Shown here piece by piece: positions 1 through 64,000 of a DNA stretch of 64,000 bases. Each line of letters begins with the position of its first letter. The first letter of the stretch is position 1. Below the pieces are notes generated by a model that was given only the letters and a program-made list of their open reading frames with translations, made no database searches and had not been told where the DNA came from. The DNA is from Segatella copri (GTDB taxonomy: Bacteria > Bacteroidota > Bacteroidia > Bacteroidales > Bacteroidaceae), in NCBI RefSeq assembly GCF_019249655.2, contig NZ_CP137557.1, forward strand, positions 244,001-308,000, given 5' to 3'. The position numbers and the translations under genes were made by a program.

Positions 1-1520
1 AGGGCATCGCTGCCATCGTTTGGATTCAAACCGTTGGCAAGCTCCCATGCATCCGGAATTCCGTCTTTATCCGTATCGAAGTCGGTAGGACGGTAAGCGG
101 TGCCGAAAGTAGACTCGGTGTAGCCGTTTACGTCTGATACCTTATCAATGATACCTGGCGACAGAGTGATGCTTCCCTTATACTGTGCCGTTCCCGTCTT
201 AGCCTCTTCCATGTAGCGTGCATCAATCTCATCGCGGTAGAGCGAGGCTCCGCCGTATGCCAGTACCTTGTTGAATGCTTCGGCTGCAGAGTGGGTGGTA
301 ACCTCTCCCGTAGGAGCAGGATTATCCATCTTGATCTTCACGCACGAAACACCGTCAATGGTTTGGTGGGCTACAGCATCTCCGTAGAAATTCTTTTTGT
401 CAGCAGAATAGTTCTCGCCATTATAAGTATAAGTACCTTTGTCGTATACCACGCCCTTCCAGTCCTGGTTCTTGGTAACTGTTCCCTTGGTGGTTTCGGT
501 GGTGTTGCCGCTGATGAAATAACGGCTGGTCATCTCGTAGAACTCAGGATGCTTCTTGTCGGAATTTCTGCTGCTGGATACGGTAACTTGCGTGATTCGG
601 TTCTGACTGCCACGTTCCTTTCCGGTGCTTACGCTTACCTTGATGCCATTCAGGGTTTTGCTCGTCAGACTCTGGCTAGGTCCTGCCTTGTAGTAGTTGT
701 TCACGATGTTGATCTGTCCGCCGCCAGGACCACCGTAGCAGGTTCCTTGCGCATTATACATCACGCAGTTTCGGAAGTCAACGTTTTCTGCCTGTACGGG
801 GTTCTCCCACTTATAGGTATCGTATTCCTTGTTGCTGGTGTATCCTGTCCATCCGTATCTGGCACCATTGAAGCGTGGACCTCGGTTCATGAGATGTCCT
901 ACGAAGTTGTGGTGGAAGCTGGCGAGCTTGCCACCCCAGATGCCTCCGTAGCCATGTGCTCCCTTGGAGTGCCCCGGATTGGTGAGACTCTCGGCAACGG
1001 TACACCACTGCATGGTGAAATTGTTGTTGTCGTAGAAAGATGCCACCTCGTCGATACTCCAGCTGAAGGAACAGTGGTCGAAGATGATGCCCGTCTTGTT
1101 GCGCTGCCAGATAGCATCAGCACCATCATTGATGTCCTTTTCCTGTCCGCGGCGCAGACGGATGAAGCGGATGATGCAGTTGTCTTCCGGACGAACCGTG
1201 TAATATCTCAGAGTGATGCCCGGAGAAGGAGCAGTCTGACCTAAGATAGTGGTGTTGGCTCCGATGGTGAGGTCGGAAGCCAGCGGAATGACGCCAGCCA
1301 CATCAAAGACGATGATCTTCTTGCTGTTGCCTGTTACTGCGGAACGGAACGATCCGGTACCCTTGTCGTTGAGATTAGTTACGTGGATTACTTTTCCACC
1401 TCTTCCGCCCGTTACATATCTTCCGTGACCTTCTGCGCCCGGAAAGGCAGGGGCTTGTGCCAAAGCAGCAGCACTCATCAGTGCTGCTGCCATGCTTGTT
1501 AATATCTTCTTGTTATTCAT
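1..1520 (-). CDS. Pectate lyase, PL1-like, secreted (3' end cut by window edge)
   Basis: Start ATG is at 1518-1520 on the minus strand and the frame is open to base 1, about 506 codons, so the C-terminus lies outside the window. The first ~21 residues form a signal peptide ending in AAALA. The mature start (AFPGAEGHGRYVTGGRGG) and the following KVIHVTNLNDKGTGSFR are typical of Bacteroidota PL1 pectate lyases, which cleave polygalacturonan by beta-elimination. A TSP3-like calcium-binding motif (DTDKDGIPDAWELANGLNP) lies near the window edge, as in many of these enzymes. It lies 56 bp downstream of the GH28-GH105 gene on the same strand, so both probably belong to a pectin utilisation locus. 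The family call is from recognition of sequence style, not a search. Confidence 0.85.
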   Translation of the reverse strand, partial: MNNKKILTSMAAALMSAAALAQAPAFPGAEGHGRYVTGGRGGKVIHVTNLNDKGTGSFRSAVTGNSKKIIVFDVAGVIPLASDLTIGANTTILGQTAPSPGITLRYYTVRPEDNCIIRFIRLRRGQEKDINDGADAIWQRNKTGIIFDHCSFSWSIDEVASFYDNNNFTMQWCTVAESLTNPGHSKGAHGYGGIWGGKLASFHHNFVGHLMNRGPRFNGARYGWTGYTSNKEYDTYKWENPVQAENVDFRNCVMYNAQGTCYGGPGGGQINIVNNYYKAGPSQSLTSKTLNGIKVSVSTGKERGSQNRITQVTVSSSRNSDKKHPEFYEMTSRYFISGNTTETTKGTVTKNQDWKGVVYDKGTYTYNGENYSADKKNFYGDAVAHQTIDGVSCVKIKMDNPAPTGEVTTHSAAEAFNKVLAYGGASLYRDEIDARYMEEAKTGTAQYKGSITLSPGIIDKVSDVNGYTESTFGTAYRPTDFDTDKDGIPDAWELANGLNPNDGSDA

Positions 1521-1576
1521 TTGATATGGATGTATTCAAAATTCAGCCATTATTTGATGTATTCAAATCTTTGCAA

Positions 1577-4213
1577 TTACTTGTTCAATCCCTGCATTTC
1601 CATCTCCAGGCTAGCCCAGAGGAATGGACCAACGCCCTTGGCGTCGTTGTCACGGATTGGCTCGCTCATGTAATACTCAAAGCTGCCGTCACGCTTGAAG
1701 TTTGGCTTCTTGACGTATGGACCAGGGCCAGGGCCCAAGCCGCTTACAGAACAGCACTTGGTAAGACTGATGGTCTTATCTGCATTTACCTGGATAAACT
1801 GGTCGATGATGCCCTTGTAAGCCTTTACGCCGGCGTCGCGGAACTTCTCGCTGAGATAACCCTTGCGGTAACCCTTCAGCAATACGTAGGCAAACATGCT
1901 TGATGCTGTGCTCTCCAGATAGTTGCGTGGATCCTTCACATCCATCACGTCATACCATACGCCCGTCTTCTTATCCTGATATTTCACTACGCTCTCCATC
2001 GCCTTGTTCAGTAGGGTGATTACCTCGCCACGGCGGGCATAGTCTTCAGGCATCGCCTCCAGGCACTCGGTCATCGCCATCACATACCATCCCAAGGCTC
2101 TTGCCCAGGTATGCTGGCTCTTACCGTTCTCCTTGTCAGCCCAGAACTGCTCGTGAGTCTCGTCCCAGGCATGCTTCCACAGCTGGGTCTTTTCGTCGTA
2201 TGTGCGGTAATCAGTCTTGATCATCTGGTCTACGGCATCGTCCAGAATCTTCTTCGCCTTCTTAGGCTTCAGGTTCTGCACGGCATAGTTGCAGTAGAAA
2301 GGCAGGCCCATGAAGATACCGTCCAGCCAAACCTGGTTGGCATAGATAGCCTTGTGCCAGTAAACGCCTTCCTTGGTGCGAGGCTGGTTCTGAAGCTGCT
2401 TGAACAGGGTCTTCAGCGCCAGTTCGTTTCCCTTGCTAGGGAAGAGGTTCTGCATGCGGAGGATAAACTTCGCCGTGCGCACGTTGTCGAGGTTGAAATC
2501 TTCGTATTTATAGCCGGTGATGTTTCCCTTCTCGTCAATCATCTTTGCTGGATATTCCTTCAGATATTCGATGATGCTCTCGTGGTCGGCAGTGCTCTCT
2601 GTTCCCTTGAAGGCATTCTTGGCGTTGAAGGTGCTCTTGTCCTTATAATATAAATAGGTGTCGAGCATGCCTTCCATCTCGATGCCCATCACGTAGCTCC
2701 AGCGAGGTTTCTTCGGACTGAAGTCGAGGTTGTATGGGTGTGGGGTGCGATGCATCTCGCTGTGGGTGAGCCACTCTGAATAGTTCTGGTAAGGCTGTTC
2801 TGCCTTGCTGAGAATCAGCGAACCGTTGATCATCAGGTTTTCAAACTTCACGTTGCGGGTCTTTCCGGTCATCTGCACAGGCTTCTTCACCACGCCGTTG
2901 AAGGTGCAGTTCTTCACGTTGATGTCGTAAACGTTCTCCACCTCGTTTCTGCCGATGATGAGCACACCATAGTTGCTCTTCTGGCAGGTTACGTCTTCCA
3001 TGCTCACGTTTCTCACGGTAGGCTCGAAACCGCGGTAGCAGATTTCCTTGCGCTCGTAGTCGAGGTTGATTTTCAGCACGGCTTCCTTACACTGACCCAC
3101 GGTCACCTTGCGCATGTTGATGTTCTGAATCAATCCGCCACGGCAGTTGTTGGTCTTGATGCGGAGGATGCGCTCCAGGTTAGGCGAGTCCATGCGGCAG
3201 TTTTCTGCATACACGTTCTCGCAACCGCCCGAGATTTCCGAACCGATTACCACGCCTCCGTGTCCATCCTGCATCTCGCAGTTGCGGATGATGATGTTGC
3301 GTGATGGCTGGTTCCAGAGTCTGCCGTCGTTGTTTCTTCCGCTCTTGATGGCAATGCAGTCGTCACCGGTGTGGAAGATACAGTCCTCGATGAGCACGTT
3401 CTCGCAAGCCTCAGGGTCGCAGCCGTCGCCGTTAGGACCTTCGTTCCAGATGGTCACGCCCTTCACTGTGATGTTCTTGCAGAGCAGTGGATGGATTACC
3501 CAGAAAGGCGAGTTGAGCAGTTTGACACCTTGGATCAGGATGCGCTCGCTGCGTACGAAGTTGATGAGCTGAGGGCGCAATCCCTGTCCCAGTCCAAACT
3601 TGCGCTGGTCGAAATCCACGCCGTCTTCAGCCTGCTTCAGCAGTTTGGCACGCGAACCCAGGCACTGTGCTTCCTTGGTGATTCCCTCCTTGTAGTTGAA
3701 TCTCTTGTGTCCGCACATCGGCCACCATGTCTCCATGTTTCCGCCTCCGTCGATGGTACCTTCGCCGGTGATGGCGATGTCGGTAGCCTTGTAGGCATAG
3801 ATGCAAGGCGAGTAGTTCCAGCAGGCAAGACCTTCCCATGAGGTGCGTACCAGCGGATAGAGCTTGGTGTCGAAAACAAACTGCAGGATAGCATCCTTCT
3901 GCACCTCCAGTTTCACGCGGCTCTTCATCTCTATGGCACCCGTCTTCCAGGTACCCTTAGGAATCACCACGCATCCGCCTCCCTTTTTCGAAACCAGGGC
4001 GATGAGCTTGTTGATGGCTTTCTGGTTCTGTGCTGCCGGATTCGACAGTTTGGCACCATACTTGGAGATGTCATACACTTTTGCCGACTGCGGCAAATCA
4101 GGCAGTTGAATGCTCTGTTCAATCCGCTTGTACTCCGCCTCGTCCCATCCTGCGGCGTTCATCCAGGCAGGAATCAGCAGGGCGATGAGCAACAATTTAA
4201 AGATTTTTTTCAT
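1577..4213 (-). CDS. GH28-GH105 fusion: polygalacturonase plus unsaturated rhamnogalacturonyl hydrolase
   Basis: An 878-residue exported enzyme with signal peptide 1-20. Residues ~40-470 are a GH28 beta-helix with the four signature sites: NGDGCD (261-266), TGDDC (DD at 284-285), GHG (317-319) and RIK (351-353). GH28 enzymes hydrolyse galacturonan or rhamnogalacturonan. Residues ~500-878 resemble GH105 (YteR/YesR type): WLDGIFMGLPFYC (629-641), HAWDETHEQFWAD and TWARALGWYVMAM (702-714). GH105 removes the unsaturated uronic acid left by lyases, so one polypeptide could cut the backbone and trim the ends, fitting the pectate lyase just downstream. The first ATG upstream of a clear signal peptide sets the start. 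The domain split is sure; exact substrate is not. Confidence 0.9.
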   Translation of the reverse strand: MKKIFKLLLIALLIPAWMNAAGWDEAEYKRIEQSIQLPDLPQSAKVYDISKYGAKLSNPAAQNQKAINKLIALVSKKGGGCVVIPKGTWKTGAIEMKSRVKLEVQKDAILQFVFDTKLYPLVRTSWEGLACWNYSPCIYAYKATDIAITGEGTIDGGGNMETWWPMCGHKRFNYKEGITKEAQCLGSRAKLLKQAEDGVDFDQRKFGLGQGLRPQLINFVRSERILIQGVKLLNSPFWVIHPLLCKNITVKGVTIWNEGPNGDGCDPEACENVLIEDCIFHTGDDCIAIKSGRNNDGRLWNQPSRNIIIRNCEMQDGHGGVVIGSEISGGCENVYAENCRMDSPNLERILRIKTNNCRGGLIQNINMRKVTVGQCKEAVLKINLDYERKEICYRGFEPTVRNVSMEDVTCQKSNYGVLIIGRNEVENVYDINVKNCTFNGVVKKPVQMTGKTRNVKFENLMINGSLILSKAEQPYQNYSEWLTHSEMHRTPHPYNLDFSPKKPRWSYVMGIEMEGMLDTYLYYKDKSTFNAKNAFKGTESTADHESIIEYLKEYPAKMIDEKGNITGYKYEDFNLDNVRTAKFILRMQNLFPSKGNELALKTLFKQLQNQPRTKEGVYWHKAIYANQVWLDGIFMGLPFYCNYAVQNLKPKKAKKILDDAVDQMIKTDYRTYDEKTQLWKHAWDETHEQFWADKENGKSQHTWARALGWYVMAMTECLEAMPEDYARRGEVITLLNKAMESVVKYQDKKTGVWYDVMDVKDPRNYLESTASSMFAYVLLKGYRKGYLSEKFRDAGVKAYKGIIDQFIQVNADKTISLTKCCSVSGLGPGPGPYVKKPNFKRDGSFEYYMSEPIRDNDAKGVGPFLWASLEMEMQGLNK

Positions 4214-4365
4214 TGTTCTGTTTATCTAAATATGTTTTTAAATAGGTTGGTTCTATATCCTTATCTGATAAGAAGATACACCGATGCAAAGATAATGAAA
4301 TTATTTAGAATAAGGGGGCTTTGAAATGTTAAAAATGCAAGATGCCGCTTTTTTATCCGTAAAAA

Positions 4366-4397
4366 TTTGGTGGTTTTAATAAAAAAGTGTACCTTTG
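4366..4397 (+). promoter_or_regulatory. Promoter of the ECF sigma gene
   Basis: A -33 TTTG at 4366-4369 and a -7 TACCTTTG at 4390-4397 with 20 bp between them, the Bacteroidota housekeeping consensus. The gene starts at 4486, leaving a leader of about 80 nt. Confidence 0.75.
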
Positions 4398-4485
4398 TAG
4401 CGAAATTTAACATCAATCATACAAAAATTAAACTGTTCGCCTATCGATTAGACATTTACTTAATATACTAATAAATATTTAAGAA

Positions 4486-5082
4486 ATGAGAAATCTGAAT
4501 GAAATGACAGATGAGGAATTGGCCTTGGCTTACGTCGAGGGCAACAATAAGGCTTTTGACCTTTTGTTGGCTCACAACGAAGTGAAGCTCTTTTCCTATA
4601 TCATGTTTGTAGTACACGATGAGGAAGTGGCGAATGATATCTTTCAGGAGACTTTCGTCAAAGCCATCGTCAAGCTCCAGAATGGTGCCTACTCACCTAA
4701 TGGTAAGTTTGGTGCATGGCTCATGCGCATTGCGCATAACGTCATCATTGATGGATACCGTGACCAGAAGCATCAGCGCATCGTTGACCAGAAGAACAAC
4801 AACGACCTGTCGGGTCTGAAGGGAGACGGTGTGATAGATAGCTACGTGGAGCGCGAGCTGGTGCGTGAGCAGATTATGGGCGACGTGAAGAAGCTCATGA
4901 TGTTCTTGCCTGCCAACCAGCGTGAAGTGGTTTACATGCGATATTACCAGGATATGTCGTTCAGGGAAATCGCCGAGACCACCAATGTAAGCATCAATAC
5001 CAGTCTGGGCCGTATGCGCTATGCAATCCTCAACCTTCGCAGAATGGCTAAGGAGCACCATATCAGTTTGCAGCTGGACTAA
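4486..5082 (+). CDS. RNA polymerase ECF-type sigma factor
   Basis: A 198-residue sigma-70 family protein. Region 2 is visible around residues 20-90 (NDIFQETFVKAIVKLQ, WLMRIAHNVIIDGYRD), and region 4 around 140-195 (LPANQREVVYMRYY, SFREIAETTNVSINT, RMRYAILNLRRM). It lacks extra domains. No anti-sigma gene lies next to it, unlike FecI-FecR pairs, so it is probably an orphan ECF controlled by its own promoter or by a distant partner. The first ATG of the frame follows a good TAnnTTTG promoter. Targets cannot be told from the sequence. Confidence 0.9.
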   Translation: MRNLNEMTDEELALAYVEGNNKAFDLLLAHNEVKLFSYIMFVVHDEEVANDIFQETFVKAIVKLQNGAYSPNGKFGAWLMRIAHNVIIDGYRDQKHQRIVDQKNNNDLSGLKGDGVIDSYVERELVREQIMGDVKKLMMFLPANQREVVYMRYYQDMSFREIAETTNVSINTSLGRMRYAILNLRRMAKEHHISLQLD

Positions 5083-5109
5083 ATGTTTCCAGCTGCAAGC
5101 TGCCTGTTG

Positions 5110-5175
5110 CTTTTTCTGAGAACAGAAGATTCTTTTTCTGAGAACAGAAGATTCTTTTTCTAAGAACAGAAGATG
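5110..5175. repeat. Three tandem 22-bp repeats after the ECF sigma gene
   Basis: Units 5110-5131 and 5132-5153 are identical, 5154-5175 differs at two bases. Each contains a small TCTgagaacAGA hairpin and a T-run, so the array could act as a weak terminator between the convergent sigma factor and rpe genes. Confidence 0.85.
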
Positions 5176-5216
5176 ATTCTAGGAACTTGAAAATCCTATG
5201 GAAAGATTCTGAAGTG

Positions 5217-5882
5217 TTAATCCTCAATCTGCTCCAGTTCCTTCAGTGAATGGATGGTAGCCAGAGGGTCTTTGCTCTTGAATACATAGCTTCCGCTCAC
5301 CAATACGTTTACCCCGGCCTTCACCAGTCGTGGGGCGGTCTCTCCCTGCACGCCGCCATCCACCTCTATGAGTGCCTGGCTGCCGCTCTCTTTGATGAGT
5401 TTGCGCAGTCGTGCCGTCTTCTGGATGGTGTTTTCGATGAACTTCTGTCCGCCGAATCCAGGGTTTACGCTCATCAGCAGCACCATGTCTACATCGCAGA
5501 TGATGTCTTCCAGAACGCTCACTGGGGTAGAAGGGTTCAGGGTAACGCCTGCCTTCATGCCGGCAGCATGTATCTGCTGTATGGTGCGGTGCAGGTGGGT
5601 GCATGCTTCGTAGTGAACGTTCATCATCATGGCACCCGTCTTGGCTGTCTGCTCAATATACTGTTCCGGGTGCAGAATCATGAAGTGCACGTCCAGCGGT
5701 TTGGTGCATGCTTTCGCTACGGCTTCTAACACTGGGAAGCCGAAGGAGATATTAGGTACGAACACGCCGTCCATAATATCCATGTGGAGCCAGTCGGCTT
5801 CACTCTTGTTAATCATTTCTACATCGCTCTTCAGGTCAATGAAATTGGCTGAGAGGAGTGAAGGTGAAACTATCGTCTTCAT
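5217..5882 (-). CDS. rpe: Ribulose-phosphate 3-epimerase
   Basis: A 221-residue TIM-barrel enzyme that interconverts ribulose 5-phosphate and xylulose 5-phosphate in the pentose phosphate pathway. Family motifs are present in order: SPSLLSANF at the N-terminus, HMDIMDGVFVPN (metal-binding His and Asp), DVHFMILHPEQYI, SVNPGFGGQ and the phosphate-binding VDGGV near the C-terminus. Length is normal. It is preceded by a 42-residue ORF 42 bp upstream on the same strand, perhaps co-transcribed. Confidence 0.96.
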   Translation of the reverse strand: MKTIVSPSLLSANFIDLKSDVEMINKSEADWLHMDIMDGVFVPNISFGFPVLEAVAKACTKPLDVHFMILHPEQYIEQTAKTGAMMMNVHYEACTHLHRTIQQIHAAGMKAGVTLNPSTPVSVLEDIICDVDMVLLMSVNPGFGGQKFIENTIQKTARLRKLIKESGSQALIEVDGGVQGETAPRLVKAGVNVLVSGSYVFKSKDPLATIHSLKELEQIED

Positions 5883-5924
5883 CTTTATCGTTTTTCTGTT
5901 TTTTGTTTGTCAGGGTCCTAGACC

Positions 5925-6053
5925 CTAGTTGACCCAATACGCCTTGCAAGATTCATTCTTCTTGAAGGCACGGTAGGTGTATGCCAACTGCTTAATGAAA
6001 AAGATGGTCTTTGCCGACGGTCTCATTTCTTCTGAAGTAAACAAATGCTTCAT
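5925..6053 (-). CDS. Small uncharacterised protein, 42 residues, upstream of rpe
   Basis: ATG at 6051-6053, TAG at 5925-5927. The protein starts MKHLFTSEEMRPSAKTIFF and continues IKQLAYTYRAFKKNES to a C-terminal VN. It is basic, has no membrane segment and no domain that I recognise. The composition (PSAKTI..IKQLAYTYRA) resembles short conserved ORFs that I recall from Prevotella and Bacteroides, but that is memory rather than a search. No clear TAnnTTTG box was found directly upstream. It could be translated with rpe or be a chance ORF. Confidence 0.5.
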   Translation of the reverse strand: MKHLFTSEEMRPSAKTIFFIKQLAYTYRAFKKNESCKAYWVN

Positions 6054-6273
6054 AGGCGTATATCTTTTAAATTGTTAATATTGAAATCCTTTCTCTATTA
6101 TCATAACGTCGGGAAGTTTCCTTTATTACATTTTACCCTAATTTTCTTCATTTCTTTTTTGTTTTTCCCAAATATCTTCTATATATAATAAGGTGTAGAC
6201 TTAATCTTTGTCTACAATATGGGGCAAAAAATAACTTTTTTCTGTTGAAATGATAAATTTCTCATAAAAAAAG

Positions 6274-6304
6274 TTTGTAGTTTAAAAGAAAAAGTGTACT
6301 TTTG
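6274..6304 (+). promoter_or_regulatory. trp operon promoter
   Basis: A -33 TTTG at 6274-6277 and a -7 TACTTTTG at 6297-6304, spacing 19 bp. It sits about 50 bp upstream of the trp leader peptide. The surrounding A/T-rich sequence resembles the promoters at 4366 and 58205. Confidence 0.8.
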
Positions 6305-6355
6305 CAACTGAATAAATTCAATAACAAGATTAATAACAAATAAAGTTAATTCAAT

Positions 6356-6418
6356 ATGATGACAATATTCGTATCTACAGCATGGTGGTGGCGTAACTCA
6401 AGATTCAAAAAGTCGTGA
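6356..6418 (+). CDS. trpL: trp operon leader peptide with three consecutive Trp codons
   Basis: A 20-codon ORF (two adjacent ATGs at 6356 and 6359, stop TGA 6416-6418) with codons TGG TGG TGG at 6383-6391, inside STAWWWRNSR. It lies between a promoter and a terminator hairpin, upstream of trpD. Three tandem Trp codons in so short an ORF is the hallmark of ribosome-mediated attenuation: lack of charged tRNA-Trp stalls the ribosome here and favours read-through. Confidence 0.92.
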   Translation: MMTIFVSTAWWWRNSRFKKS

Positions 6419-6456
6419 GTCGAGAAGCCGTGTATAGATATGAAACTGATATACTA

Positions 6457-6490
6457 AGGGCCTGCCGTAACTTACGACAGGCCCTTTTTA
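6457..6490 (+). terminator. trp attenuator terminator
   Basis: AGGGCCTGCCGTAA at 6457-6470 pairs with TTACGACAGGCCCT at 6472-6485 (one mismatch), followed by a T-run. It lies 38 nt after the leader peptide and 39 nt before trpD, so it is the attenuator. I did not resolve the competing antiterminator helix. Confidence 0.9.
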
Positions 6491-6528
6491 CATTTAATAA
6501 AAGATATAAAAGATAGGAGATTAAGATT

Positions 6529-7536
6529 ATGGAAATGAAGGACATCTTAAACAGAATGTTGAACCACGAGGAACTTTCTCGCGAGGAAACCAAGGAGATT
6601 ATCATCGGCATCACCCAGAGTGAGTTCCCTGAGGAGCAGATCACGGCCCTGCTCACCGGTTTGCAGATGAGAGGCGTCACCGTAGATGAGCTGTTGGGCT
6701 TCCGTGATGGCATCCTTGCCACTGGCGTTCCTGCCATCCTCGATTGCGACCGCTACATCGATGTAGTGGGTACGGGCGGCGACCGCAAGAACACCTTCAA
6801 TATTTCTACCACATCCTGCTTCGTCATTGCCGGTGCCGGCTATAAGGTGGCTAAGCATGGCAACTACGCAGCCACATCGGTGAGCGGTGCATCTAATGTC
6901 ATCAAGAACCACGGTGTGGGGTTCACGGATGATATTGACCGCCTGAACCGCAGCATCAACGAGGCGGGCATCGTTTATCTCCATGCCCAGTTGTTTGCCA
7001 AGGCAATGAAGTTTGTGGGTCCTATCCGCAAGGCACTCCAGTTCCCTACGGTGTTTAATCTCCTGGGACCTCTGGTGAATCCGAGTCAGCCAACGTGCCA
7101 GTTGCTGGGTGTAGCCAATCTCGACCAGATGCGCCTTTATAATCAAGTATATCAGAAGTTGGGCATCGACTATGGCATCGTGAACAGCATCGATGGTTAT
7201 GATGAGATTTCGCTTACCGGCGATTTCAAGGTAACCACCAATAATTACGAGCGCATCTTCAAGCCTCAGGATCTGGGCTTCGAGATTGCCAAGCCAGAAG
7301 AGATTAAGGGTGGTGCCACCGAGGAAGAGGCGAAGGAAATCTTCGATGCCGTGCTTGAAAACCGCGCCCTCCCAGCCCAGAAGAACATCGTTCTCGCCAA
7401 TGCTGCCTTCGGAATCCAGGTGATGGAGAAGGGAAAGAAGAGCATCGAAGAATGCGTGGAGATAGCAAGAGAGAGCATCGATTCTGGCAAGGCGCTGGCC
7501 ACATTCAAGAAATTCGTAGAGCTGAATAAAGGGTAA
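6529..7536 (+). CDS. trpD: Anthranilate phosphoribosyltransferase
   Basis: A 335-residue enzyme that joins anthranilate to PRPP. The PRPP loop GTGGDRKNTFNIST starts at residue 81, followed by KHGNYAATSVSGASN and the conserved NLLGPLVNP further on. It is a stand-alone TrpD without a TrpG domain. It is the first gene after the attenuator, which is unusual because trpE or trpB more often leads the operon. Confidence 0.97.
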   Translation: MEMKDILNRMLNHEELSREETKEIIIGITQSEFPEEQITALLTGLQMRGVTVDELLGFRDGILATGVPAILDCDRYIDVVGTGGDRKNTFNISTTSCFVIAGAGYKVAKHGNYAATSVSGASNVIKNHGVGFTDDIDRLNRSINEAGIVYLHAQLFAKAMKFVGPIRKALQFPTVFNLLGPLVNPSQPTCQLLGVANLDQMRLYNQVYQKLGIDYGIVNSIDGYDEISLTGDFKVTTNNYERIFKPQDLGFEIAKPEEIKGGATEEEAKEIFDAVLENRALPAQKNIVLANAAFGIQVMEKGKKSIEECVEIARESIDSGKALATFKKFVELNKG

Positions 7537-7580
7537 AAGGGCTTTTAAAGTTAAACAGGTAAAGAAGTAAAAAGTAAAAA

Positions 7581-8390
7581 ATGGCTGATATTTTAGAGGA
7601 AATTGTGGCTCATAAGAAGATGGAGATAGAGCAGCGAAAGCGCTTTATCCAGCCACGACAGATGATAACCCTCACCGAGCAGAAGATGCAGGAGGATGGG
7701 GGAAAGGTGATGGGAGGAAGCATGAAGCAGGCACTGATGGGCTCTGATACGGGTATCATCGCCGAGTTCAAGCGAAAGTCGCCGAGCAAGGGCTGGATCA
7801 AGGAGGCGGGCAAGGCGAGTGTCATCCCGCTGAGCTACCAGCAGAACGGGGCTTCGGCTCTGAGCATCCTTACGGATATAGATTACTTCGGCGGATACGA
7901 TGAGTATATCCAGGAAGCAAGACATGTGGGGGTTTCTATACCTATATTATATAAGAACTTCGTGATAGAGGAGTATCAGCTGTTGCAGGCGAGATATTGC
8001 GGTGCCTCTGCCGTGCTGCTCATTGCAGCCTGCCTGAGTAAGGAGGAGTGTAAGGGGCTGATGAATATGGCTCACCAGTTGGGCATGGAGGTATTGTTGG
8101 AGATGCATAACGAAAGAGATTTCGAGTATGCGGAACTGGAACCGGATATGTATGGCATCAACAATCGCAATCTGGGTACTTTCGTTACGGATGTAGAGAA
8201 TAGCTTCCGCTTGGCAGAGAAACTTCCGAAGGATGTATGCCGTGTGAGCGAGAGTGGCATTTCTGATCCCATGATAGTAAAAAGGCTCCGTGATGAGGCA
8301 GCCTTCCGTGGCTTCCTGATGGGAGAGCAGTTTATGAAGCAGGAGAATCCTGGTCAGGCACTATCGGAATTCATCGCTCAATTAAGCTAG
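7581..8390 (+). CDS. trpC: Indole-3-glycerol-phosphate synthase
   Basis: A 269-residue TIM-barrel enzyme converting carboxyphenylamino-deoxyribulose phosphate to indole glycerol phosphate. Motifs: IAEFKRKSPSKG (catalytic Lys region), GASALSILTD, ILYKNFVIEEYQ, GINNRNLGTF and SESGISD. Monofunctional (TrpF is separate). It follows trpD by 44 bp and is followed by a foldback element that separates it from trpF. Confidence 0.97.
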   Translation: MADILEEIVAHKKMEIEQRKRFIQPRQMITLTEQKMQEDGGKVMGGSMKQALMGSDTGIIAEFKRKSPSKGWIKEAGKASVIPLSYQQNGASALSILTDIDYFGGYDEYIQEARHVGVSIPILYKNFVIEEYQLLQARYCGASAVLLIAACLSKEECKGLMNMAHQLGMEVLLEMHNERDFEYAELEPDMYGINNRNLGTFVTDVENSFRLAEKLPKDVCRVSESGISDPMIVKRLRDEAAFRGFLMGEQFMKQENPGQALSEFIAQLS

Positions 8391-8426
8391 TTGCATTCAT
8401 CGTTTAATGATAGAATAATAGAATAA

Positions 8427-8707
8427 CTGAAGTTTCGCAAGTAGCATTCTACCGTCCCCGAAGGGGGCGAATGTGAATAACCGCAGGTGGAATGCCCGAA
8501 GGGAATGGAACCTGCGGATAGTTACAGATACTCTCTTATCGTCCCCGAAGGGGGCGAACAGGAGCAAGGCTGGATGTGGTTCGCCCCCTTTGGGGACGCT
8601 TTCTCCCTACTATTGGTTGTCCGCAGGTTCCATGACCTTTGGTCATTCCACCAGCGGTTATTGAAAGTTGGCCCCCTTCGGGGACCGGAGGTTACTTGCG
8701 AAACTTG
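8427..8707 (+). mobile_element. Foldback MITE-like element, copy 1 (between trpC and trpF)
   Basis: A 281-bp element with terminal inverted repeats CTGAAGTTTCGCAAGTA / TACTTGCGAAACTTG, flanked by a perfect 10-bp direct repeat AATAGAATAA (8417-8426 and 8708-8717), the signature of a transposition target duplication. The interior is a nearly full-length imperfect palindrome with nested hairpins built on CGTCCCCGAAGGGGGCGAA. No convincing coding sequence, so it is non-autonomous. Here it sits inside the trp operon. Confidence 0.85.
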
Positions 8708-8732
8708 AATAGAATAATAGATAACAATAATA

Positions 8733-9452
8733 ATGGTAATAAAGGTTTGTGGCATGCGCGATGCCCAGAATATTCGCGAAGTGAGCCAGTTGGGCGTTGA
8801 TATGATAGGAATGATCTTCTATCCAAAATCGCCTCGCTACGTGGAGATGCAGAGCAGTCACGCTGGCATCATTCCTGATTATGCAAAAGAGGATATTGGA
8901 GCTTCTGATTCTTCAAAAGATTCTTCTTCAAATTCTTCAGAATCTGTCTCTACATCTTCAAAATCTCCAGCCCGAGTAGGCGTATTTGTAGATGATATGG
9001 TTCAGAACATCGTGACACGAGTGGTGAATTATCATTTGGATTACGTCCAACTGCATGGCAATGAACCACGGGAGATGTGCGAGAATTTGAGATTAACTCT
9101 CGATCCCGATATCCGACCAGGCATCAAGATCATCAAGGCAATCAGTGTATCTGATGCCTCAGACATTCAAAAATATAAGGAGTATGTAGGCGCTGTTGAC
9201 CTCTTCCTTTTCGACACCAAATGCAAGACGGTGGGTGGAAGTGGCCAGCAGTTTGATTGGCAGGTTCTGGAGCAATACGATGGCGAAATCCCATTCCTCT
9301 TGAGTGGCGGCATCGGACCGGAAGATGCATCCCGCCTCCATGCCTTCCATCATCCCAAATACATCGGCATCGACCTCAACTCCCGTTTCGAGATAGAGCC
9401 GGGAGTGAAGGATGTAGAGAAGCTCAAGGGGTTCTTGAATGCGATGCAATAA
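8733..9452 (+). CDS. trpF: Phosphoribosylanthranilate isomerase
   Basis: A 239-residue TIM-barrel enzyme for the third step of tryptophan synthesis. VIKVCGMRD at the N-terminus holds the catalytic Cys, GMIFYPKSPR follows, and FLLSGGIGPEDA with GIDLNSRFE (catalytic Asp) is near the C-terminus. Residues ~50-80 are a Ser-rich low-complexity insert (KDSSSNSSESVSTSSKS) absent from ordinary TrpF, so the protein is longer than the usual ~200-210 residues. It starts 25 bp after foldback copy 1. Confidence 0.95.
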   Translation: MVIKVCGMRDAQNIREVSQLGVDMIGMIFYPKSPRYVEMQSSHAGIIPDYAKEDIGASDSSKDSSSNSSESVSTSSKSPARVGVFVDDMVQNIVTRVVNYHLDYVQLHGNEPREMCENLRLTLDPDIRPGIKIIKAISVSDASDIQKYKEYVGAVDLFLFDTKCKTVGGSGQQFDWQVLEQYDGEIPFLLSGGIGPEDASRLHAFHHPKYIGIDLNSRFEIEPGVKDVEKLKGFLNAMQ

Positions 9453-9535
9453 AGAGAGATACAATAAAGAGAAATACAATAAAGAGAAATACAATAAAGA
9501 GAGATACAATAAAGAGAGATTTCAATAAAGATTTT
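9451..9535. repeat. Tandem 15-bp repeats between trpF and trpA
   Basis: About five units of AATAAAGAGA(G/A)ATAC in a row, beginning at the trpF stop codon. Purine-rich with no stable hairpin. They look like slippage-prone spacer DNA inside the operon. Confidence 0.85.
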
Positions 9536-9585
9536 GGGTTAAGCCCCATTTCTAAACACAAAACGATTTTAAAATACAACACAGG

Positions 9586-10362
9586 ATGAACAAGATAAAT
9601 GCATTATTTGCAAACAACAAAGACCGCAAGCTTTTGAGCTTGTATTTCTGCGCCGGATGCCCAACCTTAGAAGGCACCGGCGATGTAATCAAGGCGATGG
9701 AACGCAAGGGCATCGATATGATAGAAGTAGGTATCCCCTTCAGCGACCCTTTGGCAGATGGACCCGTTATCCAGAGTGCAGGTACCAAGGCTCTGAAAAA
9801 CGGCATGACCGTCAAAACCCTCTTTGGTCAGCTCAAGGCCATCAAAGATGAAGTCAATATCCCTCTCGTTCTCATGGGCTATCTCAACCCCATCATGCAC
9901 TATGGCATCGAGGAGTTCTTCAAGAGCTGTGTAGAGAGCGGAGTGAGCGGAACCATCATTCCCGACCTTCCTTTCGATGATTATCTCAAGGTAGTTAAGC
10001 CTATCGCCGATAAGTACGATATCCGCGTCATCATGATGATTACTCCTGAAACCAGCGAGGAGCGCATCCGCTTCATCGATGAGCATACCGATGGCTTCAT
10101 CTATATGGTCAGCTCCGCCAGCATCACGGGTGCTCAGAGCAGTTTCGGCGATGCCAAGCTCGCTTACTTCAACCATATCAACAGCATGAACCTCCGCAAC
10201 CCACGCATGATTGGCTTCGGCATCAGCAACAAGCAGACCCTTACCAGTGCACAGGATAACGCCGCCGGTGCCATCATCGGCAGTAAGTTTGTGACATTGC
10301 TCAATGAAACCATGAATCCAGACAAGGCTTTGGATAGGCTTTTTGAGTGCCTCAAAAAGTAG
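9586..10362 (+). CDS. trpA: Tryptophan synthase alpha chain
   Basis: A 258-residue TIM barrel that cleaves indole glycerol phosphate and channels indole to TrpB. Catalytic Glu47 (MIEVGIPFSDP) and Asp58 (PLADGPVIQ) are in place, matching Glu49/Asp60 of E. coli. LMGYLNPIMHYG, PDLPFDD and GFGIS (phosphate loop) are also present. It lies before trpB, with a 518-bp repeat-filled gap between them rather than the usual tight coupling. Confidence 0.97.
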   Translation: MNKINALFANNKDRKLLSLYFCAGCPTLEGTGDVIKAMERKGIDMIEVGIPFSDPLADGPVIQSAGTKALKNGMTVKTLFGQLKAIKDEVNIPLVLMGYLNPIMHYGIEEFFKSCVESGVSGTIIPDLPFDDYLKVVKPIADKYDIRVIMMITPETSEERIRFIDEHTDGFIYMVSSASITGAQSSFGDAKLAYFNHINSMNLRNPRMIGFGISNKQTLTSAQDNAAGAIIGSKFVTLLNETMNPDKALDRLFECLKK

Positions 10363-10527
10363 TTAATAGTTAATAATAGTTAATAGCTAATAGTTGACAG
10401 TTGATAGTTAATAGTTGATTGTTAATAGTTGATAGTTAATAGCGGCTTCGGCGTATAGCAGGCTTGCCCTATAAACTGTAAACTGTAAACTGTAAACTAT
10501 AAATTATAAACTGTAAACTATAAATTA
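10363..10527. repeat. Degenerate short tandem repeats after trpA
   Basis: Two simple-repeat tracts: TTAATAGT/TGATAGT-type units (10363-10442) and TAAACTG/TATAAAC-type units (10471-10527). The second type continues after the foldback element (10810-10875) and the first recurs near 12083-12110. This is A/T-rich spacer; no gene is visible. Confidence 0.8.
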
Positions 10528-10809
10528 CTGAAGTTTCGCAAGTAGCATTCTACCGTCCCCGAAGGGGGCGAATGTGAATAACCGCGGGTGGAATGCCCGA
10601 AGGGAATGGAACCTGCGGATAGTCACAGATACTCTCTTATCGTCCCCGAAGGGGGCGAACAGGAGCAAGATTGGATGTGGTTCGCCCCCTTTGGGGACGC
10701 TTTCTCCCTACTATTAGTTTGTCCGCAGGTTCCATGACCTTCGGTCATTCCACCAGCGGTTATTGAAAGTTGGCCCCCTTCGGGGACCGGAGGTTACTTG
10801 CGAAACTTG
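10528..10809 (+). mobile_element. Foldback MITE-like element, copy 2 (between trpA and trpB)
   Basis: A 282-bp element, same orientation as copy 1 and differing from it at only a handful of positions. Ends are CTGAAGTTTCGCAAGTA and TACTTGCGAAACTTG. The flanks TATAAATTA (10519-10527) and AATAAATTA (10810-10818) match at 8 of 9 positions, consistent with a target duplication inside an A/T-rich repeat tract. It sits within the trp operon, upstream of trpB. Confidence 0.85.
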
Positions 10810-10880
10810 AATAAATTATAAACTGTAAACTGCAAACTATAAATCATAAACTATAAACTGTAAATTATAAACTAAGTATT

Positions 10881-12080
10881 ATGTATCAAGTTGACGATAA
10901 AGGATTTTTTGGAAAATTCGGAGGAGCTTACGTTCCTGAAATATTATATAAGTGTGTAACAGAACTCCAGCAGGCTTACAAGCCTATCATTGAGAGCGAG
11001 GAGTTCAAAAATGAGTACTATGCCCTTTTGAAAGATTACGTGGGCCGTCCTTCACCTCTCTATTATGCCAAGCGCATGAGCGAGAAGTATGGCTGCCAGC
11101 TCTATCTGAAGCGTGAGGACCTGAACCATACCGGTGCACACAAAATCAATAACACCATCGGACAGATTCTGATGGCGAAGAAGATGGGAAAGACCCGTAT
11201 CATCGCCGAAACGGGTGCCGGACAGCATGGCGTTGCCACTGCCACCGTCTGTGCCCTGATGGATATGAAGTGCGAAATCTTCATGGGTGCCACCGATGTG
11301 GAGCGCCAGCATACCAACGTAGAACGTATGAAGATGTTGGGCGCCAAGGTGAACCCGGTTCGCACAGGCAATATGACTCTGAGCGATGCCTGCTCTGAGG
11401 CCATCCGCGACTGGTGCTGTCACCCACAGGATACCTTCTATATCGTAGGTTCCACCATGGGTCCGCATCCTTACCCTGATATCGTGGCAAAGATGCAGAG
11501 CGTCATCAGCGAGGAACTGAAATGGCAGTTGGAGGAGAAAATCGGTCGCGATTATCCTGATTATCTCATCGCCTGCGTGGGTGGCGGAAGCAATGCCGCA
11601 GGTACCATCTATCATTACATCGACGACGACCGTGTTCAGATTTATCTCGCTGAGGCTGCCGGTCATGGCATAGACACCAACTATACCGCTGCCACCATGC
11701 ATTGCGGAACAGAGGGAATCATCCACGGCGCCCGCACCCTGGTGATGCAGACTGAAGATGGTCAGATAGAAGAAGCCTTCACCATCAGTGCCGGTTTGGA
11801 TTACCCGGGCATTGGACCAATGCACGCCGATTTGGCAACAAGAGGCAGAAGTCATGTGCTTGCCATCAAGGACGATGAGGCCATCTATGCCGGTTATGAG
11901 TTGACCCGCATGGAAGGCATCATCCCAGCCATCGAGAGTGCCCATGCCGTAGCCGCCTTGAAGAAGATGAAGTTCAAGAAGGATGATGTGGTTGTCCTTA
12001 CTGTTTCAGGCCGTGGCGACAAGGATGTGGAGACGTATTTGAGCCATAAGGAAATGGCAGGAGAATACGGCAACTTTTAA
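10881..12080 (+). CDS. trpB: Tryptophan synthase beta chain
   Basis: A 399-residue PLP enzyme that condenses indole with serine. The PLP lysine is Lys88 in REDLNHTGAHKINN, the phosphate-binding GGGSNAAG and the C-terminal SGRGDKD loop are intact, and GRPSPLYYA opens the catalytic domain. This is the TrpB1 type paired with TrpA. It follows trpA after foldback copy 2, and is followed by trpE. Confidence 0.97.
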   Translation: MYQVDDKGFFGKFGGAYVPEILYKCVTELQQAYKPIIESEEFKNEYYALLKDYVGRPSPLYYAKRMSEKYGCQLYLKREDLNHTGAHKINNTIGQILMAKKMGKTRIIAETGAGQHGVATATVCALMDMKCEIFMGATDVERQHTNVERMKMLGAKVNPVRTGNMTLSDACSEAIRDWCCHPQDTFYIVGSTMGPHPYPDIVAKMQSVISEELKWQLEEKIGRDYPDYLIACVGGGSNAAGTIYHYIDDDRVQIYLAEAAGHGIDTNYTAATMHCGTEGIIHGARTLVMQTEDGQIEEAFTISAGLDYPGIGPMHADLATRGRSHVLAIKDDEAIYAGYELTRMEGIIPAIESAHAVAALKKMKFKKDDVVVLTVSGRGDKDVETYLSHKEMAGEYGNF

Positions 12081-12183
12081 ATAGTTAATAGTTAAAAGTT
12101 AATAGTTAATAGAGGCTGCGCCGTTGAGCAAGATTGTCAAAGCGGTTCATGCTATAAACTATAAATTATCAATTATAAACTAA

Positions 12184-13641
12184 ATGAAATATAGTTATCA
12201 TACAGTAACCCGCAAGATTCTTGCCGACCTTTATACGCCGGTGGGAGTCTATATGCGATTGAGAGATATTTATCCCCAGTCGGCTCTGATGGAGAGTTCC
12301 GACTATCATGGTTCCGAGAACTCCCGGTCCTTCATCGGCGTTCATCCGCTGGCAAGCATCGCCGTGAGCCATGGCGAGGTCATCAAGACCTATCCTGATG
12401 GCAGCGTGGAGAAGGAAACGCTGCCTACTTTCGGCGAGGGCAAGGGCGAACAGTGCAAGCTCGCCATCTCCAAGGCCATCAACGATTTCATCCAGAGCTT
12501 CCACGTAGAAGGAGAGGGCAAGGATTTCTGCGGACTCTATGGCTTCACCACCTTCAACGCCGTGAGATATTTCGAGAATATCCCCGTAAAGGATACCACC
12601 ATGGCGAAGAATGATGCACCGGATATCTATTATATTATGTATAAGGACATCATCGTGTTCGATCACTTCAATAATACAATGGAGCTGATTGCGCTTCAAG
12701 AGAGTGAAGAACGAAGAGTGAAGAGTGAAGAATCTCACTCTTCACTTCCTGAGCTCGATGCCCTGCTCAAGGCCGTGAACAAGGCGAATGTGAAGCCTTA
12801 TGATTTCCATCCGGTGGGCGATACCTTTTCTACCCTTACCGACGAGGAGCACAAGGCAAACATCCGCAAGTGCATCCAGCACTGTCTGCGGGGCGATGTC
12901 TTCCAGATTGTTGTCAGCCGCCGCTTCATCCAGAAATACGAGGGCGATGACTTCAAGCTCTATCGTGCCCTGCGCAGCATCAACCCATCGCCATATCTCT
13001 TCTATTTCGATTTCGGCGGATTCCGCATCTTCGGCTCTTCTCCTGAAACCCACAACCGCATCGTGGGCGACAAGGCATTTATTGACCCGATAGCAGGAAC
13101 CACCCGTCGCACAGGCGATATGGAGCAGGATAGAAAGGCTGCCGAGTTCCTCCGCAACGACCCGAAGGAGAATGCCGAGCACGTGATGCTGGTAGATTTG
13201 GCGCGCAACGACTTGAGCCGCAACTGCCATGGTGTGAAGGTAGATTTCTATAAGGATATGCAGTTTTATAGCCACGTCATCCACTTGGTGAGCCGTGTGA
13301 GCGGAACCCTCGATAAGGATGCCGACCACATCAAGGAGTTCATTGATACCTTCCCAGCCGGTACCCTGAGCGGTGCGCCCAAGGTGAGGGCGATGCAGAT
13401 TATCTCCGAACTGGAACCTCATAATCGTGGAGCCTACGGCGGTTGCATCGGATTTATCGGCTTGAATGGCGATTTGAACCAGGCGATTGTAATCCGAACC
13501 TTCATCAGCCGCAATGGCGAACTCTGGTTCCAGGCAGGAAGTGGAGTCGTGGCGAAGAGCAACGACCAGTATGAGTTGGAAGAGTGCAATAACAAGTTGG
13601 GCGCCCTCACCAAGGCGATTCATATTGCAGAAGAACTTTAA
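12184..13641 (+). CDS. trpE: Anthranilate synthase component I
   Basis: A 485-residue chorismate-using enzyme. The catalytic half shows GTTRRTGDMEQDRKAA, DLARNDLSRNC and PAGTLSGAPKVRAM, and ends with FQAGSGVVAKS. Near the N-terminus, SALMESSD stands where the Trp-feedback LLES motif is expected. A GA-rich insert at about 12699-12747 codes the charged EERRVKSEE stretch between the N-terminal and catalytic parts, in frame and probably tolerated. It needs TrpG downstream for glutamine use. Confidence 0.96.
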   Translation: MKYSYHTVTRKILADLYTPVGVYMRLRDIYPQSALMESSDYHGSENSRSFIGVHPLASIAVSHGEVIKTYPDGSVEKETLPTFGEGKGEQCKLAISKAINDFIQSFHVEGEGKDFCGLYGFTTFNAVRYFENIPVKDTTMAKNDAPDIYYIMYKDIIVFDHFNNTMELIALQESEERRVKSEESHSSLPELDALLKAVNKANVKPYDFHPVGDTFSTLTDEEHKANIRKCIQHCLRGDVFQIVVSRRFIQKYEGDDFKLYRALRSINPSPYLFYFDFGGFRIFGSSPETHNRIVGDKAFIDPIAGTTRRTGDMEQDRKAAEFLRNDPKENAEHVMLVDLARNDLSRNCHGVKVDFYKDMQFYSHVIHLVSRVSGTLDKDADHIKEFIDTFPAGTLSGAPKVRAMQIISELEPHNRGAYGGCIGFIGLNGDLNQAIVIRTFISRNGELWFQAGSGVVAKSNDQYELEECNNKLGALTKAIHIAEEL

Positions 13642-13680
13642 GAAAGTGAAGAGTGAAGAACGAAGAGTGAAGAATTCATG
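13642..13680. repeat. GA-rich 35-bp repeat after trpE
   Basis: AAAGTGAAGAGTGAAGAACG and the following bases closely match a segment inside the DUF4837 gene (46711-46748, opposite strand) and part of the insert in trpE (12699-12747). It is a dispersed low-complexity repeat in the trpE-trpG spacer. Confidence 0.75.
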
Positions 13681-13733
13681 TGCTTCAAGTAATCATTAAG
13701 TACGAAACATTAAATATTAAACATTATCAAAAC

Positions 13734-14297
13734 GTGAAAGTAGTAATCATAGATAATTACGATTCCTTCACCTACAATCTGGCACATTTGGTGAAGGAAT
13801 TGGGCGTGGACGTTACGGTGTATCGCAACGACCAGTTTCAGCTCCGTGAGTTGGAGCCATTTGATAAGATCATATTGAGTCCGGGTCCGGGAATCCCATC
13901 CGAGGCGGGGTTGTTGATGGATGTCATCAGGAAGTATGCAGGCATCAAGCCGATGCTGGGCGTATGTCTGGGTCATCAGGCGATAGGCGAGGCGTTTGGT
14001 GCCAAGCTCACCAACCTCAAGGAGGTGTATCATGGTGTAGCCACCCCATGCACCCAGTTTGGCATCGACCCGATATTCCAGGGCATGGAGAAGCGAATCG
14101 AGATAGGAAGATACCATTCGTGGGTAGTAGATAGAACGAATTTCCCTGAGTGCTTGGATGTCACCGCCGTGAGCGATGACGGTTGCATCATGGGTTTGAA
14201 GCACAAGAACTACGATATCCATGGCATCCAGTTCCATCCCGAAAGCGTGTTGACGCCGGAAGGCAAGACCATCGTCAGGAACTTCCTGGAGTTGTAA
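13734..14297 (+). CDS. trpG: Anthranilate synthase component II (glutamine amidotransferase)
   Basis: A 187-residue class I amidotransferase that feeds ammonia to TrpE. The nucleophile is in MLGVCLGHQAIGE and the His-Glu pair in QFHPESVLTP. I place the start at the GTG (13734), giving VKVVIIDNYDSFTYNL as the first residues, which matches family length; the upstream ATG at 13680 would add an unrelated extension. It is the last trp gene, 92 bp after trpE. Confidence 0.95.
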   Translation: MKVVIIDNYDSFTYNLAHLVKELGVDVTVYRNDQFQLRELEPFDKIILSPGPGIPSEAGLLMDVIRKYAGIKPMLGVCLGHQAIGEAFGAKLTNLKEVYHGVATPCTQFGIDPIFQGMEKRIEIGRYHSWVVDRTNFPECLDVTAVSDDGCIMGLKHKNYDIHGIQFHPESVLTPEGKTIVRNFLEL

Positions 14298-14312
14298 AGA
14301 GGATAGGAGATA

Positions 14313-14358
14313 TAAAAAAATCCCAGGCGATTCACCATCACCTGGGATTTTTTATATT
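14313..14358. terminator. Bidirectional terminator between trpG and the ROK kinase
   Basis: AAATCCCAGG and CCTGGGATTT form a stem with an A-run before and a T-run after. It can serve trpG on the plus strand and the kinase gene on the minus strand. Confidence 0.9.
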
Positions 14359-14397
14359 TTTATCTGATTGTCAGATTATCAGATTATCAGATGGGAA

Positions 14398-15375
14398 TTA
14401 CAAGTCCCAACCCACGGCACTGGCGCCGAGAACGGCAGCAGAACTGCCATCAAGAGTTGATACCAGGAACTTAGCCTTGCCCTTGTAAATCTTCAATACA
14501 TTCTCATCGTATGCCTTCTTCAAAGGCTCCATCAGCAAGTCACCAGCCTTGGTCAAACCGCCGAAGAATACGAATGCCTCTGGTGCAGAGAAAGCAGCAA
14601 AGTTGGCGCAAGCCTCACCCAGCATCTTACCTGTGAAGTCGTAGATGCGCTTAGCCAAAGCATCGCCCTTGCCGGCAGCCACACTCACGTCGTAAGAAGT
14701 GATATCCTCTGGCTTCATCTCGCGGAGCAAAGAAGGCTCGTCGCTTGTCTCCAGGAACTCGCGTGCTGTGCGAGCCACACCCGTAGCAGAGCAGTAAGTC
14801 TCCAGACAACCTCTTCTGCCGCAACCGCATACGCGGCCAGCCTCGCCAGGAACCACGATTACGTGACCCAACTCACCAGCGAAACCATCGCTACCGTAAA
14901 CCATCTGACCGTTGATAACGATACCAGAACCTACACCAGTACCCAAAGTAATGTCGATAAAGTTCTTCATACCACGAGCCACACCGTAAGTCATCTCGCC
15001 CAAGGCAGCCGCATTCGCATCGTTAGTCAAAGCCACAGGAATACCCAAAGCCTTGCTGAAGAGATCAGCCAATGGCACTACGCCATCGTGAGCCCAAGGA
15101 AGGTTAGGAGCGAACTCGATGGTACCTGTATAGTAGTTACCGTTAGGAGCACCGATACCCATACCCTTGATCTTCTCGATGCCGCCGATGGTATCAAGCA
15201 CAGGCTGCAAAGCCTCTACAGAAGCTTTTACATATTCATCCACTGTCTTGTAGCCACCAGTCTTGATGGCTGTTGTAGCCTTAATGTCACCGCGTGCATC
15301 TACGATGCCGAACACTGAATTAGTACCGCCAAGGTCCAAGCCAATTACGTATGGCTTCATTGCATTTTCTGTCAT
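14398..15375 (-). CDS. ROK-family glucokinase / sugar kinase
   Basis: A 325-residue ROK protein. GLDLGGTNSVFGIVD near the N-terminus is the ATP-binding loop, NDANAAALGE and GTGVGSGIV carry the sugar and ATP motifs, ELGHVIVVPG leads to the zinc motif with CGCGRRGCLE, typical of bacterial ROK glucokinases. It phosphorylates glucose or a related hexose. A start at MKPYVIG (15360) is also possible. It is convergent with the trp operon and shares its terminator. Confidence 0.92.
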   Translation of the reverse strand: MTENAMKPYVIGLDLGGTNSVFGIVDARGDIKATTAIKTGGYKTVDEYVKASVEALQPVLDTIGGIEKIKGMGIGAPNGNYYTGTIEFAPNLPWAHDGVVPLADLFSKALGIPVALTNDANAAALGEMTYGVARGMKNFIDITLGTGVGSGIVINGQMVYGSDGFAGELGHVIVVPGEAGRVCGCGRRGCLETYCSATGVARTAREFLETSDEPSLLREMKPEDITSYDVSVAAGKGDALAKRIYDFTGKMLGEACANFAAFSAPEAFVFFGGLTKAGDLLMEPLKKAYDENVLKIYKGKAKFLVSTLDGSSAAVLGASAVGWDL

Positions 15376-15414
15376 GTCTTTATTTTAAATTAGTTAGAAT
15401 TGTTTTTAATTATT

Positions 15415-15716
15415 CATGCTTCACACGTAACCTCCGGTCCCCCAATATCAGCAACCTCCGGTCCCCGAAGGGGGCCAACTTTCAATAACCGCTGGTGGAA
15501 TGACCGAAGGTCATGGAACCTGCGGACAACCAATAGTAGGGAAGAATCGTCCCCAAAGGGGGCGAACCACATCCAGTCTTGCTCCTGTTCGCCCCCTTCG
15601 GGGACGTTTGGAGAGAGTCCTTGTTATCCGCAGGTTCCATTCCCTTCGGTCATTCCACCCGCGGTTATTGACATTCGCCCCCTTCGGGGACGGTGGGATG
15701 CTACTTGCGAAAGCTT
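15415..15716 (-). mobile_element. Foldback MITE-like element, copy 3 (decayed)
   Basis: Same family as copies 1-2, in the opposite orientation. The left end is degenerate (CATGCTTCACACGTAACC) and followed by a duplicated ACCTCCGGTCCCC, a ~23-bp insertion. The right end is CTACTTGCGAAAGCTT. Both flanks read TTTTTAATTAT, which may be the target duplication. The rest of 15376-15970 holds only the promoter below; no gene is visible. Confidence 0.75.
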
Positions 15717-15899
15717 TTTAATTATAATTCTCTGCAAAGATAAGAAATAGTTTTGGAATAGTTGCTATTTCTTGTATAAAAAAGTATAATTTCTTCTTTT
15801 TTTTTAACTGAAATCAAATAAATCAGACTTCTTCCGAAAAAAAGAGGGTCTAAAATGAAAGTTTAACCCAAAAAATTACTAGATGTGCCCGATTTTTTG

Positions 15900-15907
15900 T
15901 AACTTTG
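15900..15907 (+). promoter_or_regulatory. -7 box of the LysE-type exporter gene
   Basis: TAACTTTG, a perfect TAnnTTTG, about 63 bp before the start codon. No clear TTTG -33 box was seen. Confidence 0.6.
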
Positions 15908-15970
15908 CCCGCTGTTATTAGATTTTGTATTTTTAGCCGGTTGGGATACTGGCAAAATGGAATAGAGAAA

Positions 15971-16648
15971 ATGAATTTAGCATTTCCAATAGAGTTTAAC
16001 ATCCTTGACTTTGTTTTCAAGGGAATTCTTATCGGTGTGATTGCCTCGGCTCCGATGGGTCCGGTGGGCATCCTTTGTATTCAGCGAACCTTGAACAAGG
16101 GGCGATGGTATGGTTTCGTCACGGGTATAGGTGCAGCGTGCAGCGACATCGTCTATGCGCTTTTCACGGGCTTGGGTATGAGCTTCGTGATGGATTTCGT
16201 GAACAATTCGCAGAACAAGTTCATCCTCCAGATTCTCGGCAGCGTGATGCTCCTCATCTTCGGCGTCTATTGCTTCAGGAGCAATCCTACCAAGAACATG
16301 CACCAGAGCAGCAACAAGCAGGGTACCCTTACCCACAATGCCATTACGGCTTTCCTGGTAACGCTGAGCAATCCGCTCATCGTCTTCCTCTTCATGGCCA
16401 CCTTTGCCCAGTTTGCCTTCGTGGTGCCTGATATGCCGATCGAAATGGGTGTGGGCTATCTCAGCATTGTCTTCGGAGCCCTGCTCTGGTGGTTCGGTCT
16501 CACCTGGCTCATCGACAAGGTGAGGGGAAAGTTTGATACCAACGGCATCCTTATTATTAATAAGGTGATAGGAAGCGTGGTCATCATCTTCTCTGTCATT
16601 GCCCTCTTCGGCACAGTATTCAATCTGTACCATCTGCCAGGCTTTTAA
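15971..16648 (+). CDS. LysE-family transporter
   Basis: A 225-residue membrane protein from the ATG at 15971 (MNLAFPIEFN); the longer frame to 15905 begins before the transcript would. IASAPMGPVGILCIQRTL in the first helix is the LysE/RhtB signature (PxGP), and ~6 hydrophobic segments follow. The family exports amino acids or homoserine-lactone-like solutes. Substrate unknown. The next gene follows by 55 bp in the same direction. Confidence 0.88.
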   Translation: MNLAFPIEFNILDFVFKGILIGVIASAPMGPVGILCIQRTLNKGRWYGFVTGIGAACSDIVYALFTGLGMSFVMDFVNNSQNKFILQILGSVMLLIFGVYCFRSNPTKNMHQSSNKQGTLTHNAITAFLVTLSNPLIVFLFMATFAQFAFVVPDMPIEMGVGYLSIVFGALLWWFGLTWLIDKVRGKFDTNGILIINKVIGSVVIIFSVIALFGTVFNLYHLPGF

Positions 16649-16703
16649 TCTTAGAGTTAAAAGTTGATAGTTAATAGTTTATAGTTCAAACTTCAAAGTA
16701 AAT

Positions 16704-17258
16704 ATGTTTGTAGCACAAGAATTAAGAAAGACGAGTATTGCAGAATACCTCTTATATATGTGGCAGATAGAGGATATCATCCGTGCCTACGGATGCTCGC
16801 TGCCTGTCATCAAGAAGAATTACATCGAAAGATTCAATTTCACTCCCGAGCAGAAAGATGAGGAACTCGACTGGTTCGGCAACCTCATCCGCATGATGAA
16901 CGAGGAGGGAAAGCGTGAGTATGGTCACCTCGATATCAACCGAGTGCTCCTGCAGGATGTCATCGACCTTCATGCCCGACTGCTCCAGAGCAGCAAGTTT
17001 CCTATCTACAACGCCGAATACTACAAGGTGTTGCCGTTCATCGTTGAGCTGCGCAACCGTGGCGACAAGGAACTCAACGAGATTGAAACCTGCCTCGATG
17101 CCCTCTATGGCGTGATGATGCTCCGCCTGCAGAAAAAGGAGATTACTCCCGAAACTGAGCGTGCCATCAAGGAAATCACCGTCTTCATCGGCCTCTTGAG
17201 CGATTACTATATCAAGGACCGCACCGAAGGCCTGAAGTTCGAAGACGACGACATGTAG
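16704..17258 (+). CDS. DUF4924 family protein
   Basis: A 184-residue soluble, helical, charged protein starting MFVAQELRKTSIAEYLLYM. It has no signal peptide or membrane segment. I recognise the pattern as the Bacteroidota DUF4924 family, of unknown function. It sits between the exporter and prfC in the same direction. The family name is from memory. Confidence 0.75.
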   Translation: MFVAQELRKTSIAEYLLYMWQIEDIIRAYGCSLPVIKKNYIERFNFTPEQKDEELDWFGNLIRMMNEEGKREYGHLDINRVLLQDVIDLHARLLQSSKFPIYNAEYYKVLPFIVELRNRGDKELNEIETCLDALYGVMMLRLQKKEITPETERAIKEITVFIGLLSDYYIKDRTEGLKFEDDDM

Positions 17259-17342
17259 TGATTAGTTTTTAGTGATTACTTTTCAGTGATTAATTTTTTA
17301 GTATATACATTATTATAATATATATATAACGATATATAACAG

Positions 17343-18929
17343 ATGAAAGAGATTGAAAGAAGAAGAACATTTGCCATCATTTCGCACCCTGATGCCGGTA
17401 AGACAACTTTGACCGAGAAGTTCCTGCTCTTCGGTGGACAGATTCAGGTGGCTGGTGCCGTTAAAAATAATAAGATTCGTAAAACTGCTACTTCCGACTG
17501 GATGGATATCGAGAAACAGCGTGGTATCTCGGTTTCTACATCCGTGATGGAGTTCGATTACCTGCCAGATGGACAGACCGGAGAACCATACAAGGTGAAT
17601 ATCCTCGATACTCCAGGTCACCAGGACTTCTGCGAGGATACCTACCGTACCCTCACCGCCGTGGATTCTGCCATCATCGTGGTGGATTCTGCCAAGGGTG
17701 TGGAGGCACAGACCCGCAAACTGATGGAGGTGTGCCGCATGCGCAATACTCCGGTTATCATCTTCATCAACAAGATGGACCGTGAGGGACGTGACCCATT
17801 CGATGTACTCGATGAGTTGGAAGAAGAATTGAAGATTTCCGTTCGCCCATTGTCTTGGCCTATCGGTCAGGGCGCCCGATTCAAGGGTGTTTACAATATC
17901 TACGAGCACCAGCTCAACCTTTTCACACCTAACAAGCAGCGTGTCACAGAGAAGGTAGAGGTGGATATCCAGTCAAAGGAACTCGATGAGCGAGTAGGCG
18001 AGCGTGAGGCAAGCCAGTTGCGCGAGGAACTGGAACTGGTTGATGGCGTTTACCCTGAGTTTGATGTAGAAACCTATCGCTCAGCCGAAGTAGCCCCAGT
18101 GTTCTTCGGATCAGCGTTGAACAACTTCGGTGTGCAGGAGCTTCTGGATTGCTTCGTGCAGATTGCCCCATCTCCAAAGCCAACCCAGGCAGAGGAGCGC
18201 CTGGTGGAACCTGAGGAGCCTAAGTTCACTGGTTTCATCTTCAAGATTACCGCCAATATCGACCCTAACCACCGTTCCTGCATCGCCTTCTGCAAGATCT
18301 GCTCTGGTAAGTTTGTGCGCAATCAGCCTTACTACCACGTGCGACTCGACAAGACCGTGCGCTTCTCTTCGCCAACCCAGTTTATGGCGCAGCGCAAGAG
18401 CACCATCGACGAGGCCTATCCAGGTGACATCGTAGGTCTGCCAGATAACGGCATCTTCAAGATTGGCGATACCCTTACCGAGGGCGAGAAGATTCACTTC
18501 CGTGGATTGCCATCGTTCTCACCACTTCTCTTCAAGTACATCGAGAACGATGACCCAATGAAGAGCAAGCAGTTCCAGAAGGGATTGGAGCAGCTCATGA
18601 ACGAGGGTGTGGCTCAGTTGTTCGTCAACCAGTTCAACGGTCGCCGCATCGTGGGTACCGTGGGCCAGCTTCAGTTCGAGGTTATCCAGTATCGCCTGGA
18701 GAACGAGTACAACGCCAAGTGCCGCTGGGAGCCTGTTCACCTGCACAAGGCATGCTGGATTGAGGCCGATGACGAGAAGGAGCTGGAGAACTTCAAGAAG
18801 CGCAAGTACCAGTATATGGCCAAGGATATCGAGGGCCGCGATGTGTTCCTCGCCGATTCAGGCTACGTGTTGAGCATGGCTCAGCAGGATTTTGAGCACA
18901 TCAAGTTCCACTTTACATCAGAATTCTAA
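17343..18929 (+). CDS. prfC: Peptide chain release factor 3
   Basis: A 528-residue translational GTPase that recycles RF1/RF2 from the ribosome. G1 [13 protein letters not shown]3 DTPGHQDF and G4 NKMDRE are present and correctly spaced, and the RF3-specific [14 protein letters not shown] and [10 protein letters not shown] follow. Length is normal for RF3. It leads a tight operon with the ClC channel (9-bp gap), fmt and the Sua5-type gene. Confidence 0.97.
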
Positions 18930-18938
18930 AATTTCAGC

Positions 18939-20750
18939 ATGGTAATGGATGAAGAGTTAACAGGATACAAACAAAGCAGGACGGCGAAGCTGGTTGCCTG
19001 GCAGAAGAAACACATCTCTGACAAGCAGATGACCCTGATTCTCGCCTTCCTCATCGGTCTGCTCGCTTCGGTGGCAGGCTTCTTCTTGCATGCCATCGTA
19101 CACGAGATACAGTATCTGCTCACTTCGGGATTCGAGAAGGGTACCTATAATCTGCTCTTCCTGCTGTTCCCTATCGTGGGCATCTACCTCACGTCGCTGT
19201 TCATCAAGTATGTGGTGCGCGACAATATCTCGCATGGTATCACAAGAGTACTTTATGCCATCTCCACCAAGAACTCCCGACTCAAGGGGCACAACTGCTG
19301 GTCGTCAGTGGTGGCATCAGGCATCACCATCGGTTTCGGTGGTTCCGTGGGAGCCGAGGCACCTATCGTGCTCACCGGTTCAGCCATCGGTTCCAACCTG
19401 GGACAGATTTTCCGCATGGATAAGAAGACCATGATGCTGCTGGTGGGATGTGGAGCCAGTGCCGCCATTGCAGGCGTGTTCAAGGCGCCGATAGCCGGAC
19501 TGGTGTTCACCCTTGAAGTGCTGATGGTAGATCTGAGCATGGCATCGCTCTTGCCTATCTTGATTTCGTGTGTCACAGCCACCTGTTTCACCTATATATT
19601 CGATGGCGACAGTTCGCTGTTCGAATTCACGCTCACCAACCCATGGGAGCTGGACCGCACCCCGGCGTGCATTCTGCTGGGTGTTTTCTGCGGACTGGTG
19701 AGTCTGTATTTCATGCGCACCATGTCCATCTGCGAGGGCTTTTTCGGCAAACTGGGTCAGTATCCATACGCCAAACTGCTGTTTGGAGGACTCATCCTCA
19801 GCACGCTCATCTTCTTCTTCCCTTCGCTTTATGGCGAGGGATATTCTGCCGTCAATATCCTGCTCAAGGGCAGCAACGAGGCAGAGTGGGGGCAGGTGAT
19901 GAACCGTTCGCTGTTTTCGGGTCAGGATAATCTGCTCATTTTCTACATAGCGTTTGTCACCTTTACCAAGGTATTCGCCACCTCGGCAACCAATGGTAGT
20001 GGCGGTTGCGGTGGAACCTTTGCGCCTTCGCTGTTTATCGGCGGTTTTGCAGGCTTCCTTTTTGCCCGCCTGTGGAATATCTATCAGGTAGGCGTTCATG
20101 TGCCGGAGCAGAATTTTGCGCTCATGGGCATGGCGGGCTTGATTACGGGCGTGATGCATGCCCCGCTTACGGGCATCTTCCTCATCGCCGAACTCACGGG
20201 TGGCTATCAGCTCTTCATGCCGCTGATGATTGTGTGCATCTCTTCGTTGCTCACCATCAGCATTTTTGAGAGCCACAGCATCTACGCCCTGCGTCTGGCC
20301 AGAGAGGGCAAGTTGCTCACCCACCATGTAGATCGTTCGGCACTTACGCTGATGAGCATGCAGAGCATGGTTGAGAAGGATTACCATCCTATCAGTCCCG
20401 ATCTGCCGATGAGCAAGCTGGTGAGCGAGATTTCAAGAAGTAACAACAACTTTGTTCCGGTGTTGGATGATGCCGGTGTGCTGAAGGGCGTGATAGATAT
20501 CACCCGTCTGCGCCACATCATCTTCCGCACGGAACTGTATAATCACTTCACGGTGAGCCAGCTGATGATTCAGCCGTCGGCAACCCTGGGCGAGAACGAA
20601 CGCATGGACGAAGTGATGGATAAGTTTGATAAAACCGATGCCGCACAGCTGCCAGTGGTAGATGTCAACGGCGTGCTGAAGGGCTATATCAGCCGCACCA
20701 AGATTTACGAGGTATATCGCAAGATAGTGGCGGATATGTCGGCAGAATAA
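18939..20750 (+). CDS. ClC-family chloride channel/antiporter with CBS domains
   Basis: A 603-residue integral membrane protein. The ClC core shows GFGGSVGAEAPIVLTG (gating Glu within the AEAP variant of GREGP), ~10 hydrophobic helices and GGCGGTFAPSLFIGG (GxFxP anion site). Residues ~450-600 form a pair of CBS domains facing the cytoplasm, which often bind adenine nucleotides. It starts ATG GTA ATG, so translation might also begin at the second ATG. Second gene of the prfC operon. Confidence 0.94.
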   Translation: MVMDEELTGYKQSRTAKLVAWQKKHISDKQMTLILAFLIGLLASVAGFFLHAIVHEIQYLLTSGFEKGTYNLLFLLFPIVGIYLTSLFIKYVVRDNISHGITRVLYAISTKNSRLKGHNCWSSVVASGITIGFGGSVGAEAPIVLTGSAIGSNLGQIFRMDKKTMMLLVGCGASAAIAGVFKAPIAGLVFTLEVLMVDLSMASLLPILISCVTATCFTYIFDGDSSLFEFTLTNPWELDRTPACILLGVFCGLVSLYFMRTMSICEGFFGKLGQYPYAKLLFGGLILSTLIFFFPSLYGEGYSAVNILLKGSNEAEWGQVMNRSLFSGQDNLLIFYIAFVTFTKVFATSATNGSGGCGGTFAPSLFIGGFAGFLFARLWNIYQVGVHVPEQNFALMGMAGLITGVMHAPLTGIFLIAELTGGYQLFMPLMIVCISSLLTISIFESHSIYALRLAREGKLLTHHVDRSALTLMSMQSMVEKDYHPISPDLPMSKLVSEISRSNNNFVPVLDDAGVLKGVIDITRLRHIIFRTELYNHFTVSQLMIQPSATLGENERMDEVMDKFDKTDAAQLPVVDVNGVLKGYISRTKIYEVYRKIVADMSAE

Positions 20751-20762
20751 AATTTTGAAAAA

Positions 20763-21839
20763 ATGGAGAAGAAAGATTTAAGAATTATATTCATGGGAAC
20801 CCCGGAGTTTGCGGTGGAATCCCTCAAGCGCCTGGTAGAGGGCGGATATAACGTGGTGGCTGTGGTTACCCAGCCCGATAAGCCTGTGGGCAGACATCAG
20901 GACACGCTGCAGCCATCTCAGGTAAAGCAGTATGCACTTTCGCAGGGCCTGCCAGTGTTGCAGCCGGTGAAGATGAAAGACCCAGAGTTTGTGGAGCAGT
21001 TGCGCAGCTATCAGGCCGATTTGCAGGTAGTAGTAGCCTTCCGCATGCTGCCGGAGGTGGTATGGGCGATGCCTAAGTATGGCACCTTCAATGTGCATGC
21101 CGCCCTGCTTCCACAGTATCGTGGTGCAGCCCCAATCAACTGGGCTGTGATCAACGGCGAGAAGGAGACGGGTGTCACCACCTTCTTCCTCGACCACGAC
21201 ATCGATACCGGTCGCATCATCATGCAGAAGCAATTCCCTATTCCGGAAGAAGCCAATGTGGAGTATGTATATGATGGTCTGATGCATCTGGGTGCCGAAC
21301 TGGCACTGGAAACCATCGATGCCCTGATAGCAGCCGACGGCAACATTGCATCCATTGCCCAGGAAGAACTGATGGGCGAGGGCGTGGAGCTGAAATCAGC
21401 CCCAAAGATTTTCAAGGACACCTGTCGCATTGATTTCCACAAGCCAGCCAAGCAGGTTCACGATTTCGTGCGTGGTCTTTCGCCATATCCTGGAGCCTGG
21501 ACGGAGATCAAGAAGAAGGCACCGGTGGTTGTCTTTGAGGATACGGATGGCGAGATGCCAGAGGCTACGTCTCATCCTGCGCAGAAGAAGAGTGTGGAGA
21601 AGGTTCAGGTGTTGAAGATTTTCAAGACCCAGCAGTCTGAAGAACCTCGTGGCGCAGCACCAGTAGGTTCTTTGAGAATCTTCGAGAAGAAGTTGCAGGT
21701 AGCGTGTCTTGATAATTGGCTCAACATCCAGGAGCTGCAGCTTTCGGGCAAGAAGCGCATGGATGCCGCCGCCTTCCTCAACGGCATGAAGGACATCGCC
21801 TATTACGAGTGCCAGAAGAGCCAGGAAGATAATTTTTAA
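20763..21839 (+). CDS. fmt: Methionyl-tRNA formyltransferase
   Basis: A 358-residue enzyme that formylates initiator Met-tRNA. Catalytic Asn/His/Asp are in FNVHAALLPQYRGAAPIN and DHDIDTG, and IIFMGTPEFAVE opens the fold. The C-terminal RNA-binding domain carries a charged insert of ~30 residues (about 255-290, ATSHPAQKKSVEKVQ) making it longer than the usual ~315. Third gene in the prfC operon. Confidence 0.96.
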   Translation: MEKKDLRIIFMGTPEFAVESLKRLVEGGYNVVAVVTQPDKPVGRHQDTLQPSQVKQYALSQGLPVLQPVKMKDPEFVEQLRSYQADLQVVVAFRMLPEVVWAMPKYGTFNVHAALLPQYRGAAPINWAVINGEKETGVTTFFLDHDIDTGRIIMQKQFPIPEEANVEYVYDGLMHLGAELALETIDALIAADGNIASIAQEELMGEGVELKSAPKIFKDTCRIDFHKPAKQVHDFVRGLSPYPGAWTEIKKKAPVVVFEDTDGEMPEATSHPAQKKSVEKVQVLKIFKTQQSEEPRGAAPVGSLRIFEKKLQVACLDNWLNIQELQLSGKKRMDAAAFLNGMKDIAYYECQKSQEDNF

Positions 21840-21859
21840 TTCATAGTAATCATAGTAAT

Positions 21860-22432
21860 ATGACCAGAGAAGAAGATATTAAGAATGCAGTGGAATGCAT
21901 GCGAAAGGGTGGAGTGATTCTCTATCCTACAGATACCGTATGGGGCATCGGCTGTGATGCCACCAATCCGGAGGCTGTGAAGAAGGTGTACGAGATTAAG
22001 AAGCGTGATGATTCCAAGGCGCTGATTTGTCTCATTGATTCAGCCGACCGCATGGCGCGTTATTTCCGCAACGTGCCTCAGGTGGCGTGGGATTTCATTG
22101 ATGCAGCGATGCCGGTGAAGCCTACCACCATCATCCTGGATGATGCCAATGGCGTGGCTCATAACCTGGTAGCCGAGGATGGCAGCTTGGCGATGCGAGT
22201 AACTTACGAGGAGTTCAGCAAGCAGCTCTGCTACCGTTTCCAGAAGCCTATCGTGAGCACGAGTGCCAATGTTAGTGGCGAGCCGGCAGCCCAGAACTAC
22301 CGTGACATTTCCGATGAGATTCTGAATGCCGTGGATTATGTATGCTGGACCCGTCGCCAGGAGCACAAGCCTCACCAGCCATCCAGCATCGTAAAGATTG
22401 CGAAGAATGGTGAAGTGAAAGTAATTAGATAA
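21860..22432 (+). CDS. Sua5/YrdC-type L-threonylcarbamoyladenylate synthase
   Basis: A 190-residue YrdC-domain protein making threonylcarbamoyl-AMP for tRNA t6A37. KGGVILYPTDTVWGIGCDAT and KRDDSKALI are the signature substrate-binding segments, followed by KPTTIIL and STSANVSGEP. It lacks the extra C-terminal Sua5 domain, so it is the short form. Last gene of the prfC operon, closed by a hairpin at 22485. Confidence 0.93.
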   Translation: MTREEDIKNAVECMRKGGVILYPTDTVWGIGCDATNPEAVKKVYEIKKRDDSKALICLIDSADRMARYFRNVPQVAWDFIDAAMPVKPTTIILDDANGVAHNLVAEDGSLAMRVTYEEFSKQLCYRFQKPIVSTSANVSGEPAAQNYRDISDEILNAVDYVCWTRRQEHKPHQPSSIVKIAKNGEVKVIR

Positions 22433-22484
22433 GGTTCCGCCTAGCGAAATGCAATCGCCTAGCGGGGTTCGTTTTCTATATATA

Positions 22485-22538
22485 AAAAAGAGGTGCATCG
22501 CAAGAAGTCTTTCTCTTGCAATGCACCTTAATTTTTTA
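22485..22538. terminator. Terminator hairpin of the prfC operon (repeat copy A)
   Basis: AGGTGCATCGCAAGA at 22491 pairs with TCTTGCAATGCACCT ending at 22528, followed by a T-run. The whole segment recurs almost unchanged at 23635-23690. Confidence 0.9.
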
Positions 22539-22644
22539 CCTTTAGGTGTCTTGCCGAGGTATGAACTTTTGCAGGATGCCTAGCCGAGAAATGTAAACGA
22601 AGATTAAATAAGAGAAATCACTTGGTAGTTTCAAAGAAAAAGCG

Positions 22645-22652
22645 TAATTTTG
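22645..22652 (+). promoter_or_regulatory. -7 box upstream of foldback copy 4 and the 50-residue ORF
   Basis: TAATTTTG in the context TTGGTAGTTTC...GCGTAATTTTGCA, which resembles the trp and 58205 promoters. Only 16 bp separate it from the foldback element, so the transcript would start with the element as its leader. Confidence 0.6.
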
Positions 22653-22668
22653 CAATATTATATAAATT

Positions 22669-22949
22669 CAAGTTTCGCAAGTAACCTCCGGTCCCCGAAG
22701 GGGGCCAACTTTCAATAACCGCTGGTGGAATGACCAAAGGTCATGGAACCTGCGGACAACCAATAGTAGGGAGAAAGCGTCCCCAAAGGGGGCGAACCAC
22801 ATCCAGTCTTGCTCCTGTTCGCCCCCTTCGGGGACGATAAGAGAGTATCTGTAACTATCCGCAGGTTCCATTCCCTTCGGGCATTCCACCCGCGGTTATT
22901 CACATTCGCCCCCTTCGGGGACGGTAGAATGCTACTTGCGAAACTTCAG
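22669..22949 (-). mobile_element. Foldback MITE-like element, copy 4
   Basis: A 281-bp intact copy, reverse of copies 1-2: begins CAAGTTTCGCAAGTAACC and ends GCTACTTGCGAAACTTCAG. Flanks share TATAAA but no clean duplication. It occupies the presumed 5' leader between a promoter (22645) and the small ORF at 22980. Confidence 0.85.
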
Positions 22950-22979
22950 TATAAACAATTAAAAAATAGGAGGTATAAC

Positions 22980-23132
22980 ATGATGCTAGGAATGAATGCA
23001 CCAAAGGCTGTGGCCAAAGGTGAATACGCAAAAGCCATCCGTAAAGCCGTACATGACTCAATCGAAGCTATCAAGAACGGAAAGGTTCCTGAGAAAAAAA
23101 ATCAAAAGTTCAATTTTGAATGGAGGGTATAG
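22980..23132 (+). CDS. Small protein, 50 residues, just after foldback copy 4
   Basis: ATG ATG at 22980/22983, TAG at 23130-23132. Sequence starts MMLGMNAPKAVAKGEYAKA and is basic, ending FNFEWRV. It has an AGGAGGT ribosome-binding site 7 bp before the first ATG, rare in this phylum. It resembles no family that I know with certainty; it could be a gene in its own right or the N-terminal remnant of the nuclease/transposase-like gene that follows. Confidence 0.55.
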   Translation: MMLGMNAPKAVAKGEYAKAIRKAVHDSIEAIKNGKVPEKKNQKFNFEWRV

Positions 23133-23257
23133 ATATTTGTCACCGTACTAGCATTACACAAAGATAGTTATAGTGCCGTTCCCTTTTATGAAAAATGTAA
23201 TTTTGCCAAGCAAACCCCATTACCGAAAGCTGATGTATGGCCAATGTATAAAACTTT

Positions 23258-23617
23258 GTGGGTAGAATAGTATTGAAGTATATGGAAGTATTAGAAAGAT
23301 TGCCTTTTACGGCACAGAAGAAGATATTCGATCATCTTGCAAAATTGGCAGATGTTCGTTGCCTGAGTAGTGAGGAGCAGGAAAAATACGATGAAAGTAT
23401 TAAGGCTGTTGACGATTACTACTCCGGTCTTTATGGCTCGTATATTGAAGGAGAGGAAAAGGGAATTGCTAAAGGAATGGTTGAAGGTATAGCTAAAGGT
23501 GAACTGTCTAAAAGTTTGGCAATAGCCCGTAATTTATTAGCAATGGGGATGTCTTGGTCTCAAATCATGCAAGCAACAGGATTGACAGAAGAACAGTTGA
23601 AGCAGCTTCAGTCGTAG
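23258..23617 (+). pseudogene. C-terminal remnant of a Rpn-family (PD-(D/E)XK) nuclease/transposase
   Basis: The open frame has MEVLERLPFTAQKKIFDHL, LSSEEQEKYDESIKAVDDYY and a C-terminal run of EGxxKGxxxG repeats followed by a helix ending EEQLKQLQS. This matches the C-terminal third of the Rpn/PDDEXK_2 proteins (usually ~270-310 residues), while the nuclease domain is missing. The preceding 23133-23257 is A/T-rich with stops and no readable domain. I treat it as a decayed gene; a short functional protein is not excluded. Confidence 0.7.
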
Positions 23618-23634
23618 CTAGTTTTGCCTAATAT

Positions 23635-23690
23635 AAAAAGAGGTGCATCGCAAGAAGTCTTTCTCTTGCAATGCACCTCAATTTTTTTTA
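23635..23690. terminator. Bidirectional terminator hairpin (repeat copy B)
   Basis: Same hairpin as at 22485-22538, with one base difference after the stem and a longer T-run. It separates the nuclease remnant from the convergent amidase gene. Confidence 0.88.
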
Positions 23691-23709
23691 CCTATGATGA
23701 TACTATCTT

Positions 23710-24144
23710 CTACAGATGAAAATCTATTTCCTTGAGCCATGCCTTGGTATCAAAGCAAGGACACTCCTTCTTGACACCAGGCAAATCGCGGTGGCCCAGG
23801 ATGGTGGCATCAGGATAATCCTGAGCCAGAGAATACAGCAGCTCCTCCAGCGTAATCTTCTGCGCCTCGGTGCGCGTATCCGCAGGATGACCATTCTTAT
23901 CCAAGCCACCCTCGTAGCAGATACCTATGCTATGCTGGTTGTAGTGACGGGCATGCGCACCCACCTTGTCCTCATGACGGCCAGGATACAGGGTGCCGTC
24001 CTTGGTGATGTAATAGTGGTAACCAATCTCTGCGAAGCCACGAGCCTTGTGGCACGCCTCCAGATCCTCAATGCTGAAGTTCTGGTTCACACGGGTAGCG
24101 CTGCAGTGCACTACAATCAAATTGATAGTTCTTTTACATTTCAT
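23710..24144 (-). CDS. N-acetylmuramoyl-L-alanine amidase, T7-lysozyme type
   Basis: A 144-residue Amidase_2 protein. LIVVHCSATRVNQ gives the first zinc His, the fold continues with GYHYYITKDGTLYPGRHEDKVG and HSIGICYEGG, and GHRDLPGVKKECPCFD supplies the second His, the catalytic Lys and the Cys ligand. It cleaves the amide bond between MurNAc and the stem peptide. No signal peptide, as in phage endolysins. It is the end of the VirE-DUF4248-HU-smalltalk cassette. Confidence 0.93.
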   Translation of the reverse strand: MKCKRTINLIVVHCSATRVNQNFSIEDLEACHKARGFAEIGYHYYITKDGTLYPGRHEDKVGAHARHYNQHSIGICYEGGLDKNGHPADTRTEAQKITLEELLYSLAQDYPDATILGHRDLPGVKKECPCFDTKAWLKEIDFHL

Positions 24145-24233
24145 TTTCTTCTTCTTTTTTTAATGGTTCAACTTAGTGTTCTTTTTCTCTCAAGCCTTTC
24201 TTTCAAGGCTATTCTCAAGCCATCTCACCTCAT

Positions 24234-24332
24234 TTACAAGCCCTTGCAACTCTGTACACAGAAGGCGCTGAGGATGGCAGTCAATACCGTGATGGTGAAA
24301 TTAATCACTTTCTTAATAGTCTCTCTCTTCAT
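24234..24332 (-). CDS. Smalltalk protein, 32 residues
   Basis: ATG at 24330-24332, TAA at 24234-24236. The protein is basic at the start (MKRETIKKVINF), then hydrophobic (TITVLTAILSAFCVQS) with a short tail SCKGL. This matches what I know as the 'smalltalk' family, tiny predicted membrane or lipoprotein-like peptides found between HU-like and amidase genes in Bacteroidales. Too short for usual gene finders. Function unknown; a holin-like helper of the amidase is only a guess. Confidence 0.85.
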   Translation of the reverse strand: MKRETIKKVINFTITVLTAILSAFCVQSCKGL

Positions 24333-24383
24333 TTGTTCTCGCTTTTAATCGTTAGTTATCCCATATTAATTAGTTATCCCATA

Positions 24384-24944
24384 TTAGATTGTTACGTCTG
24401 TAGAATCACCGCCAGTGGTGCCTGAATTGCCGCCAGTGGTGCCAGTATTACCCTTGTCAGTGCCTCCTGAAGTGTTGTCACCCGTTGAGGAACCTCCCGA
24501 TGGATTGCTGCCTCCGCCGTTCGAACCGCCACCAGTAACAGTCACTCCCTTATCCACTCTCTTGATAGTGGCATCGAGGTTCAGACTGGCAGAAATCAAG
24601 TTACCCGTGGCGCGGGCTCTCGACTTCACTCCGGCAATGTTCTTGGCTGCCGACCACTCGGCAATGCTCTTGGCACCCATCTTGTTCTTGATGCCCAAGC
24701 TGAAGATCGCCAGGTCGTTGATCTTCACCGCAATGCCCTGCAAATTCAACTCTCTGATGCAGTTCACGGCATCGGTAAGCATACCCTTGATGGCACCTTT
24801 TGAGAAGGGGGTGTTGTGTGACGACATGTGCTCTGCCAACTTGTCGAGATCATAAGTCTCGTTAACCACTGGATATGCGTAGTACAAACCATACGCATTC
24901 GGCATCTTCTTGTTCTTGTTCTGTTTCAATACTACCTGAATCAT
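24384..24944 (-). CDS. HU-like DNA-binding protein with Gly/Ser/Thr-rich tail
   Basis: A 186-residue protein. Residues ~1-125 resemble the Bacteroidota HU/HIG family (LDKLAEHMSSHNTPFSKGAIKGML, VKINDLAIFSL). Residues ~130-186 are a low-complexity tail of Gly, Ser, Thr and Asn. It probably bends or coats DNA. In the cassette it lies between DUF4248 and smalltalk, here separated from DUF4248 by foldback copy 5. Confidence 0.85.
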   Translation of the reverse strand: MIQVVLKQNKNKKMPNAYGLYYAYPVVNETYDLDKLAEHMSSHNTPFSKGAIKGMLTDAVNCIRELNLQGIAVKINDLAIFSLGIKNKMGAKSIAEWSAAKNIAGVKSRARATGNLISASLNLDATIKRVDKGVTVTGGGSNGGGSNPSGGSSTGDNTSGGTDKGNTGTTGGNSGTTGGDSTDVTI

Positions 24945-24993
24945 ACTTTTTCCTTTCGCGTTAAAATTGTTAGTTAATTTAGTTTTAGTAACT

Positions 24994-25274
24994 CAAGTTT
25001 CGCAAGTAACCTCCGGTCCCCGAAGGGGGCCAACTTTCAATAACCGCTGGTGGAATGACCAAAGGTCATGGAACCTGCGGACAACCAATAGTAGGGAGAA
25101 AGCGTCCCCAAAGGGGGCGAACCACATCCAGCCTTGCTCCTGTTCGCCCCCTTCGGGGACGATAAGAGAGTATCTGTAACTATCCGCAGGTTCCATTCCC
25201 TTCGGTCATTCTACCCGCGGTTATTCACATTCGCCCCCTTCGGGGACGGTAGAATGCTACTTGCGAAACTTCAG
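24994..25274 (-). mobile_element. Foldback MITE-like element, copy 5, with perfect target duplication
   Basis: A 281-bp copy (CAAGTTTCGCAAG ... CTTGCGAAACTTCAG) flanked by a perfect 9-bp direct repeat TTAGTAACT (24985-24993 and 25275-25283). This is the cleanest proof of transposition in the family. It lies upstream of the HU-like gene, within the cassette. The rest of 24945-25409 shows no gene. Confidence 0.88.
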
Positions 25275-25409
25275 TTAGTAACTCTCCAGTTGATGCATCT
25301 CCTTCTGAATTACGATGCAAAGATACGGCTTTTTTTCGACTCACTCTGAACTTTCGTGAACTTTCGCAAAAAAAAATCTAAAAAAACATGAAAAAAGTTT
25401 GGGGAACCC

Positions 25410-25616
25410 TTACGGATCCCCCAAATATTCAAAAATCAACTCCTTTTGCCTCGGAGTAAACAACTTGTTGCAACTCTTGTAACCTTCTGCCTGAAGCAGT
25501 TCCATGAGTCCCTTGCATTGCTTGATCCAAATCATCAAGTGCTTTTCGGCACTCCTTGGTTTGGCATCAGGAAAGTAGAGACGAGCGATGGCTCTCTTGC
25601 TATTTTGATTTGGCAT
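25410..25616 (-). CDS. DUF4248 domain protein
   Basis: A 68-residue protein, MPNQNSKRAIARLYFPDAKP at the start, LFTPRQKELIFEYLGDP at the end. I recognise it as the DUF4248 family that sits between the VirE-like and HU-like genes in Bacteroidales. The C-terminal part looks like a small helical DNA- or protein-binding module. Function unknown. Confidence 0.82.
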   Translation of the reverse strand: MPNQNSKRAIARLYFPDAKPRSAEKHLMIWIKQCKGLMELLQAEGYKSCNKLFTPRQKELIFEYLGDP

Positions 25617-25642
25617 ACTCTCTAACTTGTTTCTGGTTCAGA

Positions 25643-25745
25643 AATGACTAAGATAGAAATCTCAGTGACTTAGATAGAATCCCCAGTGACTTAGATAGAA
25701 TCCCCAGTGACTAAGATAAAAATCCCAGTGACTTAGATAGAATCA
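25643..25745. repeat. Five tandem 21-bp repeats between DUF4248 and the VirE-like gene
   Basis: Units of AGTGACTTAGATAGAATCCCC, two identical and three with 1-4 changes, ending in the stop codon of the VirE-like gene. No hairpin. The regular 21-bp period (two helical turns) would suit an array of protein-binding sites. Confidence 0.88.
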
Positions 25746-27974
25746 CGGGTTAGGGTAGTTCGGATTGTAGTTCGAATACTGCGCCACTTCCGCACCGCTC
25801 TTTTCCACCACGAGCCAAAAATTTCCCGTACGTCGGTGCTCACTCTTGAAACCAAGCCTCGCCATGATGCTGCCGATGCTCTGGTTCGACATGTTCTGGC
25901 GCAAGGCAGGGTTGGTGCAGATCTTTTCCATGATCTCTGCTGTGGTAACCGACTTGATGAACCTGGGCTCTGTTGATTCATCCGGGATACGAAAAAAACG
26001 CAAAATCTGCTCCTCTGCAAAGTTGGAAACCATGAAGAGGCGATTGTGCTTACGCATTTTCTCCACATCCTCGAAAGTCTGCCAGTATACCCAGCCATCC
26101 TCTCGGGTGCCCTTCGATACACTTTGACCCAGAGCCAAAGCCTGAGAGTAGAGACCCTCGTAGTTGATAGCCTTCTCTCTAGGGCTCACAATCTTGGTAA
26201 CAATCCATGGCGAGAAACGGCGGTTCTCCACATCGGTGATGATGTGCTGCTGGTTGCTCGTTCCGCAGAGCGAAGCACGGTGCTCCAGCTCAGATCGGTA
26301 CTTGTCGTAAGGGCGACGGAAGGAGAAAACCTCCTTGGTCATGTTGCTCTTGAAGGCACTCAGGTTTCTGCCGAATATCGCCTCAAACTCATCCAGGTTC
26401 ACACTAGCCTTGGTAGCCTGAGCCTCCATGGCATCCTTGTCCAGATAGTTGCTGGTACTGTCGTTCAGATAGTAAGTCTTGAGGCATGGAGGGAGCAGGG
26501 CACCCAGAATGGTGGTCTTGTAGATGCCGCCCTTGCCCACCAGAATCAGCATCGACTGGTTCACGAAGTGAGGATTCACCCATGCCACCACCATCGACAC
26601 GAACCACTTTCGGAAATATTCCACAAACTCCTCCTGGGTGTGGCAATACTCGGGGCGGTCTTCCACCGTGATTCGCATGGCAAACTCCCTGATGTAATCC
26701 GTCTTGCCATCCCACTTCGGCAGACTGCGCAGATAGTGATCCAGCGGATTGAAAGGCTGGCTGTAGTCGCTGGTCACGATATCCCCCAGTTTCTGCACAC
26801 TGGTATGGATGCCCTTCAGGTCCATCTCCATCCAGATGGAGTGCAGGATGTCGTCGCTCACATCGGTATACTTCAGGTACTTGGCATCCTTCACCATGCG
26901 GCTCACCACCTGATACTTGCCGGTAACCATGTTGTGAACGAACTCGTAGTTCTGGTCGAGCCACTGTCTGATGAGCTTCAGCGTAGCCTGAACCGGATAG
27001 TCCTCGCCCTTGGCGTAGAAGTGCCATTTGCCGGCAAGTTCGCCATGGTTCTTGTACACACTTCTCACCACGCTTGCCGTGTCGGCATACTGCTGCGAGA
27101 ACTCGGAGGTGGCATACTGCAGTGCCTTCTCCTCCTCGATGCCGTATTTCAGGCAGCAGTAGGCAAAGCTGGTAACATACTCGTTGTGCTGATGCTCCTC
27201 GAATCTTTTGCCCCAGCTCTCAATCATCACCTTGATGTGGGGAGCTGCCTCCTCGATGGTTGGGGTGTAGCCGCCCTTCTTCTTGCGGGTCTTGCTGCTC
27301 TTAGGTCTGCCGCCCTTGTTTTTCTTCTTCTCGTTCTTGATGCGTTCCTGGGTAACTTTCAGCTCGCTGGGGGTGAGCTTCAGGGGGATTGCCTCCCAGT
27401 TGAAGTAGGCAGCAGGGTCGTGGGCAAGGCCGCAGAGTCTGCCGATGTCGGTGGCCTGCTGGTCGGCCTCCCAGTTGAGCAGGGTGTTGTAGAAGCTGAT
27501 GGCCTTCTTGATCATGGCGTTGAAGAGTTCCACGATGGTGAGGTCGCAGTTCTCGGCTCTGTCGTATCCCACGATGATGCGGATACCCTGTCCGCTGATG
27601 GTGTGATAGACGGCTAGGGCATAGGCCGACTGGCATGCCGCCTTGAACATGCTCTCAATCTGCTCAGCCGAGGCATCATGGATGTCGTAGTCCAGGGCAA
27701 TCATTCGGGTCTCAGCCTTCACGTTGTCGAGGCTTCTTCCTCTGCCGTCATACTGCAGTGAGGCAGAGATGGCAGGGCCTAGAGGCTTGAGCTCATCTGC
27801 ATAGCTCTTGCTGATGGCCATTCTCTTGCGATAGGCCATGGTCAATGAACTTACCAGGGAGTCTTTTGTGATAAGTTGCTCCAAGGCTTCTCTACTGGCG
27901 AGAGGCATGCTCTCGGTGCTCTTGAGTGATGCGAATAATGACGGCATCACGGCGTCATTTGTTTTTTTGTTCAT
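25743..27974 (-). CDS. VirE/primase-helicase-like protein
   Basis: A 743-residue protein. The N-terminal ~200 residues match the BT4734/VirE-N type, with MIALDYDIHD (Asp95, Asp97) and GQGIRIIVGYD, which look like catalytic motifs of archaeo-eukaryotic primases. A basic linker (GGRPKSSKTRKKKGG, ~221-235) follows. Residues ~400-650 resemble the virulence-associated E P-loop domain, with Walker A GKGGIYKTT (480-488). The pairing suggests a mobile-element replication protein. It heads the cassette on the minus strand, with a promoter at 28240. Confidence 0.85.
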   Translation of the reverse strand: MNKKTNDAVMPSLFASLKSTESMPLASREALEQLITKDSLVSSLTMAYRKRMAISKSYADELKPLGPAISASLQYDGRGRSLDNVKAETRMIALDYDIHDASAEQIESMFKAACQSAYALAVYHTISGQGIRIIVGYDRAENCDLTIVELFNAMIKKAISFYNTLLNWEADQQATDIGRLCGLAHDPAAYFNWEAIPLKLTPSELKVTQERIKNEKKKNKGGRPKSSKTRKKKGGYTPTIEEAAPHIKVMIESWGKRFEEHQHNEYVTSFAYCCLKYGIEEEKALQYATSEFSQQYADTASVVRSVYKNHGELAGKWHFYAKGEDYPVQATLKLIRQWLDQNYEFVHNMVTGKYQVVSRMVKDAKYLKYTDVSDDILHSIWMEMDLKGIHTSVQKLGDIVTSDYSQPFNPLDHYLRSLPKWDGKTDYIREFAMRITVEDRPEYCHTQEEFVEYFRKWFVSMVVAWVNPHFVNQSMLILVGKGGIYKTTILGALLPPCLKTYYLNDSTSNYLDKDAMEAQATKASVNLDEFEAIFGRNLSAFKSNMTKEVFSFRRPYDKYRSELEHRASLCGTSNQQHIITDVENRRFSPWIVTKIVSPREKAINYEGLYSQALALGQSVSKGTREDGWVYWQTFEDVEKMRKHNRLFMVSNFAEEQILRFFRIPDESTEPRFIKSVTTAEIMEKICTNPALRQNMSNQSIGSIMARLGFKSEHRRTGNFWLVVEKSGAEVAQYSNYNPNYPNP

Positions 27975-28180
27975 TGGTTTGATTTTTTTTGTTTGTCAAT
28001 TATTTAGTAGTCGGCTGGAGATTTTAGCCTCTTCGGTCGGCCATTTTTTCTGTGAATGCAAGGCTGTGATGTGAAGGCTTGGTCTCAAAAAACTAGTTTT
28101 TCGATACTAAAAACCTCTATGTAAAACCCTGATATTCATTTCATTTACCTTTATAACACGCTGTATATACAAAAGTTCTG

Positions 28181-28194
28181 GACCCTAGGGTTCA
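28181..28194. promoter_or_regulatory. Short palindrome in the leader of the VirE-like gene
   Basis: GACCCTAGGGTTC is a near-perfect palindrome, with a second one, AAAAACTAGTTTTT, near 28087-28100. Both lie in the ~265-nt transcribed leader, so they could form RNA hairpins or bind a regulator. The rest of 27975-28530 shows no gene. Confidence 0.5.
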
Positions 28195-28239
28195 CATCAC
28201 ACTCTCGAATCAGCGGTCACTCGGGTAGGATTTCGGTTG

Positions 28240-28304
28240 CAAATGTAGGAAAATCCGGCGGGTTTCACAATAGTTCCATGCTGTCCACTTGACCAAACTG
28301 GTCA
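28240..28304 (-). promoter_or_regulatory. Promoter and operator of the VirE cassette
   Basis: On the minus strand a -7 TACATTTG (28240-28247) has a TTGTG-like -33 about 20 bp upstream. Just beyond is a perfect 7-bp inverted repeat TTGACCA-aac-TGGTCAA (28288-28304), well placed for a regulator. Confidence 0.6.
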
Positions 28305-28399
28305 AAAAAATGCCCTGTTTTAAGAAAAATTAAGTTCTGTTTGTAGTTGTTTGGAAAATAATAGATTTTATAAATGTCCATATTTTGGTAGGGAAAGAG

Positions 28400-28407
28400 T
28401 ACCTTTG
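28400..28407 (+). promoter_or_regulatory. -7 box of the 150-residue gene
   Basis: TACCTTTG about 123 bp before the start codon. The leader holds a short CCC...GGG hairpin (28449-28460) and a foldback-end-like TTACTTACTAAACTTGAAT. Confidence 0.6.
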
Positions 28408-28530
28408 TACGTAGATAATAAACAGAAGAGCAATGATAAGTACTTCTGCCCTTTCTGGGCGTGTGGAATTTACTTACTAAACTTGAATAAAAAGATTTTT
28501 TTATATAAACAAAATTAAATATTTTAAATT

Positions 28531-28983
28531 ATGGCAACAAATCAAAACGAAGGAAATGGACCGATGGTTAAAGTGGGTAATTTTTTCAATGATTTTTTTG
28601 ATGAGAAAGTGAAAGGTAAAAAGCGTCTCACTGGCGCTACTTTGAAGCGTGACTATGGTATTACAAAATATTGTCTTAGCAACCTTAAGAATGGTCATGA
28701 AATGTTGAGCGGTAACATGAATAAGATAGGTCGTGCCTATCTCGAGCAGTTTCCTACGCAAAGAGAGCGATTCCGGCAGGTTATCAAGCTGTTGGATGTA
28801 CAGCGTGAGCAGGATATTGAGAACTATGGACCGGATGGTTCTCCTTTTACTGCCACCTTCAAGGATATTCTTGATTCATATATTCTTGAAGAGGCAGAGA
28901 AACTGGCAGAGGTTTACGATCATGAGGAATTGATGAAGAAACTGCATCAGCAGCTGATTAAAAAAGGTCTGTTGCTGGATTGA
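28531..28983 (+). CDS. Uncharacterised 150-residue protein
   Basis: Starts MATNQNEGNGPMVKVGNFFN; no signal peptide or membrane segment. KRLTGATLKRDYGITKYCLSN could form a helix-turn-helix-like pair, and the C-terminal half is acidic and helical. I do not recognise the family. It has its own promoter and terminator, so it is a monocistronic gene divergent from the VirE cassette; a role as regulator of that cassette is conjecture. Confidence 0.75.
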   Translation: MATNQNEGNGPMVKVGNFFNDFFDEKVKGKKRLTGATLKRDYGITKYCLSNLKNGHEMLSGNMNKIGRAYLEQFPTQRERFRQVIKLLDVQREQDIENYGPDGSPFTATFKDILDSYILEEAEKLAEVYDHEELMKKLHQQLIKKGLLLD

Positions 28984-29013
28984 TATTCTGATTGACTTCT
29001 TTGTACAAAAAAA

Positions 29014-29050
29014 TCTGCCCCTCTGCTTCACAGCAGAAGGGCAGAAAAAT
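29014..29050 (+). terminator. Terminator of the 150-residue gene
   Basis: TCTGCCCCTCTGCT pairs with AGCAGAAGGGCAGA across a 4-base loop, followed by AAAAATTGTGTTT. Preceded by an A-run, so it may act on both strands. Confidence 0.75.
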
Positions 29051-29167
29051 TGTGTTTACTAGCATCGCGTTTATAAACCTTGCGTTTACAAAAGAAGCAA
29101 ATTTATTTTCGCTATTTTTTAAACTTTATCTTACTTACTTACTAACTAATCAATATATCATTAACCA

Positions 29168-31261
29168 TCAACGTCCATTATAGATAAACACTGATGAACC
29201 TGGCAGATTCAATGTCAGAGGAGTATCAATGTCGATAGGCTTGTTGATTGGCATACCCTGCAATTCAGCCTGGCTGAAGGCATGGGTCAAAGTAATCTTT
29301 CCACGAACATAAGAAGGTATCTCCAACGCCTCTCTCAGGGTCGTGGTGAATCTCTGTGCACTGGCAGAAGGATTACGCAAGGTAAGCACACTCTTCTTGC
29401 CGTTCCATGCAGCCCAGCCATATACATTTGCCTTCTTGCCATCCCAAGGATTGCCGCCAACCCAGTGGGCATCTGGCAATACGTCGGCCTGCTCCTGCTG
29501 CCACTTGATGCACTCTGCCAAGTCTTTCCACAACGCTCCTGCGTTGCCCTGGTTGTCCTTGATTTCGTCCATCAGCTTGTAGTCGTTATACAGCTCAACC
29601 ATGCCCGAACCACAGGCAAAGGCGCAGCGCATCTCACGAACGATTCCGTCGTAATCCATGTTCTTGGAAACGGCTCCCCAACGGCTCAGGATGAATCCGT
29701 GAGTCATCAATGTGTTGATAGGGCATACCGGTGATCTCTGAATGAAGTTCTGATAAACCAAGCGGTCGCGATAGGTAATCCAGCGCTCACGATCGGTGCC
29801 CTGGTCACCTGCCTCGCCGTAATCACCCTCCTGGCGCCATACTGCATCTGTGAAGTGGAACCAGAATGGAGAAGCCCAGGTTCCTACAGTGGTGTTGAGG
29901 AAGATGTCTGGACGCTTCTGGCGTACGGCACGCTCGATGCTGATGATGGCCTCGGCATTCTCCTCGCCTCTGGTTCCTTCGTCAGGGCCAATGGCAGAAG
30001 CCTGTGCACTGATACCATCAAACTTGAAGAAGCGGAAGTCGTAACGGTCAATCATGTTGGTGCAGCAACGGATGAAGAAGTTGTAGTAATCTTCATTGCT
30101 CAGCTGCATGCCACCCTTAGAACGCCAGTAAGCACGGCGATATTCGCCAGACTGACCATAGCCGCCCACAGGACCCAGCCAGGCACCGATACCAGTACCC
30201 ATCTGCTTGGCCTCGTTGGCTGGCTCATCGAATCCGTTAGGGAAGTTAGGATTGAAGGTCCAGGTGCCATACTGGTCCCAACCGTCATCCCATACGAAGG
30301 CCTTTGGAGCCATCTGATATTTATCATAGAAATGTGTCTTCCAGTGACTTACCACGTCGGCACATTGTTCTACGGTCATGTTTCCTTTGTAAGAAGGAGC
30401 TGGTGCATTGTTGCGGTCGATGTTCAACTCATACCATGAAATATATACAGGGTAAGGTCTCCAAGCCACAGCTCTTTCACGCTCGCTGTAAGCCAGGAAA
30501 GAGCGGCGCAACTGGTTAGGCGCAACCAAGCCCACTACGGAACTGATGTTCCAGGTTTTTCCAGCCTTTAAAGTGGTATTTCTTCTCCATAAGCCTTCTA
30601 TGTGAGTAGCATTGCCTTCGTCCTTGCAGGAATTCAGACCCATTGGAGTTTCCAAACCGGCAAAGATATGATTGCTTGCCAGGATGGCACCACGGGTATT
30701 ACCCACCACTTCTGGAGCGGTGTAGGCACTGTTCTTGGCTACCAGGTAGTTCATGGCCACGATACCTTTCATAGACAGGTCTCGGGCAGCCTTGATATCC
30801 ATTTCTGTGCGCAGGTAGTGAGAGCCGTCCCTCAATACGGCACGCCAGGTGATAGAGAGGTCGCCGTAGGTAAAACGGGCTTCTAGAGCCTTGCCTGCAT
30901 AACGGAGAGAAGCTGTTGCTGCAGATGGATCCTCGCCGAGGGTAACTATCTTTACATCTTCCAGCTTCATCTTAGATGCGGCCACGGTGCTGCCGTCGCC
31001 CAATAGAACCTTAAATAATTCTGTGTCAGGCTGCAGTCCCAGTTCAGAACAGCCGTTGAAGTAGAGCTTGCCCCCGGTATTTATGAAAGAGGCTTTCAAT
31101 ACCTTGTTGGCCAGCTGATAGCTGTTTGACTTCTGGGTGATTTTAGCTACACCCGGTTGCTTTTTCTGGGGAAAGATGACAGCTTGTGCCCAACTCCCCA
31201 TACACATAGATAGTGGCATTATAAGAGTAAGTGCCAGCTTTAATAAATTGTTTTTATTCAT
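29168..31261 (-). CDS. GH36-like (clan GH-D) secreted glycosidase
   Basis: A 697-residue protein with signal peptide ~1-27. The N-terminal half is a beta-sandwich, then a TIM barrel with AFVWDDGWDQYG (~322-333), the nucleophile motif FFKFDG (Asp ~416) and WRQEGDYGEAGDQG (acid/base Asp ~481). These are clan GH-D features (alpha-galactosidase-like GH27/31/36); some relatives are annotated 'enterotoxin'. It is the enzyme of the PUL with susC-susD upstream. Substrate is uncertain but an alpha-linked galactose-type sugar is the best guess. Confidence 0.75.
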   Translation of the reverse strand: MNKNNLLKLALTLIMPLSMCMGSWAQAVIFPQKKQPGVAKITQKSNSYQLANKVLKASFINTGGKLYFNGCSELGLQPDTELFKVLLGDGSTVAASKMKLEDVKIVTLGEDPSAATASLRYAGKALEARFTYGDLSITWRAVLRDGSHYLRTEMDIKAARDLSMKGIVAMNYLVAKNSAYTAPEVVGNTRGAILASNHIFAGLETPMGLNSCKDEGNATHIEGLWRRNTTLKAGKTWNISSVVGLVAPNQLRRSFLAYSERERAVAWRPYPVYISWYELNIDRNNAPAPSYKGNMTVEQCADVVSHWKTHFYDKYQMAPKAFVWDDGWDQYGTWTFNPNFPNGFDEPANEAKQMGTGIGAWLGPVGGYGQSGEYRRAYWRSKGGMQLSNEDYYNFFIRCCTNMIDRYDFRFFKFDGISAQASAIGPDEGTRGEENAEAIISIERAVRQKRPDIFLNTTVGTWASPFWFHFTDAVWRQEGDYGEAGDQGTDRERWITYRDRLVYQNFIQRSPVCPINTLMTHGFILSRWGAVSKNMDYDGIVREMRCAFACGSGMVELYNDYKLMDEIKDNQGNAGALWKDLAECIKWQQEQADVLPDAHWVGGNPWDGKKANVYGWAAWNGKKSVLTLRNPSASAQRFTTTLREALEIPSYVRGKITLTHAFSQAELQGMPINKPIDIDTPLTLNLPGSSVFIYNGR

Positions 31262-31286
31262 ACTGATAGTAAGTTGAAGCCCCTTG

Positions 31287-31325
31287 AAAAAAAGGGAGAC
31301 ACCATCCGCTTATGGTGTCTCCCCT
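31287..31325 (-). terminator. Hairpin terminator between susD region and the glycosidase gene
   Basis: GGGAGACACCAT and ATGGTGTCTCCC pair across a short loop, followed on the minus strand by seven Ts. The glycosidase starts only 26 bp later with no visible promoter, so it may depend on partial read-through and be expressed less than susC-susD. Confidence 0.8.
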
Positions 31326-31338
31326 TGCGTGACTTAAA

Positions 31339-31465
31339 TTATTTTGTTAATTTACATGTTATGGTCCATACCTTGGTCTCTCCATTGGCAGCCTTTACGG
31401 CATACTTGTGTGGAGTAGTCCAGTCGGCTGGAACACCCAACTTTGGAGAACCTTCAACAGGTAAT
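31339..31465 (-). pseudogene. Remnant of a surface glycan-binding protein gene (C-terminus only)
   Basis: On the minus strand a frame reads PVEGSPKLGVPADWTTPHKY then AVKAANGETKVWTITCKLTK and stop (31339-31341). An in-frame stop two codons upstream and no ATG show that it is a fragment. The Y-x-V-x-A-x-(N/D)-G-x-x-K-x-W pattern is typical of the last beta-strands of Ig-like domains in Sus-type lipoproteins. It sits where a SusE/SGBP gene is expected, directly after susD. Confidence 0.75.
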
Positions 31466-31505
31466 TAAACTTTATCTTACAAAACTAATCTACATAGTCA
31501 GTTTC

Positions 31506-33260
31506 TTACTTTTCATCCCAACCTGGGTTCTGCTTCAAGTTCTTATTCAGTGCCAACTGATCGATTGGCAATGGATACAACCAGCGGCGGTCGTTAGCAG
31601 TCCACTTGCGGCCAGCAGCATTGTCATAACTCTCAGCGTAGATGCGGAGGTATGTCTTGCCGTTATATACTCTAGTGTTGCTGCTATCGAAGGCGTAGAT
31701 CTCGTTGTACTGCTGCTTCACCTTGTCGGTAACACGGATACCCAGAGTAGTAAGAGGATTCTCCAACAACTTCATTGCATTCCAGCGCTTCAAGTCGTCC
31801 ATACGGAAGCCTTCGCCAACCAACTCGATACGACGCTCACGACGAATCTCGTAGAGCAGGTTAGAAAGCTCATAACCATAGTTGATAGGCTTCTGGTCAG
31901 CAACAGGGTTCACTGTAAGGTGAGCCATGCCTACACGGTCGCGAAGCTGGTTGATGGTCTTGTCAAGAACAGCCTGGGTGCATGTACCCAACTCGGCATT
32001 AGCCTCGGCGTTGATGAGCAATACCTCTGCATAACGGTAGATGAACCAGTCGTAAGAGGTGTTGCGAGCCTGCCACTGAGTCTCGTCAGCAGAGTGGAAC
32101 TTGGTACATGGATAACCTGTTACACCACCAGATACTGAGCAGTCTGGCATCTTGTTCTGCACCTGCTTGTTGTTGCGGAGCCAGAATGGCTTGTGGTTGT
32201 TGTCGATGAGCTGATAGAGACGTGGGTCACGGTTGGCAATCTCTGTCTCCAACTCTTCGTCACCCTGGTAGCCTGAACCCTGGTTGTAGATAGGTGTACC
32301 ATCCTTCATCAGGAACGACTCGATGAAGTCCTTGCTCAAGCCCATACCGTTGCCACCAGCCTGACGGCCAGTCTCGTGGGTAAGGATACCTGTCTCGTAG
32401 AAGCGGACCATGATAGCCTCCTTGTTGTCAGCAAGGTCTTCCTGAACAAACTGGTTGGCATAGCTGAGTGGATAACCCTCGTAAGACTTGGTGCCGGCAC
32501 CGGCGTCAGTACCCTTTACGATGGCATATTTGCCGCTGTTGATGATTTCATCGGTCAGCTCCTTAGCCTTTGTAATGAGGCCTTCAGCTGTCAAACCCTC
32601 AGAACCAGTCTCCTTGTGATACTTCATATAAGTACCGTAGTAGAGGCATACACGAGCCAGCTGGGTGCGGGCTGCATCCTTGTGCAGACGGCCCTTCTCG
32701 GCCATTGTCTTCTCTGGGAGCCACTTAATGGCAAACTCCAAGTCTTCGATGATCTTATTCAATACGAAGTTGCGTGGGTCACGGCCCTTGAAGAGCTCTT
32801 CGTCATCGCCCGTCTGGAGGTCACTCTCATACCAAGGCACATCACCGAAATTACGGATCTTGCTATAGTAATCCTGTGCTCTGAAGAAACGGATTTCTGC
32901 CACATACTTGTTGATGTCGGCCTCAGAGCCAGAAGCTGTATGATAGCGCTTCATGAAGTAGTTGCAGCTGCGCACGTTGCCCCAGCCCCAGCCACCGTCT
33001 GATGTAGGAACGGTGTAATTGTTGAACAGATAACCACTAGGGCTATTGGTTACAAAGTTATCACTCTCGCCATCAAGAGTAGATGAAGGACCTGCCAGCA
33101 TGTTGCTGTAGATACCATTGGCGTACATCTTGAGGTCGTTGGCACTCTTCCAGTATGACTTATCTGTAAATGAGTCCATTGGGCTCAAGTCGGTATAGTT
33201 GCAAGATGCAAGTGTCATACCAGCCATCATACTCAAAATGAATATATTTTTAATTTTCAT
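31506..33260 (-). CDS. SusD/RagB-family glycan-binding lipoprotein
   Basis: A 584-residue outer-membrane lipoprotein; signal peptide MKIKNIFILSMMAGMTLASC with lipidated Cys20. SusD features: FTDKSYWKSANDLKMYANGIY at the N-terminus, TPR-like helices (AEIRFFRAQDYYSKIRNFGDVPWY), and the C-terminal WNAMKLLENPLT and YPLPIDQLALNKNLKQNPGW. It works with the SusC protein encoded just upstream (49-bp gap) to capture oligosaccharides at the surface. Confidence 0.96.
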   Translation of the reverse strand: MKIKNIFILSMMAGMTLASCNYTDLSPMDSFTDKSYWKSANDLKMYANGIYSNMLAGPSSTLDGESDNFVTNSPSGYLFNNYTVPTSDGGWGWGNVRSCNYFMKRYHTASGSEADINKYVAEIRFFRAQDYYSKIRNFGDVPWYESDLQTGDDEELFKGRDPRNFVLNKIIEDLEFAIKWLPEKTMAEKGRLHKDAARTQLARVCLYYGTYMKYHKETGSEGLTAEGLITKAKELTDEIINSGKYAIVKGTDAGAGTKSYEGYPLSYANQFVQEDLADNKEAIMVRFYETGILTHETGRQAGGNGMGLSKDFIESFLMKDGTPIYNQGSGYQGDEELETEIANRDPRLYQLIDNNHKPFWLRNNKQVQNKMPDCSVSGGVTGYPCTKFHSADETQWQARNTSYDWFIYRYAEVLLINAEANAELGTCTQAVLDKTINQLRDRVGMAHLTVNPVADQKPINYGYELSNLLYEIRRERRIELVGEGFRMDDLKRWNAMKLLENPLTTLGIRVTDKVKQQYNEIYAFDSSNTRVYNGKTYLRIYAESYDNAAGRKWTANDRRWLYPLPIDQLALNKNLKQNPGWDEK

Positions 33261-33309
33261 TGTCTGTCTATTTAAGTATTAATAATACACACTTTACGAT
33301 TCTCTAATA

Positions 33310-36300
33310 TTAGAATGATAAGTTCATACCTACAGAGATCTTCTTGTTGATAGGGTAAGTCATGTTACCAAGTGTCTCTGGGTCAGCGAACTTCACCTTC
33401 ATAGGAGTGAATGTAAGGAGGTTTTCACCCTGTACAAATACTCTGAGGCGAGCAATGCCCACCTGCTTCAGCAAGTGTGAAGGGATAGAGTAACCTAATG
33501 TCACATTCTTCAAACGCAGGTATGCTGCATTGAGCATGTAGCGAGAAGAGGTGTTGTGGTTAGCACCATTTACACTGTAGTGATGGAGTTTTGGGAAGTA
33601 AGCACCACGGTTGTCCTCTGTCCAGTAGTCGAGAGATGTGGTCTGTGGAGTACACCACTCATTAGTGAAGCCCCAGAATGATGGACCACCCCAACCACCG
33701 AAGTAGTCGCGCTTGCCGATACCCTGCCAAAACATCTCGAAGTCGAAGCCCTTGTAGTCGGCACCTGCTGTGATACCGTATGCATAGCGAGGAGTTGAGT
33801 TACCGAGAATCTTGCGGTCGCCTGGCTTATCTACTGTACCTTCACCCCAGGTTACCTTCTTGTCACCATCGAGGTCTTCAAACTTCACGTCACCTGCACT
33901 CCAGTGGCCGCCGTCGATAGCCTTCTGATCCCAGCTGGCTGCTTCCTCGTCGCTCTGGAAGAGTCCGTTAGATACAAAACCCCAGATTTCGCCCAGCTTC
34001 TCGCCCACGTAGTGGTCGCCGATGAGGCGTGCGTCGTTAGAATACTTGGTGATTTCAGACTGGTAGTCAGACAATACACCCTTGATGTGGTAGCCCAAAC
34101 CGCACTTCAATCGGTCGCTCCACTCTACAGAGATTTCCCAACCAGTGGTCTTCATGTTGGCTGCGTTGCTTCTTGGAACGCCTGTACCGAGCACAGAAGG
34201 CAGGGTAGCACCCTTTGTCAGCATATCCTTGGTGTCACGGCGATACCAGTCGAAAGATGCACTCAGTCGGTTGTTGAGCCATGTACCATCGATACCGAGG
34301 TCGAACTGGTTCACGGTCTCCCATGTAAATGAGCTACTTACCAGGCCAGGAGCATAAACTGCTACAGGACGTGTGCCGCCGAGCAATACGCCAGCCTTTG
34401 TGCTCAAGCCGTAGGTAGCCAGGTAAGGGAAGTTGCCAGATACGTTCTGGTTACCCAGAGAACCGTAAGATGCACGAATCTTCAGGTTGTCCCACCAGCT
34501 GCGCAATGGCTCGAAGAACTTCTCCTCTGATACACGCCAAGCTACAGAGCCTGAAGGGAAGAACGCATAGCGGTTGCCCTTGGCAAACTTAGAAGAACCA
34601 TCCTCACGGCCGTTGAACTCGAAGAGGTACTTGCCCATGTAGTCGTAGTTCAAGCGGAAGAAGAGACCGTTGGTTGACCACATGCTTTCGCTACCGCTGG
34701 TAGAGATATCACCGTAAGCGAGGTTGATCTGTGGAGTATCGTTGTCGATGAGGTTCTTGCGGCCCACCCAGTGATACTTGTTGTGCTTCTTCTCCTGGTT
34801 GTAACCCACGAGTACCTTGAAGTTATGCTTTTCTGCCAATGAGAGTGAGTACTCTGCAAATGCATTGAATGCCTGATAGTAGTCATCGTAGTTAGATACG
34901 GTGATACTGCTTGGGTTGGTCCAAGGATAGTAGTTCTCTGTACCAGGAACGGCTGTATAGTCGTAGAAGTTGCGTACGTGCTCGTTAGAGTTTCTGCCGT
35001 AGAAGTTCCATGTATAGTCGGCGTTGATGACGAGACCCTTGATAGGAGTGATGCGTACGGCACCAGTCATCCACAAGTCGTTCTGGCGATACTTGGCGTT
35101 ACCACCCTGCTCCATGATGGCGATAGGGTTGGTGTAGCTACCCTGGCCAGCATAGTGGCCATCAGGATGCTTCACTGGCATCAGTGGGCTCAAGTCGTTC
35201 TTCATCATACCTGAGTATGCGCTCAGACCAGAGTAAGCTGTAGGGTTCATCGCTGTGGTACCACCAGTAGGGTGGCGCTCTGATGTATAGGTATGAGTAA
35301 TCTTAGCGCTTACATTCAGCCACTTGGTAATGTTAGAAGAGATGTTTACGTTAGCGTTGTACTTCTTATATTTATCGTCACCAGCGGTAAGGATACCCTT
35401 CTGGTCGTTCATGGCGATGGATGCATAGTAGGTAGTACGGTCGTTACCACCGCTGATGTTGGCATTGTAGATCTGAGAGAATGAAGTCTTGTAAAGCTCA
35501 TTCCACCAGTCGGTATTGCCGCAGTAGCCATACTTTGCCTTATCGTATGCCTCGTCGAAGAATACAGGATCCTTACGGGTTCCGTTGAAGTATTCCTCTG
35601 TATATTTATAAACCTGATCCTTGAAGTATCGGCCTGAACCACCGTCATTCTTGTTAGCCTCGTCCATCATCTTGAGGTACTGCATAGAGTTAACGTTGTG
35701 GTATGACTTGGCAGGGCTCTGCCAGTAACCTGTGGCGTTGAATGAGATGTTAGGCTTGTCGCTCTTGCGACCTTTCTTGGTAGTAATGAGGATTACACCG
35801 TATGCTGCACGCGCACCGTAGATGGCTGCAGAAGAGGCGTCCTTCAATACAGAGATAGACTCCACGTCGTCTGGATTCACGAGGTTGGCATCCATCTGCA
35901 CGTTGTCAACCAATACCAATGGGCTACCGCCGTTCAACGACGTGTTACCACGGATATTGTAGCTAGAGCTGGCACCAGGAGCACCACCACTGTTCATGGA
36001 TACGTTGAGGTTGGGAACAACACCCTGGAGACCCTGTCCGATGTTGGTAATAGGGCGGTTTTCCAAAACCTTACCATCTACGTTGGCAACAGCACCAGAG
36101 AGGTTTACCTTCTTCTGTGTACCGTAACCTACGACAACGACTTCCTCCAAGCCTTGTGTGTCTTCAGCGAGAGTTACATTGAGACTTGTTCCGTTCCACT
36201 TTACTTCGCTATTTACGAAACCGATGTAAGAAACAACGATGGTAGTACCCTTAGTTACACCCTGGAGTGTGAACACTCCGTCCAAATCGGTAACTGTAGC

Positions 36301-36504
36301 ATTCTTCGTGCCTTTCACTGATACTGACGCACCAATAATAGGTTCACCGGTAGCATCCTTTACCACACCTTTGCAAACAGCACCCTGCTGTGCAACCATA
36401 GTTGCTCCGAATGTGCTTGAGCTAGGAACAGTACTCGCATTGGCGGCACCTACTAAAATCGTAGATAGTAATAGGGTCATGCCAAACTGACTTCTTTTGT
36501 TCAT
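33310..36504 (-). CDS. SusC/RagA-family TonB-dependent outer-membrane transporter
   Basis: A 1064-residue beta-barrel. Signal peptide ~1-24; a carboxypeptidase-D-like domain ~42-118 (CKGVVKDATGEPIIGASVSV), the TonB box/plug region with VVVGYGTQKKVNLSGAVANV, and the SusC signature GNTSLNGGSPLVLVDNVQM. The barrel ends in a C-terminal aromatic LSF, as usual. It imports oligosaccharides with its SusD partner downstream. A -7 box lies at 36680 on this strand. Confidence 0.96.
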   Translation of the reverse strand: MNKRSQFGMTLLLSTILVGAANASTVPSSSTFGATMVAQQGAVCKGVVKDATGEPIIGASVSVKGTKNATVTDLDGVFTLQGVTKGTTIVVSYIGFVNSEVKWNGTSLNVTLAEDTQGLEEVVVVGYGTQKKVNLSGAVANVDGKVLENRPITNIGQGLQGVVPNLNVSMNSGGAPGASSSYNIRGNTSLNGGSPLVLVDNVQMDANLVNPDDVESISVLKDASSAAIYGARAAYGVILITTKKGRKSDKPNISFNATGYWQSPAKSYHNVNSMQYLKMMDEANKNDGGSGRYFKDQVYKYTEEYFNGTRKDPVFFDEAYDKAKYGYCGNTDWWNELYKTSFSQIYNANISGGNDRTTYYASIAMNDQKGILTAGDDKYKKYNANVNISSNITKWLNVSAKITHTYTSERHPTGGTTAMNPTAYSGLSAYSGMMKNDLSPLMPVKHPDGHYAGQGSYTNPIAIMEQGGNAKYRQNDLWMTGAVRITPIKGLVINADYTWNFYGRNSNEHVRNFYDYTAVPGTENYYPWTNPSSITVSNYDDYYQAFNAFAEYSLSLAEKHNFKVLVGYNQEKKHNKYHWVGRKNLIDNDTPQINLAYGDISTSGSESMWSTNGLFFRLNYDYMGKYLFEFNGREDGSSKFAKGNRYAFFPSGSVAWRVSEEKFFEPLRSWWDNLKIRASYGSLGNQNVSGNFPYLATYGLSTKAGVLLGGTRPVAVYAPGLVSSSFTWETVNQFDLGIDGTWLNNRLSASFDWYRRDTKDMLTKGATLPSVLGTGVPRSNAANMKTTGWEISVEWSDRLKCGLGYHIKGVLSDYQSEITKYSNDARLIGDHYVGEKLGEIWGFVSNGLFQSDEEAASWDQKAIDGGHWSAGDVKFEDLDGDKKVTWGEGTVDKPGDRKILGNSTPRYAYGITAGADYKGFDFEMFWQGIGKRDYFGGWGGPSFWGFTNEWCTPQTTSLDYWTEDNRGAYFPKLHHYSVNGANHNTSSRYMLNAAYLRLKNVTLGYSIPSHLLKQVGIARLRVFVQGENLLTFTPMKVKFADPETLGNMTYPINKKISVGMNLSF

Positions 36505-36679
36505 AATTGTTTGGTTTTAAATGTTATTTTTAATTATATAGGATGAATATTTTCATTCTAATGAATAGTTAGCTATTATCTACTTTGCAGTTTTATAAAC
36601 TACGCCATAGTTATTTAAAAACGTTATTAATGATGTCTTGTTTATGTTACACACTTAGGTCATTTATTATTTCCGTTTG

Positions 36680-36687
36680 CAAATTTA
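36680..36687 (-). promoter_or_regulatory. -7 box of the susC-susD operon
   Basis: TAAATTTG on the minus strand, about 175 nt before the susC start. The rest of 36505-37114 is A/T-rich and holds no gene that I can support. No regulator (SusR, HTCS or sigma/anti-sigma pair) lies next to the PUL. Confidence 0.55.
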
Positions 36688-37076
36688 TGGCTTTTTTAGT
36701 AAACTTGGATATTTTTGATAGTTAATAAATATTAAATGGGGTAAAAAAGGATATAGTTCGGTATTTTTTTTAGAGAAAATTACGCTAAAATCTGCCGAAT
36801 AGCTTAGAATGAGCGATTTATGAGTTTTTCACCTCAATGGAGGTAATGATTTAGCAACGGTTCTAATTTCTACAATTTGCATACGTTTGATTGTCAAACA
36901 ACTCTTTGTCATCTTGGTGGCAAAAATACAATTTTAAATTTAGAATACTGCATTGTTGCATGTTTTTTAGAGTTTATTATCATCTCAAATATAATTAGGA
37001 CTCTGAAAATATGCAAAAATGTGCGGTATTTTATGAAATTATCCGTAGAATCTTACCGTATTCTCGAAATTTATTG

Positions 37077-37084
37077 TATTTTTG
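37077..37084 (+). promoter_or_regulatory. -7 box of the AbiEi-like gene
   Basis: TATTTTTG about 30 bp before the start codon at 37115. Confidence 0.55.
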
Positions 37085-37114
37085 CAGCTGTAATGACATT
37101 TAATAAGAGGTGAA

Positions 37115-37696
37115 ATGAACAATATAGTTTGCAAAGTAGCAGCACTTGGTGGCACTATCTCCACTGCTGATATATCTCATCTGTCAGAGTATAAACGACT
37201 GTTGAGAGCTAAGGAGCGTGGCGACTTGATAAAGTTGCGTCATGGCATATATGCCGTTCCCGATGCTTTGCTTAATACAATGATTGATGTGGAACGGATT
37301 GTACCTAATGGTATTGTATGCCTGTACAATGCGTGGGCTTACCATCAGCTTTCGACAACTGTTCCACCTGCTTTTTGTATAGCCATCGCCAACAAGCGGA
37401 AGGTGGTGATACCAGATACGCTTCCGATAGAGCTGTATTATTGGAAGAAGGAGAACTTGGAGTTCGGCATTATGGATGCAGAAATTTCAGGGTATCATGT
37501 TCGTATTACCGATATGGAGCGAAGTGTTTGCGATGCAGTAAAATACAGGAATAAATTGGGGTTAGATATTTGTGCTGAAGTGATACGCTCCTATCTGAAA
37601 AAGCCAAACCGCAATCTCACTCGTTTGCAGGATTATGCCAAACGCCTCAGAGTATTCAACACATTAAAAAATTATCTTGAAATAGCAATAGAATAA
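37115..37696 (+). CDS. AbiEi-like antitoxin-domain protein (orphan)
   Basis: A 193-residue protein. Residues ~1-60 form a winged-helix-like domain (STADISHLSEYKRLLRAKERG, LIKLRHGIYAVPD), then the AbiEi core with GIVCLYNAWAYHQLSTTVPP, and ITDMERSVCDAVKYRNKLG. AbiEi proteins are antitoxins and autorepressors of type IV systems with the AbiEii nucleotidyltransferase toxin. No AbiEii gene follows; the next ORF is a broken secreted-protein gene. It may be a lone regulator or half of a lost system. Confidence 0.85.
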   Translation: MNNIVCKVAALGGTISTADISHLSEYKRLLRAKERGDLIKLRHGIYAVPDALLNTMIDVERIVPNGIVCLYNAWAYHQLSTTVPPAFCIAIANKRKVVIPDTLPIELYYWKKENLEFGIMDAEISGYHVRITDMERSVCDAVKYRNKLGLDICAEVIRSYLKKPNRNLTRLQDYAKRLRVFNTLKNYLEIAIE

Positions 37697-37769
37697 AATT
37701 GGAAAAAGTAGTTTACCCTTTTATCATTCTTTCGTCTTTGAATATAAAGAACACTAAAAATAGAAGATT

Positions 37770-38024
37770 ATGATAAAAAGTAAGATTTCTGTTGCTGTAC
37801 TATTTCTGCTATGCCTTTGTTGGTTACCAACACTTTCATTGGCAAAAGGAAAGAGCCATTTTACGGTAGAAGATTCACAATATGGAACTCGCCTTGTGAA
37901 ATGAGAAGGAAAAGACTCTGTTGTGGATTTTAATAACATCCAAGAGCTTAAGGATGTAAAAGTAATAGGAGAAATGGCTTTTGAAATGAATAAGTACACC
38001 GCTTTTGTTAGATGTATGATATAA
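37770..38024 (+). pseudogene. Secreted-protein gene broken by one in-frame TGA
   Basis: ATG 37770-37772 opens a signal peptide (MIKSKISVAVLFLLCLCWLP... ending LSLAKG) and a short mature part, SHFTVEDSQYGTRLVK, which stops at TGA (37902-37904). The same frame then continues EGKDSVVDFNNIQELKDVKV to TAA at 38022-38024. Removing that one stop gives an 83-residue exported protein that might itself be a truncated N-terminus. I do not know the family. Confidence 0.6.
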
Positions 38025-38026
38025 AA

Positions 38027-38092
38027 AACAAAGTTCACAAACTTGTGAACCACAACCTTGTGAACTTTTAATAGTATATTGTAAATCAGATA
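38027..38092 (+). repeat. Hairpin repeat with 15-bp units, copy 1
   Basis: AAAGTTCACAA, then one CTTGTGAACCACAA-type unit and TTGTGAACTTTT, followed by AATAGTATATTGTAAATCAG. It recurs at 41337-41420 with an extra unit. GTTCACAA and TTGTGAAC pair, giving a terminator-like hairpin after the broken gene. Confidence 0.8.
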
Positions 38093-38134
38093 CTGAACCT
38101 TCGCAGGGTGTTTGGAGCTTACATGCGAAACTTG
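38093..38134. mobile_element. Possible 42-bp deletion derivative of the foldback element
   Basis: The segment begins CTGAACCTTCGCA (family end CTGAAGTTTCGCA, 2 mismatches in 13) and ends GGAGCTTACATGCGAAACTTG (family end GGAGGTTACTTGCGAAACTTG, 2 mismatches in 21), with almost nothing between. No target duplication is visible. It looks like the two ends of a copy that lost its interior. Confidence 0.5.
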
Positions 38135-38138
38135 AGTT

Positions 38139-39587
38139 TTAAACAAACAATTCGTTCATCGTAATCTGTTTCTGTACGATGTCGCTATGTTTGTTCTGCT
38201 TCAATCCGAAAGAAGTAATCAATGTGAGGAGAAGCGATTTGGAAGTCTTCGTCTCTTCTGTGAAGATACGCAGTTTCTCTAGCAACTTCTCCTCATATTC
38301 CTTGCTGATTTCGAATTCGCTCTTGTAGAATTTCATCTCACAGATGTTGATGGTTTCATCTTTCCGGTCTATCAGCAAGTCTATTTGAGCTCCCTTTTCT
38401 GTGTTGCTGCTTCGCCATGAGCAAACCAAGGTCTGTACTCCCGAAATTCCCAGGGCATGCTTGATTTTGTCTATATGGTTTAGACAAAGCATCTCAAACG
38501 ACAGTCCTGCCCAAGTATGGTATAGCTGACTGTTCTGGGAGGATGACCAGAAACTGGAATCCTGATACTTGTTATGTCTGATGAACCGGAAGTAGAAGAG
38601 CGTATAGAAATCTACTAACTGAAATAAGGTGTTTCGCTTTTGGCGAATGTCGGAAGTCATCTTGTTGGTAGTGCTGAATGGTTCATACAGACGGATGAAT
38701 CCGCATTGTTCCAATTCTTCCAGTACTGTAGAGAAGGCTCCGTTATCTTTTCCTCCCGATGCTTTGACCAGTTCCTGTCGGGTCATACCCATTCCTTTGG
38801 TAGCAAGGGCAGTAACCACGGCGATATGGTCGGCTGATTTCTTAAACAAAGCTCTGTATAAGTCGTTGAATTCATCTTTCAGTTCTGCATTGTCTGCGAA
38901 AAACAGCTGGTCGATGTTCTGTGCCAGACTTTTCGATTTATCCATCATAGACAGATAATAAGGTATTCCTCCCATAATCATATAGCATTCTGCTATCTGT
39001 TTTCGGCTGTAGCCGAAGTGGTAAGCCTTGAAGTATTCTTCGCATTCGTGCAGAGTGAATGGTTTTACGATCAGATGATGGGTCAGTCGGTTGTGCAAGC
39101 CACCACGGTTGCGAATCAGGTTGTTGATCATCCAGGATGTGGCTGATCCGCAAACGATGAGTTTGATGTCGTTGCGCAGTACAGCCCAACTGTTCCAGAA
39201 GTTTTCCAGTGCTGGTATGAATCCCGATTTGGCGGTATCCATCCATGGCAATTCATCGATGAATATTACTTTCTTGCCTTCCGGAAGTGTTTCTATGTAT
39301 TGTGACAAGGCATAGAATGCCAGCAGCCAGCTCTTGAACGTCTGCAGAGAGGTGGAGTGGGTATATTTTTGCAGGGCAATGCTGAAGTTGACAAGCTGTT
39401 CGCCTTTGGCAACTCCGTTCATTCCTGTCATGAAGAAGGCAAAATGATCCTCTACGGCTTTTCTGATGAGAAAAGTCTTGCCTACACGTCGTCTTCCATA
39501 GACGGCGATAAACTCTGATTTATCGGAGTTTATATATTCATTGAGCAGTTTGAGTTCTGCTTCTCTTCCTATCAGTCTCTGTTCCAT
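38139..39587 (-). CDS. AAA ATPase with DUF234-type C-terminal domain
   Basis: A 482-residue protein from MEQRLIGREAELK (ATG 39587); the frame extends 22 codons further up without family match. Walker A GRRRVGKT is at 31-38, Walker B KVIFIDELPWMD near 105, and a sensor region LIVCGSATSWMI follows. The C-terminal part (~300-470: LVDFYTLFYFRFI, FEMLCLN, GAQIDLLIDRKDETINICEMKFY) matches DUF234, which has a PD-(D/E)XK-like core (the D-x-E-x-K pattern is visible). The biological role of this family is unknown. Confidence 0.87.
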   Translation of the reverse strand: MEQRLIGREAELKLLNEYINSDKSEFIAVYGRRRVGKTFLIRKAVEDHFAFFMTGMNGVAKGEQLVNFSIALQKYTHSTSLQTFKSWLLAFYALSQYIETLPEGKKVIFIDELPWMDTAKSGFIPALENFWNSWAVLRNDIKLIVCGSATSWMINNLIRNRGGLHNRLTHHLIVKPFTLHECEEYFKAYHFGYSRKQIAECYMIMGGIPYYLSMMDKSKSLAQNIDQLFFADNAELKDEFNDLYRALFKKSADHIAVVTALATKGMGMTRQELVKASGGKDNGAFSTVLEELEQCGFIRLYEPFSTTNKMTSDIRQKRNTLFQLVDFYTLFYFRFIRHNKYQDSSFWSSSQNSQLYHTWAGLSFEMLCLNHIDKIKHALGISGVQTLVCSWRSSNTEKGAQIDLLIDRKDETINICEMKFYKSEFEISKEYEEKLLEKLRIFTEETKTSKSLLLTLITSFGLKQNKHSDIVQKQITMNELFV

Positions 39588-39680
39588 ATATCTTTCGTTA
39601 TTTCCTATTTGCAATGAATAATGCAAGCGAGCGCAATGAAAGCTTGCTTCCAAATTGCCGAGTGCAGTTTATTTTCTGCG

Positions 39681-39740
39681 CAAAGATATAAAAAAATACC
39701 CATTAGCGCAAATTATTCGCGGATAATCTGCGCTAATGGT
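39681..39740 (-). promoter_or_regulatory. Promoter and operator of the DUF234-type ATPase gene
   Basis: Minus-strand -7 TATCTTTG (39681-39688). At 39699-39740 CCATTAGCGCAAATTAT and its inverted partner (one mismatch) flank TCGCGG, and a third TTAGCGCAAATTAT lies at 39755-39768. The inverted repeat covers the -33 region, so a bound regulator would block the promoter. No gene lies in 39588-39945. Confidence 0.7.
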
Positions 39741-39849
39741 ATGAAAAAAGTATGTTAGCGCAAATTATCTGTGCGAAACTGGGGTCTTTTTGAAAAGATA
39801 ATAAAGCTTAAAATGCAGGCTATTATGCTATATTCTAACATGAAAACTG

Positions 39850-39857
39850 TATCTTTG
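39850..39857 (+). promoter_or_regulatory. -7 box upstream of the 30-residue ORF
   Basis: TATCTTTG on the plus strand, ~89 bp before the ATG at 39946. Confidence 0.5.
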
Positions 39858-39945
39858 CAAAATCTGTCAGTATATTGGCTGCCTGATGGGGCAAAACGGT
39901 AGGTAGATGAGAGAATGTGATGAATAATAACTAACTGATAATAAT

Positions 39946-40038
39946 ATGAAATCTATTAACTTGATTATCTTGTTTTTGATGGCTGTATTGCCAACCCATG
40001 CTCGCGGCAATCTGCACAATCGGTACAAAGTGCACTGA
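39946..40038 (+). pseudogene. Short ORF with signal peptide, 30 residues; probable truncated gene
   Basis: MKSINLIILFLMAVLPTHA is a good signal peptide, followed by RGNLHNRYKVH and a stop that lies inside the operator palindromes of the next gene. It has its own -7 box. It looks like the 5' end of an exported-protein gene cut off when the ATPase module arrived, though a secreted peptide is possible. Confidence 0.45.
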
Positions 40039-40106
40039 GTAGAGTGCAATTTTTGTTAAAAAGTGCACTGAATTCAGTGCACTTTCGCTATTTATTCGTA
40101 TATTTG
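40027..40106 (+). promoter_or_regulatory. Double palindromic operator and -7 box of the DUF4143-type ATPase gene
   Basis: A perfect 24-bp palindrome at 40061-40084 (AAGTGCACTGAA and its complement) follows an imperfect one of the same sequence at 40028-40053. The -7 box TATATTTG is at 40099-40106, 14 bp downstream, and the gene starts at 40137. The palindromes cover the -33 region. Confidence 0.75.
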
Positions 40107-40136
40107 CAGCAAAGAACAACATAATCGGGCAAAAAA

Positions 40137-41306
40137 ATGGAACAGTTACAAACAACATTTGACAAATTGCTGAGAGAAACGAGTACCACGTTTCATCGCT
40201 ATATGTATAATCGCATCAATTGGGATGCTCGTATGATAGGTCTAATGGGACCAAGAGGTGTAGGTAAAACAACTTTGGTGCTTCAACACATCAAAGAACA
40301 ACTACCAAGAAAAGACTCACTCTATGTACAGGCAGAAGATTTTTATTTTGCCAATCATAGGCTCACCGAACTGGCAGATTCATTTGCAAAGATGGGCGGA
40401 AAGTATCTTTTCATTGATGAAATCCATAAATACAAGGATTGGGCAAGAGAGTTGAAATTAATATACGACTACCATTCCGAACTCCATGTAATGTTTACCG
40501 GATCATCTGTTCTCGATATAGCAAAGGGGGCATTTGACTTGAGTCGTCGTGCGCTTATGTACGAGATGCAAGGTCTATCATACCGGGAATATCTGGAACT
40601 CTTTCATGGAATCCACTTTCCTGTATGTACTTTAGAACAGCTTCTGCAACAGAATGTCAATATACCGAATGGCTTCTTGCCATTAGAACATTTCGCAGAC
40701 TATCTGCAACGAGGGTATTATCCTTTTTCTGATGGCGACATCAGGATGTATATTCAGCAAGTGGTCAATGCAACGATAGAAACCGATATTCCGCAATATG
40801 CAGACCTTACGGTTTCAACTGCAAGAAAACTCAAAAGGCTACTTGCCATCATCGCTCAAAGTGCACCATTCAAGCCTAACATGAGCCAGATTGGAGGACA
40901 GCTGGAAGTTTCTAGAAACAATATAGCCGACCTTTGCACCTATTTGGAGAAAGCTGGACTTATAGGGCAGCTTCGTACTTCAACTGGTGGTATTCAAGGA
41001 CTAGGAAAGGTAGATAAGATCTATCTGGATAATCCAACGCTCATCTATACTCTTGCAGGAAAGAGTGTTGAGATAGGAACTGTGAGAGAAACTTTCTTTT
41101 TCAATCAGACACGCTCACTCATACCTGTAACAGTATCACCTATATCTGATTTCCTGATAGATGGGAAATATACATTCGAGGTTGGTGGAAAGAAGAAAAA
41201 GCAAAATCAGCTGCAGAACATAGAAAATGGATATGTAGTAAAGGACGATATAGAGACGGGGTATGGAAACATCATCCCGTTATGGATGTTTGGTATGCTC
41301 TATTAG
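40137..41306 (+). CDS. AAA ATPase with DUF4143 C-terminal domain
   Basis: A 389-residue protein. Walker A GPRGVGKT (38-45), Walker B YLFIDEIHKYKDWARELK near 88-105, sensor HVMFTGSSVLDI, then the AAA_14 LSRRALMYEMQGLSYREYL, and a DUF4143 domain with the winged-helix-like SQIGGQLEVSRNNIADLCTY and C-terminal KYTFEVGGKKKKQNQ. This family is widespread and of unknown role. It is transcribed from a palindromic promoter and followed by a hairpin repeat. Confidence 0.88.
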   Translation: MEQLQTTFDKLLRETSTTFHRYMYNRINWDARMIGLMGPRGVGKTTLVLQHIKEQLPRKDSLYVQAEDFYFANHRLTELADSFAKMGGKYLFIDEIHKYKDWARELKLIYDYHSELHVMFTGSSVLDIAKGAFDLSRRALMYEMQGLSYREYLELFHGIHFPVCTLEQLLQQNVNIPNGFLPLEHFADYLQRGYYPFSDGDIRMYIQQVVNATIETDIPQYADLTVSTARKLKRLLAIIAQSAPFKPNMSQIGGQLEVSRNNIADLCTYLEKAGLIGQLRTSTGGIQGLGKVDKIYLDNPTLIYTLAGKSVEIGTVRETFFFNQTRSLIPVTVSPISDFLIDGKYTFEVGGKKKKQNQLQNIENGYVVKDDIETGYGNIIPLWMFGMLY

Positions 41307-41336
41307 GTGTTATATTCCGTATCTGCAATATTCGGA

Positions 41337-41420
41337 TAAAAAACAAAGTTCACAAGTTTGTGGACCACAAGTTTGTGGACCACAACCTTGTGAACTTTTA
41401 ATAGTATATTGTAAATCAGG
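41337..41420 (+). repeat. Hairpin repeat with 15-bp units, copy 2
   Basis: Same sequence as 38027-38092 but with two GTTTGTGGACCACAA units where copy 1 has one. It ends in TTGTGAACTTTT and the shared AATAGTATATTGTAAATCAG. It follows the DUF4143 ATPase gene and probably terminates it. Confidence 0.82.
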
Positions 41421-41464
41421 TGTTTAAATGTGTTTGTTTTTTTTGATGCCTGCGGGAATAAACG

Positions 41465-41501
41465 CAAAAAAAGAGGAAAGCAATGTTGTTTTCCTCTTTT
41501 T
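41465..41501. terminator. Terminator of the tRNA-His genes
   Basis: AAAAAGAGGAAA and TTTCCTCTTTTT flank a short loop. It stands ~10 bp downstream of the tRNA pair (minus strand). Confidence 0.85.
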
Positions 41502-41510
41502 AAATGTTCA

Positions 41511-41585
41511 GGGTGGAAGGTGGGACTCGAACCCACGACATTCAGAACCACAATCTGACGCTCTAACCAACTGAACTACGTCCAC
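41511..41585 (-). tRNA. tRNA-His (anticodon GTG), copy 1
   Basis: The minus strand gives GTGGACGTAGTTCAGTTGG with a clear D arm, anticodon stem TCAGA/TCTGA around loop TTGTGGT, and T arm GTGGGTTCGAGTCCCAC. The CCA is not certain to be encoded. It is identical to the second copy 32 bp upstream in its transcript. Confidence 0.95.
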
Positions 41586-41617
41586 CATTTGATTTTTATG
41601 TTTGCTTAAAGAAATGT

Positions 41618-41692
41618 GGGTGGAAGGTGGGACTCGAACCCACGACATTCAGAACCACAATCTGACGCTCTAACCAACTGAACTACGTCCAC
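41618..41692 (-). tRNA. tRNA-His (anticodon GTG), copy 2
   Basis: Identical 75-nt copy of the tRNA at 41511, closest to the promoter. The pair is probably one transcript. Confidence 0.95.
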
Positions 41693-41709
41693 CATTTTTT
41701 AAGCGAGTG

Positions 41710-41752
41710 CAAAGGTACGGAAAAAATTTGGTTCCACCAAATATTTCCGTAC
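41710..41752 (-). promoter_or_regulatory. tRNA-His promoter, overlapped by an inverted repeat
   Basis: Minus-strand -7 TACCTTTG (41710-41717) with TTTG 20 bp upstream (41738-41741). A 38-bp inverted repeat GTACGGAAA..ATTTGG/CCAAAT..TTCCGTAC (41715-41752) overlaps both boxes and may also be the 3' hairpin of secG. Confidence 0.75.
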
Positions 41753-41768
41753 TTTTTTACATTTTTTT

Positions 41769-42182
41769 TTATTTTGCAGGGCTGTTTGGCACTACAGGAG
41801 CTGCCTTTTCTGCTGCAGGTGCTGCTTTCTCTGCACCGGCTGCTGCTGGAGCTGCCTTCTGAGCACCGGCTGCTGCATCCTTGCTGGCACCTGGCATAGC
41901 AGGAAGAGCGGTCTGCTCCTGGGTAGCACCCTCCATTACGCTGCTCTCGCCCACAGCCTGTGGAGCTACGTAAGCGCAAGCTACGCTGATTACTACCATC
42001 AGACCGGCAAGGGTCCATGTAATCTTTTCTACTACATCGGTGGTCTTGCGAACACCCATGATAGAGTTGGTTGAAGAGAAGTTAGATGCCAATCCACCTC
42101 CCTTTGACTCCTGGATCAGAACGATGAGTACCATCAAGATGGATACCAGGACGATCAATACTACAAATAATGTGTAAATCAT
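41769..42182 (-). CDS. secG: Preprotein translocase subunit SecG
   Basis: A 137-residue inner-membrane protein. Two membrane helices (~2-22 and ~55-72) flank the conserved QESKGGGLASNFSSTNSIMG loop. After ~75, residues are an Ala/Pro/Glu-rich low-complexity tail (AAPAAEKAAPAA-type), longer than in E. coli. It assists the SecYE channel. Last gene of the sigma54 activator-lptE-TPR-secG operon. Confidence 0.95.
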   Translation of the reverse strand: MIYTLFVVLIVLVSILMVLIVLIQESKGGGLASNFSSTNSIMGVRKTTDVVEKITWTLAGLMVVISVACAYVAPQAVGESSVMEGATQEQTALPAMPGASKDAAAGAQKAAPAAAGAEKAAPAAEKAAPVVPNSPAK

Positions 42183-42211
42183 TTTTTTAAAACTAGTTTT
42201 ATTATTATTAT

Positions 42212-43009
42212 TTATTTTCTTTTCTTCTCGTTAAGCATCAGTTTTTCGAGGAAGCGGAGCTGATCTATATAGAACGCACTCTTCTGTGGATGCTGCTTGT
42301 ACAGGCGGTCGATAATCTGATAGGCTCGCTCGTACTTGCCCTGCTTGATGTAGATTCGGGCAAGGGTCTCCGTAAAGATACCACCGTTTTCTGAGGCAGC
42401 TTGGGCTTCGGAAGAATCTGCTTCTGCAGTTTCCTTCTTCTCTTCCTTCTCTTCCTTCTTCTCCATTACCTCGCTCTCCTGATACTCCTCCTTATCCTTG
42501 TGGAGTTTGAATCCGCCTTCTTCTATGAAGTCGTCGATGAGGGCGATGGTTCTTGATGGCTGCTCGTGCTCGGTTTCCGTCTCCGTCTCCATCAGATAGG
42601 CCACGTAGTCAACGGCGGCATCGGCTGGCGTTGGCTTGCGCTTCTCTTCCGGTTCTTTCTCCCTTTCCTCTGCTTCGGTTGGGATGGAGTGGAGGAAGTG
42701 GTCGATGAGACTGCTGGTGCGGTCGCTCTTCGGCTTGCCTTCCACAGCTTCGTGGCGGTTTGAGTTCTGGCTCTTGAGCTGATAGTGGGCTGCCTCTACC
42801 ATCTGGAAGATGACCTTGCGGTCGGAGATGTAGATGGCGGCACGCCGCAGTTCCTCGTCGAAGCTCGGGTCGTGGAGCAGGTACAGGTTCTGCAACATCA
42901 GAAGGCGAGCCGTCTGATAGTACGGATAGAGGGCCAGGAGGGCGCGCAAATCATAGAGCGTCTCCCGGTTCATTTCCTCAGGATGTTGTATCAATCTGTT
43001 TAGTTCCAC
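42212..43009 (-). CDS. TPR-like protein of the lptE-secG operon
   Basis: A 265-residue soluble protein. N-terminal helices start MELNRLIQHPEEMNRETLYD and include YYQTARLLMLQNLYLLHD; the middle is charged and low-complexity (KKEEKEEKKE). The C-terminal LARIYIKQGKYERAYQIIDR with LYKQHPQKSAFYIDQLRFLE is a tetratricopeptide repeat. Function unknown; it sits between lptE and secG as in other Bacteroidota. Confidence 0.8.
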   Translation of the reverse strand: MELNRLIQHPEEMNRETLYDLRALLALYPYYQTARLLMLQNLYLLHDPSFDEELRRAAIYISDRKVIFQMVEAAHYQLKSQNSNRHEAVEGKPKSDRTSSLIDHFLHSIPTEAEEREKEPEEKRKPTPADAAVDYVAYLMETETETEHEQPSRTIALIDDFIEEGGFKLHKDKEEYQESEVMEKKEEKEEKKETAEADSSEAQAASENGGIFTETLARIYIKQGKYERAYQIIDRLYKQHPQKSAFYIDQLRFLEKLMLNEKKRK

Positions 43010-43046
43010 GATATTATTAACTTTAAACTATTAACTCTAAATTCTA

Positions 43047-43568
43047 CTACCAGTTTGCCACTGTGGCGTTGAAGATCTGGTCAACCAGGTCTTTTACCAT
43101 CTGCGTTACCAACTCTTCCTGCACAGAGGCGAGGCTCTGGGTGGTATCGTAGGTCTTGGCAGAGGTGAACTGGCGCTCGAAATCCTCGTTGTGGTTCTTG
43201 GTGTTGGTGAAGCGTACGTTCACCGTGATGCTCAGCTCGGTCTGGGCTGAATATCCCTCGGCACTCACCGACTTGTTGCGCTGTGAGTATTGGGTAATCT
43301 CGCCCTCTATCTTCAGGTCGCCATTGCGGCTCACCTGGCGGAGCTGGGTGTTGCTGGCAAACTTATCCTTCAGTTCGTTGTTGAACATCGGACCCATCGG
43401 ACCCCATACATAGGAGCTGCGGATAGGGAAGTCGGCCAACTGGATGGTCTTGGTCTTGGTGTAGTCGATGCTGGCACCGTTGAACTTGTAGCTCACGGAG
43501 CAGGCTGCTGTGACACCCATCACCAGGACGATGCCTATTATATATATGTACGCGCGTAGATGCTTCAT
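43047..43568 (-). CDS. lptE: LptE-family lipoprotein
   Basis: A 173-residue lipoprotein; the signal peptide ends MGVTAACSVSYKFNG with Cys23 as lipid anchor. The body (IQLADFPIRSSYVWGPMGP, FTNTKNHNEDFERQFTS) matches the Bacteroidota LptE family, which plugs LptD to insert lipopolysaccharide in the outer membrane. Its ATG overlaps the stop of the sigma54 activator by 4 bp (ATGA). Confidence 0.85.
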   Translation of the reverse strand: MKHLRAYIYIIGIVLVMGVTAACSVSYKFNGASIDYTKTKTIQLADFPIRSSYVWGPMGPMFNNELKDKFASNTQLRQVSRNGDLKIEGEITQYSQRNKSVSAEGYSAQTELSITVNVRFTNTKNHNEDFERQFTSAKTYDTTQSLASVQEELVTQMVKDLVDQIFNATVANW

Positions 43569-44932
43569 AAATTGTATTTTTTAATTCTTCTGTAGAGCGT
43601 TCTGTCGGAGATGCCCAGTTCTTCGGCAGCCTTCTTGCGGTTGCCGTTGTTGCGTTCCAGGGCACGCTCTATCATCTGTCGGCTCAGTTCACTGAGGTTG
43701 AGCGATTCGTTCTCGCTCTCATTCTCATTCTCCATGTCCTTGATTTCCTCTGCCTCGATATCCTCGGCATCCCGTCTTGGTTCGGCATAGATTCTGCCTT
43801 CCTGCAGATTGCCGAATTCGGAAGGGTAGTGGGGTTCAGACATTCCCGAAACCGATGGGGATGTGATTCCCGAAACCGATGCTGGCATTCCTGAAACCGA
43901 TGGTACGCCTGAAACCGTGGCTGGAGGCATGCCTGAGATGTTTTTCGGATGGCTGAAGCCATTGGCTCCGCTGAGTCCCCGAGCTTCATCTAGCTGGTCG
44001 CGCAGCGATTTCATCTCTCTTCGCAGGTCGCTCACGTTGCCCCTGAGTTCGTAGAGAATCTTGTAGAGCATCTCCCGCTCGCTTTCGTAGCTATGCTGGT
44101 CGTTTCCGGCTTGCGGAATGGTGGCGAGCTGGGTAGTTTCCTCATCTCTTGGGATGAACTGCGAGAGGGTTTCGAGATTGATTTCCCTTTCCCGGCTCAG
44201 CACCGACATCTGTTCGGTGATGTTCTTGAGCTGTCGCACGTTGCCTGGCCACTTATATTTCAGCATGAGCGCCTTGGCATCCTCGGTGAGTGAAATCTTA
44301 GGCAATCGATATTTCTCAGCCATCTGCATTGCGAAGAGGCGGAAGAGCAGGAGGATGTCGTTGCCGCGTTCACGCAGCGGAGGCATCTGGATAGGGATGG
44401 TATTCAAGCGATAGTAGAGGTCTTCGCGGAATTTTCCCTCGCTCACAGCCTTGCGCATGTTTACATTGGTGGCTGCCACAATTCTCACATCAGTCTTTCT
44501 GATTTCGGTGCCGCCCACACGGATGTATTCACCCGTTTCGAGCACACGAAGCAGCCGGGCCTGCGTCTGTATCGGCAGTTCACCCACCTCGTCGAGGAAG
44601 ATGGTACCCTTGTTGGCGATGCCGAAATATCCTTCGCTTTCGCCGATGGCTCCGGTGAAGGAACCTTTCTCATGACCGAAGAGTTCGCTGTCGATGGTAC
44701 CCTCTGGGATACTGCCGCAGTTGATGGCGAAATATCTTTCGCGTCTTCTCGGCGAGTTATCGTGAATGACTCGTGGGATGATTTCCTTACCCACACCGCT
44801 CTCTCCGATGATAAGCACGGAAAGGTCGGTCGGTGCCACCTGCAGGGCGACATCGAGAGCACGGTTCAATCCGTCGCTATTTCCGACGATATTGTAGCGT
44901 TGTTTTATTTTCTGTAGTTCAGAATTATCCAT
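43565..44932 (-). CDS. Sigma-54-type AAA+ transcriptional activator
   Basis: A 455-residue protein without receiver domain. The AAA+ core (~20-245) has Walker A GESGVGKE (~43-50), GSFTGA (sigma54-contact loop) and GTIFLDEVGELP (Walker B). The linker (~255-400) is Met/Pro/Ser-rich low complexity. The C-terminal Fis HTH reads ALERNNGNRKKAAEELGISD. What it senses is unknown. It heads the operon with lptE, TPR and secG. A -7 TAATTTTG is at 44941-44948. Confidence 0.92.
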   Translation of the reverse strand: MDNSELQKIKQRYNIVGNSDGLNRALDVALQVAPTDLSVLIIGESGVGKEIIPRVIHDNSPRRRERYFAINCGSIPEGTIDSELFGHEKGSFTGAIGESEGYFGIANKGTIFLDEVGELPIQTQARLLRVLETGEYIRVGGTEIRKTDVRIVAATNVNMRKAVSEGKFREDLYYRLNTIPIQMPPLRERGNDILLLFRLFAMQMAEKYRLPKISLTEDAKALMLKYKWPGNVRQLKNITEQMSVLSREREINLETLSQFIPRDEETTQLATIPQAGNDQHSYESEREMLYKILYELRGNVSDLRREMKSLRDQLDEARGLSGANGFSHPKNISGMPPATVSGVPSVSGMPASVSGITSPSVSGMSEPHYPSEFGNLQEGRIYAEPRRDAEDIEAEEIKDMENENESENESLNLSELSRQMIERALERNNGNRKKAAEELGISDRTLYRRIKKYNL

Positions 44933-44940
44933 TTAGCTGC

Positions 44941-44948
44941 CAAAATTA
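44941..44948 (-). promoter_or_regulatory. -7 box of the sigma54-activator operon
   Basis: TAATTTTG (minus strand) 9 bp before the ATG. A transcript starting here would be nearly leaderless. Confidence 0.5.
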
Positions 44949-45005
44949 CACATTTTTTTTGAATTAACTGCCTTTTTTGCCCAAAAAGTGGGTATAATAA
45001 GGTAG

Positions 45006-45040
45006 AAAATAGGCGAAAATGTGATATTTCGCCTATTCTC
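45006..45040 (-). terminator. Terminator hairpin after pdxA
   Basis: AATAGGCGAAA (45008-45018) and TTTCGCCTATT (45027-45037) pair over an 8-base loop. It lies ~15 bp after the pdxA stop. Confidence 0.8.
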
Positions 45041-45054
45041 TACGTATTTCGAGC

Positions 45055-46410
45055 CTATTCTGCTGGTTGTGGAGCAGGCTGTTCTGCTGGCTTCTGAGGA
45101 GCCGGCTGCGCCTGTTTTTCGGCAGGATTAGGCTGCTGTGTCAACTTTTTATCAGTCTGCTGGGCAGGCTGAGGGGCATTGTTGTTGGCATTGTTGTTGG
45201 CTTTACCATTGTTGCCACCATTGTTGTTGCCGTTGTTTCCCTTAGGGGCATTCTGCTCGTTGTTTCCCTTGGTGCCGTTCTGCTTGTTTCCGCCCTTTGG
45301 AGGGAATGGGGAAGGAACGTGCTTCTTTGGGATGGAGAAGCGAACCTTCTCGCTCTCATCACGCTTCTCGTGGTAGAGCTTTGGCAGTGGGTTCTGGTAG
45401 GCCTCTTCGCTGGTTTCACGATGGCGGAAGGCATCGAGTGCCAGGAAGATGGCGTGGCGGAACGAGATGGCATCTGCCTCGTTGTAGCCTGCCATATAGT
45501 AGCATGGGGTGGTGTTGGCTGCTGTATGGATGATAGGGAGGCCGGCGGTATAGAGCACGCCATCCTCGTTGAAGAGGGAGTGGAATGGCACGGCTGCCTG
45601 GTCGTGGTACATCGCCATGACGCCATCGAACTCGTTGTAGTATCCGTTGCCGAAGAAATCGTCGGCTGGGTAAGGACCGAATGCCTGGATGCCCTTCTCG
45701 GCGAGTGCATCGATGGCTGGGATGATGATGTTGCGCTCCTCGGTGCCGCAGCTCTGTTCCTCGTTGATGCTTGGGTTGAGGGCGAGCACAGCGATGCGTG
45801 GGTTGGTGAGGAGGAAGTCGCGCTTCAGGGTGTGCCAGAGCAGGGTGGTTTTCTCCACGATGCTTTCCTGGGTGATTGACTTGGCCACCTGGGTGAGTGG
45901 TGTCTTGCCGGTGACGGAGGCAATGCGCAGGTCGTCGCCTACGAGCAGGCTCAGGGCATGGCTGCCGTCGCCCAGACAGGTTTCGATGTAGTCTTTGTGA
46001 TCCACGAAGGTGTAGCCTTCAATCTTGATGTTCTGACTGCTTACCGGGGCAGTGACGAGCACATCGTAGAGACCGTCGCGATAGTCGGTCATGGCACGGT
46101 CGAGAGCCTTGACTGCTGCTGCTCCTGATTCCGGAGTAGGCATACCCATATCCACTTTCACTTCCTCTTCTATGGCAGCGAGGAGGTTGATTCTTCCATC
46201 CTCAGCATCTTCAGCTTTCTGGATGATGGAGAACTGGGCTGGCAGGTTCATCGCCTTGCGATAGTAGGCTGCCACTTTTGGCGAGCCGTAGATGATAGGG
46301 GTGCAATACTCCAGCATCTCCGGTTCGTTGAATGCCTTAAAAATGAGTTCATATCCGATACCGTTGGTATCGCCGTGGGTGATAGCCACTTTGATTCTTT
46401 TGTTGTCCAT
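45055..46410 (-). CDS. pdxA: 4-hydroxythreonine-4-phosphate dehydrogenase (PdxA family) with low-complexity tail
   Basis: A 451-residue protein. Residues ~1-360 are a normal PdxA: ITHGDTNGIGYELIFK, TAPVSSQNI, FVDHKDYIE, ALNPSINEEQ, YPADDFFGNG, MYHDQAAVPFHSL and GLPIIHTAANTTPCYY; metal-binding His are in VDHKD and MYHDQ. It makes 3-amino-1-hydroxyacetone phosphate for pyridoxal phosphate. Residues ~362-451 form an Asn/Gln/Pro/Gly-rich tail that ordinary PdxA lacks. It follows DUF4837 by 6 bp. Confidence 0.92.
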   Translation of the reverse strand: MDNKRIKVAITHGDTNGIGYELIFKAFNEPEMLEYCTPIIYGSPKVAAYYRKAMNLPAQFSIIQKAEDAEDGRINLLAAIEEEVKVDMGMPTPESGAAAVKALDRAMTDYRDGLYDVLVTAPVSSQNIKIEGYTFVDHKDYIETCLGDGSHALSLLVGDDLRIASVTGKTPLTQVAKSITQESIVEKTTLLWHTLKRDFLLTNPRIAVLALNPSINEEQSCGTEERNIIIPAIDALAEKGIQAFGPYPADDFFGNGYYNEFDGVMAMYHDQAAVPFHSLFNEDGVLYTAGLPIIHTAANTTPCYYMAGYNEADAISFRHAIFLALDAFRHRETSEEAYQNPLPKLYHEKRDESEKVRFSIPKKHVPSPFPPKGGNKQNGTKGNNEQNAPKGNNGNNNGGNNGKANNNANNNAPQPAQQTDKKLTQQPNPAEKQAQPAPQKPAEQPAPQPAE

Positions 46411-46416
46411 GAAATT

Positions 46417-47391
46417 TTATTTTATAGTAGAAATCGCAGCTTCGAGCTGCTTGATTAATATTTTCTTTTTCATTTCGGGTGCATAGACAAAGGCGATGAT
46501 GTAGAGGTTATAGCCTTGCTTTGCTGCCTGGCTTGTTTGCCTATGAATGCGATGCATTACGTAAGGCCCTCCCATGGCATCTCCTTTCATCTCCCAGAGT
46601 CCTCTTTCTGAGAGATGAGGAATCACCATATACATGCTGTCGGTTTCACCCGGCATATTGGTTCGGAGAATGCTATCAATCAAAGCCTTGTCATTTACAT
46701 GAAAAGCATTTGAATTCTTCATTCTTCGTTCTTCACTCTTCACTTTCATTATGAGCAGGTTCTGCATGCCCGAACTGGCGTTGTTCGAGATCCAGATGAA
46801 GTCTTTCGCCTTTTTGCTGGCGTTCATCGCTGCAGGAATCTTCATGTCGATGCCGAACATCTTTTTGATTTCGTCCTGCATCTCCCTGTTTTGTTTGCTG
46901 GGGTTGCCGGAGATGATATCTGCCAGATGTTTCAGTTCCACTTCATCCACGATGTGGCGGAGTTTCTCGCCATTGAGCCTTTCCCGCAACTGCTGTGCCG
47001 ATTGGGCGGTTATGCGAATGATATTCTGTGGCGCTGCATTCTCGTCGTGGTGAAGTGTGACGGAGAAATCCCGCTCTCCGATATTCTGTTCTCCGAAATC
47101 CCGTTCTCCGATATTCACGACGATTCGGGTTCTTACGAGCAGATAGTTTCCCCGGGTCTTGCCCTTCTTTACCTGAATCAGTCGGCAGAGTGGTTCGGGT
47201 TGGGGCAGTCCTGTCACATCCTCCGTCAGCATCTTGGTTACGATGCTGTCGGTATCTCCCTCAAGCACCACCTCGTAAGGCATTCCCGTGCTTTTGGGCA
47301 GTTTCCCATTTCGCCCTCCTGTGCTGCAGCTTGCCAGGAAGAGTAACAGGAGGCAGCCAGCAAGAAGAGTCTTTAAAGATTCTCTAACCAT
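46417..47391 (-). CDS. DUF4837 family lipoprotein
   Basis: I take the start MVRESLKTLLAG (ATG 47389-47391), which gives a lipoprotein signal ending LLLLFLASCSTGG. The body (VRTRIVVNIGERD, IVDEVELKHLADIISG, YNLYIIAFVYAPEMKKK) resembles DUF4837, a Bacteroidota family of unknown role. The frame includes a duplicated GERDFGEQNI-type segment and an in-frame GA-rich repeat insert coding VKSEERRMKNSN. It overlaps the upstream mini protein gene by 19 bp. Confidence 0.82.
   Translation of the reverse strand: MVRESLKTLLAGCLLLLFLASCSTGGRNGKLPKSTGMPYEVVLEGDTDSIVTKMLTEDVTGLPQPEPLCRLIQVKKGKTRGNYLLVRTRIVVNIGERDFGEQNIGERDFSVTLHHDENAAPQNIIRITAQSAQQLRERLNGEKLRHIVDEVELKHLADIISGNPSKQNREMQDEIKKMFGIDMKIPAAMNASKKAKDFIWISNNASSGMQNLLIMKVKSEERRMKNSNAFHVNDKALIDSILRTNMPGETDSMYMVIPHLSERGLWEMKGDAMGGPYVMHRIHRQTSQAAKQGYNLYIIAFVYAPEMKKKILIKQLEAAISTIK
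46711..46748. repeat. GA-rich repeat inside the DUF4837 gene
   Basis: On the minus strand AAAGTGAAGAGTGAAGAACG and following bases, nearly identical to the spacer after trpE (13642-13680) and related to the insert within trpE. It is kept in frame. Confidence 0.75.
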
Positions 47392-47477
47392 TTCTTTCCT
47401 GGTTTTGTATAAAGCCAAGCCAGAAAGCTGAGAGCTATGATGAGACTTATCGTCATTGTAAATGTAAACAAATTCAT
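47373..47477 (-). CDS. Mini membrane protein, 34 residues (paralogue A)
   Basis: ATG at 47475-47477. MNLFTFTMTISLIIALSFLA starts a single membrane helix, followed by WLYTKPGKKWLENL. It is a close paralogue of the ORF directly upstream. Its last codons overlap the start of the DUF4837 gene, suggesting translational coupling. Confidence 0.75.
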   Translation of the reverse strand: MNLFTFTMTISLIIALSFLAWLYTKPGKKWLENL

Positions 47478-47481
47478 GATC

Positions 47482-47589
47482 TTATTTAAATCCATCAAGC
47501 CATTTTTGACCAGGTTTTGTGTATAACCATCCCAATATGCATAATGAGATGATGCAACTCGTAACCATTGTAAATGTAAACATGTCCAT
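47482..47589 (-). CDS. Mini membrane protein, 35 residues (paralogue B)
   Basis: ATG at 47587-47589 (MDM; a second ATG is at 47581-47583). FTFTMVTSCIISLCILG is one membrane helix, then WLYTKPGQKWLDGFK. Shares FTFTM, the helix and WLYTKPG-KWL with paralogue A, 4 bp apart. It follows rlmN by 13 bp. Confidence 0.75.
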   Translation of the reverse strand: MDMFTFTMVTSCIISLCILGWLYTKPGQKWLDGFK

Positions 47590-47602
47590 ACTCCCCCTCC
47601 TT

Positions 47603-48670
47603 TTATTTATGCTTCTGCTCCTCATCCTCGTGCTGTCGGATTTCTCCAATCTTCTTCGAGGTGCTGAGCAAGCCGCAGGCGGCATAGATGTCCTGGCCGC
47701 GGCTGGCACGGATGGTGGTGAAAACACCATGCTGGGTGAGGTAATCACGGAACTGCTCCATCTTTTCGTCGTTCACACCCTGCAACGGGATGTCGGGAAT
47801 CTGATGGAAACGGATGAGATTGAAACGGCAATCCAGACCCTTCACCAGTTTGATGATGGCCTTGGCATGCTGCATGCTGTCGTTCACGCCCTTGAACACG
47901 ATGTACTCGAAACTCAGGCGGCGCTGATGGGAGAAATCGTAGTTCTTCAGCAACTCCACCACCTGCTCGATACTCATGCCCCTTTCGGCAGGCATCAGTT
48001 CGGCACGCTCCGATGGAATAGGGTCGTGCATCGAAATCGCTACATGGCACTCGCTCTCTTCCAGGAATCGCTTCAGCTTGTTCTTCACGCCCACAGAACT
48101 TACCGTGATGCGCTTTGGACTCCACGCCCAACCGTAATCGGCGGTGAGAATCTCGGTGGCACGAAGCACATTGTCGAGATTATCCATCGGCTCGCCCTGT
48201 CCCATGAACACGATGTTGGTGAGCTTATCCACCTCAGGCAGCGAGTAAATCTGGTTCAGGATGTCGCCGGCAGGCAAACTCCCCTCGAATCCCTGCTTTC
48301 CGGTCTGGCAGAAGAGGCAGTTCATCTTGCAGCCCACCTGCGAAGAGACGCAGAGCGTGGCGCGGTCCTTATCAGGAATATACACCGTTTCCACGAACTT
48401 TCCGCTTCGGGTAGGGAAGAGATACTTGATGGTACCATCCACGGAATGTTGTGCGTCAGAATATTCTGCGCATCCTATTTCGTATTCGGCAGCGAGTTTG
48501 GCACGGTTGGCCTTCGAGATATTGGTCATCTCATCAATGCTCTTCACATGCTGCTCATAGAGCCACTTCGCCATCTGTCCGCCTGTGAAGGCAGGCATGC
48601 CGAGATCCTTAGCCACCTGCTTCAATTCGGCAAGTGTAAGGCCCAAAAGATATTTTTTTTCATTATTCAT
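47603..48670 (-). CDS. rlmN: 23S rRNA (adenine-2503-C2)-methyltransferase
   Basis: A 355-residue radical SAM enzyme that methylates A2503 of 23S rRNA and A37 of some tRNAs. The [4Fe-4S] motif is CKMNCLFCQ; the upstream HSVDGTIKYLFPT, and GQGEPMDNLDNVLRA and AISMHDP are family features. The C-terminal catalytic Cys is in RGQDIYAACGLL. First gene of a five-gene minus-strand run ending with pdxA. Confidence 0.97.
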   Translation of the reverse strand: MNNEKKYLLGLTLAELKQVAKDLGMPAFTGGQMAKWLYEQHVKSIDEMTNISKANRAKLAAEYEIGCAEYSDAQHSVDGTIKYLFPTRSGKFVETVYIPDKDRATLCVSSQVGCKMNCLFCQTGKQGFEGSLPAGDILNQIYSLPEVDKLTNIVFMGQGEPMDNLDNVLRATEILTADYGWAWSPKRITVSSVGVKNKLKRFLEESECHVAISMHDPIPSERAELMPAERGMSIEQVVELLKNYDFSHQRRLSFEYIVFKGVNDSMQHAKAIIKLVKGLDCRFNLIRFHQIPDIPLQGVNDEKMEQFRDYLTQHGVFTTIRASRGQDIYAACGLLSTSKKIGEIRQHEDEEQKHK

Positions 48671-48674
48671 ACTG

Positions 48675-48712
48675 CAAAGATAGTGTTTTTTGCCGAAAAA
48701 GTGTTATCTTTG
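48675..48712. promoter_or_regulatory. Divergent promoters of rlmN and the SpoIID fusion gene
   Basis: Minus-strand -7 TATCTTTG (48675-48682) ends 4 bp from the rlmN ATG; plus-strand -7 TATCTTTG (48705-48712) serves the 1290-residue gene at 48807. The two boxes are 22 bp apart, so they would compete for polymerase. Confidence 0.65.
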
Positions 48713-48806
48713 CCACATATTTTAAGATAATAAGTTGAAATAAAGATAAAAAACATAGTTTCAAGCCTCAAAACGGGGTGAAAAACAGAAAATAAGGAAC
48801 AAAGAA

Positions 48807-51800
48807 ATGAGAGAAAAAATAGACCTTTTCTTGCCATGTGAAGACCTGGAGGTGGCCCAAGAAGCACTCGGAGAACTTCATGACAACAAGACAGTTCAGC
48901 ATATCAACCTGATGGTGAGCGCCGATTTCGCTGCCCACCATCAGGTGCCAGACGGCTGTACCTTCGTGGTTATCGACCGACTGGAGAGTAGCAACACCGT
49001 GGAGAGCATCGCCGAAAATGCCGATGCCGACTTCGTGATGATCTGCACCAAGACCACCCCTATCAGATGGGGCCTCTATGCCTTGGAGCGTTTCCTGCGC
49101 ACGGCGGATGATACCGCGGCGGTGATGGTTTACTCCGACCACTATTCGCTGGTGAAGGATGATGCATCTTCAGAAAATGCATCTTCTGAAGCAGATGCAT
49201 CTGATTCGGAAAAAGCATCTGGTAAACTGGAAAAGCATCCTGTGATTGATTATCAGCAGGGTAGTTTGCGGGATGACTTCGATTTCGGAAGTCTCTGGCT
49301 CGTCAAGGCGCAGGCGCTGCGCAACTATATCGCCCAGCAGGATAGACAGGAATATCAGTTTGCCGGCCTCTACGACCTGCGTCTCTATCTGAGTAGGGTG
49401 GGAGAAATCTTCCATCTGAATGAGTTCCTCTATACCGAGAACGAACTGGATAACAGAAAGAGCGGCGAAAAGCAGTTTGACTATGTGAACCCTAGAAACC
49501 GTGAGGTGCAGATAGAGATGGAAAAGGCTTGTACCCAGCATCTTAACAAGGTGGGTGCCCTGGTGGATACCAGCTACTACCGTCTGCCTGATTTCGACGA
49601 ACAGGAGTTTGAATACGAGGCTTCGGTGGTGATTCCGGTGTTTAACCGAGAGAAGACCATCGCCGATGCCGTGAAGAGTGCCCTGGCGCAGAAAACGGAT
49701 TTCAAGTTTAACGTGATTGTGGTGAACAATCATTCTACAGATAAAACCGGAGAGATTCTTGATGAAATAGCAGATGACCGTTTGATTCAGATAGTTCCTG
49801 ATAGAAAGGACTTGGGTATCGGCGGCTGCTGGAATGTAGCCATCAACAGCGACTATTGCGGAAAATTCGCCGTGCAGCTGGATAGCGACGACCTGTATTC
49901 ATCTTCTGAAACCCTTCAGAAGATAGTGGATGCCTTCTACGAGCAGAAGGCGGCGATGATGATTGGCGCCTACCGCATGTGCGATTTCGACCTGAATACC
50001 CTGCCTCCGGGACTCATCGACCACAAGGAATGGACCGAGGATAACGGTTGCAACAACGCCTTGCGTATCAACGGCTTGGGAGCGCCACGTGCCTTCTTTA
50101 CCCCGTTGGTACGACAGATGCAGTTCCCTAACACCAGCTATGGTGAGGATTATGCCCTGGGACTGGCTTTCTCTCGCCGCTATCGCATCGGCAGAATCTA
50201 CGACGAGCTTTATCTCTGCCGTCGCTGGGGAGGCAATTCGGATGCCGCCCTGAGCATCGACAGGGTGAATGCCAACAATCTCTATAAAGACCGTCTGCGC
50301 ACCATGGAGCTGATGGCCCGCAAGCAGATGATGCAGGGCAAGGCGGATATCATGGAAGACAGTAGCATCTCTCGCTTCTTCAACCGACAGTTAGAGAAAT
50401 GGGCTGATGCCCGCCATCGCTTCCGCGACCTGAAGCATGTGGAAACCCGCCAGCTCTCGGAACTGGTCAAGCTGCAGTGGAACCCTGCCCGCATCGTGAG
50501 CACGGGAGCCAAGATAGACAGGAAGACCCTGGGCGAGCGCCCTTGCTTCCTCTGCGACCGCAACCGACCAAAGGAGCAGATGTCGCAGCAGATAGATGAA
50601 AACTTCCATCTGCTGGTGAATCCGTTCCCAATCCTTCCGGTGCATTTCACCATTCCGGCCCGCAAGCATCAGTATCAGGCCATCTATCAGAACTATGGCG
50701 AGATGCATCGCTTCCTCTCGCTTCACAGCGAACTGATGGTGTTCTATAACGGTCCGAAGTGTGGTGCCTCTGCCCCAGATCATCTTCATTTCCAGGCGGG
50801 TACGAGCGGCATCCTGCCGTTGCAGTCCAACTGGCAGCGTCTTTCGCGCAATCTTACTGACGTCATCACTCTGAACGATGAAGAGAAGATAGCCGTGGTT
50901 CACGACTTCGTGGTTCCAGCCTTCGTCATCATCTCGAAGAGTGAGGAGAGCGACGAGATGCTCTTCCACCGTCTTTACAGAGCCATGCCGCTGCGTGGCG
51001 GAGAGACCGAACCGATGATGAACATCGTGGCTTGGAGAAAGGGCGATGAATTCATCTCGGTGGTGATTCCGAGAGAGAAGCACCGTCCGGAGGCTTACTT
51101 TGCCGATGGCGATGCCCAACTGATGGTTTCACCGGGTGCCCTGGATATGTCGGGACTCATCATCACCCCAAGAGAGGAGGATTTCAGAAAACTGACCGAT
51201 GAGCGTGCCGAGGCACTGCTGCAGGAATGCAGTGTGAGCCAGGAGAAGATGAACAGCATCGTGAGCAAGCTGAAGGTGGCAAAGGAGGCTGAAGATTCCA
51301 TTCTGGCTACATCTGCCCTATATAATAATGAGGAGGAACCAGAGGTTACCGTGGGCATCGTGAGTGCCCAAAAGGTGCATTTCTCGCTGAACAAGCCTTA
51401 TCTGGCTAAGGGCGAAATCGTGATTGGCGAGCAGGAGGTGGAGTTCTTCGAGGGAGGTATCATGTGGAACGGTAATCTTTACAGTAAGCTCACCTTCCAT
51501 CCGCAGAGCGACGACGCCTCGTTCTCTATCAGCGACGTGACCATCGGCGTGAACTTCCACTGGGAGCGCAAGGAGACGCAGACCTTCCTGGGTGCCCTCC
51601 GCTTCGTGGTGGAATCGGATAAGATCTATGCCATCAACGAACTGCCGGTGGAGCGCTATCTGGAGAGTGTAATCAGCAGTGAGATGAGTGCCACATCGAG
51701 CCTAGAACTGCTGAAGGCACATGCCGTGATTTCACGTTCGTGGCTGCTGGCGCAGATGCAGAAGCGCAGAGAGGTGGCTGAGAGCGGCAACAATTTCTTC

Positions 51801-52679
51801 TCGTTCACCAAGAAGGAGGATATGCTGATTCGCTGGTACGACCGTGAGGACCACACCCTCTTTGACGTGTGCGCCGATGACCACTGCCAGCGCTACCAGG
51901 GCATCACGAAGGAAACCTCGCCACATGTTGCCGAGGCTATCAGGCTGACCCGTGGCCAGGTGTTGCTGGATGGCGGCGAGATTTGCGATGCAAGATTCTC
52001 GAAATGCTGCGGCGGAGTAACTGAGGAATTCCAATACTGCTGGGAGAATACGCCGAAGAACTATCTCACGGCAGTGAGAGACATCGCCTTGGGAATATCG
52101 GGAACAGAAAATAATTTAGGAACGAAGGCCCCTCTTCCTAATCTTACCAATGAGGATGAGGCAGAGAAGTGGATCCGCTTCAATCCGCCTGCTTTCTGCA
52201 ACACGCAGGATAAGAAAATCCTCTCGGAGGTGCTGAACGATTACGACCAGGAGACCGTGGATTTCTATCGCTGGAAGGTGACCCTGACCCAGGAGAAGTT
52301 GCAGCAGCTCATCGCCGACAAGCTGAAGATGGACTTCGGTGCCATCCTCGACATGAAGGCGGTGGAGAGAGGAACGAGCGGCCGCATCAGCAAGCTGCAG
52401 ATTATCGGAACCGAGAAGACCTTCACCATCGGTAAGGAACTGGAAATCCGCCGTGCCCTGAGCGATTCTCATCTTTTGAGCTCTGCCTTCGTGGTAGATA
52501 AATATGATGCAGATGAAAACGGTGTTCCGCAGCGCTTCGAACTGATTGGCGCCGGATGGGGACACGGAGTAGGACTCTGCCAGATTGGTGCTGCCGTGAT
52601 GGGCGAGGAGGGCTATCTCTATGATGCCATCCTGCTGCACTACTATCAGGGAGCAGAAATCAAGAAACTCTATCAATAA
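48807..52679 (+). CDS. GT2-GT2-DUF4922-SpoIID fusion protein
   Basis: A 1290-residue polypeptide without signal peptide. Residues ~1-235 look like a degenerate GT2-like domain with a Ser/Asp/Glu-rich insert (~119-142). ~272-500 is a clear GT2 domain ([25 protein letters not shown] at 357-362, [12 protein letters not shown]). ~540-810 is DUF4922, HIT/GalT-like, with CFLC (580-583) and DHLHFQ (His659, His661). ~850-1290 is SpoIID/LytB-like ([16 protein letters not shown], Glu959; [24 protein letters not shown]). SpoIID cleaves glycan strands in other bacteria. An AmpG-like permease follows at 100 bp. Lack of export signal for a wall hydrolase domain is odd. Confidence 0.85.
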
Positions 52680-52779
52680 AAAGAAACACTATCAATAATT
52701 TGAATGTTGAATGTTGGGTGTTAAAAGAGGCTACGCTTCTTTTGACACCTGGTGTTCTGAACCTAATATTAAAAATGAA

Positions 52780-54114
52780 ATGGTAACAAAGAAAAATAGT
52801 CGGAATCCATGGGCTTGGATTCCGACCCTCTATTTTGCAGAAGGACTGCCCAACGTCATTGTGACCGCCCTCTCTGTGGTGATGTATATGCAGTTGGGCC
52901 TCACCGATGCCGAGGTGGGTCTCTATACCGGATGGCTCGCACTGCCTTGGGTGATCAAGCCCCTGTGGAGCCCGTTCATCGACCTGCTGAAGACCAAGCG
53001 CTGGTGGGTGCTCACCATGCAGGCGCTCATCGGAGCCGCCCTTGCCGGCATCGCCTTCTCGCTGCCTACTGCCTTCTGGTTCCAGGCAACGATGTGCTTC
53101 TTCTTCCTCATCGCCTTCTGCAGTGCCACCCACGATATTTCGGCGGATGGTTTTTATATGATTGAGCTGGATGAGCATACACAGACCAAGTTTGTGGGAC
53201 TGCGAAACACGTTCTATCGCCTCGCCATCATCTTCGTGAATGGTTTCCTGGTGATGCTGGCAGGTGTGCTCCAGGTGATGTTCCGCAACCAGATACGCTT
53301 CTCGTGGGCGCTTATCTTCTACGGATTGGCGGGCATCTTCATCGGACTGTGGCTCTATCACAGCCGGTTTATGCCGCGTCCTAAGGAGGATGTGCAGACG
53401 GATAGAACGGTGGGTGAAGTGGCGCACGAACTGACGAACATGTTCCGTACCTTCTTCGTGAAGTTCAGGGTGGGGGAAACCATCTGCGTGATGCTCTTCC
53501 TGCTGCTCTATCGTTTCCCGGAAGCACTCTTGAATACGATGACCAAGACCTTCATCCTTCGTCCTAATTCGCAGGGCGGACTGGGATTGTCTCCGCAGGA
53601 ATATGGTTTTGCTAATGGTACGGTGGGACTGATCGGTTTGCTGCTGGGTGGTATCATCGGCGGTATTCTGGTGAGCCGCGACGGTATGAAGAAATGGCTC
53701 TGGCCGATGGTTTGCGCCATCACCCTGCCGGATGTGGTTTACATCTATCTGAGTTATTCGCTGAACAGCGATATTATCGTGGTATCGAGCTGTCTTTTCG
53801 TAGAGCAGTTTGGTTATGGTCTGGGCTTCACGGTTCTTACGCTCTACATGCTGTTCTACAGTCAGGGCAAGTTCAAGACCTCGCATTATTCCATCTGCAC
53901 GGGCATCTCCTATCTGGGTTTAATGTTGCCAGGTATGGTTTCTGGCTATCTGAAAGATATGGTAGGCTATCGCTTGTTCTTCATCATCGTGATGGCATGC
54001 TGCGCCATCACCTTCCTGGTTACTGCCTTCCTGAAAATAGATCCGGAGTTCGGAAAGAAGGAGAAGGAAATCAAGGAGCAAATAGAAGAGGAAGAAATGG
54101 AAGTGATAGAATAA
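52780..54114 (+). CDS. AmpG-like MFS transporter
   Basis: A 444-residue, 12-helix MFS protein from MVTKKNSRNPWAW (ATG 52780); the longer frame (52711) begins in spacer sequence. WIPTLYFAEGLPNVIVTAL and WLALPWVIKPLWSPFIDLL are typical of AmpG-like permeases, and FCSATHDISADGFYM is the conserved loop. AmpG imports anhydro-muropeptides for cell-wall recycling. Pairing with a SpoIID-domain protein supports a peptidoglycan role. Confidence 0.88.
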   Translation: MVTKKNSRNPWAWIPTLYFAEGLPNVIVTALSVVMYMQLGLTDAEVGLYTGWLALPWVIKPLWSPFIDLLKTKRWWVLTMQALIGAALAGIAFSLPTAFWFQATMCFFFLIAFCSATHDISADGFYMIELDEHTQTKFVGLRNTFYRLAIIFVNGFLVMLAGVLQVMFRNQIRFSWALIFYGLAGIFIGLWLYHSRFMPRPKEDVQTDRTVGEVAHELTNMFRTFFVKFRVGETICVMLFLLLYRFPEALLNTMTKTFILRPNSQGGLGLSPQEYGFANGTVGLIGLLLGGIIGGILVSRDGMKKWLWPMVCAITLPDVVYIYLSYSLNSDIIVVSSCLFVEQFGYGLGFTVLTLYMLFYSQGKFKTSHYSICTGISYLGLMLPGMVSGYLKDMVGYRLFFIIVMACCAITFLVTAFLKIDPEFGKKEKEIKEQIEEEEMEVIE

Positions 54115-54189
54115 TATTTCTATAGAAGATAAAATCTATTTCTATATGAAGATAGAAACTGTTTTCTATATATAATAGGTGAAAATCTG

Positions 54190-54230
54190 AGAAAAGGTCG
54201 TTGGGTATCGTCCCAACGACCTTTTTCTGT
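54190..54230 (+). terminator. Terminator after the AmpG-like gene
   Basis: AAAGGTCGTTGGG and CCCAACGACCTTT pair over a 6-base loop, followed by TTCTGTT. Ends the SpoIID-AmpG transcript. Confidence 0.92.
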
Positions 54231-54263
54231 TAAAGTATTTGAAATCTTTATCTTCTGCCCTTG

Positions 54264-54309
54264 TGATATCATTTTAATATCGTATATTTGCGATATCAAA
54301 ATGATATCA
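54264..54309 (+). promoter_or_regulatory. 46-bp inverted-repeat operator with the -7 box as its loop (SPFH operon)
   Basis: Left arm TGATATCATTTTAATATCG (54264-54282), loop TATATTTG (54283-54290), right arm at 54291-54309 complementary to the left at 18 of 19 positions. The loop is exactly a TAnnTTTG -7 box. Each arm contains repeated GATATC-like half sites, suited to a dimeric or tetrameric repressor such as the ribbon-helix-helix protein encoded downstream. Confidence 0.85.
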
Positions 54310-54340
54310 ACATTAATAACGTAATAAATAAAGTAAAATT

Positions 54341-55309
54341 ATGGAGAATAAGGAATTTACGTATCAGGGAAAGACCTTGAATGGCATCCTGATGTTAGTG
54401 TTAAACATCATCGGCTTTCTGGCTGGAGTTGGCTTGTTTATATTTGCCTGCGTTTCGCAAGAAGGCTGGCTGGCAAATGTCTGTGGCGTTTGCGGCGTAC
54501 TGCTTCTCATCCTGAGCATCATCTGCGTTTGCGGTTTCATCCTGGTGGAGCCTGGTCAGGCTCGCGTGTTGCTTTTCTTCGGTAAGTATCGTGGCACTTT
54601 TACTGAGCCGGGTTACTATTGGCTGAATCCGTTTATCAGTCTGAAGAAGCTTTCGCTTCGTGTGCGCAACCTCGATGCGGAACCTATCAAGGTGAATGAC
54701 AAGACGGGTAATCCGATTATGATTGGTATGGTGCTGGTATGGAAACTGAAGGATACCTACAAGGCTATCTTCGAGATTGATACCCAGACCATGGCTGAGG
54801 GTTCTACGGGTCAGGCAGGCATCGGTGCTTCTGCTGCACAGATCATGAATATGCTGGGCCGCTTTGTCCAGATTCAGGCAGATGCTGCTCTCCGACAGGT
54901 AGCCGGACAGTATGCCTACGATGATGACGAGGGGGAAAAGTCGAATCAGATTACGCTTCGAGATGGAAGTGATGAAATCAATAAGGAGTTGGAGGCTCGC
55001 ATCGATGAGCGATTGGCGATGGCAGGTATAGAGGTAGTAGAGGCTCGCATCAACTATCTGGCTTATGCTCCGGAGATAGCAGCCGTGATGCTTCGTCGCC
55101 AGCAGGCTTCAGCCATCATCTCTGCCAGAGAGAAGATAGTTGAGGGAGCCGTGTCGATGGTGAAGATGGCATTGCAGAAGTTGAGCGATGAAGATGTGGT
55201 AGAGCTTGATGACGACAAGAAGGCTGCCATGGTCAGCAATCTGCTCGTAGTGCTCTGTGGCGATGATACCGCCCAGCCTGTAGTAAATACGGGAACATTG
55301 AATCATTAA
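54341..55309 (+). CDS. SPFH/Band-7 domain membrane protein
   Basis: A 322-residue protein. Two N-terminal membrane helices (~14-36 and ~43-66) precede an SPFH domain (VEPGQARVLLFFGKYRGTF, PGYYWLNPF, then DKTGNPIMIGMVLVWKLKDT). The C-terminal part is helical (EARINYLAYAPEIAAVMLRRQ, KIVEGAVSMVKMALQKL). SPFH proteins form ring assemblies that organise membranes and restrain proteases. First gene of a three-gene operon with a ribbon-helix-helix protein and a membrane protein. Confidence 0.92.
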   Translation: MENKEFTYQGKTLNGILMLVLNIIGFLAGVGLFIFACVSQEGWLANVCGVCGVLLLILSIICVCGFILVEPGQARVLLFFGKYRGTFTEPGYYWLNPFISLKKLSLRVRNLDAEPIKVNDKTGNPIMIGMVLVWKLKDTYKAIFEIDTQTMAEGSTGQAGIGASAAQIMNMLGRFVQIQADAALRQVAGQYAYDDDEGEKSNQITLRDGSDEINKELEARIDERLAMAGIEVVEARINYLAYAPEIAAVMLRRQQASAIISAREKIVEGAVSMVKMALQKLSDEDVVELDDDKKAAMVSNLLVVLCGDDTAQPVVNTGTLNH

Positions 55310-55314
55310 AAGGT

Positions 55315-55557
55315 ATGGCTAAAAAGGAAACAAATACGAAGAGTTTTATATTGCGCATCGATTCGGAAACGATGAGTGCCATTGAAGCGTGGGCGGAGGA
55401 TGAGTTCCGCTCAACCAACGGCCAGCTGCAATGGATCATCGCCGAAGCGCTGCGCAAGGCTGGCAGACTGCCTAAGAAAAAGAAGGCTGCATCAAAGAAA
55501 TCAAAGGAAGAAGATGAATCAAATCAAATAGAAGAGAAGAAGAAAGATGAAGAATAA
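55315..55557 (+). CDS. Ribbon-helix-helix (Arc-like) DNA-binding protein
   Basis: An 80-residue protein. SFILRIDSETMSAIEAWAED (10-29) gives the beta-strand and first helix of an Arc/MetJ fold, NGQLQWIIAEALRKAGRL the second helix. The tail is Lys/Glu-rich (KKKKAASKKSKEEDESN). Five bp after SPFH and overlapping the next gene by 11 bp. It is the obvious candidate to bind the palindrome at 54264. Confidence 0.85.
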   Translation: MAKKETNTKSFILRIDSETMSAIEAWAEDEFRSTNGQLQWIIAEALRKAGRLPKKKKAASKKSKEEDESNQIEEKKKDEE

Positions 55558-56302
55558 AATATTTAATTTTGTGCTTGATTTATTCAAGAATGGCGATAAG
55601 GAAGAGCAGGCTGGCATCTTTGCGCAAGTCAAGATATATCGTACTACAAGTGCCAGGGTCTTTGAAATTATTGTTGGAATCCTGGTTCTGACCATGTGGC
55701 TGCTCACCATCAGGAATGTCATTCATGCCACATCTGATGATTTGCCTTATCTTCTTCTGTTGGCTGGAATGGGTACTTTTTTCCCTATTGCTTGTTTGCT
55801 TCACAGCTATCATCCAAAGGCCAATGACTTTCCTTTTGTCAAGATTGTCAATGCCCGACAGGTATATTACCTGTCCCTGTTGGATCGCTATGCAGCTTTA
55901 TGGTCAGCCCTCTTCTGGTTATGGATTAGTTGTATGGATTTTATCGGAAGTGAGCCTGTATTTGTGGGTGGAGTGATCGTTTGCTGTGTTCTTTTATGTC
56001 TGAACGGTGTATTCTTTTTTTATAAGATATACCAGTTGAGAAACCTGGTAGAAGTAGAGAATCCTGAGCCAGCTATCAAAAACGAGAAACTCTTGACCAT
56101 CGGTGTGTTGGTATTGACGGCGGTTTTAGGTTTTGCGATGCATCTTCTGCCTATTTGGGATTGTATGCCAAAGATATTAAGTGGAATTTTAAGAGGAATC
56201 CTCGTCATAGCAATGGTAGTAGGTATCGTCTGGGTATGTAAGAGATACTTCGGCCTTTTCCGTGAAATTGATAAAGACGCCTCCGATTCATCCAGGAAAT
56301 AG
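55547..56302 (+). CDS. Uncharacterised membrane protein, 251 residues
   Basis: Starts MKNKIFNFVLDLFKNGDKEE, with about six membrane helices (at ~40-60, ~68-88, ~118-135, ~142-163, ~187-207, ~214-232). No family known to me. Translationally coupled to the RHH gene by an 11-bp overlap, so it is part of the SPFH operon. Function unknown. Confidence 0.85.
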   Translation: MKNKIFNFVLDLFKNGDKEEQAGIFAQVKIYRTTSARVFEIIVGILVLTMWLLTIRNVIHATSDDLPYLLLLAGMGTFFPIACLLHSYHPKANDFPFVKIVNARQVYYLSLLDRYAALWSALFWLWISCMDFIGSEPVFVGGVIVCCVLLCLNGVFFFYKIYQLRNLVEVENPEPAIKNEKLLTIGVLVLTAVLGFAMHLLPIWDCMPKILSGILRGILVIAMVVGIVWVCKRYFGLFREIDKDASDSSRK

Positions 56303-56312
56303 AGGCGTCTTC
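56274..56312. terminator. Inverted repeat at the end of the SPFH operon
   Basis: AAGACGCCTC and GAGGCGTCTT pair, overlapping the stop of the membrane protein gene. No T-run follows, so termination is uncertain. Confidence 0.5.
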
Positions 56313-56331
56313 GATTCGTCGCAACGGTTAT

Positions 56332-56745
56332 TTATTCCCCGATAATCGTTGCGATGAGGTGTCGGCTTCCGCCTCCCTCTCTGAATTCGCAGAGGTAAAT
56401 TCCCTGCCATGTACCAAGGTTCAGTCTGCCATTGGTAATAGGAATGGTGAGCGATACACCCACCATGCTCGATTTGGCATGGGCCGACATATCCGTAGGT
56501 CCTTCATCCTGGTGCTGGTATCTTGGGTCGCCATCCGGAACCAGTCTTTCGAAGATGCCTTTTAAATCATGTCTCACATCAGGGTCGAAGTTCTCGTTCA
56601 GCGACAATCCGCAACTGGTATGTCTTACGAAGAGATTCAGTATCCCCGTCTTAGGTAGCGCCGGCAAGTTCCTCATCACCTCGTTGGTTACGAGGTGAAA
56701 GCCGCGAGGAAGCGGGCGCAATGAAAATTCTACTTGCTGTATCAT
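56332..56745 (-). CDS. YjbQ/UPF0047 family protein
   Basis: A 137-residue protein from MIQQVEFSLRPLPRGFHLV (ATG 56745). FVRHTSCGLSLNENFDPDV, HAKSSMVGVSLTIPI and LGTWQGIYLCEFREGGG are the family motifs, with the HTSCG histidine. Members show weak thiamine-phosphate synthase activity; the true role is unsettled. It lies just downstream of the ATPase gene on the same strand. Confidence 0.93.
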   Translation of the reverse strand: MIQQVEFSLRPLPRGFHLVTNEVMRNLPALPKTGILNLFVRHTSCGLSLNENFDPDVRHDLKGIFERLVPDGDPRYQHQDEGPTDMSAHAKSSMVGVSLTIPITNGRLNLGTWQGIYLCEFREGGGSRHLIATIIGE

Positions 56746-56795
56746 ATTCTTCTTTTTGTTTATATTCTTATACTTTATACTTCTATCTTTATACT

Positions 56796-57935
56796 TTATA
56801 ATTCCTTTTTCAGCCATTCACCGAAGAACTTATCGTACAGTTCGTAAGTTCCATCCGTCTCTGTAACAAAATCTTTCTCCAATAATCCCTTGATTCCACC
56901 TTGTACAAAACTGGCGGAAGGAAGATTGTGCTTCTTGATGAATGCCGATGACATGATGTTTTGAGCCTTGCCAGCGTTGCAGATGGCAAAGAGAAGTTCC
57001 TTTTGCTTAGCTGGCAATTGAAAGAGAAGTGCTTCGTATGCAAAAGCACTCTCATCTATAATCGAGTTGAGTGCCAGTTCCATCATCTTATCGTCAGCCC
57101 TTTCCATCATCTTATCATCAGTCCTTTCCGTGAGCGAGAAAATCTTATTGAGCATCCTCTGCAGATACCAGGTGATGCCGTCAAAACGGTCGTATATCTG
57201 ATAAATGGTTTCTCGTTTGATATGCTTCTGTCTTTCTTCGAAAAGATGAGTAGCGAAGTCTGCATACACCTCTCTATCAATAGCTTTCAGTGTTTTAATG
57301 GAGGTGCTTTGATAGAAAGGACGGGCATGACTCAAGAACATCTCCGACATCATGTTACGCTGAGATCCGGCAAAGATGAAACTGGCATTATGACAGTGCT
57401 GAATGTAAGTGCGCAGTATGGCTTCCACATTCGCTTCTCTATAACTGCTGATGGTTTGAAATTCATCAATGGCCACGATGCAAGGCTTATCAGCGCTCTC
57501 CAGATAATGGAAAATTTCATCGAGCGTTGTGGTTGGACTGGTGATTTCTCCCAAATCTACTCCCCACGAAGGCACGCCATTCATGTCGAAGCTGATGGAC
57601 GAACGGAGTGAGTGGAGACAGTTAAGAAAATGTTCCACTACTTTGGTGCCTTTAGGTTTCAGACTTTGCAGAATACTTCTGCCTAGTTCCTGAATGAAAT
57701 CGGCTAGGGTTTTCGTGGCATAAATATCTACAAGAAATGTATAGTATTTATCCTTGATTTCTTCCTGGGCATAGACGTGTTGCACCAACCCTGTCTTGCC
57801 GATTCTTCTAGGTGCAATCAGGGTGATATTATTGCCATTCTTGATTTCTCTTATCAAGTCGATGGTTTCCTTTTCTCTATCACAGAAGTAAGCGTCGGAT
57901 ATGTATCCTCGCAGAATAAACGGATTCTCTATCAT
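56796..57935 (-). CDS. AAA ATPase (ATPase_2-like), third in the window
   Basis: A 379-residue protein. Walker A APRRIGKT (~40-47), Walker B PCIVAIDEFQTI (~151-162), sensor FIFAGSQRNMM. The C-terminal part has winged-helix-like segments, with LLEKDFVTETDGTYELYDKF. A 24-bp tandem duplication around 57081-57130 repeats DDKMMER(A)/DDKMMEL inside the protein. Related in style to the DUF234 ATPase at 38139. Role unknown. Confidence 0.85.
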   Translation of the reverse strand: MIENPFILRGYISDAYFCDREKETIDLIREIKNGNNITLIAPRRIGKTGLVQHVYAQEEIKDKYYTFLVDIYATKTLADFIQELGRSILQSLKPKGTKVVEHFLNCLHSLRSSISFDMNGVPSWGVDLGEITSPTTTLDEIFHYLESADKPCIVAIDEFQTISSYREANVEAILRTYIQHCHNASFIFAGSQRNMMSEMFLSHARPFYQSTSIKTLKAIDREVYADFATHLFEERQKHIKRETIYQIYDRFDGITWYLQRMLNKIFSLTERTDDKMMERADDKMMELALNSIIDESAFAYEALLFQLPAKQKELLFAICNAGKAQNIMSSAFIKKHNLPSASFVQGGIKGLLEKDFVTETDGTYELYDKFFGEWLKKEL

Positions 57936-58006
57936 TGTATATAATCTTCTTTATTATCTTCTTTATTGTCTTTGAATAGTCTTATATCTTTCTGATAATC
58001 ATTGTG

Positions 58007-58055
58007 CAAAGATAATTATAATTTTATTATTATGATACTATTATAATGCAAATAT
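58007..58055 (-). promoter_or_regulatory. Promoter of the third ATPase gene with A/T-rich inverted repeat
   Basis: Minus-strand -7 TATCTTTG (58007-58014). Upstream, ATTATAAT occurs twice (58014-58021, 58047-58054) with TAT..ATA between, an imperfect palindrome over the -33 region. Confidence 0.55.
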
Positions 58056-58075
58056 AGGAAAGTTTAACCATTTAA

Positions 58076-58133
58076 GGGTATCTCCTTCAATCAAGTCGAT
58101 AATATCTCTTCTAATCAAGTCGGGTATTTCCTT
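58076..58133. repeat. Two imperfect 24-26 bp direct repeats
   Basis: TATCTCCTTCAATCAAGTCG and TATCTCTTCTAATCAAGTCG, followed by a partial third (GTATTTCC). Between the ATPase promoter and the 58205 promoter; a CTTCTTCTTTAGAAGAAG hairpin follows at 58156-58173. Confidence 0.6.
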
Positions 58134-58204
58134 GCTATTTGCTACCCCGAAAAATCTTCTTCTTTAGAAGAAGGAAAAAAACAAGAAAAATAATCTCGAA
58201 TAAA

Positions 58205-58236
58205 TTTGGTGGTTTCAAAATAATGATGTACTTTTG
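58205..58236 (+). promoter_or_regulatory. Promoter of the 96-residue gene
   Basis: TTTG at 58205-58208 and TACTTTTG at 58229-58236, spacing 20 bp. A ~115-nt leader follows before the ATG at 58356. Confidence 0.75.
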
Positions 58237-58355
58237 CATCCGAAATCAAGCATTAAGAGTTGCCCAGTTGCGGCACACCAACCGAGTTTCGCATAGAGAT
58301 AACCACGGTGGTAAAAGAATGTGTAAGTGTTTAACAACTTAAAATAATTATCTTT

Positions 58356-58646
58356 ATGAATCCAAATTCAGATTTAAAGAACAAAAAGAACAATGAGAGT
58401 GTAATGGCAGCTAATGCCGAGTCTTCAATAATTAAGGCAGTTAATGCCAAGTCTTCAACTGTTGATGCAGGCTATGCCGAGTCAAGAATTTCAGCGTATG
58501 CTGCCCGTTTTGCCGCTTACAGCGATGAGCGTTTGAAGCAGACCGTGGATCACGAGCGCAAGGTTCGTGGTTGGGGCAGTGAGCGCAGTTATTTCCTCGC
58601 CGCCCTGCGAGGTGAGTGCGAGAAGCGAGGAATTGATTACTGCTAA
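58356..58646 (+). CDS. Small uncharacterised protein, 96 residues
   Basis: The first ~45 residues contain a short repeated motif (NAESS, NAKSS, YAES) about 12 residues apart, hydrophilic. The C-terminal half, ERLKQTVDHERKVRGWGSER then SYFLAALRGECEKRGI, looks like a compact helical domain common in small Bacteroidota proteins. No function known. It has a strong promoter and a long leader. The second ATG (MAANAESS) could also start it. Confidence 0.7.
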   Translation: MNPNSDLKNKKNNESVMAANAESSIIKAVNAKSSTVDAGYAESRISAYAARFAAYSDERLKQTVDHERKVRGWGSERSYFLAALRGECEKRGIDYC

Positions 58647-58703
58647 TCAAGCCCCATCTGTGTAAATCTGTGAAATCTTTGGGAACTTATGATTTGTGGG
58701 AGT

Positions 58704-59558
58704 TTATGACTTGAATTCCTCGATGAAGGGTTGCAGGTTTCCACCTCTTGGCGAGTTATGGTCTTCAAGGATGGCGAATGCGATGAGCTTGTACTTGTCC
58801 TTGAACTCCTTCTCGTCGATGACTTCGTGAAACAGTCTTGCGATATGTTTCGGAGGATTGTGGAAGGCACCGCAACCGAATGCACCGAGCACGATGCTGT
58901 CGTGTCCGTTCAGCAAACCGATACGCAGCATCGTCCTCATTTTGTTTTTCGTCAGTGTGGCATCTTCTTCGCAGATGTTCCCATCTCTATCTAAATCAGG
59001 ATGATTGATGGCCGCTACTGCCACGAACGACATATAATAAGGAGTATCGAGCAAGGCGAAGTCATCCTTGGCTCCAGCCCTGAACACGGTAGCATCTGGC
59101 ACATAGATGCCTCCGAATCTCACAGGCATCGGATATTGGAACTTGCTTTTCTCCAAACCGTAATCCTCGGCATATTCTGCATAACGATACATTGAGAGAA
59201 AGAGATTGGTGCTGCGGAAGAGACTCTCCTCCTGAGCCCGGCTTCCGTTCTTCACGCCACCGCCCGGGTTGCGACGGCTTGCCAGGTTGAGAACCACGGG
59301 ATTGTATCCTTCCTGTTGCAACTGATGCCCGCAATGGATGCTGTCGTCATTCTTCACTATAATCTTGGTGGAACCTTCTGCAAGGGTAGGTATGTTTGAA
59401 GCATCCAGTGGCTTGGTATAGAATCTGCTTCCCTTCAGCATCTTCGTGTTGTCGGGCAGTTTCACTTCCTCCCCATTCTCCGAGGTGTAATGTCCCTCAA
59501 GAACAATATCTATAGTTTGCTGATACACGTCAGCCAGTTGTCTTCTGTCATTTATCAT
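58704..59558 (-). CDS. Microbial-type poly(ADP-ribose) glycohydrolase (TIGR02452/DUF2263)
   Basis: A 284-residue macrodomain protein. The PARG signature NPGGGVKNGSRAQEESLFR holds GGG-x(6-8)-QEE with the catalytic Glu, preceded by VVLNLASRRNPGG. LLNGHDSIVLGAFGCGAFHNPP is the second loop. It removes ADP-ribose from proteins or nucleic acids. It is a lone gene next to the integrated element; such enzymes sometimes counter ADP-ribosyl toxins, but no toxin is seen here. Confidence 0.9.
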   Translation of the reverse strand: MINDRRQLADVYQQTIDIVLEGHYTSENGEEVKLPDNTKMLKGSRFYTKPLDASNIPTLAEGSTKIIVKNDDSIHCGHQLQQEGYNPVVLNLASRRNPGGGVKNGSRAQEESLFRSTNLFLSMYRYAEYAEDYGLEKSKFQYPMPVRFGGIYVPDATVFRAGAKDDFALLDTPYYMSFVAVAAINHPDLDRDGNICEEDATLTKNKMRTMLRIGLLNGHDSIVLGAFGCGAFHNPPKHIARLFHEVIDEKEFKDKYKLIAFAILEDHNSPRGGNLQPFIEEFKS

Positions 59559-59683
59559 GATTTCTTCTGTTTATTTTGTTTGTTTCACTAAAAATCCATT
59601 CTTTCAGGCAAAAATACAAGTTTTCTTTGTATTCTCCAAACTTTTATATATAGAAAGTACATATAAAAAGTGTTTGAGAGAAG

Positions 59684-59850
59684 AATGAGGAAAGTTTACT
59701 GGTTATCAGTTACTTTCCTCATTTTGGTTAAAAGTGGCGAGGACAGACGAAGACGGGAATACGACAAGATGAGACAGAGGAACGTTACCTATCCGTAACC
59801 TATACCCCAAATGAGGAATGTTAAGGTTCGGAAGAATGAGGAAGGTTACG
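59684..59850. promoter_or_regulatory. Candidate attachment/arm-site region of the integrated element
   Basis: AATGAGGAA occurs four times: 59684 (+), 59715-59723 (inverted), 59810 (+), 59835 (+). The first two form a 40-bp inverted repeat (59684-59723) and all are followed by GTTA-type bases. They lie in the gene-free 59559-60002 region next to the integrase, where arm-type binding sites are expected. The exact attL core cannot be fixed without the other end. Confidence 0.5.
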
Positions 59851-60002
59851 AATTGAATTTGAATACTCTGATTTATAGTGAGTTACTGATGAGTAACGTA
59901 AGATTTTTGGTTACGAACCAAATTTGCCGTGTTCTGCCGTGAAATGCGTAGCAAGAAAAGACTCTTCATGTATTAATTTTGAACGCAAAAAAGAATGACG
60001 TT

Positions 60003-61274
60003 ATGAAGAGTACATTTTCAATTATCTTCTACCTCAAAAGACAGGTAGTAAAGAAAGATGGTACTGTTCCAGTTATGGGACGTATCACAGTGGACGGAAC
60101 ACAGGCGCAGTTCAGTTGCAAGACAACTGCCAATTCTGATTTGTGGGACACCAAGGGCGGACGCATGATAGGTAAGAGTATGCAGGCTTTGGAGGTGAAC
60201 CGTAAATTGGACAAGATGCGTGTGAGTATCAGCAAGCATTATCAGGAGATTATGGACAGGGACAACTTCGTCACTGCCGACAAGGTGAAGAACGCCTTTC
60301 TTGGCTTGGAGTATCGTTGCCATACACTGATGAAAGTCTATTCCCAAAGCCGTGATGAAATGGAAAAGCAATATAAGGCTGGCATGAAATCTTTGAGTAC
60401 ATACACGAAGTATAGAATCGGGTGTGCCTATGTGGGCGAGTTCTTGCAGGCGCATTACCATGTGAAGGATATTGCTCTGAAAGAGTTGTCGCTGCCTTTT
60501 ATCACGGACTACGAGACTTTTCTCAGAACCGACAAGCATCTGAAAATCAATTCTGCAATGGTGTTTGTCCGCAATCTCCGTGCAATGGTATTCCGTGCCA
60601 TAGATAATGAATGGCTCGTAAAAGACCCATTCAGACGATATGAGTACAAGGAAGAAGAGACCACAAGAGAGTTTCTGAGCAAAGAAGAGATTCACCTGTT
60701 GATGGAGACACCTATCACAAGAAAGAAGATGAGCATGGTGCGTGACTTGTTCCTGTTCTGTTGTTTTACAGGTCTCGCTTTCATTGATCTGTACAACTTG
60801 AAGGAAGAGAACATCAAGGAATTTTTCGATGAAGGTGAATGGATTGTTATCCATCGACAGAAGACTGGAACGGAAGCCAACATCAAGTTGCTTGACTATC
60901 CCAAGCAAATTATGGAAAAATACCGTGGATTGTGTGAAGACGGCAGGGTGTTTCCAGTACCCAACTACCAAAGTTGTATGGATTCGCTCAAAAGACTGGG
61001 CAAAAAATGTGGTATCACCAAGCCGCTGTCCTGGCATGTATCCCGTCATTCGTTCGCAACCTCGGTTTGCCTCTCCAACGGAGTTCCAATAGAAACCGTG
61101 AGTTCAATGCTTGGTCACAAGGACATAAAGACAACCCAGGTGTATGCCAAGATTACCAAGGAGAAATTGAGCAAAGACGTGGAAAAGTTGTCTCAGCAGA
61201 TTAATAACATTGAGGAATTCACGTTTGGAAATGTTTGCAACGATAATACTAACACTATAAATGGCAGAGTATGA
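60003..61274 (+). CDS. Tyrosine recombinase (integrase) of an integrative element
   Basis: A 423-residue integrase from MKSTFSIIFYLKRQVVKKDG (ATG 60003; a start at 59979 is possible). Arm-binding domain ~1-95, SAM-like core-binding ~100-200, catalytic domain ~210-400. H-x-x-R is HVSRHSFAT, then MLGHKDIKTTQVYAKI carries His and the Tyr nucleophile. At the first Arg site it reads CFTGLAFIDLY, lacking Arg, as in IntDOT-type integrases. It catalyses integration of the element that continues to the right. Confidence 0.92.
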   Translation: MKSTFSIIFYLKRQVVKKDGTVPVMGRITVDGTQAQFSCKTTANSDLWDTKGGRMIGKSMQALEVNRKLDKMRVSISKHYQEIMDRDNFVTADKVKNAFLGLEYRCHTLMKVYSQSRDEMEKQYKAGMKSLSTYTKYRIGCAYVGEFLQAHYHVKDIALKELSLPFITDYETFLRTDKHLKINSAMVFVRNLRAMVFRAIDNEWLVKDPFRRYEYKEEETTREFLSKEEIHLLMETPITRKKMSMVRDLFLFCCFTGLAFIDLYNLKEENIKEFFDEGEWIVIHRQKTGTEANIKLLDYPKQIMEKYRGLCEDGRVFPVPNYQSCMDSLKRLGKKCGITKPLSWHVSRHSFATSVCLSNGVPIETVSSMLGHKDIKTTQVYAKITKEKLSKDVEKLSQQINNIEEFTFGNVCNDNTNTINGRV

Positions 61275-61666
61275 AACGACAAGTGATAACAATACAAGAA
61301 GAAATGGTCATCTACGCCCCACATCATGGTGAGGTGTGGATGACAGTTTGGGAGATTGCCGAACTGTTGAATGTAACAGGGACAGCAGTGAAGAATACCA
61401 TCAAGCGCATTTGGAAACAAAGTGTGCTGAAAGATTTCCAGCTTTCTCAATACATCAAACTTGAAAATGGATATTCTGCGCATGTCTATGATATGGAAGT
61501 GATTATCGCCATAGCACTTCAAATGGATACATACCAAGCCTTGTTGTTCAGACAATGGTTTATCAGTAAGGTTGTAAACCGCAAGGATTGCCATGCAGAG
61601 CAAGTAAAACACGAGTATCCGATGATTATTGTGATGAACGGAACGATGCCAAGAGGTGCAAGTTAG
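61271..61666 (+). CDS. HTH protein coupled to the integrase
   Basis: A 131-residue protein whose ATG overlaps the integrase stop (ATGA). MTVWEIAELLNVTGTAVKNT forms a helix-turn-helix, and the C-terminal part is helical (VIIAIALQMDTYQALLFRQW). I know no family name for certain; it could be an excision or transfer regulator. Only this gene is co-transcribed with the integrase before a terminator. Confidence 0.78.
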   Translation: MKRQVITIQEEMVIYAPHHGEVWMTVWEIAELLNVTGTAVKNTIKRIWKQSVLKDFQLSQYIKLENGYSAHVYDMEVIIAIALQMDTYQALLFRQWFISKVVNRKDCHAEQVKHEYPMIIVMNGTMPRGAS

Positions 61667-61707
61667 AATCTCTCATCTTTTAATAAGATTCCTACACCTT
61701 TATAAAT

Positions 61708-61761
61708 AATAGCGTACAGAGGAAACGATTTTTGTCGTTGTACCCTGTACGCTATTTTTGT
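61708..61761. terminator. Bidirectional terminator in the integrated element
   Basis: AATAGCGTACAG and CTGTACGCTATT pair as the outer stem, with an inner AACGA/TCGTT, followed by TTTTTG. Between the integrase pair (+) and the HTH genes (-). Confidence 0.85.
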
Positions 61762-61789
61762 TTCACTATTATGAAGCAGTACCCTCCTC

Positions 61790-62104
61790 TTATGAAACAG
61801 TGCCGTCGATTATCGGCTTGCGGTAATTACCAGTGAGAAGTGCTTGTATCTCGGATTCCGGATAGAGGGTTTTGCCACATAATATAATGTAGGGCAAAAT
61901 GCCTTGCTTGCGATATTCCTGCAAGGTGCGGCGACTAAGCTTCAAATGCTCGGAGAGTTCCTTGTCGGTGAGGTATCGCTCCCCGTCCAAAGGTGGGCTG
62001 TAGGACTCGATGAATGAGGATAGCCAGTTGTTGGCTTTCTTCAAGGATTGCATGGCGGTGTCTATCGACTTGCTCTCATGCGTAAGAAGTTGGTTCATGT
62101 TCAT
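61790..62104 (-). CDS. Helix-turn-helix (excisionase-like) protein A
   Basis: A 104-residue protein. RYLTDKELSEHLKLSRRTLQEYR is a MerR/Xis-type HTH_17 domain, with KQGILPYIILCGKTLYPESEI as the wing. The N-terminal third is a helical leader. Likely an excisionase or regulator; 93 bp after HTH protein B on the same strand. Confidence 0.85.
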   Translation of the reverse strand: MNMNQLLTHESKSIDTAMQSLKKANNWLSSFIESYSPPLDGERYLTDKELSEHLKLSRRTLQEYRKQGILPYIILCGKTLYPESEIQALLTGNYRKPIIDGTVS

Positions 62105-62142
62105 TGTTTACAATTTGGATTAAGTGGTGAATATAAAATGTG

Positions 62143-62188
62143 TTGGCTCGCCCAGGGTGAAGTTTTCGGCTTTGCCTTGGGCGAGTTT
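62143..62188 (-). promoter_or_regulatory. Inverted repeat between HTH genes A and B
   Basis: TCGCCCAGGGTGAAG and CTTTGCCTTGGGCGA pair imperfectly around a short loop, without a T-run. Could be an attenuating hairpin or binding site in the spacer. Confidence 0.5.
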
Positions 62189-62197
62189 GGCTTTATG

Positions 62198-62485
62198 CTA
62201 TACCGATTTGATTCTGGCGATAAGCGGAACGATGGCTTTGACCTCTTCGGGGCAGTAATAGAATTGGCGACCTATCTGGGTATGCCCCAAGAAACGGCGG
62301 TCACGAAGTTTTTGTAAGGTGCGCTGGCTGATGCGAAGTTGCTGGCAGACCTCTTGACCTGTAAGCCATTTGTTCAGACGCTTGCCGTTAGCCTTATGCT
62401 TCAGCAACTCAACTTTCTTTACCAAGGCATCGTATCTTGCCATCATCAAGTCGAATGCCTTCTTTTCCATTGTTACTACTTCCAT
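62198..62485 (-). CDS. Helix-turn-helix (excisionase-like) protein B
   Basis: A 95-residue protein (MEVVTMEKKAFDLMMARYDA at the start; M6 could also start). KWLTGQEVCQQLRISQRTLQ and KLRDRRFLGHTQIGRQFYY form the HTH and wing. Shares its N-terminal MEV-TME pattern with HTH protein C on the other side of the divergent promoter. -7 TAACTTTG at 62520-62527 (minus). Confidence 0.85.
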   Translation of the reverse strand: MEVVTMEKKAFDLMMARYDALVKKVELLKHKANGKRLNKWLTGQEVCQQLRISQRTLQKLRDRRFLGHTQIGRQFYYCPEEVKAIVPLIARIKSV

Positions 62486-62519
62486 ATTCTCTGTTTTATT
62501 GGTTCAACAAATTCGGATG

Positions 62520-62675
62520 CAAAGTTAATGTGTGTATGTAGAAAAACAATGAAAATGAATAACTGTGGCAGTGCTTTTCTGGGGTTTGCCGACCGCTTGG
62601 CAAGAAAAATCAAGAAAATTATACGTGGGTCATTAATGAGTTGTTAAACGGGTATTTCGCAAATGGTTAATTTTG
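62520..62675. promoter_or_regulatory. Divergent promoters of the HTH gene pairs
   Basis: Minus-strand -7 TAACTTTG (62520-62527) drives HTH B and A; plus-strand -7 TAATTTTG (62668-62675) drives HTH C, D and DUF3945. The 240 bp between genes shows no ORF that I can support. Confidence 0.6.
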
Positions 62676-62726
62676 CCGCCGAGAAATAAAAACAACGAAT
62701 TATATAACATTTCAAACGGAATTAGA

Positions 62727-63026
62727 ATGGAAGTAATAACAATGGAAAGTGCAGCCTTCAAAAAGCTGACAGAACAGTTGACAGAAATAGTCCAGTACGT
62801 GCGATTGGCAAAAATGGCATTTCAAGAGAACCTGACGGGTAAGGGATTGAAGCCGATGTTGACCAATGACGATGCAGCCAAGATGCTTGGTGTGAGCAAG
62901 CGCACCTTGCAGCGAATGCGCTCAGAGAACCGCATTGATTTTATTAAAATTGGTAATCAATGCCGATACCAAGTTGAAGCCATTGAAAGAATGGTTGAGG
63001 AACGAACAATAGCAAAGGAAACATGA
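62727..63026 (+). CDS. Helix-turn-helix protein C
   Basis: A 99-residue protein from MEVITMESAAFKKLTEQ (ATG 62727). A helical N-terminus precedes LTNDDAAKMLGVSKRTLQRM, an HTH_17, and IDFIKIGNQCRYQ as the wing. Paralogue of protein B. It overlaps protein D by 4 bp (ATGA). Confidence 0.85.
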   Translation: MEVITMESAAFKKLTEQLTEIVQYVRLAKMAFQENLTGKGLKPMLTNDDAAKMLGVSKRTLQRMRSENRIDFIKIGNQCRYQVEAIERMVEERTIAKET

Positions 63027-63382
63027 GCATGGAAGATGGAACATTGAGAAAACTGGAGTTATATCTCCATGACCTACACAAAAAGATAGACGGCATCTAC
63101 GACATGCTGATGTTGAGACACGAACGAGAGACGGAGCAAAAAGGAAGTTCTGCCATCAATGAAAAATTGCTTGACAACCAAGACCTCTGCCTCTTATTTC
63201 AAATCTCCCCTCGTTCCCTTCAACGCTATCGCAGTCTGGGAGTGCTTCCCTACAAGCGTTTGGGGCAGAAAACCTACTACACGGAAGAGGATGTGATGCA
63301 GTTTGTAGAGAATAATGTCAAAGAATTCAAGAAAGAGAATGTGGAGCATTACTTGACTCGCATTCATCAGAAATTCAAATAA
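63023..63382 (+). CDS. Helix-turn-helix protein D
   Basis: A 119-residue protein. An N-terminal coiled-coil-like helix (LRKLELYLHDLHKKIDGIYD) precedes LDNQDLCLLFQISPRSLQRYR and LGVLPYKRLGQKTYYTEEDV, again HTH plus wing. Start ATG overlaps the stop of protein C. Fourth member of the HTH cluster. Confidence 0.85.
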   Translation: MSMEDGTLRKLELYLHDLHKKIDGIYDMLMLRHERETEQKGSSAINEKLLDNQDLCLLFQISPRSLQRYRSLGVLPYKRLGQKTYYTEEDVMQFVENNVKEFKKENVEHYLTRIHQKFK

Positions 63383-63413
63383 CAACAGTATTCACCATTA
63401 AAAATTTACAATT

Positions 63414-64000
63414 ATGGTACAAAAGAAAAAGAGTGATGAACAGGACGTGCTGGTAGTCCGTGACGAAAAGACGGGCGAGATCAGCGTCGTCGCCGGACTC
63501 AGCAGGGACGGCACACCGAAGCGAGCACCCGCCAAGGCGGAGAACACGTCCGACTTCCTGCGTTTTGACCGCAACAGCGACCTGATGGACAGTTTCTTTA
63601 GAAACTTCTTCCGCCAGTGCAAGAAGCCAAGCCGATTCGGATTCTACCGCATAGCGGCAGACCAGGTGGAAAACCTGCTTGGCGTGATGAAGGAGTTGCT
63701 GAAAGATCCGGAGGCTAACAAGGAGATTCTTTCCGCCCACAAGGTTGACACCTCCAATTATGAGAAAGAGGCAAAGCAATCGGAAGGTCAGGCGAAAGAA
63801 ACCGCATCATCGGACGATGCGTCCAAGACGCAAGCTAACACAGAAAAAGAGAATGTATCATCTGAACAAACCAACGAAAAAGAGAACGACATGGAACAGA
63901 AACCAGAACAGACCGCAGCCGAACAGCAGGCACAGACCGCTCCGGGTGTAAAGCAGAACCTCATCAGTGGTAACGATGTGAACCTGCAGGAATTGGGTGC
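63414..64000 (+). CDS. DUF3945-like element protein (partial, cut by window end)
   Basis: ATG 63414; 195 codons to the end of the window, frame still open. VLVVRDEKTGEISVVAGLSR at the N-terminus and FLRFDRNSDLMDSFFRNFF match the DUF3945 proteins of Bacteroidota conjugative elements, and a Glu/Gln/Lys/Thr-rich linker (~120-180) follows. C-terminal domains are outside the window. Function unknown; an element-borne protein. Confidence 0.8.
   Translation, partial: MVQKKKSDEQDVLVVRDEKTGEISVVAGLSRDGTPKRAPAKAENTSDFLRFDRNSDLMDSFFRNFFRQCKKPSRFGFYRIAADQVENLLGVMKELLKDPEANKEILSAHKVDTSNYEKEAKQSEGQAKETASSDDASKTQANTEKENVSSEQTNEKENDMEQKPEQTAAEQQAQTAPGVKQNLISGNDVNLQELG

Follow-up and report, generated by a model that had tools for sequence, protein, structure and literature searches.

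Palindromic repeats of a Segatella genome are very probably MITEs with IS4-family ends around a REPIN-like core

Segatella copri is a common human gut bacterium. A 64,000-nucleotide stretch of a Segatella genome (the window) carries five copies of a nearly palindromic repeat, and we consider it very probable that these are MITEs built around a REPIN-like core, with TIRs used in trans by an IS4-family DDE transposase. Non-autonomous transposition, which a first-pass annotation had proposed for this family, is supported by empty sites for copies 1 to 3, by flanking repeats tabulated over 48 end pairs and by an IS with the same 16-bp ends; given the empty sites, the duplications and the IS, the copies are therefore MITEs. 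For this mobile repeat family of an S. copri relative, ends, a target duplication and a candidate transposase can now be named.

Results

Five copies in the window

All five copies lie where the first-pass annotation had placed them, within 17 kb, and all are intergenic. Copy 1 (8427..8709, + strand, 283 bp) lies between trpC and trpF, and copy 2 (10528..10811, + strand, 284 bp) between trpA and trpB. Copies 3, 4 and 5 are inverted relative to these two: copy 3 (15414..15714, - strand) is older and has about 20 extra bases near one end, copy 4 (22667..22949, - strand, 283 bp) separates a promoter-like sequence of the Bacteroidetes type from a small ORF, and copy 5 (24992..25274, - strand, 283 bp) is located upstream of an HU-related gene whose score falls below its family's curated cut-off. 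The five-copy family thus stands, with intact copies of 283-284 bp in place of the 281 bp first given. The only ORFs overlapping the copies are mechanical ones, for example at 15400-15750.

Copies 1, 2, 4 and 5 are 97.2-99.3% identical in pairwise comparison, whereas copy 3 is 93.1-94.6% identical to the others with 32-35 gap columns; the recent spread previously suggested fits the former (97-99% alike) and not the older copy 3. The word GTCCCCGAAGGGGGC (at most 2 mismatches) matches the window 20 times against 0.08 expected, and AAGTTTCGCAAGTA 11 times against 0.40. Copy 1, the one copy that was folded, folds back on itself from end to end, confirming the near-full-length palindrome. Its predicted RNA fold is as stable as had been anticipated (-186.6 kcal/mol, z -16.8), and folded as DNA it gives z -14.6.

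Element ends and target duplications

Comparison with 44 other end pairs places the element ends at (CTG or YTC)AAGTTTCGCAAGT, with a TIR of 16 bp of the form (CTG or YTC)AASTTTCGCAWGT. In copy 1 the left TIR (8427..8442, + strand) reads CTGAAGTTTCGCAAGT, has its partner end at 8694-8709 and matches the ends of an IS4-family IS described below. While the shared ends reported earlier, of the form C(TG/A), are real, their exact boundary is reset here to CTG/YTC.

With these ends, copy 1 is flanked by an exact 8-bp repeat, TAGAATAA (8419..8426 and 8710-8717), and copy 5 by the exact 7-bp repeat TTAGTAA (24985-24991 and 25275-25281). Direct repeats had been noted at both, at 10 and 9 bp; these lengths were too great because bases of the element's own end were counted in. 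For copy 2, what had been described as an 8/9 match becomes an exact 7-bp repeat, TAAATTA (10521-10527 and 10812-10818), once the ends are reset. Copy 4, previously credited with no repeat, has an exact 6-bp one, TATAAA (22661-22666 and 22950-22955). The ends of copy 3 have drifted, and its 11-bp flanking repeat TTTTTAATTAT (15403-15413 and 15715-15725) appears once the ends are shifted by 1-2 bases.

Empty sites and distribution in relatives

In three related genomes, two of them named S. copri, the orthologous sites of copies 1-3 lack the element; the comparison covers these three copies, there being no orthologous site for copies 4 and 5 in the relatives. At the copy 1 site a different hairpin element is present in genomes G002 and G046, and the copy 2 site is an AT-rich tandem repeat that aligns poorly. 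No copy with the window interior was found in the three closest genomes compared (one of the searches scored 2 candidates per genome), so that spread of the window-type element seems, on this comparison of sequences, to have occurred inside the window's own lineage.

The search of related genomes with copy 1 that the first-pass annotation had called for yielded 8 matching genomes (2 candidates scored per genome), with mirrored hairpins in only some of them; the match in G327 sits inside an apparent coding gene. The exact pattern of end plus hairpin H1 (see below) had no match in the genome contigs or viral contigs searched, and copy 1 had none among phages and plasmids. In viral contigs, end patterns gave 9 stretches and, separately, at least 120 listed matches; the five end pairs present in these loci deviate at 2 positions in each end, and none resembles an element of the window's kind. 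In G006 and G274 the end pattern was over-specified and its result uninformative.

The same ends surround other interiors

In three relatives, the same ends mostly surround interiors other than that of the window. The pattern AASTTTCGCAWGT (at most 1 mismatch) matches the single-contig, 3.3-Mb genome G046 132 times, against 19 for the reversed pattern. Flanks were then tabulated, as previously recommended, over 48 end pairs, a count that leaves out copy 3, whose ends fail the pattern, and includes 3 pairs of more than 490 bp, two of which may not be elements. An exact repeat of at least 7 bp lies within 1 base of the defined ends in 21 of the 48, whereas 300 permutations of the flanks gave 0.17 on average and never more than 2; 27 of the 48 carry no exact repeat of this length. 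When the ends are taken exactly, 20 of the 48 pairs have such a repeat, in most cases of just 7 bp: 3/4 in class A, 8/18 in class B, 9/23 in class C and 0/3 among unclassed pairs. Class C elements are 161-173 bp long and have the same ends without the class A or B hairpin words. An earlier count with looser ends (47 pairs), now superseded, was also above its null. No usable empty site came from an IS copy located close to a class C end, and an apparent 1.4-kb element at locus L227 resolved into two individual MITEs on either side of a LysM-like gene (annotated by eye).

Class A palindromes also occur in another species, G006, where all 8 that were examined have exact repeats of 7-9 bp, although two of the 8 share one flank and may represent a single duplicated site. 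Several of these repeats are GC-rich (GCCTCTTG, CATATCGG). Unlike the window ends, the ends of the G006 palindromes are near GGTTCATCCGC; the same type of core moves there with other ends, so the mover in that species must differ or be a relative.

An IS4-family element carries the same ends

A transposase with the same terminal repeats, the partner that the first-pass annotation had proposed to look for, is encoded by an IS4-family IS in other genomes of the genus. One copy (L424) is 1,600 bp long, has the same 16-bp ends and is flanked by an exact 8-bp duplication, TTAGGTAA. Its 479-aa transposase scores 374 bits against NCBIfam transpos_IS4_4 (cut-off 250) and lies above the cut-offs of Pfam DDE_5 and DDE_Tnp_1, with a better fit to PF13546 than to PF01609. 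A second full copy (L436) has the exact duplication TAACATGA, and a third has none, so that two of the three full copies show an exact 8-bp duplication.

The 16-mer CTGAASTTTCGCAWGT occurs in 48 of 398 genomes of the genus, with 142 matches against 6 for a reversed control (counted by hand among the matches listed); of the 30 loci retrieved, 17 continue for a further 15-25 bases with 70% or more of positions identical to an end of L424 or L433. In S. copri G001, fragments of 46-47 bp from the left end of the IS are present at two places (93-96% identical). IS and MITE share only about 16 bp at each end, blastn of the IS against the window gave no match, and the commonest duplication is 7 bp in the MITEs versus 8 bp in two ISs.

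The PF01609 transposases of G001, G002 and G046 were considered as a source and set aside: among the 30 of 46 hits inspected, none had paired ends, and a complete IS bounded by these ends was not observed. Neither transposase, the IS4-type or the Y1 protein treated below, matched a solved structure.

A triple-hairpin interior that also flanks Y1 genes

The interior of the element consists of two inverted copies of a triple-hairpin module, H1-H2-H3, distinct from the DNA of the IS. In copy 1, the + strand carries H1 (8454..8468, GTCCCCGAAGGGGGC), H2 (8481..8517, CCGCAGGT...ACCTGCGG, with compensatory changes) and H3 (8541..8555, inside CGTCCCCGAAGGGGGCGAAC), and the mirror hairpins H3' (8583..8597) and H1' (8671..8685) lie on the - strand. 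Of 48 extracted units, 6 that exceeded 115 nt in length, including a false one in the window, were excluded from the alignment. The remaining 42, which come from the window and from five further genomes, retain the three hairpins, with 96.9% of cells paired. In 11 base pairs of these units both partners have changed, compared with 6.1 after shuffling, while further pair types (17 against 16.8) are the one of five covariation measures not above shuffling. Only H2 provides an unbiased test of covariation, because a pattern had been used to pick H3 and a hairpin rule to pick H1.

Modules of this kind recur around Y1 (HUH, IS200-like) transposase genes in other genomes of the genus. Class B modules lie on both sides of such genes at L300, L301, L303 and L304 (4 of 6 hits in G001, G002 and G046), and window-type modules do so at L307, L308, L309 and L312 (4 of 10 hits in seven genomes, which were picked for class A matches to copy 1 with G327 left out); for the latter, the resemblance to the window is at the level of module type. 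All 9 Y1 ORFs read contain the motifs DH[IV]H and Y---Q--HH in about 150 aa. The WQ motif is present in L300, L301 and L315 only (3 of the 9), the other six having WE or WG; L310 and L311 are of the NP type.

In G046 (L250/L301), a Y1 gene lies between two window-type ends 777 bp apart, and in G001, G002 and G046 no other type of transposase gene was seen between window-type ends that lie close together. This 777-bp copy has no flanking repeat. A larger block of 3,984 bp around this copy contains two Y1 and two Rpn genes, and its flanks agree by eye at 6 of 7 bases; it scored 0 for a repeat because the scoring asked for exact matches. The Rpn (PD-(D/E)XK) gene, which adjoins both Y1 copies in L250, was rejected as the mover: in 24 loci of two genomes, no inward-facing ends surround it except in the L250 block and in a weak pair at L349, with 2 mismatches at one end.

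The first-pass annotation had noted neither the use of these ends by other interiors nor the occurrence of the interior module around Y1 genes.

Discussion

Proposed mechanism and alternatives

Judging from shared sequence features, an IS4-family transposase is the most likely agent moving the MITEs in trans, and we infer that an IS4-type enzyme would also move the copies in the window's own strain. Such a DDE transposase would recognise the 16-bp TIRs and act by cut-and-paste, and insertion into AT-rich intergenic DNA would duplicate a target of 7-8 bp. A Y1 enzyme may once have spread the hairpin core. As the interior is a separate module that also flanks Y1 genes, the element is best read as what it looks like, a chimera in which the ends of a DDE transposon enclose a REPIN-like palindrome. 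It may even have a dual mode, in which a Y1/HUH enzyme (subclass 1.2-like) copies the hairpins single-stranded and the IS4 DDE enzyme moves the duplex palindrome, a reading that we hold tentatively and with some doubt; if true, it would supply a hairpin partner for Y1 enzymes described without a clear substrate.

That the entire element is mobilised in REPIN fashion, as a folded single strand, by a Y1 (HUH) transposase instead of a DDE enzyme, and that this leaves the 7-8 bp duplication in this group, seems improbable to us. The element is a near-perfect foldback, Y1 genes are central in palindromes of the same build, the G046 gene lies between window-type ends, and the G006 palindromes have 7-9 bp duplications with other ends, so that duplications go with the core and not with the ends alone. 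On the other hand, a DDE IS exists with the window's ends and exact 8-bp duplications, class C has these ends and its 9/23 duplications without the class A or B hairpin words, the Y1-bearing element has no repeat at its own ends, and IS200/IS605 elements are described, in the available text of PMC2817692, as lacking TIRs and larger target duplications.

Two further alternatives appear very unlikely. A strict REP/REPIN family spread by RAYT, whose flanking repeats arise by chance in AT-rich DNA, would match the nested hairpins, intergenic sites, inverted pairing and Y1 genes of related genomes; it has difficulty with 21 repeats where permuted flanks average 0.17, with the repeats of 7 bp or more, some of them rich in GC, around all 8 G006 palindromes examined, and with ends common to an IS. 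It is just as doubtful that the copies are RNA structures with a regulatory role (as terminators, as stabilisers of mRNA or as an RNA family) under selection at these sites: the very stable fold, the compensatory changes and the location of copies among the clustered trp genes and in what is likely a 5' leader speak for it, but three relatives are without this element at the sites of copies 1-3, copies occur in both orientations, and no Rfam family scores above its gathering threshold at any of the five copies. Insertion of the MITEs may nevertheless affect expression. Members of the family have entered a cluster of biosynthetic genes and a likely 5' leader.

Relation to known elements

The window family is a variant of a known element type, the MITE. 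Like other bacterial MITEs, its members are short, non-coding and intergenic, with target duplications and TIRs shared with an IS; unlike them, they share only about 16 bp per end with the IS, enclose a conserved hairpin palindrome that is unrelated to it, and use one set of ends for three interiors. One set of transposon ends can therefore carry several unrelated palindromic interiors. With the IS4-family IS (transpos_IS4_4) they have in common the ends CTGAASTTTCGCAAGT and the duplications, while the window copies have no transposase.

REPINs and REPs with RAYT, and TIRtrons, resemble the family in having inverted hairpin units that flank Y1 genes and recur within genomes, as far as the available text of Di Nocera et al. 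2013 (PMC3733652) describes them, and here too a hairpin unit is associated with a Y1 transposase gene in other genomes. According to the same text, REP superfamilies have an unpaired GTAG or CGTC tag, with a stem of 8-9 bp and a loop of 4-5 nt in the CGTC type; in the window elements the CGTC of H3 forms part of the paired stem, loops are of 3 nt and there is no unpaired GTAG or CGTC tag. These elements also differ in having three hairpins per unit and outer ends with duplications, and the word 'duplicat' is absent from the text of the TIRtron paper in the form available.

The Y1 proteins resemble subclass 1.2 as outlined in the accessible portion of Quentin et al. 2018 (PMC6006769), with DH[IV]H, Y---Q--HH and about 150 aa, and differ from it in that the tabulated WQ motif is present in only 3 of 9 ORFs. 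That portion describes typical terminal structures as generally absent from the subclass and gives no REP for it, in contrast to the hairpin modules on both sides of 4/6 and 4/10 Y1 hits here. The triple hairpin is thus a testable candidate substrate for a Y1 group described as generally without one. Our literature search found no paper joining the subjects searched, which does not prove absence from print. PINSR of Prevotella intermedia/nigrescens is likewise a non-coding Prevotella repeat; being reported without TIRs in the part of PMC4755523 available, it is set apart from the window family by description.

Five copies in the window and their genomic setting

On our reading, the window element is a MITE: its ends are those of an IS4-family IS, and its REPIN-like palindromic core belongs to a module associated with Y1 (HUH, IS200-like) transposases. 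The first-pass annotation had proposed non-autonomous transposition, and this is supported by the element's ends, its flanking duplications, empty sites in relatives and a partner IS. An IS4-family transposase would act on the ends, while the core would derive from a separate Y1-associated hairpin module.

A recount within the window confirmed the five copies originally described, at 8427-8709 and 10528-10811 on the forward strand (copies 1 and 2) and 15414-15714, 22667-22949 and 24992-25274 on the reverse strand (copies 3 to 5). The nested hairpin word GTCCCCGAAGGGGGC has 20 matches in the window versus 0.08 expected, and the element end word 11 versus 0.40. Mutual identity is 97.2-99.3% among copies 1, 2, 4 and 5, and copy 3 is 93.1-94.6% identical to the others. 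As anticipated, the whole length of copy 1 folded into a single foldback. The trp gene cluster contains copies 1 and 2, in the order trpC, copy 1, trpF, trpA, copy 2, trpB; since the folded RNA would be very stable, insertion within this cluster and in a likely leader may change expression. Copy 3 adjoins a ROK-family kinase gene, and copies 4 and 5 are on a segment that two of the three compared relatives lack.

This segment is a stretch of ~19 kb (22433-41486) encoding SusC/SusD-like proteins, a BT4734/VapE-like protein and an AbiEi-like protein. It is missing from G046 and G001, which at this site have two tRNA genes within ~200 bases after tsaC. Two direct copies (98% alike) of a 53-bp inverted-repeat sequence, at 22485-22537 and 23635-23687, surround copy 4 and a fragment of an Rpn-family gene. 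A CACAAACTTGTGAACC-rich sequence is repeated 3.3 kb apart (38021-38089 and 41336-41419) close to the island's tRNA end, and decayed remnants at 38090-38136 and 28440-28486 combine an end of the element's type (CTCAAGTTTCGCATGT; TTCAAGTTTAGTAAGT) with words resembling those of class B. In the trp cluster, AT-rich 14-bp tandem repeats lie in the trpA-trpB gap (10359-10527 and 10810-10881), and copy 2 is inserted into them. The trpF product (gene at 8733-9452) is 54 and 61% identical to those of two named S. copri strains, far more diverged than neighbouring trpB (87 and 94% DNA identity, same strains). Elsewhere, window 58245-58356 matches the SAM-I/IV riboswitch above the Rfam gathering score.

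Related genomes lack the element at orthologous sites

The closest genomes found were S. copri strains iA622 (G002) and Indica (G001) and a third genome, G046, whose trpB genes are 94%, 87% and 87% identical to that of the window at the DNA level. When their orthologous regions were compared with the window, unoccupied sites of the kind that the first-pass annotation had called for were found, all three genomes lacking the window element where the window has copies 1 to 3, though copy 2 sits in a tandem repeat and the alignment there is poor. The clearest empty site is that of copy 3, where G046 and G001 join GTTAGAATT to GCAAAGATA via a single short AT tract, whereas the insert in the window has TTTTTAATTAT on each side. 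In G002 and G046 the copy 1 site is occupied by a different hairpin element. The trpC-trpF gap of two relatives (L060 and L062) holds apparent half class B elements, hairpins without the mirror half, with a recognisable end in one and none in the other.

The same ends enclose different interiors

The ends of the window element are frequent in these three genomes, where they enclose other interiors; in G046, the end word has 132 matches with at most one mismatch, versus 19 for a reversed control. We gathered 48 end pairs from the window together with the three genomes, defining an end as AASTTTCGCAWGT preceded by CTG, YTC or a near variant. When flanking duplications were tabulated, 21 of the 48 pairs had an exact repeat of at least 7 bp no more than one base from the ends, and the other 27 fell short of 7 bp; 300 permutations of right flanks among elements averaged 0.17 such pairs and never exceeded 2. 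At the exact ends there are 20 such repeats (7 bp in 14 pairs, 8 bp in 4 and 9 bp in 2). Window copies 1, 2, 4 and 5 are flanked by TAGAATAA, TAAATTA, TATAAA and TTAGTAA, respectively. These four copies make up class A (4/48); class B (18/48) has CGCCCTGAAAGGGC-type hairpins and spans 213-283 bp, with a single member at 777 bp, class C (23/48) spans 161-173 bp, and 3/48 interiors are unclassed.

An IS4-family IS carries the element's ends

None of the 30 inspected PF01609 matches (of 46) in G001, G002 and G046 was a DDE transposase with window-type ends. A transposase with the same terminal repeats, which the first-pass annotation had suggested seeking, was found in a genus-wide scan. By hand count of the listing, CTGAASTTTCGCAWGT occurs in 48 of 398 genus genomes, with 142 matches versus 6 for the reversed control, frequently near contig ends, as expected of multi-copy elements; among the loci listed, 17 of 30 continue into an end of one type of IS. 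In its full copy L424, a 1,600-bp stretch has such an end at each side; it is flanked by 8 bp duplicated exactly (TTAGGTAA) and encodes a single transposase (479 aa), which reaches 374 bits against NCBIfam transpos_IS4_4, where the cut-off is 250. Among 5,861 candidates, 1,597 are related to this protein at E ≤0.001. A second full copy (L436) is flanked on both sides by TAACATGA, and no flanking repeat was found for a third (L433). S. copri G001 retains 46-47-bp pieces of the IS left end at two places. On these findings, an IS4-family transposase is the likely mover of classes A, B and C; we infer that such an enzyme also moved the element in the window's strain.

The palindromic core occurs with a second set of ends

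Searching related genomes with copy 1, as originally proposed, yielded matches in 8 of 398 genus genomes (two candidates scored per genome). One of these, in G327, looks like a chance match in an apparent coding gene. In G006, G274 and partly in others, the hairpin order is, by eye, the same as in copy 1, and the ends differ. Eight class A palindromes were examined in G006, two of which have an identical flank. All eight end in sequences close to GGTTCATCCGC and are flanked by exact repeats of 7 bp or more, including GCCTCTTG and CATATCGG. The core therefore lies in elements that make duplications in two species, each with its own set of ends. The G006 result supports the MITE reading and, equally, the core's independence of any single set of ends; the weighing of the readings is unchanged.

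The module comprises three hairpins, H1 to H3. The H3 word CGTCCYCGAAGRGGGCGAAC occurs in 5 of 398 genomes (reversed control, 0 matches). In an alignment of 42 units, from which 6 longer units were omitted, 96.9% of cells in the three hairpins are paired; 11 pairs changed on both sides versus 6.1 in shuffles, and the covariation score was 0.287 versus 0.108, with no excess of further pair types (17 versus 16.8). As H1 and H3 were picked by hairpin rule or pattern, H2 is the fair test of covariation; here 5 of 8 pairs changed on both sides and 93.8% of cells are paired. By the definitions of Di Nocera et al. 2013 (PMC3733652), the window element falls outside the GTAG/CGTC REP superfamilies because its tag is paired and its loops are 3 nt.

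Hairpin modules flank Y1 transposase genes

In G001, G002 and G046, 4 of 6 Y1 matches have a class B module to either side, and one such unit sits between two AAGTTTCGCATGT ends (L250/L301). In seven further genomes, selected for having copy 1 matches, GAGG-type hairpin modules bracket 4 of 10 Y1 matches (L307, L308, L309 and L312). The order at L309 is H1-H2-H3, Y1 gene, H3'-H2'-H1' (primes denoting mirror-image hairpins), with class A words and compensated stems. A Y1 enzyme may have had a past role in the core of the window element.

All nine Y1 ORFs read contain DH[IV]H and Y---Q--HH, a combination assigned to Y1 subclass 1.2 in Quentin et al. 2018 (PMC6006769), which describes this subclass as generally without typical terminal structures; its table for the subclass also lists WQ, present in 3 of the 9. 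Judged by motifs, the ORFs would belong to subclass 1.2. Rpn (PD-(D/E)XK) genes are also frequently near an element-type end: in raw counts, 9 of 24 loci with at most two mismatches and 7 of 24 with at most one (loci with a nearby end include L342, L345, L349, L351, L354, L356 and L359).
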